This document shows, piece by piece, positions 1-42,127 of a stretch of 42,127 nucleotides of DNA. The stretch is from positions 1 through 42,127 of the IMG/VR virus record IMGVR_UViG_3300006175_000014. One strand, written 5' to 3'. Positions within the stretch are counted from its first letter, which is position 1. Each line of letters starts with the position of its first letter. This DNA is from a virus. The notes below the pieces were generated by a model, which was not told the origin of the DNA, did no database searches, and was given only the letters and a program-made list of their open reading frames with translations. Both the position numbers and the translations under genes were made by a program.

Positions 1-64
1 TGGGGTAGGCGTACCACTGCACGATCAGATCGGCTGTCTGACCCTGGTTGACCTGGACGGTCAC
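1..64 (-). CDS. Start of a tail-type protein, cut by the window edge
   Basis: Only the first 21 codons are present, beginning MTVQVNQGQTADLIVQWY. The GTG start at 64 is preceded by GGAGGGG about 7 bases upstream. Short openings of this kind (a beta strand followed by VQWY) occur in phage minor tail proteins that sit next to fibre genes, and the gene lies directly downstream of the beta-helix tail protein, so a tail role is likely. The rest lies off the left edge. The start overlaps one copy of the dispersed CCACCCCTCCC motif, whose complement supplies the SD. Confidence 0.55.
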   Translation of the reverse strand, partial: MTVQVNQGQTADLIVQWYAYP

Positions 65-68
65 TGCA

Positions 69-100
69 CCACCCCTCCCATCGTCATTGACCTACTGAAT
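69..100. repeat. Dispersed bipartite motif, copy A
   Basis: CCACCCCTCCC at 69-79, 16 bases, then TGAAT at 96-100. It lies between the beta-helix tail gene and the next minus-strand gene. On the minus strand the G-rich half acts as the SD of the gene starting at 64. Confidence 0.85.
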
Positions 101-121
101 ACCGAATCGCGATTCTACCAG

Positions 122-1927
122 TCAGCCGGTCACCCCCACCGACCACTGGTTGGTCGTGGGTTTCACCGACCCGTCGATCTCCATCCAGGCGCCCGGCCCC
201 AGGTCGAACGTGCTGTAGGGCAACGCGCCGCCGCCGGACTGGGCCGGGGTCATGTTGGTCAGGGCCGGGACTCCTACTCCGCCCGGACCGCCCATCAGGG
301 CACTGGTCTTGACCGCCGTCACGTTCCCGCCTGCCAGCGACACCCGCACCGGCTGCCAGTAGGTGTTTTGGAACGGCGTGCCGAGCGAGTAGGACAGGGC
401 GGCCACCGGCCCTTGAGCCTGCTGCCCGTTCAAAATATTGAGACCGGTGTTGGCGTCGGTCTGGATGCTGGACGCCGTGTACAGGCCGACGATCTTGATG
501 GTTCCCCGGGCACTGGCCAGGGCGCCACTGTTGTCGTCCCGCCAGCGGGGTGCCGGAGACTCCGTGTCCATCTGGTCGATGTCGATGTAAGGACCGATAC
601 CGGCCGCGCCCAGGCCCAGGATGTAGCCGTTGTAGATGCACCCCTCGACGCTGCACTGGTCGATCTTGACGGCGTGACCGGCGCCCGCGCTGTTGAAGTA
701 GTTGCCGACGACCGCCATAGCCGCCCAACCGTACAGGCTGCGCAGGTTGCGCACGTCGGCGTGTTCGGTCAGCATCACGTTGAAGGTGTAGCCGCCCCAG
801 ATGCTTAGGTTCTCGATGTCCAGGATATCGTTGTTGCCGTTGGCCGGGAGTAGCAGGCCCTTGGACGACCCGCCGGACAGCAGCACCGGGTTGTTGAAGT
901 CGCCGCCGACGTAGGTGCCGGTCACCGAGATGTTGACGTCCCGGATGGTGCACTGGGCCACCCCGGTCAGGTCGACCGCGCAGTAGTTCCAGCCGTTGGC
1001 CGACAGGGGGGTGATGATCGTGACGCCGCGCATCACGAAATTCATGTTGCTGTACTTCAGATCCGGGCTGGTGCCGTAGTCGTTCGTCGGCGTCGGCCCG
1101 CCGATCACAGCAGGGTTCCCATTGGCTGTGATGTTGTTGCCCTGGGCCGACTGGCTGGAGAACACCCCGCCGGACACCAGGGTCATCCCGGTGCACTGCG
1201 GCACGGTCTGCTGCCAGAACGCGCCGGTAGCCGCGTACTCGTAGTTGTACGGGCTCAGATGCATCGTCACCTTGTTGACGGGGGGTCCGGGGATGTGCAG
1301 CGGTATCTGGGCGTTGCCGAAGGTCGGTGCCCCGGTCTTGAGCGGGCCGAAGATCCCGTAAACGCCCGGAGGTCCCGTGACGGCGCCAATGCCGAACGCG
1401 TTGGCCTGGGCATAGGCGTTGGCCGCCGTCTCAGCGGAGGTGAACGCACTGGTGTTGTCGCTGCCCCAGAACATCGGGACACCGGACGCGGTCACCGTGG
1501 CGTTGGCGTTCAGAGTCACCTGGGACGGGCTGTTGTACGCCTGGATCTGGGCGACCAGGGACGTGACGCCGGACGCCCCCACGCGCGGCACGATGGTGTA
1601 TTTGCCCACATCGGCGGATGTGAACGGGGTGGTGTTGGGGCAGTTCAACAACGGACTGCCCGACTGCATCGCTCCGTCCGGCACGAACCGGCCGTCCGGT
1701 TTGGCCCCGTACGCCATCACGTCGAACTGCCAGGGCTGCAGGGAGCTGGCAGCTGCCTGCCAGCTCCCGTTGCCCAGCGCGTCCGACGTCCAGATCTTGC
1801 CGGACCCGGCCCCGGCGGGTACCTGCTCGGGTACGGTGCCGGTCAGCACAAGCGTACCCGTCATGGTGTCGCCTGCCTTGGCGACACGGGTAAGGTCGCT
1901 CAGGGCACCATACCCGGTCGCGGCCAC
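122..1927 (-). CDS. Beta-helix (pectate-lyase-like) tail fibre or spike protein
   Basis: 601 residues. The N-terminus has the repeat-like ALSDLTRVAKAGDTMTGTL segment typical of trimeric phage tail fibre N-termini. Around residue 70 comes FDVMAYGAKPDG, the usual entry motif of phage pectate-lyase-fold/beta-helix proteins. The middle is rich in N-, G- and I-containing strands (MRGVTIITP, CTIRDVNISVTG, ILDIENLSIWGG) that fit right-handed beta-helix coils. It is probably a receptor-binding or polysaccharide-degrading appendage; catalytic residues cannot be assigned by eye. GTG start at 1927 with AAGGAG five bases upstream. It lies downstream of the capsid gene and a 172-residue protein. Confidence 0.8.
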   Translation of the reverse strand: MAATGYGALSDLTRVAKAGDTMTGTLVLTGTVPEQVPAGAGSGKIWTSDALGNGSWQAAASSLQPWQFDVMAYGAKPDGRFVPDGAMQSGSPLLNCPNTTPFTSADVGKYTIVPRVGASGVTSLVAQIQAYNSPSQVTLNANATVTASGVPMFWGSDNTSAFTSAETAANAYAQANAFGIGAVTGPPGVYGIFGPLKTGAPTFGNAQIPLHIPGPPVNKVTMHLSPYNYEYAATGAFWQQTVPQCTGMTLVSGGVFSSQSAQGNNITANGNPAVIGGPTPTNDYGTSPDLKYSNMNFVMRGVTIITPLSANGWNYCAVDLTGVAQCTIRDVNISVTGTYVGGDFNNPVLLSGGSSKGLLLPANGNNDILDIENLSIWGGYTFNVMLTEHADVRNLRSLYGWAAMAVVGNYFNSAGAGHAVKIDQCSVEGCIYNGYILGLGAAGIGPYIDIDQMDTESPAPRWRDDNSGALASARGTIKIVGLYTASSIQTDANTGLNILNGQQAQGPVAALSYSLGTPFQNTYWQPVRVSLAGGNVTAVKTSALMGGPGGVGVPALTNMTPAQSGGGALPYSTFDLGPGAWMEIDGSVKPTTNQWSVGVTG

Positions 1928-1936
1928 CGGGACTCC

Positions 1937-2455
1937 TTAGAGGGTGTGCGGCTCGACGGGGGTCTGGTCCGGCGCGGCGGGCTCGGCTGGAACCGATGTG
2001 TCATCGGCAGGGGCGTCCGGCACCAGCTCGTTGGACGGAGTGGCCGTCACGGCGGGCTCGTGGTCGACGATGGACGGGGTGACCGGGACACGGTACTTCA
2101 GGTTCACCGTGTCCTTCTCCCACGGGTGCGGCTCCTCGCCGACGAACTCCGGCTCGCCCTTGGGGTGCAGGCCCCGGTTGATGGCGTCCTGCAGAACCCC
2201 GATCAGGTTGGTCCGGTGGTACTCGTGCTCGGCGGGCAGTCCGGCCGTGTGCGACCGGGTGTGGACCGTAAAGATCCGGGTGAAGAATCCCGGCTCGTGG
2301 TCTTCCGGCTGGCGCTGGGTCACCTCGGCCTCGACGTTGCCGTCCAGCGACGGGAACTGGCCGCCCGTGTAGTCCCGGGTGGTGACCGGGCCGTCGTTGG
2401 CGCCGTCTGTGATCGTCGGCTGATCCGGCGCCGGAAGCGGCGTCTCTTCGGGCAT
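1937..2455 (-). CDS. Hypothetical protein after the capsid gene
   Basis: 172 residues, not recognised. The ends are low-complexity and rich in Pro, Ala, Asp and Glu (EPAAPDQTPVE at the C-terminus). The middle (FTRIFTVHTRSHTAGLPAEHEYHRTN, read in two parts) looks folded. ATG at 2455 with GGAG six bases upstream. The position between major capsid and tail appendage suggests a head decoration or head-tail joining role, which is inference from order only. Confidence 0.75.
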   Translation of the reverse strand: MPEETPLPAPDQPTITDGANDGPVTTRDYTGGQFPSLDGNVEAEVTQRQPEDHEPGFFTRIFTVHTRSHTAGLPAEHEYHRTNLIGVLQDAINRGLHPKGEPEFVGEEPHPWEKDTVNLKYRVPVTPSIVDHEPAVTATPSNELVPDAPADDTSVPAEPAAPDQTPVEPHTL

Positions 2456-2483
2456 TCGGGTCTCCGATCAGGCGGTGGGGGAG

Positions 2484-2514
2484 CGGCCGGGGCTCCGCCT
2501 GAAAACCCCGGCCG
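2484..2514 (-). terminator. Hairpin after the major capsid gene
   Basis: CGGCCGGGG at 2484-2492 pairs with CCCCGGCCG at 2506-2514 (9 bp). It lies 6-37 bases past the capsid stop codon on the minus strand, with no T-run. It may lower transcription into the next gene or stabilise the capsid mRNA end. Confidence 0.55.
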
Positions 2515-2520
2515 CCGTCA

Positions 2521-3567
2521 TCAGATGAGGATGTTGCCCGAGTTGTCCTCGTGCACCGCGAACGCGTTCTCGTGGCCGACCGCGAACGCGCGTCGGGCGC
2601 GCATCTTCAGGATCGACTCATCGGTGAGCGCGGACAGGCCGTTGCGGCCGTCGATGAACACCGACTCCGGCCCGGACCGGCGGCCGACGATCATGTAGTT
2701 GCGGTTCGCCCAGACGATCAGCGGGCTGCCGGTCGGCGTCGGAGTGGCGACGGCCGAGGTCATCGCGCCGAGCGACCAGTGGATCGGAATGCCGAAGATC
2801 GTGTCCGGCGAGGCGGCCATGCCGCCGCCCGGGAACCCGGCCGTCGACTCCTGGAAGATCGGGCGCTGGTTGGTGTCCTTGATGTTGCGCAGGATGTTGC
2901 GGTAGGCCGGGTGGGCCAGGCACACCATCTCGGAGATGTCGAAGTAGTTGCCGCGCTCGACGTTGCCCAGGGAGTTGGACAGGGTCACGTAGGTCGTACC
3001 GCCGGACCCGGTCTGGGTCAGGTTGGCGTTGGCGGTGTAGCCTGTGGCGCTGTCGCTCTGGGTCAGGGTGTAGTACACCGACGCGAACGGGACCCCCGCG
3101 CCCGGTGCCGCGCTGACGGCCAGGCAGGAGTTGTCGAACATCTTGCCGTACGAGGTCGCCCAGTCCTTCTGCTTCGTGGCGATGACGTCGGCGATCGCGT
3201 CGTCGATGTCCTCCTCCGCGATGCGGACGGCCATGCCGAACTTCTGGGCGGACAGGATCACCGCGTCGTTGACCGACTGGTCCTCGCCGTACGTGCCGCC
3301 CTTGGCGACCAGCGAGACGCCGATGCCCGCGCTGCGGGGGACGGAGCGCGTCTCCGAGTTCATGGGGACCGGGGATCCGAGCGCCTCGACGCCCGAGATC
3401 TGGTTCACCCGCATGATCACCTGGGAGTCGAACTCCTCGGGGATCCACGCTTCCATCGTGTCGCGGGCGCCACCCGCGACGGCGTAGACCGGACGCCCGT
3501 CCGGCAGGATGGTCAGAAGAGTACGCGCGGGAACAGACGGTCCCGCGAGCAGGCTGGAGCGGAACAT
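2521..3567 (-). CDS. Major capsid protein (HK97-like fold)
   Basis: 348 residues. The order scaffold, then capsid, and the sequence character support the call: EAWIPEEFDSQVIMRV near residue 39, an acidic E-loop-like region (GTYGEDQSVNDAVI), and a C-terminal part with FGIPIHWS and VGRRSGPESVFIDGRNGLS, as in actinophage HK97-type capsid proteins. The open frame runs further upstream, but ATG at 3567 is the right start: GGAGGAC lies 7 bases before it and codon use changes there. Residues 16-36 share a GRPxYxVxGGA motif with the scaffold protein upstream. It forms the capsid shell. Confidence 0.88.
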   Translation of the reverse strand: MFRSSLLAGPSVPARTLLTILPDGRPVYAVAGGARDTMEAWIPEEFDSQVIMRVNQISGVEALGSPVPMNSETRSVPRSAGIGVSLVAKGGTYGEDQSVNDAVILSAQKFGMAVRIAEEDIDDAIADVIATKQKDWATSYGKMFDNSCLAVSAAPGAGVPFASVYYTLTQSDSATGYTANANLTQTGSGGTTYVTLSNSLGNVERGNYFDISEMVCLAHPAYRNILRNIKDTNQRPIFQESTAGFPGGGMAASPDTIFGIPIHWSLGAMTSAVATPTPTGSPLIVWANRNYMIVGRRSGPESVFIDGRNGLSALTDESILKMRARRAFAVGHENAFAVHEDNSGNILI

Positions 3568-3653
3568 CGCCGCAGTCCTCCGCAGATGTTGGGGGTTGAG
3601 TTCATGGGTTTTGCGATCGACCCACCTGGGTCTCAACCACCCGCATCCGCGAG

Positions 3654-3680
3654 CTGCCCTCAGTTTAGCACCGAGGGCAG
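3654..3680. other. Hairpin in the scaffold-capsid intergenic region
   Basis: CTGCCCTC at 3654-3661 pairs with GAGGGCAG at 3673-3680 in the 131-base gap between scaffold and capsid genes. It could be a processing site or attenuator that sets the capsid to scaffold ratio. A second short inverted repeat (GACCC/GGGTC) lies nearer the capsid start. Confidence 0.4.
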
Positions 3681-3698
3681 TCGCCCGCCACTTACCCT

Positions 3699-4541
3699 CT
3701 ACCGGTTGCCCAGCGCGATGGCGGCCAGGCGCTCCGCCGACGACCTGGGCGTGTTGTCGACCGGGGCCTGTGGCGCCGCGTTGGCGGCCGGGATACGCGG
3801 CGGAGCCGGGCGCGTGCGCTTGGGCTTCTCGGGCTCCGGCGCCGCGAACAGCTGCGGCAGCTCGGCGCGCAGCTGCTCCAGCTGGTCCTCCATGCCGCCG
3901 ACGATGTTGCCCTCTTCGTCCATCTCGATCTGGCCGATGTCCAGCAAGGCCACCAGCCGCTTGGCACTGGCCTTGGGTATTCCGGCGTCGACCAGCTCCG
4001 CGCGGGCGGCCGTACGGGCGAGCTGGTCCCGGTACCTCTCGGACGCGGCCGTCTCGGCTGCCTCGGCCGCCGCCTTCTCGCGCTGGCGGACCTGGGCCGG
4101 GGTCAGCACATTGTCCGGCAGGGTGGTCGGCGGCTGCGCCCCCTTGCCGCGCTTGCCGGTCGGCTGCTGGGGCTGGTTCTGGCCGAGCAGGCGGGCGCGC
4201 TCCTCGTTGGCCTGCCGCTCCTGCTCCCTGCGCTCCAGATCGGCCAGCCGCCTGTTGGCTGCCGCCAGCTCCTCTCGCCTGGCCTTGGCCGACGCGTTCG
4301 CCCTGGTCAGGCTGTTCTGCACCTTTACCCACTCGGCGTAGTCCGGCGGCTGGTACGACTTCTTGCCGCTCTTGCCTCCGTCGTCCTGGGGATCGGCGTC
4401 GGGGTCGTCGTCCGGCGCGGCGTCGTCGGCGTCCGGCTCGACGGTGAAATCGTCCTGCGCCCCGCCGACGCTGTAGATCGGTCGGCCGAGCGGATCGAAT
4501 CCCAGAATCAGTCTGGGGGCGTACCTCAGGCGGTTGGTCAT
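3699..4541 (-). CDS. Capsid scaffold protein
   Basis: 280 residues, placed directly before the capsid gene. Layout: a short N-terminal motif (FDPLGRPIYSVGGAQ), an acidic stretch rich in Asp and Ala, a long charged helical region of coiled-coil character (AAEAAETAASERYRDQLA), and a Pro/Arg-rich tail ending AAIALGNR. This is the usual make-up of actinophage scaffolds. ATG at 4541 has GGAGA five bases upstream; 22 more codons are open upstream but have no SD. It acts inside the prohead and is removed on maturation. No serine protease triad is evident. Confidence 0.8.
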   Translation of the reverse strand: MTNRLRYAPRLILGFDPLGRPIYSVGGAQDDFTVEPDADDAAPDDDPDADPQDDGGKSGKKSYQPPDYAEWVKVQNSLTRANASAKARREELAAANRRLADLERREQERQANEERARLLGQNQPQQPTGKRGKGAQPPTTLPDNVLTPAQVRQREKAAAEAAETAASERYRDQLARTAARAELVDAGIPKASAKRLVALLDIGQIEMDEEGNIVGGMEDQLEQLRAELPQLFAAPEPEKPKRTRPAPPRIPAANAAPQAPVDNTPRSSAERLAAIALGNR

Positions 4542-4603
4542 ACTGTCTCCACATCCGGGCTGATGCCTGCGCACATCCGCGCGCTGGCACCGATTCAACC
4601 CGA

Positions 4604-5779
4604 TCAAGGGCGCCTCGCGCTACCGCGCGGTACGCTCCGGCTATCAAAACGCTTATTCCGTACCTGTCGGCGGGCGCGGTCCTCTACCGTCTTGGGCATT
4701 CCGGCGCCGCGCCGCAGCAGCCTGTCGGCGGCATTGATCCGTGCGGCCTGAGACTCGCTGGGCAGGCTCCAGCCGCGCAGTACCGACCGCTTGGCCTCGC
4801 GCCGCAGCGCTGCAGGCAGATCGACCTGCGCCGCCAGGTCGGGTCGGTTGTACAGCGCGCCGTCCAGCGGTCCGCCCTCGACGCTGCGCATTCCGAACCA
4901 CAGCTCGGCGTGGCAGCGGCAGAAGTTGTGCCGGGGCGGCCCGGTCAACGGCATCTCCGGCGGCCAGATCGGCGGAGCCGACCCCGGCTTCCCGAAGGTC
5001 GCATCCTCGTCGAACCCCTCGCCGGTCATGGGGTCGATCAGGTGTCCGGACAGGGCCAGGCACACCACGCACGCGTCCCGCTCGGCCACCCACAGCAGCT
5101 GGCCGCCTCGCTGTCCGGCCACCACGGCCAGCCCGTGGCTGTTGGCCGTCGATATCGCGTACGACACCGCCCGGTCCACCGGGGTGGAGATCTGCTGCGC
5201 CTTGGCCTGAACGGCGGTCAGGTCCTTGAATTCGGACACGCCCAGGGACTGCGCCATCTGCTGGGCCGCATCGACCCGTTCGGCCACCGCCTGCGCCACC
5301 CCTCCCACAGCCTGGCTGACTGAAGATGGAAGACTGAGGCCGACCGCCGGGACGGGCTGCGACACGTATCGGTTGCCGTACTCCAGTCCGCGCCGGACCG
5401 CGAGATCGGCATAGTGGGCCAGGGGGGTGGAGAAATCGATTCGGCGCAGCGCGTCCAGCTCGGCCACGATCTGGCCGACCAGCTGCTGGGCCTGTACCGC
5501 GTCCAACGGCTGCTCGATCGACCCGGCCAGCACGACGTACCGCCCGGCGATCTGCTGAAACAGGCGCTGTATCAGGGTCCTCAGATTGGCGGTAGCAGCG
5601 CTGCGTGCCTCGTGCTCCAGCGCCAGCAGTCCGGCCGCCGCCGCGTAGTTCTGCGCCAGCGTCAGCCGGACGGCCTCAGCCTCCTGCGGGTCGTTCCCCG
5701 CCGCGTCATCGGCCACGGACGGACCCGCCGTGCCGGATAGCCACTTCAGACGCTTCGTCTGGTGTCCATCCGGATACAC
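4604..5779 (-). CDS. MuF-like head morphogenesis protein
   Basis: 391 residues. Residues about 230-300 carry the Cys/His pattern of the Mu F/SPP1 gp7 family: ERDACVVCLALSG, then GPPRHNFCRCHAELW. These minor head proteins sit at the portal and are encoded between portal and scaffold, as here. The N-terminal half is helical and Ala-rich. The GTG start at 5779 has GAAGG seven bases upstream and overlaps the GNAT gene by 74 bases; a later GTG at 5716 is an alternative. One copy of the dispersed CCACCCCTCCC motif lies inside the gene near 5300. Confidence 0.85.
   Translation of the reverse strand: MYPDGHQTKRLKWLSGTAGPSVADDAAGNDPQEAEAVRLTLAQNYAAAAGLLALEHEARSAATANLRTLIQRLFQQIAGRYVVLAGSIEQPLDAVQAQQLVGQIVAELDALRRIDFSTPLAHYADLAVRRGLEYGNRYVSQPVPAVGLSLPSSVSQAVGGVAQAVAERVDAAQQMAQSLGVSEFKDLTAVQAKAQQISTPVDRAVSYAISTANSHGLAVVAGQRGGQLLWVAERDACVVCLALSGHLIDPMTGEGFDEDATFGKPGSAPPIWPPEMPLTGPPRHNFCRCHAELWFGMRSVEGGPLDGALYNRPDLAAQVDLPAALRREAKRSVLRGWSLPSESQAARINAADRLLRRGAGMPKTVEDRARRQVRNKRFDSRSVPRGSARRP
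5296..5324. repeat. Dispersed bipartite motif, copy B
   Basis: CCACCCCTCCC at 5296-5306, 14 bases, TGAA at 5321-5324. Inside the MuF-like gene, where the minus strand reads it as VGGVA. Confidence 0.85.
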
Positions 5780-6248
5780 TCATACCTTCATCCATCGGGT
5801 CGTGGTGCCAGCCCATACCGCTCCAGAACCGGGCCGCGTCCTGGTCGGCGTAGGTGCCAGTCACCGGCAGACGCTCGGCCGCTGCCCGTCTGGATGCTTC
5901 GACCGCCAGCCGCGTCCCTGTGCCCGGCACGCTACCGTCCGACCCCACCTCATCGATATGAACGGACCGATGCTCGGACCCGGTAACCTCCGGATCCGAA
6001 TACTGCATCGACAATGCGCCGACTAGCTTGCCCTTGCGGTCTCTGGCGATGATCAGACGATGGGCGTCGCCAAATTGCTGATGCTCTTCGGCCTGACTGA
6101 TCGCATTGTGAATAAAATCGGTTCGGTGGTTGGAGCCACGCGACGGTAGCTCGGCACGCAGTGAGTCGGCACTACGGCCGTTGGTTACCTGGACCCTGCC
6201 GCCCGCCCGGTCGAACCTGTTTAGGTTTCTGGCCATCCGGTCGTGCAC
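5706..6248 (-). CDS. GNAT-like acetyltransferase
   Basis: 180 residues. HRLIIARDRKGKLVGALSM and VHIDEVGSDGSVPGTGTRLA resemble GNAT strand 2-4 and the acetyl-CoA-binding motif A (x-x-G-x-G). DAARFWSGMGW is the usual GNAT C-terminal signature for an aromatic-Gly-Phe/Trp turn. Substrate unknown. GTG at 6248; an ATG four codons later is equally possible and neither has a strong SD. It lies between a coiled-coil head-region protein and the MuF-like protein, so the product may be packaged or modify a head or host protein (inference). Confidence 0.7.
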   Translation of the reverse strand: MHDRMARNLNRFDRAGGRVQVTNGRSADSLRAELPSRGSNHRTDFIHNAISQAEEHQQFGDAHRLIIARDRKGKLVGALSMQYSDPEVTGSEHRSVHIDEVGSDGSVPGTGTRLAVEASRRAAAERLPVTGTYADQDAARFWSGMGWHHDPMDEGMSVSGWTPDEASEVAIRHGGSVRGR

Positions 6249-6280
6249 GTCAGGTTTGATGCGCCCGGTATCAGCCGGGC

Positions 6281-7813
6281 TTACACTTTTGGGACAGACG
6301 CCTTTCGACGCTCATTGCCCAACGGCAAATTAGTTACCCTGGACTGCTCATCGTGCTTGGCAGCTTGGCGCTCGTGGGCAATCCGCCGGGCCGAGGTAAC
6401 CGCCGCCTGGGCAGCTCCCCGGTGGGCCTGGGCTGCCGCGTGGTGGCTGTCCTGGTCATGGGCCGTCGCCGACGCTGCTACAGCCTTCTGCCGGAACGTC
6501 TCGTACAGCTGGGCGTGAGCCTGATTGGTCGACGGAGCGGCGGTCTTGGTCGACTTGTCCATGGAGCGGTCGCCTGCGCGGCCGGTGCGCTTGCGCGGAC
6601 CGTCGGCCGCCATCTGGTGGACACCGGCCGCGTACTGGTGGTGCTGGGCTCGGTCCGCGGCCCCCATCTGGCGGGCAAAGTCGGCGGCCCTCTGGTGGGC
6701 GTCGCTGGCCGCCTGGTGCGCCTCACGGGTGTTCTCCCGCTCGGTCTTGGCCGTCGCCCCCTCAGCCCGGTCCGACAGGTTCTCCATCTGGTCCTGGCGG
6801 GCCTTGACGCGGTCTATGGCCGCCTGGGTCTCGGCGTGGCGAGCCTCAGCAGCCTTCCGGGCCTCGTCGCGAGCCTTGGTGCGGGCCGCCTCGGCACGGT
6901 CTTCGACCTGGGCCGCCTGCCGGTGGTTGGCGGCCAGGTTCTGGTGCTGCATCCGCAGTCCAGCCGTCGGCGCCAGCTGGGCCGCCCGGTCGTGGATCTC
7001 GGCCGCCGACCGGTGGTCGCTCGCCGACTTGGCGGTCTCGCTGGCCAGCGTAGCCCGCCCCGACACCATGGCGAAGTGGTTGGCCGTCCTCTCCGCGCTG
7101 GGCTTGGCGGACTCGGGCGCCTTTCTGGCCTCCATGATCTGCCTGGTCCTGGCCCGGTCGGAGACTATAGCACTCTTGGCCTCGGCCGACCCGGGGTGAT
7201 GTCTCTCCAGCGGGACCACTCCGATGACCTGCATGCCAGCTCCGCCCTTGCGGGCGGCTGCCTCGCTGCCGTGGTAGGAGGCCACGAACTCCTGTCCGTG
7301 GCTGTCGCGTACCACGGCAGCGTGAGTATACGGACTGGCGCTGGTTCGCGTGTAGACATGCCCGCCGTGCCGGGCCACAAAGGTTGACTTGCCGCCGCTG
7401 TCGCGATCGCCTGTCGGACCGCCCTTGATCTGGTCGGCCAGCTTGTCGGCCGACCGGCCCTGGTGGGGGTTGACCTTCTGCTCGGTCTTGGGTGGCTCGT
7501 GGGCAGTGGCCGTCTCGCCGGACTTCTGGCGCTGGTAGGCAGCCATGCGGATCTGGGTCCGCATCGAGTCGGCGCGGTCCTTCTCGCCCTTGACCGGAGC
7601 CGGGCGCTTCATATCCTTCTTGGTCGTGTGGTGCACGACCGATCCGCCGGACCCGTGGCCGGGCATCTCCTTGGGGACGGCGGCCCCCAGCGCGCCCTTG
7701 ATCTGGGCGGCCAGCTTGTCGGCAGACCGCTGCTTGGCTACCTGCTCGCGCAGGCGCGCGATGCCCCGGTGCTGCTCGTCCCAGATCCGCCAGTTGCTCT
7801 TGCCCTCAGACAC
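6281..7813 (-). CDS. Ala-rich coiled-coil head-region protein with internal repeats
   Basis: 510 residues, very rich in Ala, His, Arg and Gln. Two copies of RSADKLAxQIKG occur near residues 29 and 120. The C-terminal 280 residues contain repeated units spaced by A-x2-H-x2-A (HRSAAEIHDRAAQLA, NHRQAAQVEDRAEAA, AHQAASDAHQRAADFA), fitting a long helical bundle or coiled coil. No enzyme motif seen. GTG at 7813 with GGGAGG upstream; TATAAT lies at 7831-7836 on this strand. Between portal and MuF-like gene, so perhaps a packaged or ejected internal head protein (inference). Confidence 0.75.
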   Translation of the reverse strand: MSEGKSNWRIWDEQHRGIARLREQVAKQRSADKLAAQIKGALGAAVPKEMPGHGSGGSVVHHTTKKDMKRPAPVKGEKDRADSMRTQIRMAAYQRQKSGETATAHEPPKTEQKVNPHQGRSADKLADQIKGGPTGDRDSGGKSTFVARHGGHVYTRTSASPYTHAAVVRDSHGQEFVASYHGSEAAARKGGAGMQVIGVVPLERHHPGSAEAKSAIVSDRARTRQIMEARKAPESAKPSAERTANHFAMVSGRATLASETAKSASDHRSAAEIHDRAAQLAPTAGLRMQHQNLAANHRQAAQVEDRAEAARTKARDEARKAAEARHAETQAAIDRVKARQDQMENLSDRAEGATAKTERENTREAHQAASDAHQRAADFARQMGAADRAQHHQYAAGVHQMAADGPRKRTGRAGDRSMDKSTKTAAPSTNQAHAQLYETFRQKAVAASATAHDQDSHHAAAQAHRGAAQAAVTSARRIAHERQAAKHDEQSRVTNLPLGNERRKASVPKV

Positions 7814-7830
7814 GTCGGCCTCCCGGCCCG

Positions 7831-7836
7831 ATTATA
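7831..7836 (-). promoter_or_regulatory. Possible promoter -10 (TATAAT)
   Basis: TATAAT on the minus strand, 17 bases before the GTG of the coiled-coil gene and upstream of its SD. No clear -35. Possible internal promoter of the head operon. Confidence 0.35.
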
Positions 7837-7861
7837 CCGGCCCGAGAGGCTCCGTGGCTGC

Positions 7862-8113
7862 CTACCTGCCCTTGCGGGCGCGTGAGACCTGCTTGACGGC
7901 CGCCGCCGCGTGGCTGTCGCGCGTGCCGTCGGTGTGCCCGACGGACACTTTTCCCTTCTTGACCGAGGTGACGACGCCCTTCTTGTCCTTGGGGTCGACG
8001 ATCTTATCACCCGGCTTGGGGCCGCCGACCGCGCTGCCCGGCTTGGCCACCATCTTCTTGCTCAGGAACGGCGGCAGCGCCGACTTGCCGCTCTTGCCCT
8101 TGTTCTTGGCCAT
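7862..8113 (-). CDS. Small basic KOW/SH3-like protein
   Basis: 83 residues, highly basic at both ends (MAKNKGKSGKSA, QVSRARKGR). The core PGDKIVDPKDKKGVVTSVKKG reads as a short KOW/SH3-like beta barrel, similar in pattern to the three larger proteins near 23.4 and 26.2 kb. ATG at 8113 follows GAGG and overlaps the previous gene's TGA by one base, so translation is likely coupled. Function unknown; nucleic-acid binding is plausible. Confidence 0.75.
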   Translation of the reverse strand: MAKNKGKSGKSALPPFLSKKMVAKPGSAVGGPKPGDKIVDPKDKKGVVTSVKKGKVSVGHTDGTRDSHAAAAVKQVSRARKGR

Positions 8114-8379
8114 CACTGCCTCGCTTCGACAAAGTCCAGGTAGTAGCACTTGCCGATCTCAAATTCGACGTCCGGGTTGTCCACCGAGATGGTCAGCCTG
8201 CCGGTCGGGCTGTAGCGCGCGAAGCGCTTGTTCTCCTCGATGCCGTCATCGTACACAGCGGTGAACTCGTACTCGGTCAGCGCCACCGCAAGGTCGGCGC
8301 TGAACCGCTTTGCCGAGGCGCAGTAGAATTTGGCGCGAGAGACGTGCCTGGGTTCAGTGGTGGTGCTGGTTTCAGTCAT
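8113..8379 (-). CDS. Conserved-type phage hypothetical protein
   Basis: 88 residues, starting MTETSTTTEPRHVSRAKFYC and ending CYYLDFVEARQ. Probably an all-beta small domain: alternating strands with NPDVEFEIGKCYYLDF near the C-terminus. Proteins with this KFYC...GKxYYLDF look are common in actinophage structural regions, but no function is known to me. It is coupled to the next gene by a TGATG overlap. Confidence 0.75.
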   Translation of the reverse strand: MTETSTTTEPRHVSRAKFYCASAKRFSADLAVALTEYEFTAVYDDGIEENKRFARYSPTGRLTISVDNPDVEFEIGKCYYLDFVEARQ

Positions 8380-8402
8380 TTCTATCCATCCGGTAGCTGG
8401 CG

Positions 8403-8681
8403 TCAGTACACCTTGGAAGGAGTCATGGTGCCCTTGGGGGCCAGGACGGTGCGCTGACCGGGGGCGACGGCGTGGTCCTCAGGCGTGCTGCCCGACATGT
8501 CGCTGGCGGCGCGCGGGCGCCCGAGGCTGGCCGTCATACCCGCGTCCGGTCCCTTGGCCGTGCTGGACGTGATGTCGGGGTGGCGGCTGCCGGAGTGCAG
8601 GACGGCGCCGCCCTGTCCGGCCCCGTGCAGGGTGTCGGTGTCGCTGGGCGACGCCTTGGCGTACCCGTCGCTGGCTCGCAT
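8403..8681 (-). CDS. Hypothetical protein after the portal gene
   Basis: 92 residues, rich in Gly, Ser, Thr, Pro and Ala, probably disordered. Not recognised. ATG at 8681 lies one base beyond the portal stop codon, and the gene is the only open frame here that fits the operon spacing. Low-complexity composition makes the call mainly positional. Confidence 0.65.
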   Translation of the reverse strand: MRASDGYAKASPSDTDTLHGAGQGGAVLHSGSRHPDITSSTAKGPDAGMTASLGRPRAASDMSGSTPEDHAVAPGQRTVLAPKGTMTPSKVY

Positions 8682-8682
8682 G

Positions 8683-10353
8683 TCAGGCTGTCCCTTCGTC
8701 GAACTCGGTGGTGGACTCCTCCGGCAGGTTAAGGATGCCCATGATGATCTGGTTCACCTGGTCGCCGTCCAGCACGCCCAGCCCCACGGCCGCGCCCATG
8801 GCCTGAGCCGCCGTGGCCACCTTGGTCAGGATGTCGACCCGCTGCCCCAGGTCGTCGCCCTGGTACGGCAGCCACGCGTCGACCTGCTCCTCGTGGTATC
8901 CCGCTTCCAGCAGTGTCTGGCGGGGCGGCACGCCGCAGTCTTGCTTGAGCTTGATCATCGACCACCCCTGCAGATCGTCGATCGTGGCACCGGGCGTCCA
9001 GCGGATTACAATGTTGGACCCGACGATGCCCGCCTGCTCACCGTCCCAGGTGGCGATCTTCAGCGCGAACCGCATGGCGTCGACGTGAGTGGATCCGTAG
9101 CTGATCTGCCGACGCTGGACCTTCTTGAGCAGCGGCACCTCGGCTGCCCGGATCGACTCGCCGGACGGAGGCAGCCGGGTGTAGGTCTGCGGATCGAAGT
9201 AGTGCACGGGAGTGGTGGTGACCTGGGCCATCATCCGGATGTAGGTGTCCAGCGGCGTCATGAACACGGCCGGATCTGGAGGGTTGAACTGCCCGGCCTG
9301 CTTGACCCCGTTCAGCCACCACACCTCGCCCGGACCGGACCGTAGGGTGCTGTCGTGCCCGGTGTCCTCGAACCGGTTGATGTCGTCCGAGGTGTCGAAA
9401 TCGGCCAGCTCGTCCGACCGGTTGCCTGCCTCCGACAGCAGGTAGCGCTGGGGAAAGCCGTGATAGTCGATCGTCGCCGCGTGGGTGATGATCAGCTTGT
9501 TAATGCAGTCCTGGGGCCCGTACGCGGCCCGGTGCTCGGGATCGCCGTACGGCGTCCCGGTCCGATAGTGGAACACCGGGATCTCGCCGTACGGGTTGGC
9601 CACCGGCCACCCCTCGTCGTCCTGGTCGGAATACCTCATCCAGTCCCGCCGCCGGTTGCCCTTGGCGTTGGTCACGGTGATGTACTTCTCGATCCGGTCC
9701 GGATAGTACAGGTTGATCCGGGTCGGCGGCTTGCTCTTCACGCCCAGCTGGGCCGGGACCGTCCACTTCTTGATGGCGAACCGCTTGTAGCGCGGGTTCT
9801 CCGTGTCGTACACCAGCCGCATCGTCTTGGGGCTGTTGTAGAACATGTCGACCAGGGTGTACCCGGGGTCCTCGTCCACCGACTCGTCGCCCGGCCCGTC
9901 CTCCCCCTCAGGGATGGAGGCGGGCCACACCATCAGATACGCGTCGCCGAACTCTCCGGCCCGTCGGTGCAGGTCGGTGGCGTTCAGTTGCATCTGGTTG
10001 TAGGTCCAGATGTCCTTGAGCAGCGCGTCGGCCTCGTCGTCGTCGGGGATCGAGATCGCGTTGATCTCCAGGCGGTCCGCCATCACGTCGACCGGGGTCT
10101 TGGCCAGGTTGAACCTGAACGTGATGCCCGTACGCTCCAGGGCGCGCCGCAGCCGGATGCTGGCAAAGAACTCCGGGTTGGTGGCCTCGTAGTACATCTC
10201 GGCGCGGTGGTAGTCCGGCAGCGAGTCGGCCATCAGCTGCAGGCCCATCATCAGGTCCGGATTGTCCGGGCCGAGCTCGCCGTCCTCGTCGGCCACGCTG
10301 CGCCACCCCTCCCGGGTCCCTATCGAATACTGAAGGCTGAACCAGCGTATCAT
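8683..10353 (-). CDS. Portal protein
   Basis: 556 residues, the usual size for siphovirus portals. DYHRAEMYYEATNPEFFAS near the N-terminus, the DAYLMVWP strand, PYGEIPVFHYRTG, and the long C-terminal helices (QTYTRLPPSGESIRAAE, then REA-type packing) match the SPP1 gp6-like portal family of actinophages. It forms the 12-mer at the packaging vertex. ATG at 10353 has GGAGGGG seven bases before it. An internal in-frame GTG (MADEDGELG) also has a GGGAGGGG in front, supplied by a dispersed motif copy, so a second start is possible. It diverges from the plus-strand island. Confidence 0.88.
   Translation of the reverse strand: MIRWFSLQYSIGTREGWRSVADEDGELGPDNPDLMMGLQLMADSLPDYHRAEMYYEATNPEFFASIRLRRALERTGITFRFNLAKTPVDVMADRLEINAISIPDDDEADALLKDIWTYNQMQLNATDLHRRAGEFGDAYLMVWPASIPEGEDGPGDESVDEDPGYTLVDMFYNSPKTMRLVYDTENPRYKRFAIKKWTVPAQLGVKSKPPTRINLYYPDRIEKYITVTNAKGNRRRDWMRYSDQDDEGWPVANPYGEIPVFHYRTGTPYGDPEHRAAYGPQDCINKLIITHAATIDYHGFPQRYLLSEAGNRSDELADFDTSDDINRFEDTGHDSTLRSGPGEVWWLNGVKQAGQFNPPDPAVFMTPLDTYIRMMAQVTTTPVHYFDPQTYTRLPPSGESIRAAEVPLLKKVQRRQISYGSTHVDAMRFALKIATWDGEQAGIVGSNIVIRWTPGATIDDLQGWSMIKLKQDCGVPPRQTLLEAGYHEEQVDAWLPYQGDDLGQRVDILTKVATAAQAMGAAVGLGVLDGDQVNQIIMGILNLPEESTTEFDEGTA
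10303..10334. repeat. Dispersed bipartite motif, copy C
   Basis: CCACCCCTCCC at 10303-10313, 17 bases, TGAA at 10331-10334. In the portal N-terminus, read as REGWR, a frame different from the GGVA frame of most other copies. Confidence 0.85.
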
Positions 10354-10372
10354 GGCCGACCCCTCCCCTACC

Positions 10373-10430
10373 CTTGTCAAGGAGACAAGGGGTATGATAC
10401 GATGGTCTTTTCGGGCGCGTGGGGCGCCCG
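10373..10430 (+). promoter_or_regulatory. Palindrome/promoter with leader hairpin
   Basis: 17-bp palindrome CTTGTC-AAGGA-GACAAG at 10373-10389. Its left half gives -35 TTGTCA (10374-10379), with TACGAT 18 bases later (10398-10403); TATGAT at 10393 is an alternative. A hairpin CGGGCGC/GCGCCCG (10412-10430) begins about where RNA would start, followed by GGGAGGG and the ATG at 10449. It drives the plus-strand island. Confidence 0.7.
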
Positions 10431-10448
10431 ATCGGGAGGGAGACCACG

Positions 10449-10988
10449 ATGGGAAGCTCGGCGATCAGCCAGGCGGCGGCCGTCAGTGCGCTGATCCGCA
10501 GGGAGACGGGCGTCATCCCCCGTCCGTCCGGCAGCAGCAACCGTGTCGAGTTCGGCGTGATCGTCCGGCGCGGCGTCAGCGTCGCGGCGGGCGCGTCGAT
10601 CACGGTCGGCCACAGCGAGTGGTCCGACGCCGAGCTGGAGGACGTGGCCGACCGCATCGGTCGGGCGCTGACCCGGGCCGGGTACTACTACTCGCGGTCC
10701 ACCAGCAAGGTCCCCGAGGACGGCATCGTCCACTTCAACACCGTCTACAAGCCCAAGCACAAGTACTCGGAGAAGAAGCGCTATCTGATGTCCGAGGTGC
10801 GCGAGTACGCGCAGGTCCACTACGCGGACGGCAAGGGCTGGGACGAGGTCGTCGAGGCCTGGGACGACGACTTCCTGGCCTTCTGCATCGGCAAGGCCTT
10901 CACCGTGAACGGTGCCATCAAGGCTGTTGCCAAGACGGTCAAGCTGCGCAACGACTACGCCGACGAGATCCGGGCGACGGCGTTCTGA
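10449..10988 (+). CDS. Hypothetical protein, first gene of the plus-strand island
   Basis: 179 residues, not recognised. The first part (SITVGHSEWSDAELEDVADR) precedes a basic YKPKHKYSEKKRYLMSE segment and an acidic WDEVVEAWDDDFL helix. ATG at 10449 with GGGAGGG upstream. It reads away from the portal gene and is followed two bases later by a small zinc-finger gene, so it heads an operon behind the 10.37-kb promoter. Confidence 0.8.
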   Translation: MGSSAISQAAAVSALIRRETGVIPRPSGSSNRVEFGVIVRRGVSVAAGASITVGHSEWSDAELEDVADRIGRALTRAGYYYSRSTSKVPEDGIVHFNTVYKPKHKYSEKKRYLMSEVREYAQVHYADGKGWDEVVEAWDDDFLAFCIGKAFTVNGAIKAVAKTVKLRNDYADEIRATAF

Positions 10989-10989
10989 C

Positions 10990-11316
10990 ATGGCCAGGCT
11001 GCTGCTGTTTCCCGAGCGCAGGCGCTGCCGCACCTGCCGCAGCTACTTCGGGTTCCAGGTGGTGCAGCGGCTGTATTGCTCCGACGAGTGCGCCGGGCGG
11101 TCTCCCCGCCCGGTCGATATCAAAGACCTGCCGCGCTGCTGCCGGGTGTGGAAGGGCCCGGAACTGGGCTGGCAGCCCAAGAGGGTGTTCTGGAGTGCGT
11201 ACCGGGCCCGCCTGTTCGCCAAGAGGCAGGGGCTGGACTGGTACCAGTGTGACGGGCCGGATGGCTGCGGGCTGTGGCACGTGGCCAGCCCGCGAGAAAC
11301 TACTATTAAGGAGTAG
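10990..11316 (+). CDS. Small Cys-rich zinc-binding protein
   Basis: 108 residues. N-terminal CRTCRSYFGFQ then YCSDEC gives a CxxC...CxxxC zinc ribbon. The C-terminal half has YQCDGPDGCGLWHVAS, a CxxxxxxCGLWH unit like that in the protein encoded at 23618-23866. Zn ribbons of this sort in phages usually bind nucleic acid or protein; role unknown. ATG at 10990 follows the previous stop by one base. Confidence 0.8.
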   Translation: MARLLLFPERRRCRTCRSYFGFQVVQRLYCSDECAGRSPRPVDIKDLPRCCRVWKGPELGWQPKRVFWSAYRARLFAKRQGLDWYQCDGPDGCGLWHVASPRETTIKE

Positions 11317-11318
11317 AC

Positions 11319-11648
11319 ATGGGAAAGCGCAGGCGCATCGCGTCGTGCAACGTTCACGAGGACTTCGACCAGGACGACCCTGGCGAGCGGCACATCCTGC
11401 TGGAGTGGCGGGGCGGTGTCATGTTCCAGCCCACCGGTATCCAGGTGGGCTACCAGATGCGCGACGCCGACTGGCAGACCGGGCACATCTCCGTCTACGG
11501 CCGACGCATCCTGAAGGGCGGCGGACTCGGCCAGTCGGTCAGCGTCCGGTACTACTCGGACAGCGAGCAGAGGGGCGCTCCCGCGTGGATCAAGCAGTGG
11601 GCGGCCGATAACCGCCCGGACCAGCTCCCCTGGAGGGACGAGGCATGA
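11319..11648 (+). CDS. Hypothetical protein
   Basis: 109 residues. HILLEWRGGVMFQPTGIQVGY and SVSVRYYSDSEQRG suggest a small beta-rich fold. Not recognised. ATG at 11319 with AAGGAG upstream; its TGA overlaps the ATG of the SGNH hydrolase gene (ATGA), so the two are translationally coupled. Confidence 0.8.
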   Translation: MGKRRRIASCNVHEDFDQDDPGERHILLEWRGGVMFQPTGIQVGYQMRDADWQTGHISVYGRRILKGGGLGQSVSVRYYSDSEQRGAPAWIKQWAADNRPDQLPWRDEA

Positions 11649-12823
11649 GTGTCAAGAGATGGACGGCGGTGCTGGCTGCGGCCGGTGCCGTGGCGGGCAG
11701 TGTGCTGGCCAGCCAGTCGGCCCACGGCAGCACCGTGGCGTGGTCGGCCAGCTGGGGCACCGCACAGGCGCAGGCTGTGTCCGTCGGCCCGTGGCAGAAC
11801 CAGACCCTGCGGATGGCCGTGCGCTCGTCGCTCGGCGGTACCCAGGTCCGGGTGCACCTGGCCAACACCTTCGTGACCGGCGGCGCCAGCTTCGCCCACG
11901 TGTCGGTCGGGGTGCAGCAGGACGGCGCGCAGACCCAGGCCGTACCGGTGTCCCTGACGTTCGGGGGGTCGTCCTCGGTGGTCCTGGGGGCGGGCGCCTC
12001 GGTGGTGTCCGACCCGACCGCGCTGGCCGTGCCCGCGAACAGCCGCCTGCTGGTCAGCCTGTACATCCCGTCGGGGGCCAACATCACCTCGGCCCCCATG
12101 CACCAGCTGCCGGACGAGGAGGAGTACAACATCGTCGGCAGCGACGCCGCCGGGCTGCAGAGCCCTACGGTCAGCAATATGTTCAACTTCACCAGCTACG
12201 TCACCGGAGTCGATGTGGGCACGGCCGCCGCACAGACCGTGGTGGCGGCGGGCGACTCGATCACCGACGGCACGTCGGCCACGGTCGACGCCGACACCCG
12301 CTGGCCGGACTACCTGGCCGACCGCGCGGCGTCCGCAGGATTCGCTGTGGTGAACGAGGGCATCGTGAACGACTGGGTGACTGCCGACCAGCCGGGCAAT
12401 CAGTCGCTGACCAACCGGTGGAACCGCGACGTGCTGACGGTGCCGGGTGTGCGGACGGTGATCGACGCCGCAGGTATCAATGACCTGCGGGGCGGAGTGT
12501 CGGCGCCCACCCTGGAGGCGGCACAGAACTCCCTGATCGCCAAGGCGCACACCCTGGGTATCAGGGTGCTGCTGACCACGGTCACCCCGTGCTCGGGGGC
12601 GACTCTGTGCACGTCGGCATTCGAGACCCAGCGGCTGGCCTACAACACGTGGGTGACCAGCGGTGCCAGCACGGCCGACGGCTGGGCCGACTTCAGCTCG
12701 GCCGTGTCGTCGCCGACCACGCCGTCCGCGCTGAGCAGCATCTACGACTCGGGCGACCACATCCACCCGGGACCGGCGGGGTATGCCGTCCTGGGCAACG
12801 TGGTCAGCCTGTCGGAGCTGTGA
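11645..12823 (+). CDS. Secreted SGNH/GDSL-family hydrolase
   Basis: 392 residues. An N-terminal signal peptide (basic VKRW, then hydrophobic Ala/Val run ending near SAHGS) is followed by a beta-rich domain (to about residue 195) and an SGNH hydrolase domain. Block I is VVAAGDSITDG (catalytic Ser), block III is AAGINDL (G-x-N-D), and block V is SGDHIHPGPAGY (Asp-x-x-His). This is the arrangement of actinomycete secreted esterases/lipases. The phage would export it from the infected or lysogenic cell, where it could deacylate cell-envelope glycans or lipids. It is unusual cargo between portal and TerL genes and may be acquired from a host. Confidence 0.9.
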   Translation: MSVKRWTAVLAAAGAVAGSVLASQSAHGSTVAWSASWGTAQAQAVSVGPWQNQTLRMAVRSSLGGTQVRVHLANTFVTGGASFAHVSVGVQQDGAQTQAVPVSLTFGGSSSVVLGAGASVVSDPTALAVPANSRLLVSLYIPSGANITSAPMHQLPDEEEYNIVGSDAAGLQSPTVSNMFNFTSYVTGVDVGTAAAQTVVAAGDSITDGTSATVDADTRWPDYLADRAASAGFAVVNEGIVNDWVTADQPGNQSLTNRWNRDVLTVPGVRTVIDAAGINDLRGGVSAPTLEAAQNSLIAKAHTLGIRVLLTTVTPCSGATLCTSAFETQRLAYNTWVTSGASTADGWADFSSAVSSPTTPSALSSIYDSGDHIHPGPAGYAVLGNVVSLSEL

Positions 12824-13140
12824 TGATCACCGGGCGCCGGACGCGCGACCATCACGAGGTGTGGCTGGACGTCCAAGACGAGGACGACGTGCCGCGCTAC
12901 GACGAGAGCCACGGCACGCTGGTCGTCGACCTGGTTCATCTGGAGTACCGGCGCCAGACCGCCGAGCCGGACTGGCGCGTGGTAACTGTCGACGTCACCG
13001 GGCGGCCGCGCTTGCGTGGAGGCGGTGTCGGCGACGACAGAGTTCACGAATTCTTCGTGCACCGGATGGGTCTGATCGATCGGGCCGAGAAGATGCCGCC
13101 GTGGCTGCGCAGCCTGGTGTACGAGGGACTGCCGGTATGA
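12823..13140 (+). CDS. Hypothetical protein downstream of the hydrolase
   Basis: 105 residues, not recognised. Acidic and beta-rich at first (VWLDVQDEDDVPRYDES, LVVDLVHLEYRR), ending in a helix (IDRAEKMPPWLRSLVYEG). The ATG at 12823 overlaps the hydrolase stop codon by one base, and its own TGA overlaps the next ATG, so it is part of one operon. Confidence 0.78.
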   Translation: MITGRRTRDHHEVWLDVQDEDDVPRYDESHGTLVVDLVHLEYRRQTAEPDWRVVTVDVTGRPRLRGGGVGDDRVHEFFVHRMGLIDRAEKMPPWLRSLVYEGLPV

Positions 13141-13268
13141 GTCCCGATCTCCTGTGCCGGATCATCCTGATCGCGCTGTGCGTGTACGCAGTCGGCACGG
13201 TCGTGTTCGTGGCCGCGATCTGGCACAAGCGCGACCCCTCACTTAAGGGGCTTGAGATAGACTGCTGA
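13137..13268 (+). CDS. Small single-span membrane protein
   Basis: 43 residues. One hydrophobic segment (LLCRIILIALCVYAVGTVVF) followed by a basic turn (WHKRD) gives a probable N-out/C-in inner-membrane peptide. ATG at 13137 overlaps the previous stop (ATGA). It lies among envelope-directed genes (secreted hydrolase, lipoproteins), which suggests action at the cell surface or membrane. Confidence 0.7.
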   Translation: MSPDLLCRIILIALCVYAVGTVVFVAAIWHKRDPSLKGLEIDC

Positions 13269-13271
13269 AGG

Positions 13272-13326
13272 GTTGACTCCCGGACAAGATGGTGGTGTAC
13301 TGGTTGTGGGGGGTGCCGTGCCCCCC
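13272..13326 (+). promoter_or_regulatory. Palindrome/promoter with leader hairpin
   Basis: Palindrome GTTGAC-TCCCG-GACAAG at 13272-13288. -35 TTGACT (13273-13278), 17-base spacer, -10 TGTACT (13296-13301). A hairpin of GGGGGG/CCCCCC (13308-13326) sits at the expected RNA start, followed by GAGAGGAG and the ATG at 13348. Confidence 0.75.
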
Positions 13327-13347
13327 GGCCGAGAGGAGCGCCACCGC

Positions 13348-13515
13348 ATGAGGATCCTGAAGATGGTCGTGGCGGCGGTCCTGGTGACCGCCGCTGCGGC
13401 GGGATGCAAGACCGTCAAGACCGGGCCCGACCCGGTCCAGTCCACATTCAGCAACCCCGCGCCGTCGCTGATGCCGACGAACGATCCGACACCGACTGTA
13501 GGAGAGGTCAGATGA
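13348..13515 (+). CDS. Small lipoprotein
   Basis: 55 residues: MRILKMVVAAVLVTAAAAGC is a complete lipoprotein signal with a lipobox-like AAGC, then a Pro/Thr/Ser-rich tail. GAGAGGAG precedes ATG 13348. The mature part is only about 35 residues. Phage-encoded lipoproteins often act in superinfection exclusion (known for other phages); here that is inference. Its TGA overlaps the next ATG. Confidence 0.8.
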   Translation: MRILKMVVAAVLVTAAAAGCKTVKTGPDPVQSTFSNPAPSLMPTNDPTPTVGEVR

Positions 13516-14123
13516 GAAGGTCGAAGCTGCCCGGACCCGTGGCCGCCGTACTGGTGGCCGCGCTGCTGCCGCTGGCGATGGCGGCCAGTTGTCACATCAA
13601 CCCGGCGGGTACCACGAACACCGCCGCCGCCAAGGCCACCGAGTCCGGGCGGCAGCCCGCGCCGACGGACAGCCGGGGATTCCCCAAGCTGTCCGACGGG
13701 CAGATCAGCGAGCTGCGGGGCATCCTGATGGACGGCCAGTGCCAGCTGTTCCTCGGCGGCGACCGGGGCTGGCTGATCTACCCCGACCGGCACATGGAGG
13801 GGGTGATCGTGGTCAGGTGCCTGTACACCACCTTCCAGCAGACCACGGTCATCACGGGTGACAAGCGCAACCCGGGCGACGGGCAGTGGCAGTCCAAGGG
13901 AGTCTACGTCTCAGCCGACGCCCCGGTGGGCGGCAACGTGAACAACGAGTACGTGGTTCATATCGACCAGTGCGAGAACGGCGTCTGGTCGATCCTGGCC
14001 TACATCACCGGCATCGGCTACGACAAGAAAACGCCCTACTCCACCGGAGTGGCGGGGGCGCGCACGCCGCCGCTGGCGACCAACTGCGCCCCCAACGTCG
14101 ACGCCGAGGGCAACCCACTGTAG
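13512..14123 (+). CDS. Secreted or lipid-anchored protein
   Basis: 203 residues. Signal sequence GPVAAVLVAALLPLAMAASC with a Cys at the cleavage site (lipobox-like, A-A-S-C). The mature part has a low-complexity linker, then a folded domain (ISELRGILMDGQCQLFLGG, VVRCLYTTFQQTT, VVHIDQCENGVWSILAYIT) with four Cys that could pair outside the membrane. Coupled to the preceding lipoprotein by ATGA. Unknown function; the surface location suggests altered envelope or blocked adsorption. Confidence 0.8.
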   Translation: MRRSKLPGPVAAVLVAALLPLAMAASCHINPAGTTNTAAAKATESGRQPAPTDSRGFPKLSDGQISELRGILMDGQCQLFLGGDRGWLIYPDRHMEGVIVVRCLYTTFQQTTVITGDKRNPGDGQWQSKGVYVSADAPVGGNVNNEYVVHIDQCENGVWSILAYITGIGYDKKTPYSTGVAGARTPPLATNCAPNVDAEGNPL

Positions 14124-14128
14124 AGACA

Positions 14129-14163
14129 GGCGCCCGTCCGGTCCCCACGGCCGGGCGGGCGCC
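14129..14163 (+). terminator. Hairpin after the lipoprotein pair
   Basis: GGCGCCCG (14129-14136) pairs with CGGGCGCC (14156-14163), starting six bases after the stop codon of the lipoprotein-like gene. GC-rich, no T-run. Confidence 0.55.
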
Positions 14164-14182
14164 GCCGTATGAGGAGGCTGAT

Positions 14183-14539
14183 ATGGCGGCGCGGCGGTCG
14201 ATAGCGCAGTGCCAGGGCGAGCCGGATCTCGTGGTCGTGGAGAGGGTGCTGTCCGGCTGGCGGCTGCATGCCGGGTACGCGGAGAAGGAGGAGGCACTGC
14301 GGCGCCTGCAGGAACTGCGGTACGCGTGGCCGGACGGCCGCACGGACATGCACGAGGACAGCCCGGAGGCGTGGTGGATGGTGCGCACGCCGTTCTGGCG
14401 CGCGGCGGCCCTGGTCGCCGAGTCCCTGGGGACCGACCTGCCTGGCGTGCTGGCCGAGCTGGAGCGACATCGCGAGCGCATCGCCCGGCGGGCCCGCTAC
14501 GCACGCCAAAAGGCTGAGGCCAACGCCCTTAATACTTGA
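14183..14539 (+). CDS. Hypothetical protein, helical
   Basis: 118 residues. LVVVERVLSGWRLHAGYAEKE and a C-terminal helix rich in Arg and Glu (ELERHRERIARRARYARQK). Not recognised. The pattern VRTPFWRAAALVAESLG suggests a compact helical protein. GAGGAGG precedes ATG 14183. The stop codon TGA lies inside the next operator palindrome (14535-14551). Confidence 0.75.
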   Translation: MAARRSIAQCQGEPDLVVVERVLSGWRLHAGYAEKEEALRRLQELRYAWPDGRTDMHEDSPEAWWMVRTPFWRAAALVAESLGTDLPGVLAELERHRERIARRARYARQKAEANALNT

Positions 14540-14594
14540 CAGACGGTCAATTAACGTGGTTTGATTGTCTTGTGGGGGCGGGCTGGCCGCCCCC
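14535..14594 (+). promoter_or_regulatory. Palindrome/promoter with leader hairpin
   Basis: CTTGAC-AGACG-GTCAAT at 14535-14551. -35 TTGACA (14536-14541), 18-base spacer, -10 TTTGAT (14560-14565). Hairpin GGGGGCGG/CCGCCCCC at 14574-14594, then GAGAGGAG and ATG 14612. Same cassette as at 25.0, 27.9 and 29.6 kb. Confidence 0.78.
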
Positions 14595-14611
14595 GTCGAG
14601 AGGAGACGGCG

Positions 14612-14794
14612 ATGCTGGTCAAGTTCAAGCGGGACTACCGGCTTCACGGGGCGGTCTACTACATCAGTGGTCAGATCGTGCTGGCCGAGCGCAGCGACCA
14701 CAACCCCCAGGGCGTGATCTGCGAGCCATCCAAGCGGGTGGGCGTCCCGAAGACCCACAACTGGGTGCCGCTGTCTGCGGTCACCGTGATCTGA
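14612..14794 (+). CDS. Small hypothetical protein
   Basis: 60 residues, beginning MLVKFKRDYRLHGAVYYISG and ending VPLSAVTVI; probably a small beta barrel. Not recognised. It is the first gene behind the 14.54-kb promoter and shares the transcript with the Tad2-like gene. Confidence 0.75.
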   Translation: MLVKFKRDYRLHGAVYYISGQIVLAERSDHNPQGVICEPSKRVGVPKTHNWVPLSAVTVI

Positions 14795-14806
14795 GAGGGG
14801 ATCGAC

Positions 14807-15007
14807 ATGACCTGGGACGAGGCGGTCGGCCTGATGATCACCGGAGAGTGTGTCGAGCGCGAGGCCTGGAACGGATGTTGGATAGTCAGTCGCGACGAGG
14901 ACACCGGACGGATGTCTTTGTGGGACCAGGAGCAGGATGGCGACGAGTCCCCCTTCCGTCCCAGTGCCCGTGACCTCATCGCGACCGACTGGCTGCTGGT
15001 GGCCTGA
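14807..15007 (+). CDS. DUF2829/Tad2-like protein (possible anti-Thoeris)
   Basis: 66 residues. The N-terminus MTWDEAVGLMITGECVERE followed by AWNG, and the C-terminal DLIATDWLLV, match the DUF2829 pattern (M-[ST]-F/W-x-EA...G...R..WNG ... D..A.DW..V). Members of this family include Tad2, which binds the cyclic-nucleotide signal of Thoeris defence. This copy is shorter than a typical Tad2 (about 80-90 residues), with a compressed middle. Family membership is likely; anti-Thoeris activity is inference. It ends before a strong shared terminator. Confidence 0.65.
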   Translation: MTWDEAVGLMITGECVEREAWNGCWIVSRDEDTGRMSLWDQEQDGDESPFRPSARDLIATDWLLVA

Positions 15008-15016
15008 CCATACCGG

Positions 15017-15046
15017 CGCGTAGACCCCCGTCAGGGGGTCTACGCG
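15017..15046. terminator. Bidirectional terminator between convergent genes
   Basis: Perfect 13-bp stem: CGCGTAGACCCCC (15017-15029), loop GTCA, GGGGGTCTACGCG (15034-15046). It ends the plus-strand island and overlaps the last codons of the terminase gene on the minus strand. Confidence 0.85.
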
Positions 15047-16710
15047 TATCCGCCCACGGCGCGCACGCCGGGCTTGGCCTCAGGTCGGCGCAGGAACCTG
15101 GTGACCAGCGCGCCGACGGCGTCCACCATGTCGTCGTTCGGAGCCTTGGGGAAGCCGACCATCTGCTCCTCCAGCGCCGACATGCGCTGGGTGTGCTTGA
15201 CCCGGTGGCGCTGGTAGTGCGCCAGCGCGTGCGCTGCCCGCACCCGCTTGTCGATGGTGGAGTCGATCAGCTGGATCTTGCACGGCAGATGGTGCAGGAT
15301 GTCGTACCAGTGCTCGCCGCCCTTGTTGACCTCGACCACGACCAGGCCGATCTCCGGGAACGCCTCCAGGATCTGCAGCACCTTCTGGCGCAGGCGCTCT
15401 CCGACCAGCTTGACCTGCTCGGCGTGCATGACCTCGCACGCGCCCAGGTTGCCGAATATCATGGCCGTGATGTCCTCGGCATCAGTGGTCTGGCGCCGGG
15501 GGTCCTTCCTGGGCGGCGGCATCCAGCCGACCACGGCCAACCCGGTCCAGTCGCTGGTCTTCTTGGTCTTGTCGGCTGGGTCGATCGACAGCGCCACCTT
15601 GGTCTTGAACGGCAGCGACCCATACTCGAAGTCGTCCTTGGACCAGTAGTCCCCATCCAGGCCCATCGGGCTGTTGGCAAAGTTCTTGAGATACGACCGC
15701 GTGTGCCGGATCCCCAGCAGGTAGTCCAGCGGCCACTTGGCGGGCCAGATGGAGCGCTCCGACCCGTCGTCGGCGACGATGATCGGGGCGTGGTAGTGCA
15801 CCCGTATGTTCTGCTCCCGGATCCACTCCGGGTGCTCCTCGTCCGGCTCCGTGACCGATTTGACCAGCTGGTGCACGATCGAGCCGGGCATGGTCACCGT
15901 GCCCGAGATCACCACGTCGGCGTACTCGTTCAGCGGCATGATGACATCGGTGACCGTGTTCAGACGGCCTTCGATCTGGTACTCGCTGTACTGGTCCTCG
16001 CCCGGCTCGATGTCGTCCAGGATCAGCTTGTCCGGCCGTGTGTGGCCGACCTTCATGCCCAGGGTCTTGGAGTCGGCGCCGCGCGCCCCGAACACGAACC
16101 CCGACTTGCGGATCGTCAGGCCCTTGGTGTCCGACAGCGTCATCCCGCGCGCCCGGACGGCGGGCTCGCACAGGTCGGGGAAGTCCCTTTTCAGCAGGGT
16201 GTTGGTGTCCAGCTCGTTCTTGAACGTCTGCAGGTGCATCTCCGCCTGGGTGCCCGAGTCGGCAAAGGCGGCGATGAACTTGCGGTGCCCGTGCGCCGCC
16301 TCCCACAGCGGCAGGATCAGGAAGTGCCACGTCGACTTGCCAGTCTCACGCGGGGCGACGTAGGCGTCCCGGTTCTGCCGTGGCCGCAGGGCCGGAGTCA
16401 GCACCCGCTGCAGTGCCTGCTGGCACCACTCCAGGTGCGCGTCACAAAGGGTGATCCGGTTTCTCGTGGCTGGCGCCCGCAGATGGTGGCGCAGATACAG
16501 CAGGGCGAACAGGAGGGGGTCGTACTTGGTCAGGGCGCGGCGGCCCTCGGGCGACTTGAGTAGCTTGGGGTGATGCCGGGTGACGTACGCCTGCGGGTTC
16601 AGGTCGGTAGATGTGAGCCCGGCCAGGTACGCCACCCCTCCCGCGTCAGTCGACCCTACTGAATCGCTGTCGCCGAAATTGAGAGAGGTGGCGTCCTCGG
16701 TTACCGTCAC
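15040..16710 (-). CDS. terL: Terminase large subunit
   Basis: 556 residues. ATPase domain: Walker A-like VAPRETGKST (about residue 117), Walker B KLILDDIEP with a following acidic residue, coupling motif ISGTVTMPGS. Nuclease domain: SIDPADKTKKTSDW (first Asp), VVVEVNKGG, and PNDDMVDAVGAL (last acidic pair). It packages DNA into the prohead through the portal. GTG at 16710 sits exactly six bases after TAAAAT, so the message is probably leaderless. The gene is separated from portal by the whole plus-strand island, an unusual arrangement. A dispersed motif copy lies near the N-terminus. Confidence 0.92.
   Translation of the reverse strand: MTVTEDATSLNFGDSDSVGSTDAGGVAYLAGLTSTDLNPQAYVTRHHPKLLKSPEGRRALTKYDPLLFALLYLRHHLRAPATRNRITLCDAHLEWCQQALQRVLTPALRPRQNRDAYVAPRETGKSTWHFLILPLWEAAHGHRKFIAAFADSGTQAEMHLQTFKNELDTNTLLKRDFPDLCEPAVRARGMTLSDTKGLTIRKSGFVFGARGADSKTLGMKVGHTRPDKLILDDIEPGEDQYSEYQIEGRLNTVTDVIMPLNEYADVVISGTVTMPGSIVHQLVKSVTEPDEEHPEWIREQNIRVHYHAPIIVADDGSERSIWPAKWPLDYLLGIRHTRSYLKNFANSPMGLDGDYWSKDDFEYGSLPFKTKVALSIDPADKTKKTSDWTGLAVVGWMPPPRKDPRRQTTDAEDITAMIFGNLGACEVMHAEQVKLVGERLRQKVLQILEAFPEIGLVVVEVNKGGEHWYDILHHLPCKIQLIDSTIDKRVRAAHALAHYQRHRVKHTQRMSALEEQMVGFPKAPNDDMVDAVGALVTRFLRRPEAKPGVRAVGGYA
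16632..16664. repeat. Dispersed bipartite motif, copy D
   Basis: CCACCCCTCCC at 16632-16642, 17 bases, TGAAT at 16660-16664. Within the terL N-terminal region, read as GGVA on the minus strand. Confidence 0.85.
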
Positions 16711-16711
16711 G

Positions 16712-16726
16712 CCAGTATTTTACTGG
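16712..16726 (-). promoter_or_regulatory. Leaderless promoter with embedded palindrome for terL
   Basis: TAAAAT at 16722-16717 on the minus strand, six bases, then GTG (16710): the spacing of an actinobacterial leaderless transcript. The -10 is inside a perfect 15-bp inverted repeat, CCAGTA-TTT-TACTGG, which could bind a regulator. Confidence 0.55.
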
Positions 16727-17097
16727 TGCGACCGGTGGACGGGCCACGTGTCCACGTGGTGCCAGGTGCCGGGCGCGCCGTGTCCGTCGAATGCCGTGCG
16801 GTCGACCGCCTCGGTGATCAGGCTGTTCCTGGCGAACGCGGGCGGACGGAACACGGTCAGGCCGACGTGGCGTCCGTAGACCGGGTCCCGGTCCGGGTCG
16901 TCGTGCAGCTGCGTCACCAGCGCGGACCAGCACGACCCGTCCGGCCGCGCCAGGTGCACCATCTCGCCGACGTACGCCGGGCGGACATCGGGGGCGGTGG
17001 CCCATCGGCCGACCGTGGGCACCACCGTCAAGGTGACCGAGTCCGGGTCGCCCGGCGGCAGCAGCCACCCAGAGGTCGGTAGTTGACCGCCTGTCAT
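16720..17097 (-). CDS. Hypothetical protein upstream of terL
   Basis: 125 residues. VTLTVVPTVGRWATAPDVRPAY, MVHLARPDGSCWSALVTQL and VYGRHVGLTVFRP suggest a small beta-rich domain. Not recognised. ATG at 17097; TAA overlaps the -10 of terL. Part of the minus-strand packaging operon. Confidence 0.75.
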   Translation of the reverse strand: MTGGQLPTSGWLLPPGDPDSVTLTVVPTVGRWATAPDVRPAYVGEMVHLARPDGSCWSALVTQLHDDPDRDPVYGRHVGLTVFRPPAFARNSLITEAVDRTAFDGHGAPGTWHHVDTWPVHRSHQ

Positions 17098-17104
17098 CTG
17101 AGTA

Positions 17105-17329
17105 TCACCGTACCATCAGTTGGCGAACACCGCACGGATTGTCCGCATCGGTACACCCGTCACATCGTTGATACAGCGGGCAGTGTTCCCACTGGGTCTC
17201 TGACGGGTGAAAACCACAGGTTGCGCAGTAAGGACCTCGGTACAAACGCTGGCTGCCCCACCCGCCGGTGCACTGGTCAGGCTGTCTATGCGGATTGTCA
17301 GACATCGGGACGATGTTGCGACCGGTCAT
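17105..17329 (-). CDS. Small Cys-rich zinc-finger-like protein
   Basis: 74 residues with eight Cys, including YCATCGFHPSETQWEHC and RCDGCTDADNPCG, arranged as two probable zinc knuckles. ATG at 17329 overlaps the stop of the peptidase gene (ATGA). Unknown role; small Zn proteins are frequent in this genome. Confidence 0.72.
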   Translation of the reverse strand: MTGRNIVPMSDNPHRQPDQCTGGWGSQRLYRGPYCATCGFHPSETQWEHCPLYQRCDGCTDADNPCGVRQLMVR

Positions 17330-17856
17330 GCGGCCAGCCCCAGCAGCCGGGCCCGCAGCCTGCGCAGGGCGCCGGGCGTGACGTAGCCGTCCCAGCGGCC
17401 GTCGGCGAACAGGTGCCACCCGGCCAGCTTGGCCGCCCGGTCGGCGAGCTGGCTGCAGATCATGTGCCCGGACGACCTGATGTAGTCACGCAGCCACGGC
17501 ACCGGGATGCGGAACCGGTGCAGCGCCAGCGCCAGGTAGTCCAGGAACGAGTACTTGACGCCGACGAACGAGCGGGCCCACATCGCCACGGCGGCGCCGT
17601 ACTGCGGCGGACACTCGATCCACTCGATCTCGTACCCCTGCTCCAGATATGAGGCCAGCGTGTCCCGGCGGGCGCCGCCCGGGAACGCGCCGACCACTTC
17701 TCCAGCGCCGACGTATACCAGCGCGTGCTCGATGTCGGCGAACCCGTCGCCGTTCAGCCATTGCAGGATCCTGATGACCAGGCCCCACCGGCCCCGGATC
17801 CGGACCAGCCCGATCGACCCGAGCGGCGGCTCGACCGTCTTCATCATCGCCATCAC
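17326..17856 (-). CDS. Permuted NlpC/P60-like (YiiX-type) peptidase or amidase
   Basis: 176 residues. The order is that of the permuted papain-like YiiX/DUF830 group: catalytic His first (ADIEHALVYVG, about residue 44) and catalytic Cys late (SSGHMICSQLAD, about residue 133). GLVRIRG at the start and VKYSFLDYLALAL before the Cys fit the family. Members hydrolyse amides or esters of peptides or lipids; a peptidoglycan or prohead/tail role is possible. GTG at 17856 or ATG at 17853; the latter fits the overlap with the previous stop codon. Confidence 0.75.
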   Translation of the reverse strand: MMAMMKTVEPPLGSIGLVRIRGRWGLVIRILQWLNGDGFADIEHALVYVGAGEVVGAFPGGARRDTLASYLEQGYEIEWIECPPQYGAAVAMWARSFVGVKYSFLDYLALALHRFRIPVPWLRDYIRSSGHMICSQLADRAAKLAGWHLFADGRWDGYVTPGALRRLRARLLGLAA

Positions 17857-18407
17857 AGATCCCTGATGTAGCGGTAGCGGACCGCGCCCTGCTCCGCCCC
17901 GTTCTGGTTCTCGTCCCGGGCGTACACGGCCGTGCCGTGCGTGTCGGACAACGGCGACAGCTTGTACAGGACATTGATGCTACGGGGCAGGTACCCGTCG
18001 GACAGCCGCTCCTGTCCATGTAGCGGGCCGCCGACAAACTCCAGCCGGACGCGGGCGTCCTGCGCCTTGACCCCGGACCGGTACGGACGGGACATCGCCG
18101 ACTGGTCCTGTGCGAACGCGTCGAAGCTGCTGTCCCGCCGGGCTGGCGCGGTGACATTCATGCGCAGATGGCCCTCGGCCGCCAGCCACGTAGCCGCCTC
18201 GACGCCCATCCGCTGGATCATGTTCTTGATGTAGGACTCCTGGAAGCCGGAGCCCATGCCCTCCCACTGCTCCCGGGGCACGGCCTGCCGAAGGTTGAGA
18301 CGCTGGCCGAACAGCACGGTCTCGGCCTCGATGATGTAGTACGTGTTGAGGAGGTCGGGCAGCTCAGGCGGTTCCGAGCCGGTCGGCTCGGGCTGCTCCT
18401 CGGTCAT
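17853..18407 (-). CDS. Hypothetical protein with GGPLHG motif
   Basis: 184 residues. An acidic N-terminus, a helical middle (EQWEGMGSGFQESYIKNMI), and a C-terminal beta domain with VRLEFVGGPLHGQE. The same FVGGPLDGQ motif starts a domain in the protein at 39468-39905, so the two share a small domain. Function not known. ATGA coupling on both sides. Confidence 0.78.
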   Translation of the reverse strand: MTEEQPEPTGSEPPELPDLLNTYYIIEAETVLFGQRLNLRQAVPREQWEGMGSGFQESYIKNMIQRMGVEAATWLAAEGHLRMNVTAPARRDSSFDAFAQDQSAMSRPYRSGVKAQDARVRLEFVGGPLHGQERLSDGYLPRSINVLYKLSPLSDTHGTAVYARDENQNGAEQGAVRYRYIRDL

Positions 18408-18547
18408 CGCTTACGCACACCCTTCCTCACCGGCAGGCTGTGATAGCCCGTCTTCGGCCCCCGCTCCGCCACCACCTGATCGGCCCACCTGTGGGCGAAC
18501 GTCTTGTGGGTCGCGAACAGGAAGCGCCACTGCTTCTGGCTGTGCAT
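18404..18547 (-). CDS. Short basic phage protein inside a larger frame
   Basis: 47 residues, MHSQKQWRFLFATHKTFAH..., ending SLPVRKGVRKR. The pattern xQWRxxFAT...A...YxxLPxRKG recurs in small actinophage proteins. Its TGA overlaps the next ATG (ATGA), the standard coupling here. But the whole gene lies within the 3' part of the 18411-19436 frame in another phase, and its SD is weak. A GTG at 18598 would give 64 residues. Either a true overlap or the remnant of a frameshift in the longer gene. Confidence 0.55.
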   Translation of the reverse strand: MHSQKQWRFLFATHKTFAHRWADQVVAERGPKTGYHSLPVRKGVRKR

Positions 18548-19436
18548 CGGACCCGGGCTGCTGTGCGCCCCGCCCGACCTGCTCCGCGTCGTCGGCACCG
18601 GTATCGACCTCCTGACCGGCGGTCAGCTGAGCCGCCATTTCAAACGCATCCCGCCAGCCAGGGTACCACCGGTCCAGCCTGCGGTTGCGCTCCTGGATAA
18701 ACCATTCCTCCTCGCGCTGCAGTCGCTCGGCCGCCCCCTGTACTCCCTTGACCATGGCCAACAGATAATCGTCTATCTGGTCCGTGCTGAGGCTGCCGCC
18801 GCGCGCCGGGTGGTCGTACCTGGACGCCGCCACGTCGACAAACGGCTCGTTGTCCAGCTCGGGGGGCGCGGCGGCGAACAGCCGACGCCACAGCGCGGCC
18901 CGCTCGTGCTCGGCCGGATCGCCGAATATGTCGTCCGCCATCCGGTAGGACGACATATACCGGTCGACGGGGGCGGCCCGCCGATAGATGGTGTGTTCGT
19001 CGACATACAGGCCGGACCAGGCGTCGTATCGCCAGCGGATGCCCGCGTACCAGGTCTTCCACCGTACTGTGACCGCCGGACGCGTCACCCGGTCGTACCA
19101 GTCGTGCCACGGGTAGCGCTGCTGGGCCCGCAGCGGCGCCATCGGCCACGACTCGGTACGCAGCAGCCCACTGAACCTGTGGGTGCACTGGTAGCCGATG
19201 TACTCCTGGATCGCCCGCCCCAGCTCGATGTCGTCGCTGGTCGGGTGGATCTCCATGGTCAGCCCGGTAACTGTACCGACATCCTGCCAGCCGTCCCCGC
19301 CGACCGGGGACACGAACAGCTGGGCGGGGCCCGCGTCGAACCCGAATCTGCGGGCGTACAGCTTGGGCTGGCCGAACGCGTCAGTGTCCGGGCAGGTTGG
19401 GTCCCTCTCCGGCACGGGGACGCCACCCCCCCACAT
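18411..19436 (-). CDS. Hypothetical protein, C-terminus doubtful
   Basis: 341 residues from ATG 19436 (GTG 19415 also possible). KLYARRFGFDAGPAQLFVSPVG near the start, then aromatic-rich segments (RYPWHDWYDRVTRP, WKTWYAGIRWRYDAW) and a helical stretch (LQREEEWFIQERNRRLDRW). Not recognised. After about residue 275 the protein becomes low-complexity (GAQQPGSDAQPEAVALP, GRSGGGGAGAEDG), exactly where the 18404-18547 gene begins in another frame. This suggests the original protein ended near 18600. Confidence 0.65.
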   Translation of the reverse strand: MWGGGVPVPERDPTCPDTDAFGQPKLYARRFGFDAGPAQLFVSPVGGDGWQDVGTVTGLTMEIHPTSDDIELGRAIQEYIGYQCTHRFSGLLRTESWPMAPLRAQQRYPWHDWYDRVTRPAVTVRWKTWYAGIRWRYDAWSGLYVDEHTIYRRAAPVDRYMSSYRMADDIFGDPAEHERAALWRRLFAAAPPELDNEPFVDVAASRYDHPARGGSLSTDQIDDYLLAMVKGVQGAAERLQREEEWFIQERNRRLDRWYPGWRDAFEMAAQLTAGQEVDTGADDAEQVGRGAQQPGSDAQPEAVALPVRDPQDVRPQVGRSGGGGAGAEDGLSQPAGEEGCA

Positions 19437-19857
19437 TCTCGATCTGGGCCACGTCCCGGTGGAAGGTCGTAAGGTGGTGAACGGCGTCCGAGGCGTTGAC
19501 GAACCCGGGACCGGTGCGGGGATGGTGCGGATTGCCTGCATGAACGTCGGGGTGAATGGTGGGCTCCCAGAGCCCGCTGCGCTGGTTGATCCGGCCCACT
19601 TCGCGGTTGCCATGCATCACCACCTGCTGGACGGGGGTCGCGCTGAACACGTCGTACACCAGCTCGCTGCTGTCCGGGTGCCGCACGTACTGCGGGTTGC
19701 CCAGCTGTCGGCTGGACGGATCCACCGTGCCCGGCGCCCCCGGGCTGCCTGTCCGCCCGACGTCCTGGGGCCAGCCCTTGGACGTGCGGTTGCGCATCGG
19801 TGCGTTGACGTTGCGCTCGGGCTCAGCGTTGGCCGACCCGTCAGGAAAGCCGCTCAC
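19381..19857 (-). CDS. Hypothetical protein
   Basis: 158 residues, hydrophilic, rich in Pro, Gly and Asn (RTSKGWPQDVGRTGSPGAPG), with ELVYDVFSATPVQQVVMHGN in the middle and HVAQ/HLTTFHRDVAQIENVGG-type helix near the end. Not recognised. GTG at 19857; overlaps neighbours at both ends by 17-56 bases. Confidence 0.68.
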   Translation of the reverse strand: MSGFPDGSANAEPERNVNAPMRNRTSKGWPQDVGRTGSPGAPGTVDPSSRQLGNPQYVRHPDSSELVYDVFSATPVQQVVMHGNREVGRINQRSGLWEPTIHPDVHAGNPHHPRTGPGFVNASDAVHHLTTFHRDVAQIENVGGWRPRAGEGPNLPGH

Positions 19858-20026
19858 GGTACCTCCCGATCAGCTCGTCGATCTGCTCGATCTTCTGCTC
19901 CAGCACGCAGTTCAGACAGCGCATCCAGGGGTGCGGTGTGTGCCTGCACAGGGAGCACGGGCCGCCGACCTGGTCGGTCAGCGGCTGGCCCTGGCACACC
20001 CTCGACTCATCGACCAAGGTCGCCAT
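19841..20026 (-). CDS. Small Cys-rich protein
   Basis: 61 residues. CSLCRHTPHPWMRCLNC is a CxxC-x10-CxxC zinc ribbon, followed by a helix (LEQKIEQIDELIGRYRERLS). ATG at 20026. It overlaps the 173-residue gene upstream by 20 bases and the next gene by 17. Probably a small metal-stabilised protein; function unknown. Confidence 0.75.
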   Translation of the reverse strand: MATLVDESRVCQGQPLTDQVGGPCSLCRHTPHPWMRCLNCVLEQKIEQIDELIGRYRERLS

Positions 20027-20528
20027 GCTGGCCCCTTATCCATGAGGCGACCTGCTCGTCGGAGTACCCCGACGCTACCAATCGGTCGATGAACGTGGGG
20101 CGGATCACCCGGTGCTGCGGGTGGGAGTACAGCCGCGTGGTGCTGGCGCCCACCGCCGACCGGATCGACGCCTTCTCCGCCTCCCGGGCGTACACGCAGT
20201 CGGCGTCGGACGCGTGCATCAGCGGACACTGCCGGAAGTAGGCGGTGCCCGGCTTGACATCCTTGGTGACGAACGGCGTGTCCAGTATCCGGCCGCCCGC
20301 CACCCTGTCCAGGTCCACCGGCACGCCGGGCTGGATGTAGAACTCGATGAACGCCTTGACATCCACCTCGTTCAGGTATACCACGCACGGGTACATCGCG
20401 GTATGCTTGAATATCTCCTCGACGCCCTTGTGCAACTCGGCCATCATCCGAGGCGGGTCACACTTGTACTCGCCGAACGGGCCGACGTGTACGTCCTTCC
20501 CGCCGCGCCGCGCTCCCGGGTAGGTCAC
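20007..20528 (-). CDS. Hypothetical protein
   Basis: 173 residues. KDVHVGPFGEYKCDPPRMMAE, then AMYPCVVYLNEVDVKAFIEF and CPLMHASDADCVYAREAE. Not recognised. The C-terminal helix (RPTFIDRLVASGYSDEQVAS) resembles a short UBA-like or helical tail. GTG at 20528 overlaps the previous TGA (GTGA). Confidence 0.75.
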   Translation of the reverse strand: MTYPGARRGGKDVHVGPFGEYKCDPPRMMAELHKGVEEIFKHTAMYPCVVYLNEVDVKAFIEFYIQPGVPVDLDRVAGGRILDTPFVTKDVKPGTAYFRQCPLMHASDADCVYAREAEKASIRSAVGASTTRLYSHPQHRVIRPTFIDRLVASGYSDEQVASWIRGQHGDLGR

Positions 20529-20986
20529 GTCCTCACCGCCTGCTGTATCGCTCGCCGGACCTCAGACACCGCCTGCCTGGCCTCGGCCGCCACCCATCCC
20601 CGATAGAACAGGTTGGCCTTGTCCTTGGCTCGGACCAGCTTTTCTTGCAGCTGCGCCAGCTGATCCTGATACTCCCGGTGCAGCTCGTCTGCGTCCTGGC
20701 GGGACTGCTTGATCTGACCCAGAAGGTTGTCGACCTGGCGCTGATTCAGCTCACTCTCGGCGGTCACCGCGTCCTTCAGGTCGACCGCCAGCAGGGCACG
20801 CAGCCGCTCCAGCTCGCGCCCGCGCGCCGCGTTCTGCTGGTCCAAAAGCCGGACCCGCTCGGCGAAGTCGGGGCACTCGTTGGCGTGCAACCAGTCGACG
20901 ATCTCGCGTACCGGCCCGGCGTCGATCACCTCGCGGCACAGCTCCGGGTCGCCGTCCTGCGGTGCCAGATTCTCGACCTCGATCAC
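20525..20986 (-). CDS. Coiled-coil protein
   Basis: 153 residues from GTG 20986 (GTGA overlap). After a short acidic N-terminus with CPDFAERVRLLDQQN, residues about 50-135 form one long charged helix of coiled-coil type (LNQRQVDNLLGQIKQSRQ, YQDQLAQLQEKLVRAKDKA). Unknown function; dimerising adaptor is a reasonable guess. Confidence 0.75.
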   Translation of the reverse strand: MIEVENLAPQDGDPELCREVIDAGPVREIVDWLHANECPDFAERVRLLDQQNAARGRELERLRALLAVDLKDAVTAESELNQRQVDNLLGQIKQSRQDADELHREYQDQLAQLQEKLVRAKDKANLFYRGWVAAEARQAVSEVRRAIQQAVRT

Positions 20987-21243
20987 AGCAGGCTCCCCAC
21001 GGTCTGGCCCTCGGTGCCGCCGGGGCATTCGTGGCCGATGACGGCCTGGATGATGTCGATGGCCAGCACGTAGTACGACCCGCCCTCGTCCGGCGGCATG
21101 GCCGGTACGTACACCTCCGGTGCGTCGCACAGCAGGTGGCCGACCATCAGGCCGGTACCGTCGTCGGCGTGCCGCGTGGTCACCGTGTGCGGAGCCGGTG
21201 CGCTGGCCGGGCGCGGCTCAGGCGCTGCCGGTGTGGGCGACAT
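20983..21243 (-). CDS. Small hypothetical protein
   Basis: 86 residues. Pro/Ala-rich first 20, then HTVTTRHADDGTGLMVGHLL, YVPAMPPDEGG and SYYVLAIDIIQAVIGHECPG. Not recognised. ATG at 21243 overlaps the 3' end of the ubiquitin-like gene by 26 bases. Confidence 0.7.
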   Translation of the reverse strand: MSPTPAAPEPRPASAPAPHTVTTRHADDGTGLMVGHLLCDAPEVYVPAMPPDEGGSYYVLAIDIIQAVIGHECPGGTEGQTVGSLL

Positions 21244-21799
21244 CGAACACCGTCCCTCTCTGTCGGATCCTGACGCTCTGTCCCCGGGTCAAGACGCCGC
21301 CACCTCCGCCGTCCGTCTCGGTACGCCGGTACGTCACCGTCGGGTTAAGCTCGGGGTCCATGTCGGCGAAGATGACCACGTCAGAGTAGGTCAGTCGGCC
21401 GTCGCGGGTCTCTACCTCATACGATCGGCCGTTGATCGTGACGAAGTAGACGGGCTCGGGCTCGACCACCACGTCGAACTCTTCCACCCAGACCATCGCG
21501 CGGATCATCGTCCAGCCGTCCGGAACGGCGGCGTCCTCGGCCACCGTCAGGTACGGGCCGCGCACCAGCTGCAGACTTCTGGACCTGACCAGGCCGAGCA
21601 GGTAGGCGCATGCCGCTCGGCCGACCGCGCCCCAGTGGTCGCCCGCCTTGCCGCTCTTGGCCAGCGTGTCGAAGTAGTACGCCACGGCGCCCTTGTCGTC
21701 GGGCGACTGCAGCGAGATCGTCACCCGGTCGAAGTCCGGCCACTGCAGGGCCGGTGTCCCCAGGTCGATCCGTGTCAGCGGGGTGTTGGCTGGCTTCAT
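21218..21799 (-). CDS. Protein with C-terminal ubiquitin-like (multiubiquitin-type) domain
   Basis: 193 residues. The N-terminal 110 residues are unassigned (FDRVTISLQSPDDKGAVAYY). The last 80 match the bacterial multi-ubiquitin beta-grasp pattern: YFVTINGRSYEVETRDGRLT, YSDVVIFADMDPELNPTVTY, GQSVRIRQRGTVFDVAHTGS. It ends in ...HTGSA, not the diglycine of conjugated ubiquitin. Similar domains occur in bacterial operons with E1/E2/JAB proteins. Fold assignment is fairly sure by pattern; conjugation is not shown. The genome also encodes a JAMM/MPN peptidase at 35.0 kb. ATG 21799 lies behind GGGTAGTGTAC, similar to the -10 region at 36.58 kb. Confidence 0.7.
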   Translation of the reverse strand: MKPANTPLTRIDLGTPALQWPDFDRVTISLQSPDDKGAVAYYFDTLAKSGKAGDHWGAVGRAACAYLLGLVRSRSLQLVRGPYLTVAEDAAVPDGWTMIRAMVWVEEFDVVVEPEPVYFVTINGRSYEVETRDGRLTYSDVVIFADMDPELNPTVTYRRTETDGGGGGVLTRGQSVRIRQRGTVFDVAHTGSA

Positions 21800-21805
21800 A
21801 GTACA

Positions 21806-22249
21806 CTACCCTACCGCACCGGTTGCCCAGGCGGCCAGCAGGGTCAGCCCGGCGGCGACCGCCAGCAGGCCGTGAGTCTCAGCCAGAGCCCTTCTGAGGG
21901 TCTTGGAGGGTCCCACGCGGGCCCAGGCTATCCCGGTGGCCGCCGCCAGGCACAAGACGCTGGACAGTACCACTCCGGCCCAGCCGTGCACCACGACGTA
22001 CGGCAGGGCGGGCAGAATCGTGCCCAGGCCGGTGGTCGAGCCGATGGTGAGCGATGCGAACAGCCCGTGCTCGCTGTCGGACAGCCACTCGCCGCCGCCC
22101 ATGCTGATCACCCCGCCGATCGCCAGCCCGACCGTGGTCAGCCACATCGCCCGGGGATCGTGGGCCAGCTGGAACACCGCGCCCAGCACGGTGACCAGCC
22201 CGTCGAACGCCCCGAACACGGCCGGTCGGATCAGCTTCCTGACGTCCAT
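21806..22249 (-). CDS. VIT/CCC1-family-like membrane protein
   Basis: 147 residues with four or five hydrophobic segments. The first segment RPAVFGAFDGLVTVLGAVF matches the VIT entry motif (R-D-A-V-x-G-x-x-D-G-L-V-S/T), and IGGVISMGGGEWLSDSEHG matches the VIT metal-site helix (SMxxGEYxSxxxxxE) except that the acidic set is reduced. The last helices follow TILPALPYVVVHG, as in the family. It is shorter than cellular VIT proteins (about 230). Possibly an Fe/Mn transporter fragment or a membrane protein repurposed by the phage. It overlaps TerS at its start and ends at the ubiquitin-like gene. Confidence 0.65.
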   Translation of the reverse strand: MDVRKLIRPAVFGAFDGLVTVLGAVFQLAHDPRAMWLTTVGLAIGGVISMGGGEWLSDSEHGLFASLTIGSTTGLGTILPALPYVVVHGWAGVVLSSVLCLAAATGIAWARVGPSKTLRRALAETHGLLAVAAGLTLLAAWATGAVG

Positions 22250-22794
22250 GGCTCCTCGTCCTGCGCTCCGGCCGCCGACGCCATCCGGTCGAACTCCCGG
22301 TTTACCTCTTCGGCGTCCTTGATCAGCCGCTTCAGCTCCCGGTCCTGCTCGGACTCCTGCACGATGGTGCCGTCGATCCTGACCTGGACCGGCGCCGCCG
22401 CGCCCGTCAGCTTGATCCGCCGGTCGCTCACCGACAGGTACCCGTTGAACAGCTTCATAAACCCATCGACATCCTTGAGCCGACGGCGCTCCTCAATCAT
22501 CGGCAGGAGTGTCTGCTGCAGGGCGTCGTACCGGTCCAGCTCCATCGCGCGGATCTCTTTGATCAGCTCTTCCGGAACGTACTCCTTGATCGCCTGCTCG
22601 TACCGCTTGCGGGCCGTGGCGATCGTGCAGCCCTGGATCGCCGCGATCTGCGCCAGCGAGTGGTTGGTCTTGCGCAGGTCGTACGCCTGCTGCCGCAGCC
22701 ACCGCTTCTGGGCCTTCTCGCGGTTCCACCGGGCGATCGCCGCCGGGCTCTTGAGGAACCCGGGCGGCGGCTCGTCGTCGATCGTCTCGGTCAC
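22231..22794 (-). CDS. Terminase small subunit-like DNA-binding protein
   Basis: 187 residues. An N-terminal helix-turn-helix region (QAYDLRKTNHSLAQIAAIQG, CTIATARKRYEQAIKEY) is followed by a long helix (LIKEIRAMELDRYDALQQTL) and a C-terminal segment with RRIKLTGAAAPVQVRIDG. This layout is typical of TerS proteins of actinophages (HTH, oligomerising helices, RRxKLxGLxAP tail). It would recognise the packaging site and load TerL. GTG 22794; its SD (GGGAGGGG) is part of dispersed motif copy E. Unusually far (6 kb) from terL. Confidence 0.68.
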   Translation of the reverse strand: MTETIDDEPPPGFLKSPAAIARWNREKAQKRWLRQQAYDLRKTNHSLAQIAAIQGCTIATARKRYEQAIKEYVPEELIKEIRAMELDRYDALQQTLLPMIEERRRLKDVDGFMKLFNGYLSVSDRRIKLTGAAAPVQVRIDGTIVQESEQDRELKRLIKDAEEVNREFDRMASAAGAQDEEPWTSGS

Positions 22795-23028
22795 CTACGC
22801 CACCCCTCCCGCTTGCGTCTCCGATTGAACACTGACCACGGTCCTGGCCTCGGACCTTATCGTGATGAACTTGCCGCCGGGCTGGATGTCGGCGGTCAGA
22901 GTGCGGCCCCGGGCGGCGGCGGCACTCCTGAGCCTGTGGACCATCGTCTCGGCCGGACCGGTGAAGTCGCGCGGCCGGACCAGGGTCCACTCCCGGCCGT
23001 CCAGCCACTCGTCAAAGGGGTATCTCAC
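22795..23028 (-). CDS. Small protein, first gene of the TerS operon
   Basis: 77 residues, MRYPFDEWLDGREWTLVRPR then DFTGPAETMVHRLRSAAAAR and a strand KFITIRSEARTVVSV. A small alpha/beta protein, not recognised by name. GTG 23028 sits six bases after TATAAT, so it is likely leaderless. Its last codons and the TerS SD both lie in dispersed motif copy E. Confidence 0.72.
   Translation of the reverse strand: MRYPFDEWLDGREWTLVRPRDFTGPAETMVHRLRSAAAARGRTLTADIQPGGKFITIRSEARTVVSVQSETQAGGVA
22800..22830. repeat. Dispersed bipartite motif, copy E
   Basis: CCACCCCTCCC at 22800-22810, 15 bases, TGAAC at 22826-22830. At the junction of the 77-residue gene and TerS. Confidence 0.85.
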
Positions 23029-23034
23029 TCCGTC

Positions 23035-23040
23035 ATTATA
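23035..23040 (-). promoter_or_regulatory. Leaderless promoter -10 (TATAAT)
   Basis: Perfect TATAAT on the minus strand, then six bases (GACGGA) and the GTG start at 23028. This spacing predicts RNA starting at or next to the start codon. No good -35 is visible. Confidence 0.6.
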
Positions 23041-23260
23041 GCGCCGAGGCCCCCGTGCTTTCGGCCACCGGGGGTCTCGACTTGCGGGCTGTCCCGCCTC
23101 GACCAGTCTCCTGACCGTCGTCCCGGCCACAGGTCGGCATCCGGCATGCGCGCACTCTGGGCCGCTCCGGCCCCGGCTGCTTCCCCACAGCCTGAAGCTG
23201 GTCCTGCCAGTATACACCGGACCGAGTACTGCTACCAGGACACTACTATTTGACTCGCTG
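23041..23260. other. Intergenic region with a hairpin and a degenerate operator
   Basis: No convincing gene. CCCCCG (23050-23055) can pair with CGGGGG (23069-23074), a possible terminator for the gene to the right. A degenerate operator copy, TTTGAC-TCGCT-GTCATG (23249-23265), overlaps the stop codon at 23261. Confidence 0.5.
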
Positions 23261-23560
23261 TCATGTCGGGTTTGTCAAACTGTCGAGCGAGTACCCCTGC
23301 GACGGGGGAGCGTCCCCGGGACCGCCCGGCTGGCCGTTCCACTTCACCACGGGCAGCCGCTCGGCCGAGTAGCCGTGGCGCACGTGCCCGACAACCGTGC
23401 CGCTCTCGCCGCTCTTGGCGTGGCGCACGCTCGCGCCCACTTTCGGCAGCGCCATGTCGGCGCGGTCGGTCGGTTTGATGTTCGGCTGGCCGCTGTAACT
23501 GGACCCCGGGTTCATCCCGCCCAGGTACGAGTCGTAGGCCAGGCTGTCACCAGTGTCCAC
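23261..23560 (-). CDS. KOW/SH3-like protein, member of a paralogous set
   Basis: 99 residues. Core: VGASVRHAKSGESGTVVGHV then RHGYSAERLPVVKWNG. The same core appears in the proteins at 26063-26335 and 26335-26784. The pattern (G-x-x-V-R-H...SG..G.V...W.G) is that of a small beta barrel seen in KOW/SH3-like domains. GTG 23560 lies directly at the foot of a hairpin and just after a 14-codon reading frame. Confidence 0.72.
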   Translation of the reverse strand: MDTGDSLAYDSYLGGMNPGSSYSGQPNIKPTDRADMALPKVGASVRHAKSGESGTVVGHVRHGYSAERLPVVKWNGQPGGPGDAPPSQGYSLDSLTNPT

Positions 23561-23608
23561 GCCTCACAGCTCCGCTGTGAGGCGCGGGGTGCAATCGGTA
23601 GTGATCAT
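23561..23608 (-). promoter_or_regulatory. Possible leader peptide and hairpin
   Basis: A perfect 10-bp stem, GCCTCACAGC-TCC-GCTGTGAGGC (23561-23583), abuts the GTG at 23560. A short frame (ATG 23608 to TGA 23564), MITTDCTPRLTAEL, behind GGGGAC, runs through the hairpin. Translation of the leader would open the hairpin, so it may control the KOW-like gene. Confidence 0.4.
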
Positions 23609-23617
23609 GTCCCCAGT

Positions 23618-23866
23618 TTACCCCCCGCCCGGACGCCAGTCCGGGCGGATGGCATCGCCCAATCCCCTCCGGTACTTGCCGTCCGGCTTATTGCCGGTCA
23701 GATGCCACAGGCCGCAGTGATCGCACGGATGCGTCGCACAGGTCACCCGCTCGATCTTCTGATCCTCGTTGCGCAGCCTGAAGTGTATGTCCAGCAGCGC
23801 CAGCTGGGCCTCCAGCTCGGTCGGGTACTTGTACTTGCCGGTCTGCTCACACCACCGTCTGGACAC
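23618..23866 (-). CDS. Small CGLWH-type zinc protein
   Basis: 82 residues: GKYKYPTELEAQLALLDIHF, then TCATHPCDHCGLWHLTG. The C-x6-CxxC-GxWHLT ending is common in small phage proteins and is shared with the protein at 10990. Probably zinc-binding. GTG 23866 overlaps the end of the sigma factor gene by 20 bases, so it is co-transcribed with it. Confidence 0.78.
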   Translation of the reverse strand: MSRRWCEQTGKYKYPTELEAQLALLDIHFRLRNEDQKIERVTCATHPCDHCGLWHLTGNKPDGKYRRGLGDAIRPDWRPGGG

Positions 23867-24419
23867 GGGCGCGCACCGCCTCGACCGCCCTGAATCTCAG
23901 ACCCCTGACTCCGCTCTCGCTGCACCCCACCGCCTGCGCTATCTCCTCGGTCGACCATCCGTCGGCCGTCATCGCCACTACGGCCGCCCGCCGCAGCGGT
24001 ATCCCCCGCAGCAGCGACACGGCGGCCGACGCCTCCTCGCGCATCAGCATCCTATCCTCCGGCCCCGGACACCGGTCCGACACCAGCTCGACTTCGACCC
24101 CCTCCAGCCCCACCGCCACGTCCGCGATCGCCCGGCGGCGCGCGCCCACCCGGGCCTGGTCGGCCAGGCGGTTGTGTGCTATCGTCACCAGCCACGCGAC
24201 GATCGGCCGCTCATGCGAATACGAACCGATACTGCGCCACGCCTTGAGGTAAACGTCCTGTACCGTGTCCTCGGCGTCGGCCGGGGTCCGACACCGCACC
24301 CGCACGTACCCGCGCACCCGCCCGACAGTGGCGCTGTAGATCCGGCCGAACGCGTCAGGGTCCCCCGCCTGTGCGGCGGCGACCCACTCTCTCTCGTCTC
24401 CGGGTATGATCTCGTCCAT
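23847..24419 (-). CDS. ECF-type RNA polymerase sigma factor
   Basis: 190 residues. Region 2: DAFGRIYSATVGRVRGYVRV, then ADAEDTVQDVYLKAWRSIGS and PIVAWLVTIAHNRLADQARV, the classic sigma2 signature. Region 4: LLRGIPLRRAAVVAMTADGW, STEEIAQAVGCSESGVRGLR (HTH). No region 1 or 3 and no anti-sigma gene beside it. It should direct host RNA polymerase to a set of phage or host promoters. GGAG seven bases before ATG 24419. A plausible reader of one of the repeated DNA motifs in this genome. Confidence 0.88.
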   Translation of the reverse strand: MDEIIPGDEREWVAAAQAGDPDAFGRIYSATVGRVRGYVRVRCRTPADAEDTVQDVYLKAWRSIGSYSHERPIVAWLVTIAHNRLADQARVGARRRAIADVAVGLEGVEVELVSDRCPGPEDRMLMREEASAAVSLLRGIPLRRAAVVAMTADGWSTEEIAQAVGCSESGVRGLRFRAVEAVRARVQTVV

Positions 24420-24586
24420 GCCGGAACTCCATCACGCGGCTTGACCGCCTGACAATCCCACCGGGCGGATACGAGGTCCCACGCCAGCCGGGGCAGCTCC
24501 CAGCACAGGACCCGCACGACCCACCAGCTGCCCAGCAGCATCAGCCACACGACCATCACCGGCCACGGTCGGACATTCGGTCTCAC
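24185..24586 (-). CDS. Small membrane-anchored protein overlapping the sigma gene
   Basis: GTG 24586 has a good SD (GGGAGG). The first 35 residues are hydrophobic and Trp-rich (PVMVVWLMLLGSWWVVRVLC), then a short soluble part. The open frame continues for 79 codons inside the sigma-factor gene in another phase, which reads as shadow sequence; the real gene may have ended near 24400. The start looks real, the end is doubtful. It contains one operator palindrome. Confidence 0.42.
   Translation of the reverse strand: MRPNVRPWPVMVVWLMLLGSWWVVRVLCWELPRLAWDLVSARWDCQAVKPRDGVPAWTRSYPETRESGSPPHRRGTLTRSAGSTAPLSGGCAGTCGCGVGPRPTPRTRYRTFTSRRGAVSVRIRMSGRSSRGW
24440..24456. promoter_or_regulatory. Operator palindrome upstream of the sigma gene
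   Basis: CTTGAC-CGCCT-GACAAT, 21 bases before the sigma factor ATG. On the minus strand TTGTCA is present but no clear -10 follows. It may be an operator or a weak promoter. Confidence 0.5.
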
Positions 24587-24743
24587 GGCGCACCTCCCAG
24601 CGCGGATGACACCGGCCCGGTGCGCCTCTCGGCAGCACCGGGCCGGGTACTCGTTCGCAGACCGGTGTGGTGCCCGGCCAGACTATCGCCGTGTGTGCGA
24701 CCACGGTTACGCGTCCAGGCTGCTGCCTCCTGCTGTCGAACGG

Positions 24744-24827
24744 TGGGAGCGCCGGGGTTCGAACCCGGGACCTTCGAGCCTTTACCGCTTGTTGGCTCGA
24801 CGCGCTGGCCGCTGCGCCACAGCTCCC
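24744..24827 (-). tRNA. tRNA-like sequence, probably degenerate
   Basis: 84 bases. T arm CCGGG-TTCGAAC-CCCGG is perfect, the D arm is GCGC-AGCGGCCA-GCGC, and the acceptor GGGAGC/GCTCCC pairs for six bases. Departures: a mismatch at acceptor pair 7, one extra base between acceptor and D stem, and the anticodon arm is a 7-bp stem (TCGAGCC/GGCTCGA) with a 13-base loop and no assignable anticodon. It looks like a tRNA pseudogene, a tRNA mimic, or a piece of attachment site, not a standard phage tRNA. Confidence 0.5.
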
Positions 24828-24840
24828 CTGCCAGACCGGC

Positions 24841-24929
24841 GGCCGGACGGGGCGGGGGGGTGGCGCCGTCCGGCCGCCTGCTGGCGGGCCGTGCCCCCGG
24901 CGGATCGGGGAGGCCGCCGGACCGGGCAC
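24841..24929. other. Two strong hairpins in a non-coding locus
   Basis: The gap 24587-25066 has no convincing gene. Besides the tRNA-like element it holds GGCCGGACGG/CCGTCCGGCC (24841-24875, perfect 10 bp) and a long interrupted stem GTGCCC-CCGGCGG/CCGCCGG-GGGCAC (24891-24929). They may be terminators for the divergent units or part of a replication or processing site. Confidence 0.6.
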
Positions 24930-24992
24930 ACACCCACCGTACCCCGCCGCTTCGCAGGGGCGCAAGTGGTCCTGACCAACGTCAACCTTGAA

Positions 24993-25047
24993 CTTGACAG
25001 ACGGTCAAGGGGGTGGTTTACTAGTAATAGAGCGGCCGACCGGCCGC
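24993..25047 (+). promoter_or_regulatory. Best-matched palindrome/promoter with leader hairpin
   Basis: Perfect CTTGAC-AGACG-GTCAAG (24993-25009). -35 TTGACA (24994-24999), 17-base spacer, -10 TTTACT (25017-25022). Hairpin GCGGCC-GACC-GGCCGC at 25032-25047, then GAAGGGA and ATG 25067. A second half-site (GTCAA) lies just upstream. Confidence 0.82.
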
Positions 25048-25066
25048 CGGACGAAGGGACAGGGCG

Positions 25067-25303
25067 ATGGCCGAGACCAGGACGATCGAGGGCACCGAGG
25101 TCAGCTTCAACAACCCGGGCGGGCGCTGGGTGTTCGCGGGCTGCCGGACGACTGGCGGCTACGAGACGATCCAGGACGCCATGGTCGAGGCCCGGCTGCA
25201 GCTGACCAACCTCTACAGCGGGTCGCTGAACACGGCCGAGGTGGACCCCAAGGACCACCGCGCCAGCGTCAAGACCCTGAAGGTGCTGTGGGCCCGCTGG
25301 TGA
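25067..25303 (+). CDS. Small early-type protein
   Basis: 78 residues, MAETRTIEGTEVSFNNPGGR..., with RWVFAGCRTTGGYETIQDAM and a C-terminal strand VKTLKVLWARW. A small alpha/beta protein, not recognised. First gene behind the strong 25.0-kb promoter, so expected to be expressed early and highly. Confidence 0.78.
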   Translation: MAETRTIEGTEVSFNNPGGRWVFAGCRTTGGYETIQDAMVEARLQLTNLYSGSLNTAEVDPKDHRASVKTLKVLWARW

Positions 25304-25332
25304 GCCCGACTCACGGACTGAGGGAGACGACG

Positions 25333-25629
25333 ATGACCCGGCAGCAGGAACTCACCCAGCAGGTCAAGGACCACGTCGCCGAGAACCTCGGACGCTGGAG
25401 CATCGGTTGCGCCAGCCTGGCCGACCTGACCGACGCGCAGATCTCCGCCGCGATCGGCCGGGCCCGCACCCTGGACGGCGCCCTGGACCGGGTGTTCCGG
25501 GTGGTCATGGACCTGCACAACGAGCGGCTGACCGCGTGGTGGGACGCCCACCCCGAGGGTGAGCGCCGTGCGGGCGTCCTGTTCTCTTACGACACCGTCA
25601 ACCAGTGGATCAAGGAGCAATCGGCATGA
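25333..25629 (+). CDS. Early-type hypothetical protein
   Basis: 98 residues, mostly helical: QELTQQVKDHVAENLGRWSI, DLTDAQISAAIGRARTLDGA, LHNERLTAWWDAHPEGER. Not recognised. ATG 25333 with GAGGGAG upstream; TGA overlaps the next ATG (ATGA). Confidence 0.8.
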   Translation: MTRQQELTQQVKDHVAENLGRWSIGCASLADLTDAQISAAIGRARTLDGALDRVFRVVMDLHNERLTAWWDAHPEGERRAGVLFSYDTVNQWIKEQSA

Positions 25630-25916
25630 GCACCCTGCGCGACATCATGGAGCGAGCGTTCGACGCCGGAGGGGACCACCGGGACGAGCAGATGGACAAC
25701 TGCCCCGACTTTGACGAGTGGTGGCGCCGCAACCGGGGCGAGATCATCAGCAGCCTGCTGGCAGTCGCCCACCCGGACGCCACCATGTCCATCGACCTGA
25801 CCAACACCGATATCCGGTTGCTGCTGGCTGCGATCGGGCGCGCGTCGACAGACCGCGATTTCGGCGCCAGCCGCGAGCTGACCGGCCTGTCCGACAAGCT
25901 GTACGACCTGCTCTGA
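25626..25916 (+). CDS. Early-type hypothetical protein
   Basis: 96 residues, acidic and helical: LRDIMERAFDAGGDHRDEQM, CPDFDEWWRRNRGEIISSLL, TDIRLLLAAIGRASTDRD. Not recognised. Last gene of a three-gene plus-strand unit that ends at a strong hairpin. Confidence 0.8.
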   Translation: MSTLRDIMERAFDAGGDHRDEQMDNCPDFDEWWRRNRGEIISSLLAVAHPDATMSIDLTNTDIRLLLAAIGRASTDRDFGASRELTGLSDKLYDLL

Positions 25917-25928
25917 CCCGGATACACT

Positions 25929-25962
25929 GCGACCCCCGCACCGTGCCAGGTGCGGGGGTCGC
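25929..25962. terminator. Strong hairpin terminator
   Basis: Perfect 14-bp stem GCGACCCCCGCACC/GGTGCGGGGGTCGC with loop GTGCCA, 12 bases after the stop codon of the plus-strand unit; it also faces the convergent minus-strand gene. The following 100 bases (to 26062) hold no gene. Confidence 0.82.
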
Positions 25963-26062
25963 GGCCTGAGCGCCTGCCACAGCGCCCGGTCCTTCCCCAT
26001 CTGCCACCACTCTAGCGCGCCGCTTCCCGGCAGCGCAACCGCGTTTCCCGTGAAACCAACCC

Positions 26063-26335
26063 TCAGAACTTGATCAGGTTGGTGTCGGCGTAGCCCTGGC
26101 CGAACCCGTCGCCGTCGCCGGTCCAGTTGACGATACCGTGCGCCACGTCCTTCAGGAACGGGTCGCGCTGGTAGTCCACCAGCTGGCCGGTCTGTCCGCT
26201 CAGGCGGTGCCGCACGCGGGACCCGATGGCGGGCAGCGCGGTACCGCCCACCCCCCGGGGCGTCTGCCGCTCGCTGTCCCGGCTGGACCTGGGCACGCTG
26301 GCGCCGCCGTCCGGGGAGTATGCGGGATTCGACAT
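26063..26335 (-). CDS. KOW/SH3-like protein, paralogue
   Basis: 90 residues. A disordered start (PAYSPDGGASVPRSSRDSER) leads to IGSRVRHRLSGQTGQLVDYQ, then AHGIVNWTGDGDGFG. Clearly related to the proteins encoded just upstream (26335-26784) and at 23261-23560. ATG 26335 overlaps the upstream stop by one base. The pair looks like a tandem duplication. Confidence 0.75.
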   Translation of the reverse strand: MSNPAYSPDGGASVPRSSRDSERQTPRGVGGTALPAIGSRVRHRLSGQTGQLVDYQRDPFLKDVAHGIVNWTGDGDGFGQGYADTNLIKF

Positions 26336-26784
26336 CACAGCGCTCCAGTGTTCCGGTTGCGCGGCCGGATCGACGCCGCCGACTGGGTCCCGGTGTACAG
26401 ATCGGAGGGCTCGGACCCTTGCACCCTCAACGCGTTGGCGCTCACACCTTGCGGCCACGACATATCCTCGCCCGCCCACACGACCTGGGGCACGGCCGTG
26501 CCGGAGTACCCGTGCGGCCGGTGCCCGGTCACCACGCCCTCCTGACCCGACGTGCGGTGCACCACGCGGGCGCCTACCGGCGGCACGCGCGGGTCGGGGT
26601 CGGTCGGTGGCAGCGGCATGTCGCTGTTCATCTCGGCCGCCGCGTGCGGGTGGTACCTCTGGTCGAAGGTCATGGCTTGAGAGGGTTGCGGCGCGGGTAC
26701 CGCGCCGTACACCGGGCCGCTCTGCGACTGCCCGGAGTCCTGCGGCGTCTGGTACAGCTTGGCTGATGTCGGCTTGGCTGCCAT
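26335..26784 (-). CDS. KOW/SH3-like protein, paralogue
   Basis: 149 residues. The disordered N-terminal half is rich in Gln, Ser and Pro; the C-terminal half VGARVVHRTSGQEGVVTGHR, then PHGYSGTAVPQVVWAGEDMS. Closest to the 23261-23560 protein (both have HGYS...P.V.W.G). ATG 26784 sits six bases after TACCAT, so leaderless expression is likely; no independent SD at proper spacing. Confidence 0.75.
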   Translation of the reverse strand: MAAKPTSAKLYQTPQDSGQSQSGPVYGAVPAPQPSQAMTFDQRYHPHAAAEMNSDMPLPPTDPDPRVPPVGARVVHRTSGQEGVVTGHRPHGYSGTAVPQVVWAGEDMSWPQGVSANALRVQGSEPSDLYTGTQSAASIRPRNRNTGAL

Positions 26785-26790
26785 GCTCCC

Positions 26791-26796
26791 ATGGTA
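26791..26796 (-). promoter_or_regulatory. Leaderless promoter -10 (TACCAT)
   Basis: TACCAT on the minus strand, six bases (GGGAGC), then ATG 26784. Same spacing as at terL and at 23035. Confidence 0.45.
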
Positions 26797-26843
26797 CCAG
26801 CCGCACGGTGGGTAGCACTGGACGACCGCGCAAGGAGTGTGGT

Positions 26844-26870
26844 GGGGTGGCGCCCGTCCTGCGCCACCCC
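26844..26870. other. Perfect hairpin in a divergent intergenic region
   Basis: GGGGTGGCGC (26844-26853), 7-base loop, GCGCCACCCC (26861-26870). The right arm is the first half of dispersed motif copy F. It lies between the minus-strand KOW-like gene and the plus-strand gene at 26905. Confidence 0.75.
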
Positions 26871-26895
26871 TCCCATGCCATATCGACCACTGAAT
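26864..26895. repeat. Dispersed bipartite motif, copy F
   Basis: CCACCCCTCCC at 26864-26874, 16 bases, TGAAT at 26891-26895. Intergenic, so conserved without any coding role. Confidence 0.85.
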
Positions 26896-26904
26896 CGAGG
26901 TCTC

Positions 26905-27153
26905 TTGATCGCCGTCAAGATCTACGAGTCCGACTCCGGCCCCCGCGTCGAGGTCGTCGCCGACCAGCTGGACGTCAGGGGGGAGTCCACCCTGGATCCG
27001 GACGTGATGGCCCACGCGGCGGCGGCGACCTGGCGGTCCGCGCGTGCCGCCCTGCGCTGTGCCGCCCGCGAGGACGCCGACGTACCGCCGCCCCCGCGCG
27101 GCCGGACCATCGTGCAGCCGTGCGCGGACGGCCCGGGAGACTTGCCAGACTGA
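26905..27153 (+). CDS. Small hypothetical protein with TTG start
   Basis: 82 residues, MIAVKIYESDSGPRVEVVAD..., then a helix VMAHAAAATWRSARAALRCA and a Pro/Arg-rich tail. TTG 26905 preceded by GAGG; the open frame upstream is not gene-like. Not recognised. Its TGA lies in the operator palindrome at 27141-27157. Confidence 0.68.
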   Translation: MIAVKIYESDSGPRVEVVADQLDVRGESTLDPDVMAHAAAATWRSARAALRCAAREDADVPPPPRGRTIVQPCADGPGDLPD

Positions 27154-27170
27154 CAAGGGTAGTGTACCGT
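27141..27170 (+). promoter_or_regulatory. Operator palindrome and promoter
   Basis: CTTGCC-AGACT-GACAAG at 27141-27157. TTGCCA (27142-27147) with TACCGT 17 bases later (27165-27170); TAGTGT at 27160 is shared with other promoter regions. It drives the 60-residue gene at 27213. Confidence 0.6.
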
Positions 27171-27212
27171 GGTCCTGTGCAGCGGCACTCACTACCACAC
27201 CAGGAGGACACC

Positions 27213-27395
27213 GTGGCCAGATTCGCCATCGTCGTGGAGACCGACGACGAGAAGGACACCGCCCTGTACGGCGAGCCCTACACCGCCGAGGGCATGCAGA
27301 CCGCCCTGGAGGCCGCGTTCTCGCAGAACGGCCTGCAGGTGGCCGACATCCGCAAGATCACCAAGGGCAAGCTCACGCTGGTCGTCTCCGACTGA
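27213..27395 (+). CDS. Small early-type protein
   Basis: 60 residues, MARFAIVVETDDEKDTALYG..., helix GMQTALEAAFSQNGLQVADI, last strand KLTLVVSD. A ferredoxin-like beta-alpha-beta pattern; not recognised. GTG 27213 with AGGAGG six bases upstream. It ends at a convergent terminator. Confidence 0.75.
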   Translation: MARFAIVVETDDEKDTALYGEPYTAEGMQTALEAAFSQNGLQVADIRKITKGKLTLVVSD

Positions 27396-27423
27396 TACAC
27401 TGGTACCGCCCAGAGACCGGCAA

Positions 27424-27465
27424 GGCGGCGCCCCAGACCTCCCACCACGGGTCCGGGGCGCCGCC
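27424..27465. terminator. Bidirectional terminator
   Basis: GGCGGCGCCCC (27424-27434) pairs with GGGGCGCCGCC (27455-27465), with a further GACC/GGTC inside after one mismatch. Between convergent genes at 27395 and 27475. Confidence 0.82.
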
Positions 27466-27474
27466 GTCTATGCT

Positions 27475-27831
27475 CTACAGGTACTGCTCCCACGTGTTCA
27501 GGAACGCTGCCGCCGCGTGGCGCTCGAACTCGGCCTGCGCCCGGTCCACCGCGTCGGTGTGGCGGCCGGTATTCCGCAGGATCCGGCTGGCCTCCTTCAC
27601 CGTCTCGCGCAGGGCACCCACCAGATCGTACCGGTAGGCCTCATCGGACTGCAGCTTGCCGTACAGCTTCCAATCGGCCTGGGCCTTGAGCAGCGAGCCC
27701 AGGTTATGCGAGCTGACCATCTGCCCGCGCGCCAGCTCGTCGGCCACGCGCGCCCTGGTCATGGTCAGGTTGGTGAAGTACGTCCCGCACGCCCACTCGA
27801 CCTGGTCCCGACTCAGCTCGTTCTCGCCCAT
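27475..27831 (-). CDS. Early-type hypothetical helical protein
   Basis: 118 residues, all helical: LSRDQVEWACGTYFTNLTMT, ARVADELARGQMVSSHNLG, VGALRETVKEASRILRNTGR, AQAEFERHAAAAFLNTWEQY. Not recognised. AGGAGG before ATG 27831, behind the 27.9-kb promoter cassette. Confidence 0.82.
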   Translation of the reverse strand: MGENELSRDQVEWACGTYFTNLTMTRARVADELARGQMVSSHNLGSLLKAQADWKLYGKLQSDEAYRYDLVGALRETVKEASRILRNTGRHTDAVDRAQAEFERHAAAAFLNTWEQYL

Positions 27832-27848
27832 GTCGGCCTCCTCTCGCG

Positions 27849-27906
27849 GGGGCCGCCCGTCGGCCCCACACTTAAAATTAAACCAGGACCTTGACCGTCT
27901 GTCAAC
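27849..27906 (-). promoter_or_regulatory. Palindrome/promoter with leader hairpin
   Basis: Operator CTTGAC-CGTCT-GTCAAC (27890-27906 as read on the plus strand). Minus strand: TTGACA, 17-base spacer, TTTAAT (27882-27877). Hairpin GGGGCC/GGCCCC at 27867-27849, then GAGAGGAGG. Nearly the same leader as at 29.6 kb. Confidence 0.82.
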
Positions 27907-28066
27907 CCCCTCGGCGCGCCCGGTCGGCCCGGACCTGCTCCCTGTTGAACCGGTACACCTTGCGGAACAGCAGCCACCCCCGCCACGCGTAGAATGCCCA
28001 CACTCCCGCCTGATCGGCGGCTGCCCCGACGGCAGCGGCGAACAGCGCCCCATGCACCCAGTTCAC
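27902..28066 (-). CDS. Small membrane protein
   Basis: 54 residues: MNWVHGALFAAAVGAAADQA, then GVWAFYAWRGWLLF and a basic tail (REQVRADRARRGG). One or two membrane spans. GTG 28066 overlaps the previous TGA (GTGA); its own TGA lies in the 27.9-kb operator. Works with the adjacent membrane protein, perhaps; function unknown. Confidence 0.65.
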   Translation of the reverse strand: MNWVHGALFAAAVGAAADQAGVWAFYAWRGWLLFRKVYRFNREQVRADRARRGG

Positions 28067-28275
28067 CGAGACCGCCGCCGGACCGCCTGGCTGGACGGAA
28101 CCCGGTGCGCCCAGTACCGGCGGCGCAGCTCGGCGGCCCACCACTGGCCGACCGCCAGCACCGACAGCGCGCAGAACAGGGCCGCGTTCTGGGACAGCAC
28201 CGGGCCGGGCGGGTAGTGCAGGCTGAGGATGGAGCTGCACGAGAACCCGCCCGCCAGCGCGATCGGAACCAGCAT
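28063..28275 (-). CDS. Small two-span membrane protein
   Basis: 70 residues: hydrophobic MLVPIALAGGFSCSSILSL, a short loop (HYPPGPVLSQ), hydrophobic NAALFCALSVLAVGQWWAAE, and a very basic tail. The open frame upstream is shadow; ATG 28275 has AGG upstream and follows the 116-residue gene. A holin-like topology, but it lies among early genes, so a membrane-directed host-takeover role is just as likely. Confidence 0.62.
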   Translation of the reverse strand: MLVPIALAGGFSCSSILSLHYPPGPVLSQNAALFCALSVLAVGQWWAAELRRRYWAHRVPSSQAVRRRSR

Positions 28276-28283
28276 CCAGATAC

Positions 28284-28634
28284 CTAGACGCCCAGCGCGA
28301 CCGATTGCCAGATAGTCAGAGAACGTAGCCGGACGGCCTCGACGCTGACCGTGTGCGAGTCGTCCGACCACAGCACCAGGCAGCTGTCTCCCGGCGCCAG
28401 CACCCGTCCCCAGCGGGGCCGCTCCTCGTTCCTGTCCTCCGCCGGACAGACCAGCTCCCCCGGCGCGAACACCGGGCCGACCACCACCAGGTCGGACAGC
28501 AGGACGTCCTCCGGCTCCCACCGGCCCGACACCGACATCGGCTGAACCTGCACCATGTCGTAGTCGACCTTTAGCACGTACCCCACCAGCTGCCGGACGG
28601 TGCTGGCCACCAGGTACCCTCGGCGCACCACCAT
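28284..28634 (-). CDS. Hypothetical beta-rich protein
   Basis: 116 residues, MVVRRGYLVASTVRQLVGYV..., with VDYDMVQVQPMSVSGRWEPE, RPRWGRVLAPGDSCLVLWSD and VSVEAVRLRSLTIW. Likely a tandem SH3-like barrel protein. ATG 28634 behind GGAGGAGG; the nine codons upstream lie in the leader. Confidence 0.78.
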   Translation of the reverse strand: MVVRRGYLVASTVRQLVGYVLKVDYDMVQVQPMSVSGRWEPEDVLLSDLVVVGPVFAPGELVCPAEDRNEERPRWGRVLAPGDSCLVLWSDDSHTVSVEAVRLRSLTIWQSVALGV

Positions 28635-28654
28635 GTGCGACCACCTCCTCCGCC

Positions 28655-28684
28655 AGTACACCCCCCTCTTGCCAGGCGGTCAAG
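28655..28684 (-). promoter_or_regulatory. Operator palindrome and promoter
   Basis: CTTGCC-AGGCG-GTCAAG (28668-28684). Minus strand: TTGACC, 17-base spacer, TGTACT (28660-28655), then GGAGGAGG and ATG 28634. No room for a leader hairpin. Confidence 0.72.
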
Positions 28685-28705
28685 CCTTCAGGGGTTGATG
28701 CCGGT

Positions 28706-28939
28706 CTAACCCGCGTGTTCACGGTCCCAGTGTCCCTTCTCCAGGGAGTGCTTGGCCGACTCGGTCCGCACCCGGTCCAGATCTCCGCACACGCTGCAGC
28801 GCGCCCACATCCCGCCGTCGTCCTCCAGCGGCTTGAACCCCTGGAACCCGCGCCCGTTGCGGTTGGCCGGGGTCGCGTCCCCCGACAGCGCGGCGTCCAC
28901 CCTGCGCAGGAACCTTGCCAACCGAGATCCGGAAGCCAT
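28706..28939 (-). CDS. Small CCHH zinc-finger protein
   Basis: 77 residues. After a basic N-terminus (RLARFLRRVDAAL), residues 48-74 give WARCSVCGDLDRVRTE followed by KHSLEKGHWDREH: a CxxC...H-x5-H zinc finger. Probably DNA- or protein-binding. GAGAGGAG before ATG 28939. Confidence 0.78.
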   Translation of the reverse strand: MASGSRLARFLRRVDAALSGDATPANRNGRGFQGFKPLEDDGGMWARCSVCGDLDRVRTESAKHSLEKGHWDREHAG

Positions 28940-29035
28940 TGACGTCTCCTCTCATACGCCGGGCCGGACGGCCCGACTGGGCCGGTGCCGGACCCCCTGT
29001 TCGGGGCCCGGTCCGACCCGGCCGGTCCGACCGGT
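28940..29035. other. Short intergenic region with inverted repeats
   Basis: No gene. Repeated GGTCGGACC-type units and GGGCCG/CGGCCC arms can form hairpins just upstream of the zinc-finger gene; no -10/-35 pair seen. Confidence 0.45.
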
Positions 29036-29578
29036 TCACACGATCTTGTACTTGTCCGCCGGAGAGGTGCGCACCTCGCCGCCGGAGGTCTCATAGGTCG
29101 CGTTGCCACTGGCGTCGATCTTGGCCGCGTACACCCAGCGCCCGATCTTGATGGTGGCCTCGGTCACCTTGGCCTTGCGGGGGCGGGGGGTCTTGGCCGG
29201 GGCGTCGGCCTTGCGGGCGTCCCGCTCGGCCTTGCGCGCGGCGCGGGCCGCCGCCTTCTCCCTGCCGTTCTTGATGCCGTTGGTCACCATGTAGGCGAAC
29301 GGGAACGCGGCGGCGGCGTCCTCGGCCGTGGTCACGCGGACCACTCCGCCCGTGTTGACCCGCACGCTGCGGTCCTCGACGCCCGCCCGGATCAGCAGGG
29401 CCTTCAGCTTCGCGTCGTGGCCGGGGGCGAAGTCGCGGGTGGTGTGCGACCGGCAGCCGGTGTCGGCGTACTCCATCGTCTCGGCGTCGCTACCGATCTC
29501 CAGCTCGTACGCGCCGCACAGGCAGGGCTTCTCGGCCTGGGCCTCAGGGGTCTGGGCGGTGATCGTCTTGGCGGCCAT
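29036..29578 (-). CDS. Early-type protein with Cys-rich N-terminus and Lys/Ala-rich linker
   Basis: 180 residues. PCLCGAYELEIGSDAETMEY and CRSHTTRDFAPGHDAKLKAL form an N-terminal domain often seen in actinophage early proteins. Then comes a basic linker (AARAARKAERDARKADAPAK, PRPRKAK, AT-hook-like) and a C-terminal SH3-like barrel (IKIGRWVYAAKIDASGNATY). DNA binding is likely from composition. GAGGAG before ATG 29578. Confidence 0.78.
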   Translation of the reverse strand: MAAKTITAQTPEAQAEKPCLCGAYELEIGSDAETMEYADTGCRSHTTRDFAPGHDAKLKALLIRAGVEDRSVRVNTGGVVRVTTAEDAAAAFPFAYMVTNGIKNGREKAAARAARKAERDARKADAPAKTPRPRKAKVTEATIKIGRWVYAAKIDASGNATYETSGGEVRTSPADKYKIV

Positions 29579-29602
29579 CTCGGGTCTCCTCGGGTTTCTC
29601 TC

Positions 29603-29669
29603 GGGGCCGCCTGTCGGCCCCACTAAGAAAATTAAACCACCCGTAGACTACTCTTGTCAAGCTGTCAAA
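29603..29669 (-). promoter_or_regulatory. Palindrome/promoter with leader hairpin
   Basis: CTTGTC-AAGCT-GTCAAA (29653-29669). Minus strand TTGACA (29660-29655), 18-base spacer, TTTAAT (29636-29631). Hairpin GGGGCC/GGCCCC (29621-29603). The leader GGGGCCGACAGGCGGCCCC is almost identical to that at 27.85 kb. Confidence 0.8.
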
Positions 29670-29681
29670 GGCCGATGTTTT

Positions 29682-29792
29682 TCAGACCACACGGTCGCAG
29701 ATCAGACACAGTAATATGTGTACGTCGACTACGTCCCACATCGCGGTGGTGCGGCCCTTGGCCGCACATGCCCGACATCTTATCACGCTCAT
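29682..29792 (-). CDS. Tiny zinc-knuckle protein
   Basis: 36 residues: MSVIRCRACAAKGRTTAMWD followed by VVDVHILLCLICDRVV, a CxxC...CxxC pair. A longer frame starts at 29894, but it would run through a perfect terminator hairpin, so the short start is preferred. SD weak. Positional and motif evidence only. Confidence 0.5.
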   Translation of the reverse strand: MSVIRCRACAAKGRTTAMWDVVDVHILLCLICDRVV

Positions 29793-29843
29793 CACCCGGT
29801 CGCGCCGCCACAGCTCGTCGCGCCGTGGCCGACGCGACGGGTC

Positions 29844-29871
29844 GGGCCCCGGACCCTGAGGTCCGGGGCCC
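29844..29871 (-). terminator. Terminator of the purZ operon
   Basis: Perfect 12-bp stem GGGCCCCGGACC/GGTCCGGGGCCC with loop CTGA, starting 16 bases past the dUTPase stop codon. Confidence 0.82.
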
Positions 29872-29886
29872 GCAGGCGGAGTCTGG

Positions 29887-30789
29887 TCAGGCACCGCTCG
29901 ACCCGAATCCGTTGACGCCGCGCGACTTGTCGGTGCGGACCTGCCCCCAGCGCGGCACGTAGTCCACGACCGGCGCGGGCAGCAGGATCAGCTGGGCGAT
30001 CCGGTCGCCCGCCGCCAGCACGGTGTCCGTATCGCCTAGGTTCTTGACCCCGGCGAACAGCTCGCCGGTCCACCCGGCGTCGATGACTCCGGTGCTGACC
30101 AGCAGGTTCCGGCGCCGCAGCGACGACGAGCGACCGGTGATCATCGCCCACGTCCCGTGCGGCAGGTCCACCTTGACTCCGCTGGGCACGTCGACGAACG
30201 CGCCCGCCGGTACCTCGGTGTCGGTGCTCACGATCAGGTCCAGCCCGGCGTCGTCCGGGTACCCGCGCACCGGCAGCAGGGACCGCAGCGTCCCGCCGAC
30301 CTCGGACACCTGGGTCAGCGTGTCGGTAGCCACCGGCTCGAACACCAGCGGGCGGCGGTCGCCGTCGAATCGCTCCAGCAGGGCCAGCTGCTCCAGCATC
30401 CACGCGGCGCCCGCCTTGATCTCGCCCACGTCCGGGTACACCACCTTGACGTGGGTCCACCGCTCCCAGGACCGCAGGACGGCCGACACCTCGATGTCGG
30501 TCACGATCAGGGACGGCCGGGCCGACCGGACCAGCTGGGCGATCTCGTCCGGCGTCCCCAGGGTCGGCACCCCGGCAGGCAACAGCGCCACCCCCCCTCG
30601 GGCCGACGCAAGCGCGAACTCGTTCACATGCTGGATGGCCGCGCTCACCTCACCGGCCCGGAACGCGTGGGCGGGGCGGTACACGTCGTGCTGCCCCAGC
30701 ACCAGCTCGTCCTCGACCATGCTGGCCGCGTCGTACAGCCAGTTGGGCAGCCCGTCGGCCAGATCGATCGGCCTGGCCAGATACACCAT
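29887..30789 (-). CDS. Deoxyribosyltransferase-like / dUTPase fusion protein
   Basis: 300 residues. C-terminal half: all five dUTPase motifs (DDAGLDLIVS; GRSSSLRRRNLL; GVIDAGWTGELFAGV; GDRIAQLIL; RGVNGFGSSG). The usual Tyr of motif III is Trp here. N-terminal about 130 residues: MVYLARPIDLADGLPNWLYD, HVNEFALASARGGVALLPAG, VPTLGTPDEIA, which resembles nucleoside 2-deoxyribosyltransferases. It would hydrolyse dUTP to dUMP and may act on another deoxynucleotide; which one cannot be told. ATG 30789 overlaps the previous TGA. Last gene of the purZ operon. Confidence 0.82.
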   Translation of the reverse strand: MVYLARPIDLADGLPNWLYDAASMVEDELVLGQHDVYRPAHAFRAGEVSAAIQHVNEFALASARGGVALLPAGVPTLGTPDEIAQLVRSARPSLIVTDIEVSAVLRSWERWTHVKVVYPDVGEIKAGAAWMLEQLALLERFDGDRRPLVFEPVATDTLTQVSEVGGTLRSLLPVRGYPDDAGLDLIVSTDTEVPAGAFVDVPSGVKVDLPHGTWAMITGRSSSLRRRNLLVSTGVIDAGWTGELFAGVKNLGDTDTVLAAGDRIAQLILLPAPVVDYVPRWGQVRTDKSRGVNGFGSSGA

Positions 30790-31088
30790 CAATGTTCTGT
30801 CACCTCCGACAGGTCGTAGTACCGGCTCTTGACCTGGTTGGCCACCAGGTCGACGGCGTACCACAGCTGGTTGACCGGGTCGCCGGACCTGTCGCCGCCG
30901 GTCGCCAGCCAGATCACCACACCCGATACGAGGATGGCCGGATCGGTACCCCGCCGGGTGTGGTGGTCCATCAGCAGCTGGACATAGGCCGTCCTGAGCC
31001 GGGCGCGGTTCCTGCTGCTGAGCCAGTTCAGCTGCTGGCTCAGCTGGGCCGCCGACGACTGCAGCTCGGCCACGGTGGGCCTGCTCAA
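30789..31088 (-). CDS. Hypothetical helical protein in the purZ operon
   Basis: 99 residues, helical: VAELQSSAAQLSQQLNWLSS, RARLRTAYVQLLMDHHTRRG, VNQLWYAVDLVANQVKSRYY. Not recognised. The TTG at 31088 overlaps the previous stop (TTGA) but has a weak SD; GTG 31073 is an alternative. Lying between MazG-like and dUTPase genes suggests an accessory role in nucleotide metabolism. Confidence 0.7.
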   Translation of the reverse strand: MSRPTVAELQSSAAQLSQQLNWLSSRNRARLRTAYVQLLMDHHTRRGTDPAILVSGVVIWLATGGDRSGDPVNQLWYAVDLVANQVKSRYYDLSEVTEH

Positions 31089-31762
31089 CCCGGCCAGTTT
31101 CCGGCCGCTCGGATCCGCCGAGCCATCATGGCGTAGGTCACGATGTCCAGCAGCGTATCGTCGCCGACCCGCTCGCCGCGCAGGACGGCGTCGCTCCACC
31201 GTCCGGACTTGCCGGTGATGTAGTTCCAGCAGCCCAGCTCCAGCGCTTCGTCGTCGGTGACCTCGCGGCCCTGCAGCTTGGCGACCTTGCGCCCCTCCTC
31301 CATCAGGCTGTTGCTGCCGTAGGCCGCCGCCTTGATAGCCGCCGCGTGTGCGTCGCCCCGGGCGATCGACACCCACCACGCCTCCAGGTCGGGTGCGGGC
31401 CCGGCGGTCTCGCGGCCCTGCAGCTCGTGCACCTGCTCGGCGTGCAGCAGCCCGGTTGCCACCCCCGTCCACTCGCGCGGCGGGCTCGGACGGGCGTCGG
31501 CCTCATTGACCCTGACCTCGGTCACGCGCGGCGGCAGCAGGGCAGCCTGCTGCGGAGTGGGGATCGGCGCACCCGGTGCCACCGGGTCGAAGATCCGGGG
31601 GGCGCGGGCCGGATCGACCACTCCGCCGACCGCCAGCGCCCCGGTCGGCTCCGGATCGGTGCCCGGCTCCCGCTGCCCATCGTCGAAGACGGCGGGCAGC
31701 ACGGCGGTCTGGTCCATCGTGCCCTGGACCTTGGGCCTGCGGTGCTCTCCGTTGCCGGTCAC
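31085..31762 (-). CDS. MazG/Nmad1-like helical protein, candidate nucleotide pyrophosphohydrolase
   Basis: 225 residues. The first 110 are Pro-rich and mostly disordered. The C-terminal domain: AIKAAAYGSNSLMEEGRKVA, EALELGCWNYITGKSGRWSD, VGDDTLLDIVTYAMMARRIR. The Glu-rich helices and the ...GK..RW.DA......DDTL.D...YAMM pattern resemble MazG-like and DUF1599/Nmad1 all-alpha NTP pyrophosphohydrolases. In Z-genome phages a MazG-type enzyme (MazZ) makes dGMP, the substrate of PurZ. GTG 31762 overlaps the purZ TGA (GTGA), so the pair is coupled. Role inferred from fold pattern and neighbour. Confidence 0.65.
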   Translation of the reverse strand: MTGNGEHRRPKVQGTMDQTAVLPAVFDDGQREPGTDPEPTGALAVGGVVDPARAPRIFDPVAPGAPIPTPQQAALLPPRVTEVRVNEADARPSPPREWTGVATGLLHAEQVHELQGRETAGPAPDLEAWWVSIARGDAHAAAIKAAAYGSNSLMEEGRKVAKLQGREVTDDEALELGCWNYITGKSGRWSDAVLRGERVGDDTLLDIVTYAMMARRIRAAGNWPG

Positions 31763-32910
31763 TCGTAGATCCTCTCGTCCACCATGGCCGTGTCCGGCCC
31801 GGTGCCCACGTACGCCACGGTCGAGTCCAGGCAGTCCTGCGCCATCCGGGCCAGTTTGAACCGGGCCGTGTACGACAGCACGTCGAGCCGGGGGAAGATA
31901 CTGGACCCGGTGGCATTCGATCCGGCCACCTCCGACTCGATCTGGTCGAACATGGTGGCGGCCAGCAGGACGCTGTCGCTGGGCGCGCCGTTGGCCTTGA
32001 ACGCCTCGGCGGCCAGCTCGGCGTCCCATCTTCCGACCCGGCGGACCTTCTGGGTGACCGTGGTCAGCTCCTGCGGCAGGCCCAGCGTCTCCCAGCTGGT
32101 CTCCCCCTTCAGCGGGCCGCTGCTCCCGGCGACGCGGATCGGGTACGGGCGCATGCAGACCAGGACACGGATCCGGCTGCCGCGCCACGGCCACAGACCG
32201 ACCCCGGCCTGGGCCAGGAAGTCGGTCGCCCGGCAGTCGCCCGACGTACAGAACGGGTAGTACCCGGCATGCTGGCCCAGCCCGTACCCCTGGGTGCCCT
32301 CGATCACCACCGCGCCGTTCGGCGACCTGAGCTGTCCGTCCAGCATCCGGGCCGTCCCGTAGGTGCAGCCCAGGTCGTACTGCGAGTGAACCTTGCCCCA
32401 CAGGTGGGCTTCGCGCAGCGTCCGGGCCGACCGCGCCGCACCGATACCCTTGGCCGTCGACCCGATCCGGTCGCGCAGCACCAGCCGCTCGGCCTGCCGG
32501 TGGTGCGGCTCGATCACGGTGGTCGTGGCGTCGATCAGCAGCCGCTCGGTCACCTTGTACCCGGCGCTGTCCAGCTGCCGGACCTCGTGCACCAGCACGT
32601 CGGGATCGATCTCGCTGCCCTCGGCGATCACCAGGTCCGACAGCGGCGCCGTGACCGCCGACACCGGGACCTGCCGCAGCCGCCACGGGTGCCTGCCGCA
32701 CGGGTGCGTCCCGGTCGGCTGGTGGTCCTGCTCGTCGCAGTCGGCCGGACAGTGGCCCAGCACCGTGTGCCCGGCGTTGGGTCCGCCGACTCGGACGCCG
32801 ACCACGGTGTGGCTCCGGTTCTCCAGGTCTGCGGCCAGCCGACCGGCCACCGCGCCCTTGCCCTCACTTCCGAACTGTCCGCCGACCACCACATACAGCT
32901 TGCCTTGCAA
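31759..32910 (-). CDS. purZ: 2-aminoadenylosuccinate synthase (PurZ)
   Basis: 383 residues. P-loop-like start GGQFGSEGKG (residues 10-19): PurA has GDEGKG, and Asp to Ser at this site (Ser15) is the hallmark of PurZ. Other synthetase motifs: GGPNAGHT (His48), IGSTAKGIGAA, VVIEGTQGYGLGQHAGYYPF followed by CTSGDCRATDF, which is closer to PurZ than PurA. Reaction known for the family: dGMP + aspartate + nucleoside triphosphate to 2-aminodeoxyadenylosuccinate, the committed step to dZTP. Residues 53-74 hold an inserted Cys/His cluster (HCPADC, THPCGRH), perhaps a zinc knuckle. TTG 32910 has GGGAGG six bases upstream. Confidence 0.9.
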   Translation of the reverse strand: MQGKLYVVVGGQFGSEGKGAVAGRLAADLENRSHTVVGVRVGGPNAGHTVLGHCPADCDEQDHQPTGTHPCGRHPWRLRQVPVSAVTAPLSDLVIAEGSEIDPDVLVHEVRQLDSAGYKVTERLLIDATTTVIEPHHRQAERLVLRDRIGSTAKGIGAARSARTLREAHLWGKVHSQYDLGCTYGTARMLDGQLRSPNGAVVIEGTQGYGLGQHAGYYPFCTSGDCRATDFLAQAGVGLWPWRGSRIRVLVCMRPYPIRVAGSSGPLKGETSWETLGLPQELTTVTQKVRRVGRWDAELAAEAFKANGAPSDSVLLAATMFDQIESEVAGSNATGSSIFPRLDVLSYTARFKLARMAQDCLDSTVAYVGTGPDTAMVDERIYE

Positions 32911-32951
32911 GATGTCCTCCCTTTGGTTGGCTGTCCGGCCATCTGGGCAGT

Positions 32952-32982
32952 AGTATCCCACCCTGCTTGGCCGCCGGTCAAG
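32952..32982 (-). promoter_or_regulatory. Operator palindrome and promoter of the purZ operon
   Basis: CTTGGC-CGCCG-GTCAAG (32966-32982). Minus strand: TTGACC, 18-base spacer, GATACT (32957-32952), about 41 bases before the purZ start codon. Confidence 0.72.
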
Positions 32983-33006
32983 AGCGCGCGTCCTGCGCAC
33001 TCCCGC

Positions 33007-33588
33007 CTATCCGGTGCGGGGCGCCGGACGTATCGTCCGCTTCCACGCCTCCAGTGCCGCCGCCCCCTGCCTGCGCAGGACGCTCTCTATGAAGAAGTAC
33101 CCGTGCAGCTCGGCCGACTTGGCGTGCGGGCCGTGTCCGTAGGACTTGAACCTGCGCTGCGGCCAGTCCCGCCACGGGTCGCGCTTCAGTACCAGCTTGT
33201 GCTGGTCGGGAGTCTGGATGACCAGCGGCTTGCCGAACCAGCGGCAGATGAACCGGGTGGACCCGATCATCTGGCTGGTCAGGAACTCGCTGCCCTGCTG
33301 CTGGGCCATGAACTCGCCCCGCAGGGCGAACCGCTCGATGATCACCAGGTCCGGCAGCGCCACCCCTCCCACCGCCTCGGCCCATTGAACCGCTCTAGGT
33401 GTCCCGCGACACACCTCCATGAGCCGGTCCTCGAACAGGGTGGGCGAGGTCTCGGTAGCCGCCACGCACACCGCTCCGCGCCACTCGGCCAGCCCGACGT
33501 GAACGTCGCCCGGGTCCACGCTCCACCAAGTGCCGGGCAGCTCGGTGTAGTCATGACTGGCTAGCCTGGCCACCGCTCCGCCTTCCAT
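33007..33588 (-). CDS. RuvC-like Holliday-junction resolvase/nuclease
   Basis: 193 residues. RNase-H fold markers: WWSVDPGDVHVGLAEWRG (catalytic Asp, strand 1), LPDLVIIERFALRGEF (Glu after strand 4), and a C-terminal PHAKSAELHGYFFIESV helix replacing the usual Asp pair of RuvC. Phage RuvC-like proteins resolve branched DNA before packaging. ATG 33588 or GTG 33573; SD spacing is poor for both. A dispersed motif copy lies inside the gene. Confidence 0.78.
   Translation of the reverse strand: MEGGAVARLASHDYTELPGTWWSVDPGDVHVGLAEWRGAVCVAATETSPTLFEDRLMEVCRGTPRAVQWAEAVGGVALPDLVIIERFALRGEFMAQQQGSEFLTSQMIGSTRFICRWFGKPLVIQTPDQHKLVLKRDPWRDWPQRRFKSYGHGPHAKSAELHGYFFIESVLRRQGAAALEAWKRTIRPAPRTG
33360..33390. 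repeat. Dispersed bipartite motif, copy G
   Basis: CCACCCCTCCC at 33360-33370, 15 bases, TGAAC at 33386-33390. In the RuvC-like gene, read as VGGVALPDL, very similar to copy I. Confidence 0.85.
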
Positions 33589-33965
33589 CCCTCGTAGGTT
33601 CGCCACCCGCTGGCCAGCAGCGTCGGAACGGGGTCGCCGTCTTGGTCGGTCCACCAGACCCGGTCGCGACGGGGCGGACCGACCGTGCGCCGCTCCAGGT
33701 GGTCGCGCAGCGGCCCCTGAGGGTCGATGTGCATCTGCTGCATCTCCAGGTTGCAGGTACCGTCGAAGTCCCAGTATCGGCGCCTGAACCCCCACATCGG
33801 ACCCTCTCCGGACCCCTCCGGGCGGGAGTACAGCTCCATCGTGTCCGCGTCGCCCAGGTCCGGCAGAAACCCCATCTGCACCTCGCGGACCAGCAGCATG
33901 CCGCCCGCGCCGAACGAACTGGCACGGACCGTCACGCTGAGCCACAGCACTACTTTGCCACCCAT
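33561..33965 (-). CDS. Hypothetical protein
   Basis: 134 residues. VVLWLSVTVRASSFGAGGML, RRRYWDFDGTCNLEMQQMHI and RVWWTDQDGDPVPTLLASGW. Beta-rich with many Trp; not recognised. ATG 33965 overlaps the previous gene by 16 bases; GGAAGG upstream. Confidence 0.75.
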   Translation of the reverse strand: MGGKVVLWLSVTVRASSFGAGGMLLVREVQMGFLPDLGDADTMELYSRPEGSGEGPMWGFRRRYWDFDGTCNLEMQQMHIDPQGPLRDHLERRTVGPPRRDRVWWTDQDGDPVPTLLASGWRTYEGWKAERWPG

Positions 33966-34423
33966 CGTCCCGCCTTCCTCTCCCGGTTGCGCCACCGGGC
34001 GTACTCGCGCACGCCCCACAGGTTGACCCGGACCGAGTCGTTGCGGGGGTCGGCCGGGTCGATGAACCACGCCAGCGACTTGACCACGAACGACTGGCCA
34101 CCGACCTGGACGGGCGACCCCTCGGCAGGCGGGCTGACGTGGTGTCTGATCGGCCCGGGGACGGCCGGGACCTTCGGGTTGCGCTCGTCCGGCACGGCGC
34201 ATCCGCGCGGCAGGGCGTACTCCACCCGCACGCCCCGTCGGTTGCCCTCCTCACGCAAGCGGGAGAAGTGCAGGTCCTGTTCCAGCTCGTCGACATACTT
34301 CAGCAGGGCCCTGACGTGGTGCTCGGTCGGCGTGGGCGGGATGTACAGCATCTCCCGGCGGTTGCCGAACCGCCTGTTGCTGCGCTCCCGGATCTCGTCC
34401 AGGTCCGGCGGGCGGTTAAACAC
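33950..34423 (-). CDS. Hypothetical protein
   Basis: 157 residues. A helical N-terminus (PDLDEIRERSNRRFGNRREM, HHVRALLKYVDELEQDLHFS) and a beta C-terminus (QVGGQSFVVKSLAWFIDPAD, VRVNLWGVREYARWRNRER). Not recognised. GTG 34423; overlaps both neighbours by 8 and 16 bases. Confidence 0.78.
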   Translation of the reverse strand: MFNRPPDLDEIRERSNRRFGNRREMLYIPPTPTEHHVRALLKYVDELEQDLHFSRLREEGNRRGVRVEYALPRGCAVPDERNPKVPAVPGPIRHHVSPPAEGSPVQVGGQSFVVKSLAWFIDPADPRNDSVRVNLWGVREYARWRNRERKAGRWVAK

Positions 34424-34673
34424 CGGCCGCTCCCTGTGCGCCCGGGAACGGCGCCAGCCGCCCCGACTCGTGCAGCCCCCGGATCACGTCCACCTTGGCC
34501 GATATGCGCTCCTGGGCGATCGCCAGCGCCGGGTCCCTGGTGGACACGGCGCGCGGGCCGCTCATCAGGCGCACCACCTCCATCTCCCCGCCGAGCAGGT
34601 CCAGATACGGAGCCAGCCACGGCGGCACCTGGTACCGGCCGTACGGGTCCTGATGTCTGGCGTGCTTGGTCAT
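34416..34673 (-). CDS. Small helical protein, tandem paralogue 2
   Basis: 85 residues. VPPWLAPYLDLLGGEMEVVR then LMSG is nearly the same as PGWMEPFLGLLGGRDEVVR-LMSG in the protein just upstream, so the two genes arose by tandem duplication. C-terminal helix with AIAQERISAKVDVIRGLHES. Function unknown. AGGAGG before ATG 34673. Confidence 0.8.
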   Translation of the reverse strand: MTKHARHQDPYGRYQVPPWLAPYLDLLGGEMEVVRLMSGPRAVSTRDPALAIAQERISAKVDVIRGLHESGRLAPFPGAQGAAGV

Positions 34674-34674
34674 A

Positions 34675-35019
34675 TCAGTCCTCCTCTGCCTTGTCGGCGG
34701 GCCTGAGCCAGTCCCGCAGCCCGCCGACAACGAACGCGTGGTCGTCCCGGTGGATGTGGTCCAGGTGCGCGTCGACCGCCTCCAGTACAGTCTCCCTGTC
34801 GCCGGGTCGCAGCAGCAGGCCGTCGCGCCGCAGGTACCGCAGCATCTGGATCTGGGCGGCCATCTGGACCTGCATGAGTGCCAGCGGGGCATTCACGTCT
34901 ACCCTGGCGGGCTTGCCGCTCATCAGCCGGACGACCTCGTCCCGGCCGCCGAGCAGGCCCAGGAACGGCTCCATCCAGCCGGGCGGCCCGTAGTCGCCCC
35001 GATCACGCGGTTCTGACAA
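34675..35019 (-). CDS. Small helical protein, tandem paralogue 1
   Basis: 114 residues from TTG 35019 (SD GGAGGAGG). Shares the PFLGLLGGRDEVVRLMSG unit with the next gene, then MQVQMAAQIQMLRYLRRDGL and a C-terminal helix (AVDAHLDHIHRDDHAFVVGG). Unknown function. Overlaps the JAMM peptidase gene by 17 bases. Confidence 0.8.
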   Translation of the reverse strand: MSEPRDRGDYGPPGWMEPFLGLLGGRDEVVRLMSGKPARVDVNAPLALMQVQMAAQIQMLRYLRRDGLLLRPGDRETVLEAVDAHLDHIHRDDHAFVVGGLRDWLRPADKAEED

Positions 35020-35422
35020 CGTCGACCTCCTCCTCGTACGGCTGGCCTGTCATGGGGTTGACGCGCCAGCAGGTTGCCACCATGCTGTCGTCGACCTTGC
35101 CCAGGATCAGATACCTGACCCGGGGGTCGGCCATGTAGTTGATGTCGGTACGGCTGGGCAGTGGCGGACCGGACGGGTGGCTGTGGTACCAGGCCACCGG
35201 CTCCAGCCCGCGCGCGCCCAGCTCGCCGTACAGCCCGATCAGCCGCTCGGCGCCGATCTCGTAGAACGATCGGGGGTCGGCCGCCTCGTTACGGCAGCGC
35301 ACCATCTCGGTGACCGTGCTCGACCCGATCGGCCCGGCCAGCGCGCCGCAGCACTCACGGGGGTACTCGTCGGCGGCATGATCGGCCATCTGCTTGAGCA
35401 TCCGGTCGGTGACGGTCATCAT
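35003..35422 (-). CDS. JAMM/MPN-family metallopeptidase
   Basis: 139 residues. Complete JAMM motif: EYPRECCGALAG (Glu) and WYHSHPSGPPLPSRTD, i.e. H-x-H-P-x6-S-x2-D for zinc. Length is that of a single MPN domain, as in bacterial JAB peptidases that cut ubiquitin-like or sulphur-carrier tails. In tailed phages an MPN domain is usually fused to NlpC/P60 in tail assembly; here it stands alone among replication genes. The ubiquitin-like protein at 21.2 kb is a possible substrate. ATG 35422 or 35419; GAGGCAGGG upstream. Confidence 0.85.
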   Translation of the reverse strand: MMTVTDRMLKQMADHAADEYPRECCGALAGPIGSSTVTEMVRCRNEAADPRSFYEIGAERLIGLYGELGARGLEPVAWYHSHPSGPPLPSRTDINYMADPRVRYLILGKVDDSMVATCWRVNPMTGQPYEEEVDVVRTA

Positions 35423-35616
35423 CCCTGCCTCACCCACCGGGCCAGCTCCCGCTCCAGCATATCCTTGCGCTTGCGCGACTCGTCAGCCAGCAGACCCACC
35501 AGCTTGAACACCTCGTCCCAGTCCAGGGTCAGCTGCTCGCTCAGGTCCGAACGGAACAGCACCACCCCTCCCGGACTGCTCTCCGTCAAGATCTGTCTGT
35601 GCGCGCCGCCGCTCAT
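35419..35616 (-). CDS. Small protein, tandem paralogue pair member
   Basis: 65 residues, GGVVLFRSDLSEQLTLDWDE, VFKLVGLLADESRKRKDMLE. Resembles the upstream protein (GLVLIGEFGGQ...LDWNGVHALIADLN). ATG 35616 lies inside the 3' part of that gene in another frame. Coupled to the JAMM gene by overlapping stop and start codons. Dispersed motif half-copy H lies inside. Confidence 0.7.
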   Translation of the reverse strand: MSGGAHRQILTESSPGGVVLFRSDLSEQLTLDWDEVFKLVGLLADESRKRKDMLERELARWVRQG

Positions 35617-35818
35617 CCTGCAGCCACCTTCCCCTCTCCCACAGTGCCTGATTCAGGTCCGCTATCAACGCGTGTACGCCGTTCCAGTCCAGCCCCGCCA
35701 CGGCAGTCTGACCGCCGAATTCTCCGATCAGGACCAGTCCCTCTGGATTCTTGCGCCCGATCTGCACCCGCTGGGGCCGCGCGCCGGGTGCGTAGTCTTC
35801 CGGGTTGATGAAGCTCAT
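35483..35818 (-). CDS. Small protein, C-terminus probably overrun
   Basis: 111 residues as read. The first 68 are gene-like (RVQIGRKNPEGLVLIGEFGG, GLDWNGVHALIADLNQALWE); the last 44 (GEQSGRGGAVPFGPERAADP...) run through the next gene in another frame and look like shadow sequence. Suggests a past frameshift near 35620 or a genuine 134-base overlap. ATG 35818, ATGA-coupled to the gene before. Confidence 0.6.
   Translation of the reverse strand: MSFINPEDYAPGARPQRVQIGRKNPEGLVLIGEFGGQTAVAGLDWNGVHALIADLNQALWERGRWLQDERRRAQTDLDGEQSGRGGAVPFGPERAADPGLGRGVQAGGSAG
35572..35582. repeat. Dispersed motif, half copy H
   Basis: CCACCCCTCCC at 35572-35582 without a TGAA at the usual distance (CGTCAAG is there instead). 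Same orientation as the other copies. Confidence 0.6.
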
Positions 35819-36558
35819 CCGAGCACCACCTGGTCCCAGGGCTGGACCGGCGGCCGGTTGGCTACCTCGGCCAGAGCCGGACGATAGGCGCGCTCCTGGG
35901 CCAGCCTGTCCTGCAGTCTGCCGATCTCGGCGCCCAGCCGCCGCTGCTCGGCGTCCGACTCGCGCAGGCGCCGGATGGCGCGATGGCGGTCGAACGCCCG
36001 ATACAGGTCGGTACGGCCGCCCCAGCTCAGGAAGTGCCAGCGCACCAGCCGGTACACCACGTCCTCGACCAGGGCGGCCGTCTTGGGCGTGGCCGGGGCG
36101 TAGTTGGACGATCCATCCACCCGGGCGTCCCACTTGTCGACCTGCAGCCAGCCCCTGCCCGCACCGACCCGCTCCACCGGCAGCACCGCGCGGCCGATCA
36201 CGATCTGGTTGTTGACCTCGGGCATATGTACGCTGGCGCGCAGTCGGTCCCGGGCCGTCCCGGTTTCCGGCGGACGCCCCAGCCAGATCTCCAGGACCTG
36301 GTCGGACAGCGGCTCGCTCCAGTCGGCCCAGCCGACCTGGACGATACCGTCGTGCATCCGGGGGATCACGTACCGGATCCTGCCCGCGTCCCAGTCAACC
36401 AGCGGATACGCCTGGTACCGGGCGTACCCGGTGCGGGTCCACGGGACCCGCACCTCGACCGGCGGCCGGGCGCTGATCCGGGTGTACCGGCCGCCGCCGA
36501 CCGCTGCGTCGATCCGGTCGACCTCGGGGAACGCGTGCGGGATGAGTGCCTTGCTCAT
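35815..36558 (-). CDS. Hypothetical protein, first gene of an operon
   Basis: 247 residues. N-terminal beta-rich part (VEVRVPWTRTGYARYQAYPL, RIRYVIPRMHDGIVQVGWAD, ASVHMPEVNNQIVIGRAVLP), then a helix with WHFLSWGGRTDLYRAFDRHR and a coiled-coil C-terminus (RRLGAEIGRLQDRLAQERA). Not recognised. GAGGAGG before ATG 36558, behind the 36.6-kb promoter. Confidence 0.8.
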   Translation of the reverse strand: MSKALIPHAFPEVDRIDAAVGGGRYTRISARPPVEVRVPWTRTGYARYQAYPLVDWDAGRIRYVIPRMHDGIVQVGWADWSEPLSDQVLEIWLGRPPETGTARDRLRASVHMPEVNNQIVIGRAVLPVERVGAGRGWLQVDKWDARVDGSSNYAPATPKTAALVEDVVYRLVRWHFLSWGGRTDLYRAFDRHRAIRRLRESDAEQRRLGAEIGRLQDRLAQERAYRPALAEVANRPPVQPWDQVVLG

Positions 36559-36582
36559 CGTGTCTACCTCCTCGTCCCCGGT

Positions 36583-36613
36583 ACACTACCCTACCACTTG
36601 ACTTCCTGTCAAG
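36583..36613 (-). promoter_or_regulatory. Operator palindrome and promoter
   Basis: Perfect CTTGAC-TTCCT-GTCAAG (36597-36613). Minus strand: TTGACA, 18-base spacer, TAGTGT (36588-36583). GGGTAGTGTAC also occurs at 27.16 and 21.80 kb. Confidence 0.78.
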
Positions 36614-36854
36614 ACGGATCAACGTAGGCCACGATCTCCACGCTATCGCCGGACGCGTCGGGTCCTCTCCAGTCGATCTCCTGGACCTTCCACGCCTGTG
36701 GGCCCTTGACCAACCAGCCGTCGGCCAGAGCGTCGACCACGGCTGCGGCCAACACTCCGGGGTTGTCGGTCTGGGGCCACTCGAACCGTCCGTGGGCGGT
36801 ATCGAACAGCGTCTGGCGGACCAGTTCGAACAGCTGCTGCCGGGAGCCGGTCAC
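36609..36854 (-). CDS. Small protein downstream of the polymerase
   Basis: 81 residues: helical start (SRQQLFELVRQTLFDTAHGR), NPGVLAAAVVDALADGWLVK, then strand WKVQEIDWRG and VEIVAYVDPS. Not recognised. GTG 36854 overlaps the polymerase TGA (GTGA). Its stop lies within the next operator. Confidence 0.78.
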   Translation of the reverse strand: MTGSRQQLFELVRQTLFDTAHGRFEWPQTDNPGVLAAAVVDALADGWLVKGPQAWKVQEIDWRGPDASGDSVEIVAYVDPS

Positions 36855-39100
36855 TTGGTGGCCTTCCAGCGCTCGGGGACGATCGGGAAGGACATCTTGC
36901 GGCCACGGACCGAGTAGTCGCGCTCGTAGATCTCCGTGCCGATGGCCGCCGCCTGCTGGGCGAGAGAGTAGCCCGCGTCGGTGTCCGGCACCTCGACCAC
37001 CATGCTGTCGTGGATGGCCAGCACCTGGATGCCCGGCAGCTCCCGCTCGACCTGGATCATCCAGGTCTTGCCGGTCTGGGCCAGGTCGCCCTGGATGACC
37101 GCGTTGAACGCCTTATGCGTGTGCTCGTCCGGACCGAACCAGCGGCGCCGCCCGTCGATCAGGGTGACGTAGCCGACTCCGCCCAGCCCCTTGTCGGCCT
37201 TGCACTGGATCCGGTACGGCACGGTGCGGAACTCGGGGAACTGGGCGTAGAACGCGTCGCGTGCCTCGGCCGTCTCCCTGCGGCTGTACTCCAGGCCCGT
37301 GTACTCCAGGATCTGGGCGCGCAGCGTGTCGATACCAGCGCCGTACATGGTGCCGAATGTGACCCGCTTGCCGACGCCCCGCAGGTCCTGGAAGGTGGGG
37401 TCGGTCTCCAGGATCCCCCAGATCCGCTTGGCGTTGGCGCCGTGCAGGTCCTCGCCCGAGTCGATCACGTCCCACATGGCAGAGCAGCCGGTCACCACCG
37501 TCGCGATACGGACCTCGCCCTGGGGCAGGTCCATCTCCCACAAGGCGTAGCCGGGCCGCGCGCCGATCAGGCCCCGGACCGGTCGGTCCTTGACCACGTC
37601 GGGCAGCTGATTGAAGTGGGGGATAGCCTGCAGCTGGACCCGGGAGACGGCCAGGCGGCCGGAGATCGCCCCGCCCTTGGGGGCGCCGGGCCGGTCCGAC
37701 TCGATGGCGGTCTGCATGAAGTCGGTGCGCAGCCGTCCGTCCGGGCCGGTCCGCATCGCCCAGCCCCGGTACCACTTGCCCAGCGCGCTCTTGCAGTGCG
37801 ACCAGTCGTCGTACTCGGCCGCGTACGGCTCGCCGTCCTGGACCAGCAGCCGGATCTGGGCCTCGTCCACGCACGGGTCCCGGCGCTTGTCGGTGACCTT
37901 GATGGGCGTCAGCCCGCGCCCGCCGTCCTCCTTGGCCCCGAAGTAGTACCGGCCGACCTCCTGGACCTTGGCCGGGTCGAACGGCAGATCTCGGGCGATG
38001 TTGTCCATCTCGGCCTGGAGGTCGGCCGCCGCCTGCATGCTGGTCTTGGCGTCGTAGCTCATGCCCCGGCGCTGCATCCGATACAGCACCCGCATCAGGT
38101 CGATGTCCTTGTCGATCTGGTCCCAGGCCCCGGGCGGGGCGTCGCCCTGCTCGATCCGGGCGATCTGGCGGTACAGCAGCATCAGGGCAAGCTCTGCGTC
38201 CCGGGCCGCGTATGGGCCGATGATCGGCCAGGGGATCAGGTCGTACCGCTTGGTCAGGCCGACGCCCAGTTTCTTGAGCGCGGCGGCCAGCTCCTCCTCC
38301 TCCCGGGTGCTGTCCTCGCCCCAGATCCGGCGGGCGGTCCGCTTCAGGGCCACCGGGTGCAGCGGATCCAGCAGCGCCTGGATCAGCATCGTGTCGGCCA
38401 GCTTGGTATTGGGGCAGTGCTTGTCGATGTCCAGCCCGAATACGGGGCCGAGCGGGTCGTCTCCCCACAGGATCGGGTCGATCGCCTGCTGGGCCTGCGG
38501 GCTGAACTCGGCGCGCAGCCGGGGGTTGTGCAGCCACTGGTCCCGGGCGATCTCCTCGCGCGGGCCCACCGTGGCCACGGTCAGGTCGTGCTTGGCGTTG
38601 TGCATCACGATGTAGTCGCGCGCCCGCAGCCACCGCAGCAGGTTGATCCAGTGTTCCAGCCCCAGGTTGGGGCAGGCCTCCTCGTAGGTCATCGGCCGGT
38701 CCGGCACCTCGCCGACCATGTCCTCCCCCGGCGCCGGTACCGCGTCCCCGGGGACGCGGAACTTCGACAAGATCTTGTCGACATCCTCCTGGGTCAGCAG
38801 CGGGTACCCCCCGCCGTCCCTCGGACGGCGGATCCGGCCCGGCTTGCCGACCATGGGGCCCTGGTCGAACGGCCAGGCGTGGCTGTGGATCTCGCCCGTG
38901 TCGGGGTCCATCCACGCCACGCTCGCCGCACTGACCCGGGCCGGTGGACTGCTCTTCTGCATGTTGGTGTCGGTACCGGGGTCGCCGTCGGGGTGCAGGC
39001 CGGAGCCCTCGGTGTCGAACAACACCGGCCACCCGGGCGGCAGGTCCGGCAGCACCACCCCACCCACCACCATGTCCGACTGAACCGTTGTCCCGCTCAT
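36851..39100 (-). CDS. Family A DNA polymerase with 3'-5' exonuclease
   Basis: 749 residues. DnaQ-like exonuclease: PVLFDTEGSG (Asp29, Glu31), YIVMHNAKHDLTV (Exo II), YAARDAELAL (Exo III). PolA domain: motif A EMDLPQGEVRIA (canonical DYSQIELRI), motif B GVGKRVTFGTMYGAG, motif C VLAIHDSMVVEV. The catalytic acids are kept. In motif A the usual Ser-Gln-Ile is Pro-Gln-Gly. Replicates phage DNA. Because the phage has PurZ, it is a candidate DpoZ, the PolA-type polymerase of Z-genome siphoviruses; that is inference. ATGA overlap with the HTH gene. Dispersed motif copy I is in its N-terminus. Confidence 0.92.
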   Translation of the reverse strand: MSGTTVQSDMVVGGVVLPDLPPGWPVLFDTEGSGLHPDGDPGTDTNMQKSSPPARVSAASVAWMDPDTGEIHSHAWPFDQGPMVGKPGRIRRPRDGGGYPLLTQEDVDKILSKFRVPGDAVPAPGEDMVGEVPDRPMTYEEACPNLGLEHWINLLRWLRARDYIVMHNAKHDLTVATVGPREEIARDQWLHNPRLRAEFSPQAQQAIDPILWGDDPLGPVFGLDIDKHCPNTKLADTMLIQALLDPLHPVALKRTARRIWGEDSTREEEELAAALKKLGVGLTKRYDLIPWPIIGPYAARDAELALMLLYRQIARIEQGDAPPGAWDQIDKDIDLMRVLYRMQRRGMSYDAKTSMQAAADLQAEMDNIARDLPFDPAKVQEVGRYYFGAKEDGGRGLTPIKVTDKRRDPCVDEAQIRLLVQDGEPYAAEYDDWSHCKSALGKWYRGWAMRTGPDGRLRTDFMQTAIESDRPGAPKGGAISGRLAVSRVQLQAIPHFNQLPDVVKDRPVRGLIGARPGYALWEMDLPQGEVRIATVVTGCSAMWDVIDSGEDLHGANAKRIWGILETDPTFQDLRGVGKRVTFGTMYGAGIDTLRAQILEYTGLEYSRRETAEARDAFYAQFPEFRTVPYRIQCKADKGLGGVGYVTLIDGRRRWFGPDEHTHKAFNAVIQGDLAQTGKTWMIQVERELPGIQVLAIHDSMVVEVPDTDAGYSLAQQAAAIGTEIYERDYSVRGRKMSFPIVPERWKATK
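39055..39085. repeat. Dispersed bipartite motif, copy I
   Basis: CCACCCCACCC (one base different) at 39055-39065, 15 bases, TGAAC at 39081-39085. In the polymerase N-terminus, read as VGGVVLPDL. Confidence 0.75.
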
Positions 39101-39471
39101 CGTCTCTGCCCCTCGATAGCCAACTGGTTGATACGCTGTCGCTTGTCCCAGCGGGCCTGGACGCTCATGCTGCCCAGACCCGTGCTGCCCCGCACGACCC
39201 GGCCCTGGCCCAGCGGCTCCAGCACGATGTAGCCCCGGCGGATGGCCTCGGCCAGGGTCCAGGCCGTGGTCGTGCCGCGTGCGTCGTGCCCCGGCCGGGT
39301 CTTCTGGGTACCCAGCCGGATGGCGGCGCGCCGCAGGTGGGTCTTGACCGTGCTGGGCATCATGTACAGCCGCAGGCCGACGGCCTCGGCGCTGTTGCCC
39401 AGTTCCGCCACGGCGTACAGGACCTGGGCCTCACGGTCGGTCAGCGGCGTACCCGGTTTGACCTCAGTCAT
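39097..39471 (-). CDS. LuxR-type HTH regulator
   Basis: 124 residues. LTDREAQVLYAVAELGNSAE then AVGLRLYMMPSTVKTHLRRA is a GerE/LuxR HTH (scaffold helix, turn, recognition helix with STVKTH). No receiver or ligand domain. AWTLAEAIRRGYI follows as in LuxR C-termini. Candidate reader of the repeated 17-bp palindrome, since few other DNA-binding regulators are visible; untested. ATG 39471; ATGA coupling to the polymerase gene suggests co-expression with replication. Confidence 0.82.
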   Translation of the reverse strand: MTEVKPGTPLTDREAQVLYAVAELGNSAEAVGLRLYMMPSTVKTHLRRAAIRLGTQKTRPGHDARGTTTAWTLAEAIRRGYIVLEPLGQGRVVRGSTGLGSMSVQARWDKRQRINQLAIEGQRR

Positions 39472-39905
39472 GAGATCCTCGTGATGTCGGTGACGTCGGC
39501 GGTGGCCACGACCGCCCGGATGACGGCCGCCTTGATCTTGTCGGGTGTCACCGGATTCTCCGGCTGGTACCCGTACAGCCAGGTGTCAGGGAGCATCAAG
39601 TTTGCGTAGAGAGGGCCGATCTGCCAGCGGGAGAACTCGTAGCGCACGTTCGGATTGCGGTACGCCAGCAGCATCTCGTCCGGGGTCATCGACAGGTTCT
39701 TGAGAAAATCCAGACTGTCGACCTGCCAGGGCCATACGGCCTCGTACCGGATCCATCTGCCGGACGCGTCCATCTCGCGGACCTGGCCGTCGAGCGGGCC
39801 GCCGACGAACAGCGCCCACAGGGCGGTCTGGGCCTGGCGGGCGTCGGCGTGCTCGGCCTGGGTCTGGGGCTTGGGGCGGGTGCCATCCGGATCGGGTGTG
39901 GTCAT
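39468..39905 (-). CDS. Hypothetical protein with GGPLDG domain
   Basis: 145 residues. WALFVGGPLDGQVREMDASG opens a beta domain shared with the 17853-18407 protein, followed by WIRYEAVWPWQVDSLDFLKN and a C-terminal Val/Ile/Thr helix. Not recognised. ATG 39905; SD weak. ATGA coupled to the HTH gene. Confidence 0.75.
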   Translation of the reverse strand: MTTPDPDGTRPKPQTQAEHADARQAQTALWALFVGGPLDGQVREMDASGRWIRYEAVWPWQVDSLDFLKNLSMTPDEMLLAYRNPNVRYEFSRWQIGPLYANLMLPDTWLYGYQPENPVTPDKIKAAVIRAVVATADVTDITRIS

Positions 39906-39909
39906 GGGG

Positions 39910-40152
39910 TCACCCCACCATCCGGCTTGCCCGGCGGTCAAGACGCCAGATCCATCCGCGAACCACCCGGCTGTAGTCCCTGGCGACGAACCGGTGCCCG
40001 CACGGCTCCAGGGCGGCCGTGTACAACATCTCGAAGACTACCGAGTCCGGCGCCTCCCGCGTCACCACACAGTCCAGTACGATCCGGTCGGCCGGGGTGC
40101 CGCATGGGCACGACACTCCGGCCGACCGGATCTCGATCCTGTGGCTCACCAT
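39910..40152 (-). CDS. Small hypothetical protein
   Basis: 80 residues: IEIRSAGVSCPCGTPADRIV, SVVFEMLYTAALEPCGHRFV, then a basic tail RGWIWRLDRRASRMVG. A CPC...C-H cluster may bind zinc. ATG 40152 overlaps the previous stop by one base; the 3' end contains the operator at 39926. Confidence 0.7.
   Translation of the reverse strand: MVSHRIEIRSAGVSCPCGTPADRIVLDCVVTREAPDSVVFEMLYTAALEPCGHRFVARDYSRVVRGWIWRLDRRASRMVG
39926..39942. promoter_or_regulatory. Operator palindrome
   Basis: CTTGCC-CGGCG-GTCAAG, 21 bases before the ATG at 39905. Minus strand has TTGACC, but no -10 is evident; operator or weak promoter. Confidence 0.58.
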
Positions 40153-41042
40153 CAGCGGCCGGGCTGGTCGCGGTATCGGGTCAGCCGGACATGGGTGGCA
40201 GTCTGGCCCCGGTCCAGCCAGAACGTGGTGGACGGATTGGCCGCGCCCGACACCTCGTCGGCCCGCAGCAGTTTGTACCCGTCCTCGTCCCGGCTCAGGA
40301 CGAACCAGCCGCCCTCGTCGCACGAGAACTGACCGAACAGTTTGACAGAAGCCACGGTGGACGGGTACCGGACTGCACGGGTCGGCAGATCGCCCATCTG
40401 AGTCAGCGCGGCCAGCCGGGCATTCTTCTCCTCGGTGCTGTGTCCGTCCCACGTGGGACGGGCGTGCCGGGCCGGGGCGACGTGCTCGAACAGGTGCCAG
40501 TCGTCCTGGTGGATGTGCCAGGACAGCTGCCCGGCGGGAGACTTCACGTAGACGACCCGATAGTCCGGGGTCTTGGGGTCCGGCGCCCACCACGAGTCCC
40601 AGACGGCCGCCAGGACGGCCACGAGACGCGCCCTCTCGGTGTAGGCCAGGTCCCGCGCTCGCGTGGCTTCGGAGACGGTCTCCCGGGTCTCGTCGCCGGT
40701 CGACCCCTGTACAGCCAGCCGGACACTCTCGTCGCGATAGGCCTGCTGGCCCTGCTGGTACGCGTGGCCGATGCGGGCCAAACCCTCGCCGAGCTGGCGC
40801 ATGGACTCGGTCAGGCGGGGCGCCGCCTCGGCGGGGGTCGGCTGGACGACCGTGTCCCCGTCGTACGTGACCAGCCACTCGCGGACGCCGTCGTTGGCGC
40901 GAACCAATCGGTCGATCCGGTCCAGGTACTGGTCGGGCACGGCCTCCTCGGTCCCGTCCGGGTCCAGGTCGCCCGCCGCGACGCACAGGTGGCGGACGCG
41001 CTCGACCAGGTCCTGGTATTCTTTGGCTCCGATCCACGGCAT
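40152..41042 (-). CDS. Hypothetical protein
   Basis: 296 residues. An N-terminal helical region (AKEYQDLVERVRHLCVAAGD), a long helix near 80-140, then a mixed domain with YRVVYVKSPAGQLSWHIHQD and WDGHSTEEKNARLAALTQMG. The GQLSWHIxxxD...WDGH..EEK unit looks like a known small phage domain but I cannot name it. C-terminal beta part with FSCDEGGWFVLSRDEDGYKL. ATG 41042; AAGGG 11 bases upstream. Confidence 0.78.
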   Translation of the reverse strand: MPWIGAKEYQDLVERVRHLCVAAGDLDPDGTEEAVPDQYLDRIDRLVRANDGVREWLVTYDGDTVVQPTPAEAAPRLTESMRQLGEGLARIGHAYQQGQQAYRDESVRLAVQGSTGDETRETVSEATRARDLAYTERARLVAVLAAVWDSWWAPDPKTPDYRVVYVKSPAGQLSWHIHQDDWHLFEHVAPARHARPTWDGHSTEEKNARLAALTQMGDLPTRAVRYPSTVASVKLFGQFSCDEGGWFVLSRDEDGYKLLRADEVSGAANPSTTFWLDRGQTATHVRLTRYRDQPGR

Positions 41043-41057
41043 GTCGGGTCAGCCCTT

Positions 41058-42110
41058 CTAGTTGTCGGGGTGCGGCAGGTGGATGTACCGGCCGCCGCCC
41101 TCTCGGATGGTGAAGCCGTTTTGATCGTGTCCGACCAGCTTGGCCTCGTCGTCCCGCATCAGCTGCTGGGTGACGTAGCACAGGGCGTCGGCCAGCTCCT
41201 CTTGCAGGTCCTTCATCGGGTCCCGGCCGTTGTACGTGCGCAGCTCGGACCCGTACTTGAAGGTACCGTGCTCGCGCCGGGTGTCCAGCAGCCGGATCAC
41301 CGTGTCGGTGACGCTGTCGCCCGTATTGACCGGGGCGGGCTCGGTGTGGTACTCGGTCACGTAGTCGGCCGCCCTGTTGACCAGGTCGGCACTGCCGCCG
41401 TAGTGGCCCACGAACTGTCTGGCGTCCTCGACCGGATGCTGCGGGGGCAGCGGCGCGGGAGTGAGCATCTGGTCCAGCGTGCTGCCGGGCGGGACCGCCA
41501 GCCTGCGGATGGACTCCCGCGTACGGTTGCTGGTCACCACCCGGACCCGCACGTGGCCGTCCCCCTCGACGATGAATCGGGAGCCCCGGGGCAGATCGCC
41601 GTAGGAGACGCTGTGCACCGTCAGCAGGTCGGCCGTCGTCGTACGGCGCGGGTCGAGGGGGGCCATCTTGTCGGCCCAGTCGATGCGGTTCAGGAAGGAC
41701 ATGCGCTCGTGGTACCGGTCGAACACGTTGTCCGCCTCGGTGTGGACCGCCGTCCACAGCTCGGCCCGGCGCTCCTCGCCGGACTCGGCCCAGTCGTCGC
41801 GCATCCGGTTGCACGCGGACAACAGCAGCCGCAGGGACAGCAGGTCGACGCGCTGGCGGTCGTCCAGGTTGGGGGAGGTGTGGCCTCGGTTGAGTTCGGC
41901 CGCAGCGTCGTCGGCCTCGCGCCGAGCCTTGGCGGCCACTCGCTCGGTTCTGATCCTGGCCGCCTGCTGGCGGGGACAGACCTCGCCGTCGGCGCACTCG
42001 GTGCACAGCTGCTGGTCCCGGTAGTTCTTGTACGTGCCGACGCAGCATCTGCACGCCTCGCACCGGAATGCGTTCCCGGCGACCACACCGTCCATGTCGG
42101 CCTCAGCCAT
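41058..42110 (-). CDS. Zn-ribbon / MazG-like protein
   Basis: 350 residues from ATG 42110; ATG 42095 has the better SD (GAGG), and the frame also stays open to the window edge, so the true start is uncertain. N-terminus: CEACRCCVGTYKNYRDQQLC and CADGEVC (zinc ribbon). Long helical middle (LLSLRLLLSACNRMRDDWAE). C-terminus: REHGTFKYGSELRTYNGRDP followed by KDLQEELADALCYVTQQLM, which matches the phage MazG-like signature (KYG..L...NGRD...D..EE..D...Y..Q.L). A second candidate for MazZ-like dGTP hydrolysis. Confidence 0.78.
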   Translation of the reverse strand: MAEADMDGVVAGNAFRCEACRCCVGTYKNYRDQQLCTECADGEVCPRQQAARIRTERVAAKARREADDAAAELNRGHTSPNLDDRQRVDLLSLRLLLSACNRMRDDWAESGEERRAELWTAVHTEADNVFDRYHERMSFLNRIDWADKMAPLDPRRTTTADLLTVHSVSYGDLPRGSRFIVEGDGHVRVRVVTSNRTRESIRRLAVPPGSTLDQMLTPAPLPPQHPVEDARQFVGHYGGSADLVNRAADYVTEYHTEPAPVNTGDSVTDTVIRLLDTRREHGTFKYGSELRTYNGRDPMKDLQEELADALCYVTQQLMRDDEAKLVGHDQNGFTIREGGGRYIHLPHPDN

Positions 42111-42127
42111 GGCGCGCAGGGCGTAGG

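Follow-up and report, generated by a model that had tools for sequence, protein, structure and literature searches.

A dispersed DNA motif with phage-specific dialects keeps one direction along the genomes of related actinophages

Introduction

The described sequences closest to the motif analysed here are the nick sites of T5, phiKMV and tf, which are phages of Proteobacteria. Phage tf has 14 of them, on one strand only, irrespective of its two convergent transcription units; their consensus shows a one-base dialect in the LUZ24-like relatives, and co-evolution has been proposed (PMC3517423). Like these sites, our motif is a short asymmetric word, dispersed mostly on one strand whatever the direction of the genes, with about a dozen copies per genome and with dialects between related phages. 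The consensus of phiKMV is bipartite, as is the motif in the phage where we first studied it. There are also clear differences: the sites of tf are shorter, perfectly one-stranded and unevenly spread (PMC3517423), whereas the word described here is longer, G-rich, evenly spaced, reversed in a minority of its copies and carried by actinophages.

Dispersed repeats of other kinds are known in actinophages. The SAS/ESAS elements of cluster K mycobacteriophages and cluster EF Microbacterium phages (PMC3203893, PMC7302621) share with our motif a dispersed G-rich word, some copies at ribosome-binding-site positions and a second conserved stretch upstream. However, they precede start codons, whereas many of our copies lie in genes or at gene ends and ignore gene direction. 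The repeats of the lytic Microbacterium phages of clusters EC, EG and EI are also dispersed and their function is likewise unexplained, but they are found at a set distance before start codons (EC, EG) or in short intergenic gaps (EI), unlike this motif (PMC7302621). Finally, the temperate phages of cluster A (PMC6550527) and the R4-like phages (PMC10276819) carry tens of asymmetric stoperators in phage-specific dialects, which in cluster A follow the direction of transcription (PMC6550527). In the literature that we found on actinophages, only start-associated or intergenic repeats are described, and no genome-polar motif. Outside this group of repeats, the known Chi words are 5–8 bp long and are read by an enzyme of the host.

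Results

A repeated element in the window

The window, i.e., the whole stretch of DNA that we analysed, is the IMG/VR record IMGVR_UViG_3300006175_000014 (42,127 bases, 68.6% GC). Gene calling with a purpose-written codon model placed nearly all genes on the minus strand, and gene models at the motif copies were fixed with the help of homologues. Searches with PHROGs and Pfam recognized the genes of the portal, the terminase large subunit (TerL; 15040..16710, minus strand), the major capsid protein and a family-A DNA polymerase among the minus-strand genes, together with an ECF-type sigma factor (23847..24419, minus strand). A block on the plus strand adjoining the portal gene encodes a GDSL-type lipase/esterase (11645–12823), and positions 35003–35422 encode a Prok-JAB family protein.

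The preliminary description had reported a dispersed word, CCACCCCTCCC, on the plus strand. The motif is real: there are eight exact copies, all on that strand (at 69, 5296, 10303, 16632, 22800, 26864, 33360 and 35562), and one copy with a single mismatch at 39055; the minus strand has none that is exact. When up to one mismatch is allowed, we found 14 matches where 3.46 were expected. The site at 35572, first taken for a half copy, matches the 11-mer exactly (35562–35572) and lacks only the second box. Since the genes are nearly all on the minus strand, the plus-strand word is the complement of a coding-strand word, and we use the latter sense from here on. In this sense the conservation extends beyond the 11-mer, to GGGAGGGGTGGYGYAG, in which the next-to-last position is A or T.

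The second box, first noted as TGAA, is indeed present, even if it is longer than originally proposed: it reads TTCA[AG]T on the coding strand, and eight of the ten minus-strand occurrences of this hexamer in the window fall at motif sites. Seven copies of CCACCCCTCCC have TGAA 12–18 nt downstream, compared with none in 100 dinucleotide shuffles. The coding-strand form of the element is thus TTCARY-N12-15-GGGAGGGGTGGYGYAG. Codon-preserving shuffles, which had been set beforehand as a refuting test, gave 0.13 coding copies on average and at most two in 200 shuffles, compared with five observed.

The copies occupy very different places, all with the G-rich word on the minus strand. The first (64..99; TTCAGT-N14-GGGAGGGGTGGTGCAG) is intergenic, just 5' of the GTG start of a gene cut by the end of the window; the orthologous start in the related contig G001 bears GGGAGGGGGTGGTGTAG at the same place. 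The second (5291..5324; TTCAGT-N12-GGGAGGGGTGGCGCAG) lies within a gene, where it is read as GGVAQ, and is intact in contig G014. The third (10298..10334; TTCAGT-N15-GGGAGGGGTGGCGCAG) precedes the GTG start of the portal gene by a few nucleotides and is intact in G017, whereas the fourth (16627..16663; TTCAGT-N15-GGGAGGGGTGGCGTAC) is at or within the N-terminal end of the TerL gene. The fifth (22795..22829; TTCAAT-N13-GGGAGGGGTGGCGTAG) covers the TAG stop of a gene and borders directly on the GTG start of the gene that follows, a junction that also carries the dialect motif in G001, G003, G007 and G009. The sixth (26859..26894; TTCAGT-N14-GGGAGGGGTGGCGCAG) is about 60 nt 5' of an ATG start. 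The last three are in genes: one at about codon 68 of 188 (33355..33389; TTCAAT-N13-GGGAGGGGTGGCGCTG), one near the start of a small gene and without the TTCARY box (35557..35572; GGGAGGGGTGGTGCTG), and one, with a mismatch in the core, in the first codons of the family-A DNA polymerase gene (39050..39084; TTCAGT-N13-GGGTGGGGTGGTGCTG).

Two other contigs belong to the same phage: G013 is 99.99% identical to the window over 19.5 kb, and G018 is 100% identical to G013 over 15.1 kb. Further copies on these contigs lie at the end of a gene, within the primase-polymerase gene and at other places, which brings the set for this phage to 12 sites in the direction of the window and two opposite ones, of which one is antisense in the primase-polymerase gene and the other sense in a plus-strand gene. 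The nine sites of the window are more regularly spaced than random sites (CV 0.29, P = 0.001). With the overlapping contigs, 13 same-strand sites have a mean spacing of 4.8 kb (CV 0.25, P about 5e-6), a set in which the two weakest sites were admitted after their position had been seen.

Related phages use a different dialect

A search with TerL identified twelve related contigs in IMG/VR, nine of them at about 70% identity. An actinophage-like TerL (44%) is also encoded in contig RHCX01000049.1 of a Nitrososphaeria archaeon MAG, which is likely mis-binned. Two of the related contigs, G001 and G009, are about 77 kb long and have terminal overlaps of 123 and 80 bases, which indicates that these genomes are closed on themselves. 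Genes in unannotated contigs were called with a simple codon model, and single starts may be wrong. G007 and G015 are near-copies of G001 and do not count as independent evidence.

The preliminary description had named absence from other places in related phages as grounds for rejection; the motif is present there. Unbiased k-mer counting showed that in most relatives the word takes a dialect form, G-G-g-c-GGGGGTGGTG-T-A-G, which occurs up to about 50 times, both in and between genes. In G001 the form GGGGGTGGTG(TAG) has 42 forward and 13 reverse copies, and patterns are similar in other relatives. These patterns were chosen after the first k-mer table had been seen, and we kept them fixed because a PWM refined automatically over 46 positions ended up tracking codon periodicity in most genomes. 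Starts orthologous to those at 69 and 22800 have the dialect word at the same place in the relatives; the other sites of the window are not significantly closer to sites of G001 than expected by chance (P = 0.17).

The two boxes at a roughly fixed distance, proposed as the design of the motif, are a property of the window that mostly does not carry over to the relatives, where TTCARY is found within 34 nt of only 3 of 122 sites and an upstream AT-rich box shows no general enrichment. The TTCARY box is thus mostly a feature of the dialect of the window phage. Upstream of the portal, G001–G004 and G007–G009 have a conserved TTCAATnGA-like box, often near an inverted pair of G-rich words. Intergenic copies in G001 (67760 and 69674), G007 (84 and 1996) and G003 (16064) come straight after a GC-rich hairpin, the 3' arm of which extends into the word. 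The more distant relatives G010–G012 have another dispersed word, GGGCGGGGAG, which lies mostly within genes of either strand.

The constraint is on DNA

Sense copies within genes greatly exceed the numbers expected from synonymous shuffles in G001 (25 versus 0.75), G002 (13 versus 0.35) and G009 (12 versus 0.34); G001 and G009 show an excess of antisense copies in genes as well. Flanking preferences are common to sense, antisense and intergenic copies, 94–96% of which have, for instance, a G at position -3. As had been proposed, copies occur both in genes and between them, at gene starts, at gene ends and in both senses within genes, with the same flanking bases throughout. When G016 is compared with G001 (about 75% identity), all seven G016 sites persist, with one mismatch in 91 core bases compared with 24.6% in the flanks. 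G014, at 94% identity, has no mismatch in 22 core bases, and G017 none in 11. Seen from the side of G001, several minus-strand sites within genes are unconserved in G016, which suggests that some of the antisense copies are probably due to chance. The motif is a dispersed site under selection at the level of DNA, with phage-specific dialects. This agrees with the original suggestion of a constraint on DNA or RNA, which here bears on DNA and not on protein: the gene contexts vary while the flanks stay the same, and the site is one-sided, as its orientation tracks the genome strand in the relatives.

Orientation follows the genome

In the window as in its relatives, the G-rich strand of the motif coincides with the coding strand of TerL, which we used as the reference. 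In the relatives, the strict motif is on the TerL strand 46 times and off it twice. With the extended motif in six relatives, blocks whose genes run with the TerL strand have 57 copies on it and 8 off, and blocks of opposite genes have 18 on and 1 off (15 and 1 without G007). The minus-strand genes that hold motif sites have a normal third-position GC and look like real genes. The motif thus keeps one direction along the genomes of the relatives whichever way the genes run. This strand bias is strong, albeit not absolute as in tf. Because the genes of the window phage nearly all point the same way, polarity and transcription are inseparable there (orientation agrees with transcription at 13 of 14 sites and with genome polarity at 12 of 14), and the claim of polarity rests on the relatives. 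In contrast, a Shine-Dalgarno-like repeat of Streptomyces phage PHTowN (MT498053), CCCAAGGAGG, follows gene direction in 16 of 17 cases. The same genome has 49 copies of the palindrome TGCCGGCA, where about 4 are expected.

Streptomyces phage KimJongPhill (NC_070830) has a dispersed G-rich word, GG[TC][ATC]GGTGTGG, with 17 copies on the bottom strand and 4 on the top; within blocks of plus-strand genes, 13 are antisense and 1 is sense. This distant relative may thus show the same polar behaviour with a different word.

Search for the reader of the motif

When IMG/VR was scanned for either dialect, repeated copies came up only in this clade, with single matches otherwise. The genomes of 150 Streptomycetaceae, which may not be the host family, have 0–5 copies each in 5–12 Mb, i.e., the level expected by chance, and in six actinomycete genomes the pooled pattern is about as frequent as the controls. 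The lack of repetition in Streptomycetaceae and elsewhere in IMG/VR indicates that the motif is probably read by a factor encoded by the phage, on evidence that is strong, if not final. A Chi-like site was among the options first raised; a Chi or KOPS site read by the host finds no support in these 150 genomes, although the host may lie outside the sample.

Among the possible readers, tyrosine and serine integrases (PF00589, PF00239) had no match in ten records, including the end-overlapping G001 and G009; HNH (PF01844) had none in ten contigs; and a search for an FtsK-type translocase found none. Sigma-70 region 2 was found only in the window (G000) and in the relative G002, and was not found in G001 and G009, both rich in motif copies. 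On the other hand, the window phage encodes a PD-(D/E)XK nuclease (PDDEXK_1), a DEAD/helicase-C2 helicase, an AAA_24 ATPase, a primase-polymerase and the family-A polymerase, and this set is conserved in G001, G002 and G009. The first four are candidate readers conserved in the clade.

Discussion

The motif looks like a signal for the handling of DNA itself, in nicking, recombination or replication, rather than for the reading of genes. Among the options first raised, strand-specific nicking and a polar signal of the Chi, replication or packaging kind stay plausible. We tentatively favour a one-strand DNA-processing site read by a phage factor, most likely a nick site of the T5/phiKMV/tf type. 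A factor encoded by the phage would recognize the dispersed polar site in double-stranded DNA and work on a single strand there. A sequence-specific nickase is the likeliest such factor and would leave localized single-strand interruptions as in those phages. Given the even spacing, these interruptions would divide the strand into segments of about 5 kb. Co-evolution of the factor with its recognition sequence would account for GGGAGGGGTGGYGYAG in the window phage and GGCGGGGGTGGTGTAG in its relatives. Several observations count against nicking: the HNH search had no match in ten contigs, a few copies are reversed, unlike those of tf, the window sites other than 69 and 22800 are not significantly close to sites of G001, and some copies in the relatives form inverted pairs at the divergent junction upstream of the portal, which nick sites do not need. 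Ranked second, and possible at a distinctly lower level of confidence, is a Chi-like or other polar site of recombination or replication. Here the helicase-nuclease or primase machinery of the phage itself would be the reader; its enzyme would meet the site from one side only and then change its activity or load a partner. The motif shares with Chi sites its polarity, over-representation and G-richness, it occurs in genes, and the conserved nuclease, helicase, ATPase, primase-polymerase and polymerase could provide such machinery. The dialect of the relatives also contains GGTGGTG, which we take to be loosely like known Chi words. However, Chi sites are shorter and matched to the host enzyme, whereas this word spans 11–16 bp, is phage-specific and is evenly spaced.

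The remaining explanations concern gene expression, and the fact that orientation follows the genome strand and not transcription in the relatives argues against all of them. An array of operators or stoperators, on which a DNA-binding protein of the phage would block transcription, is unlikely. Asymmetric sites of the 13-bp class, in tens of copies and phage-specific dialects, do recall cluster A and R4-like phages, and the inverted pairs upstream of the portal in several relatives would fit operators. Yet many copies are in genes, the orientation is that of the genome, and integrase was not found in the end-overlapping relatives; we dropped this reading because of the orientation and the integrase result. 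We initially favoured a start-associated sequence or strong ribosome-binding site of the SAS/ESAS type, read in RNA, since GGGGTGG can pair with the 16S tail and the elements at 69, 10303 and 22800 are a few nucleotides before start codons, two of these positions being conserved. We now find it very improbable, and abandoned it because of the copies inside genes or at gene ends in homologues and of an orientation blind to gene direction: only about three elements of the window have the expected place, others are deep in genes or at gene ends (5296 and 33360 in the window, 21279 and 26700 in G013), and antisense copies exist. The least probable is a promoter read by the phage ECF sigma factor, an option of the preliminary description that the data did not bear out. 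Two boxes 12–15 nt apart and the sigma factor gene in the window spoke for it, but the second box is missing from most sites of the relatives, orientation ignores transcription, and sigma-70 region 2 was not found in the copy-rich G001 and G009, which led us to set this reading aside.

In a broader formulation, to which we give slightly less credence than to nicking, the actinophages of this clade could carry a DNA signal that recurs at even distances, points one way and differs in its word from one close relative to the next, in effect a phage-encoded polarity code. Its user would be a DNA-processing enzyme, and the site would be specific to the phage and serve as a Chi, for nicking or for packaging polarity. 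Should the sites be nicked, they would extend to actinophages an unexplained feature of the DNA of T5, phiKMV and tf, and their fast-changing dialects would let the recognizing enzyme be traced by co-variation. If they are Chi-like sites of the phage, a signal so far ascribed to hosts would have a counterpart encoded by phages. In both cases the evidence weighs against an explanation by transcription, and virion DNA offers a way to test the matter.
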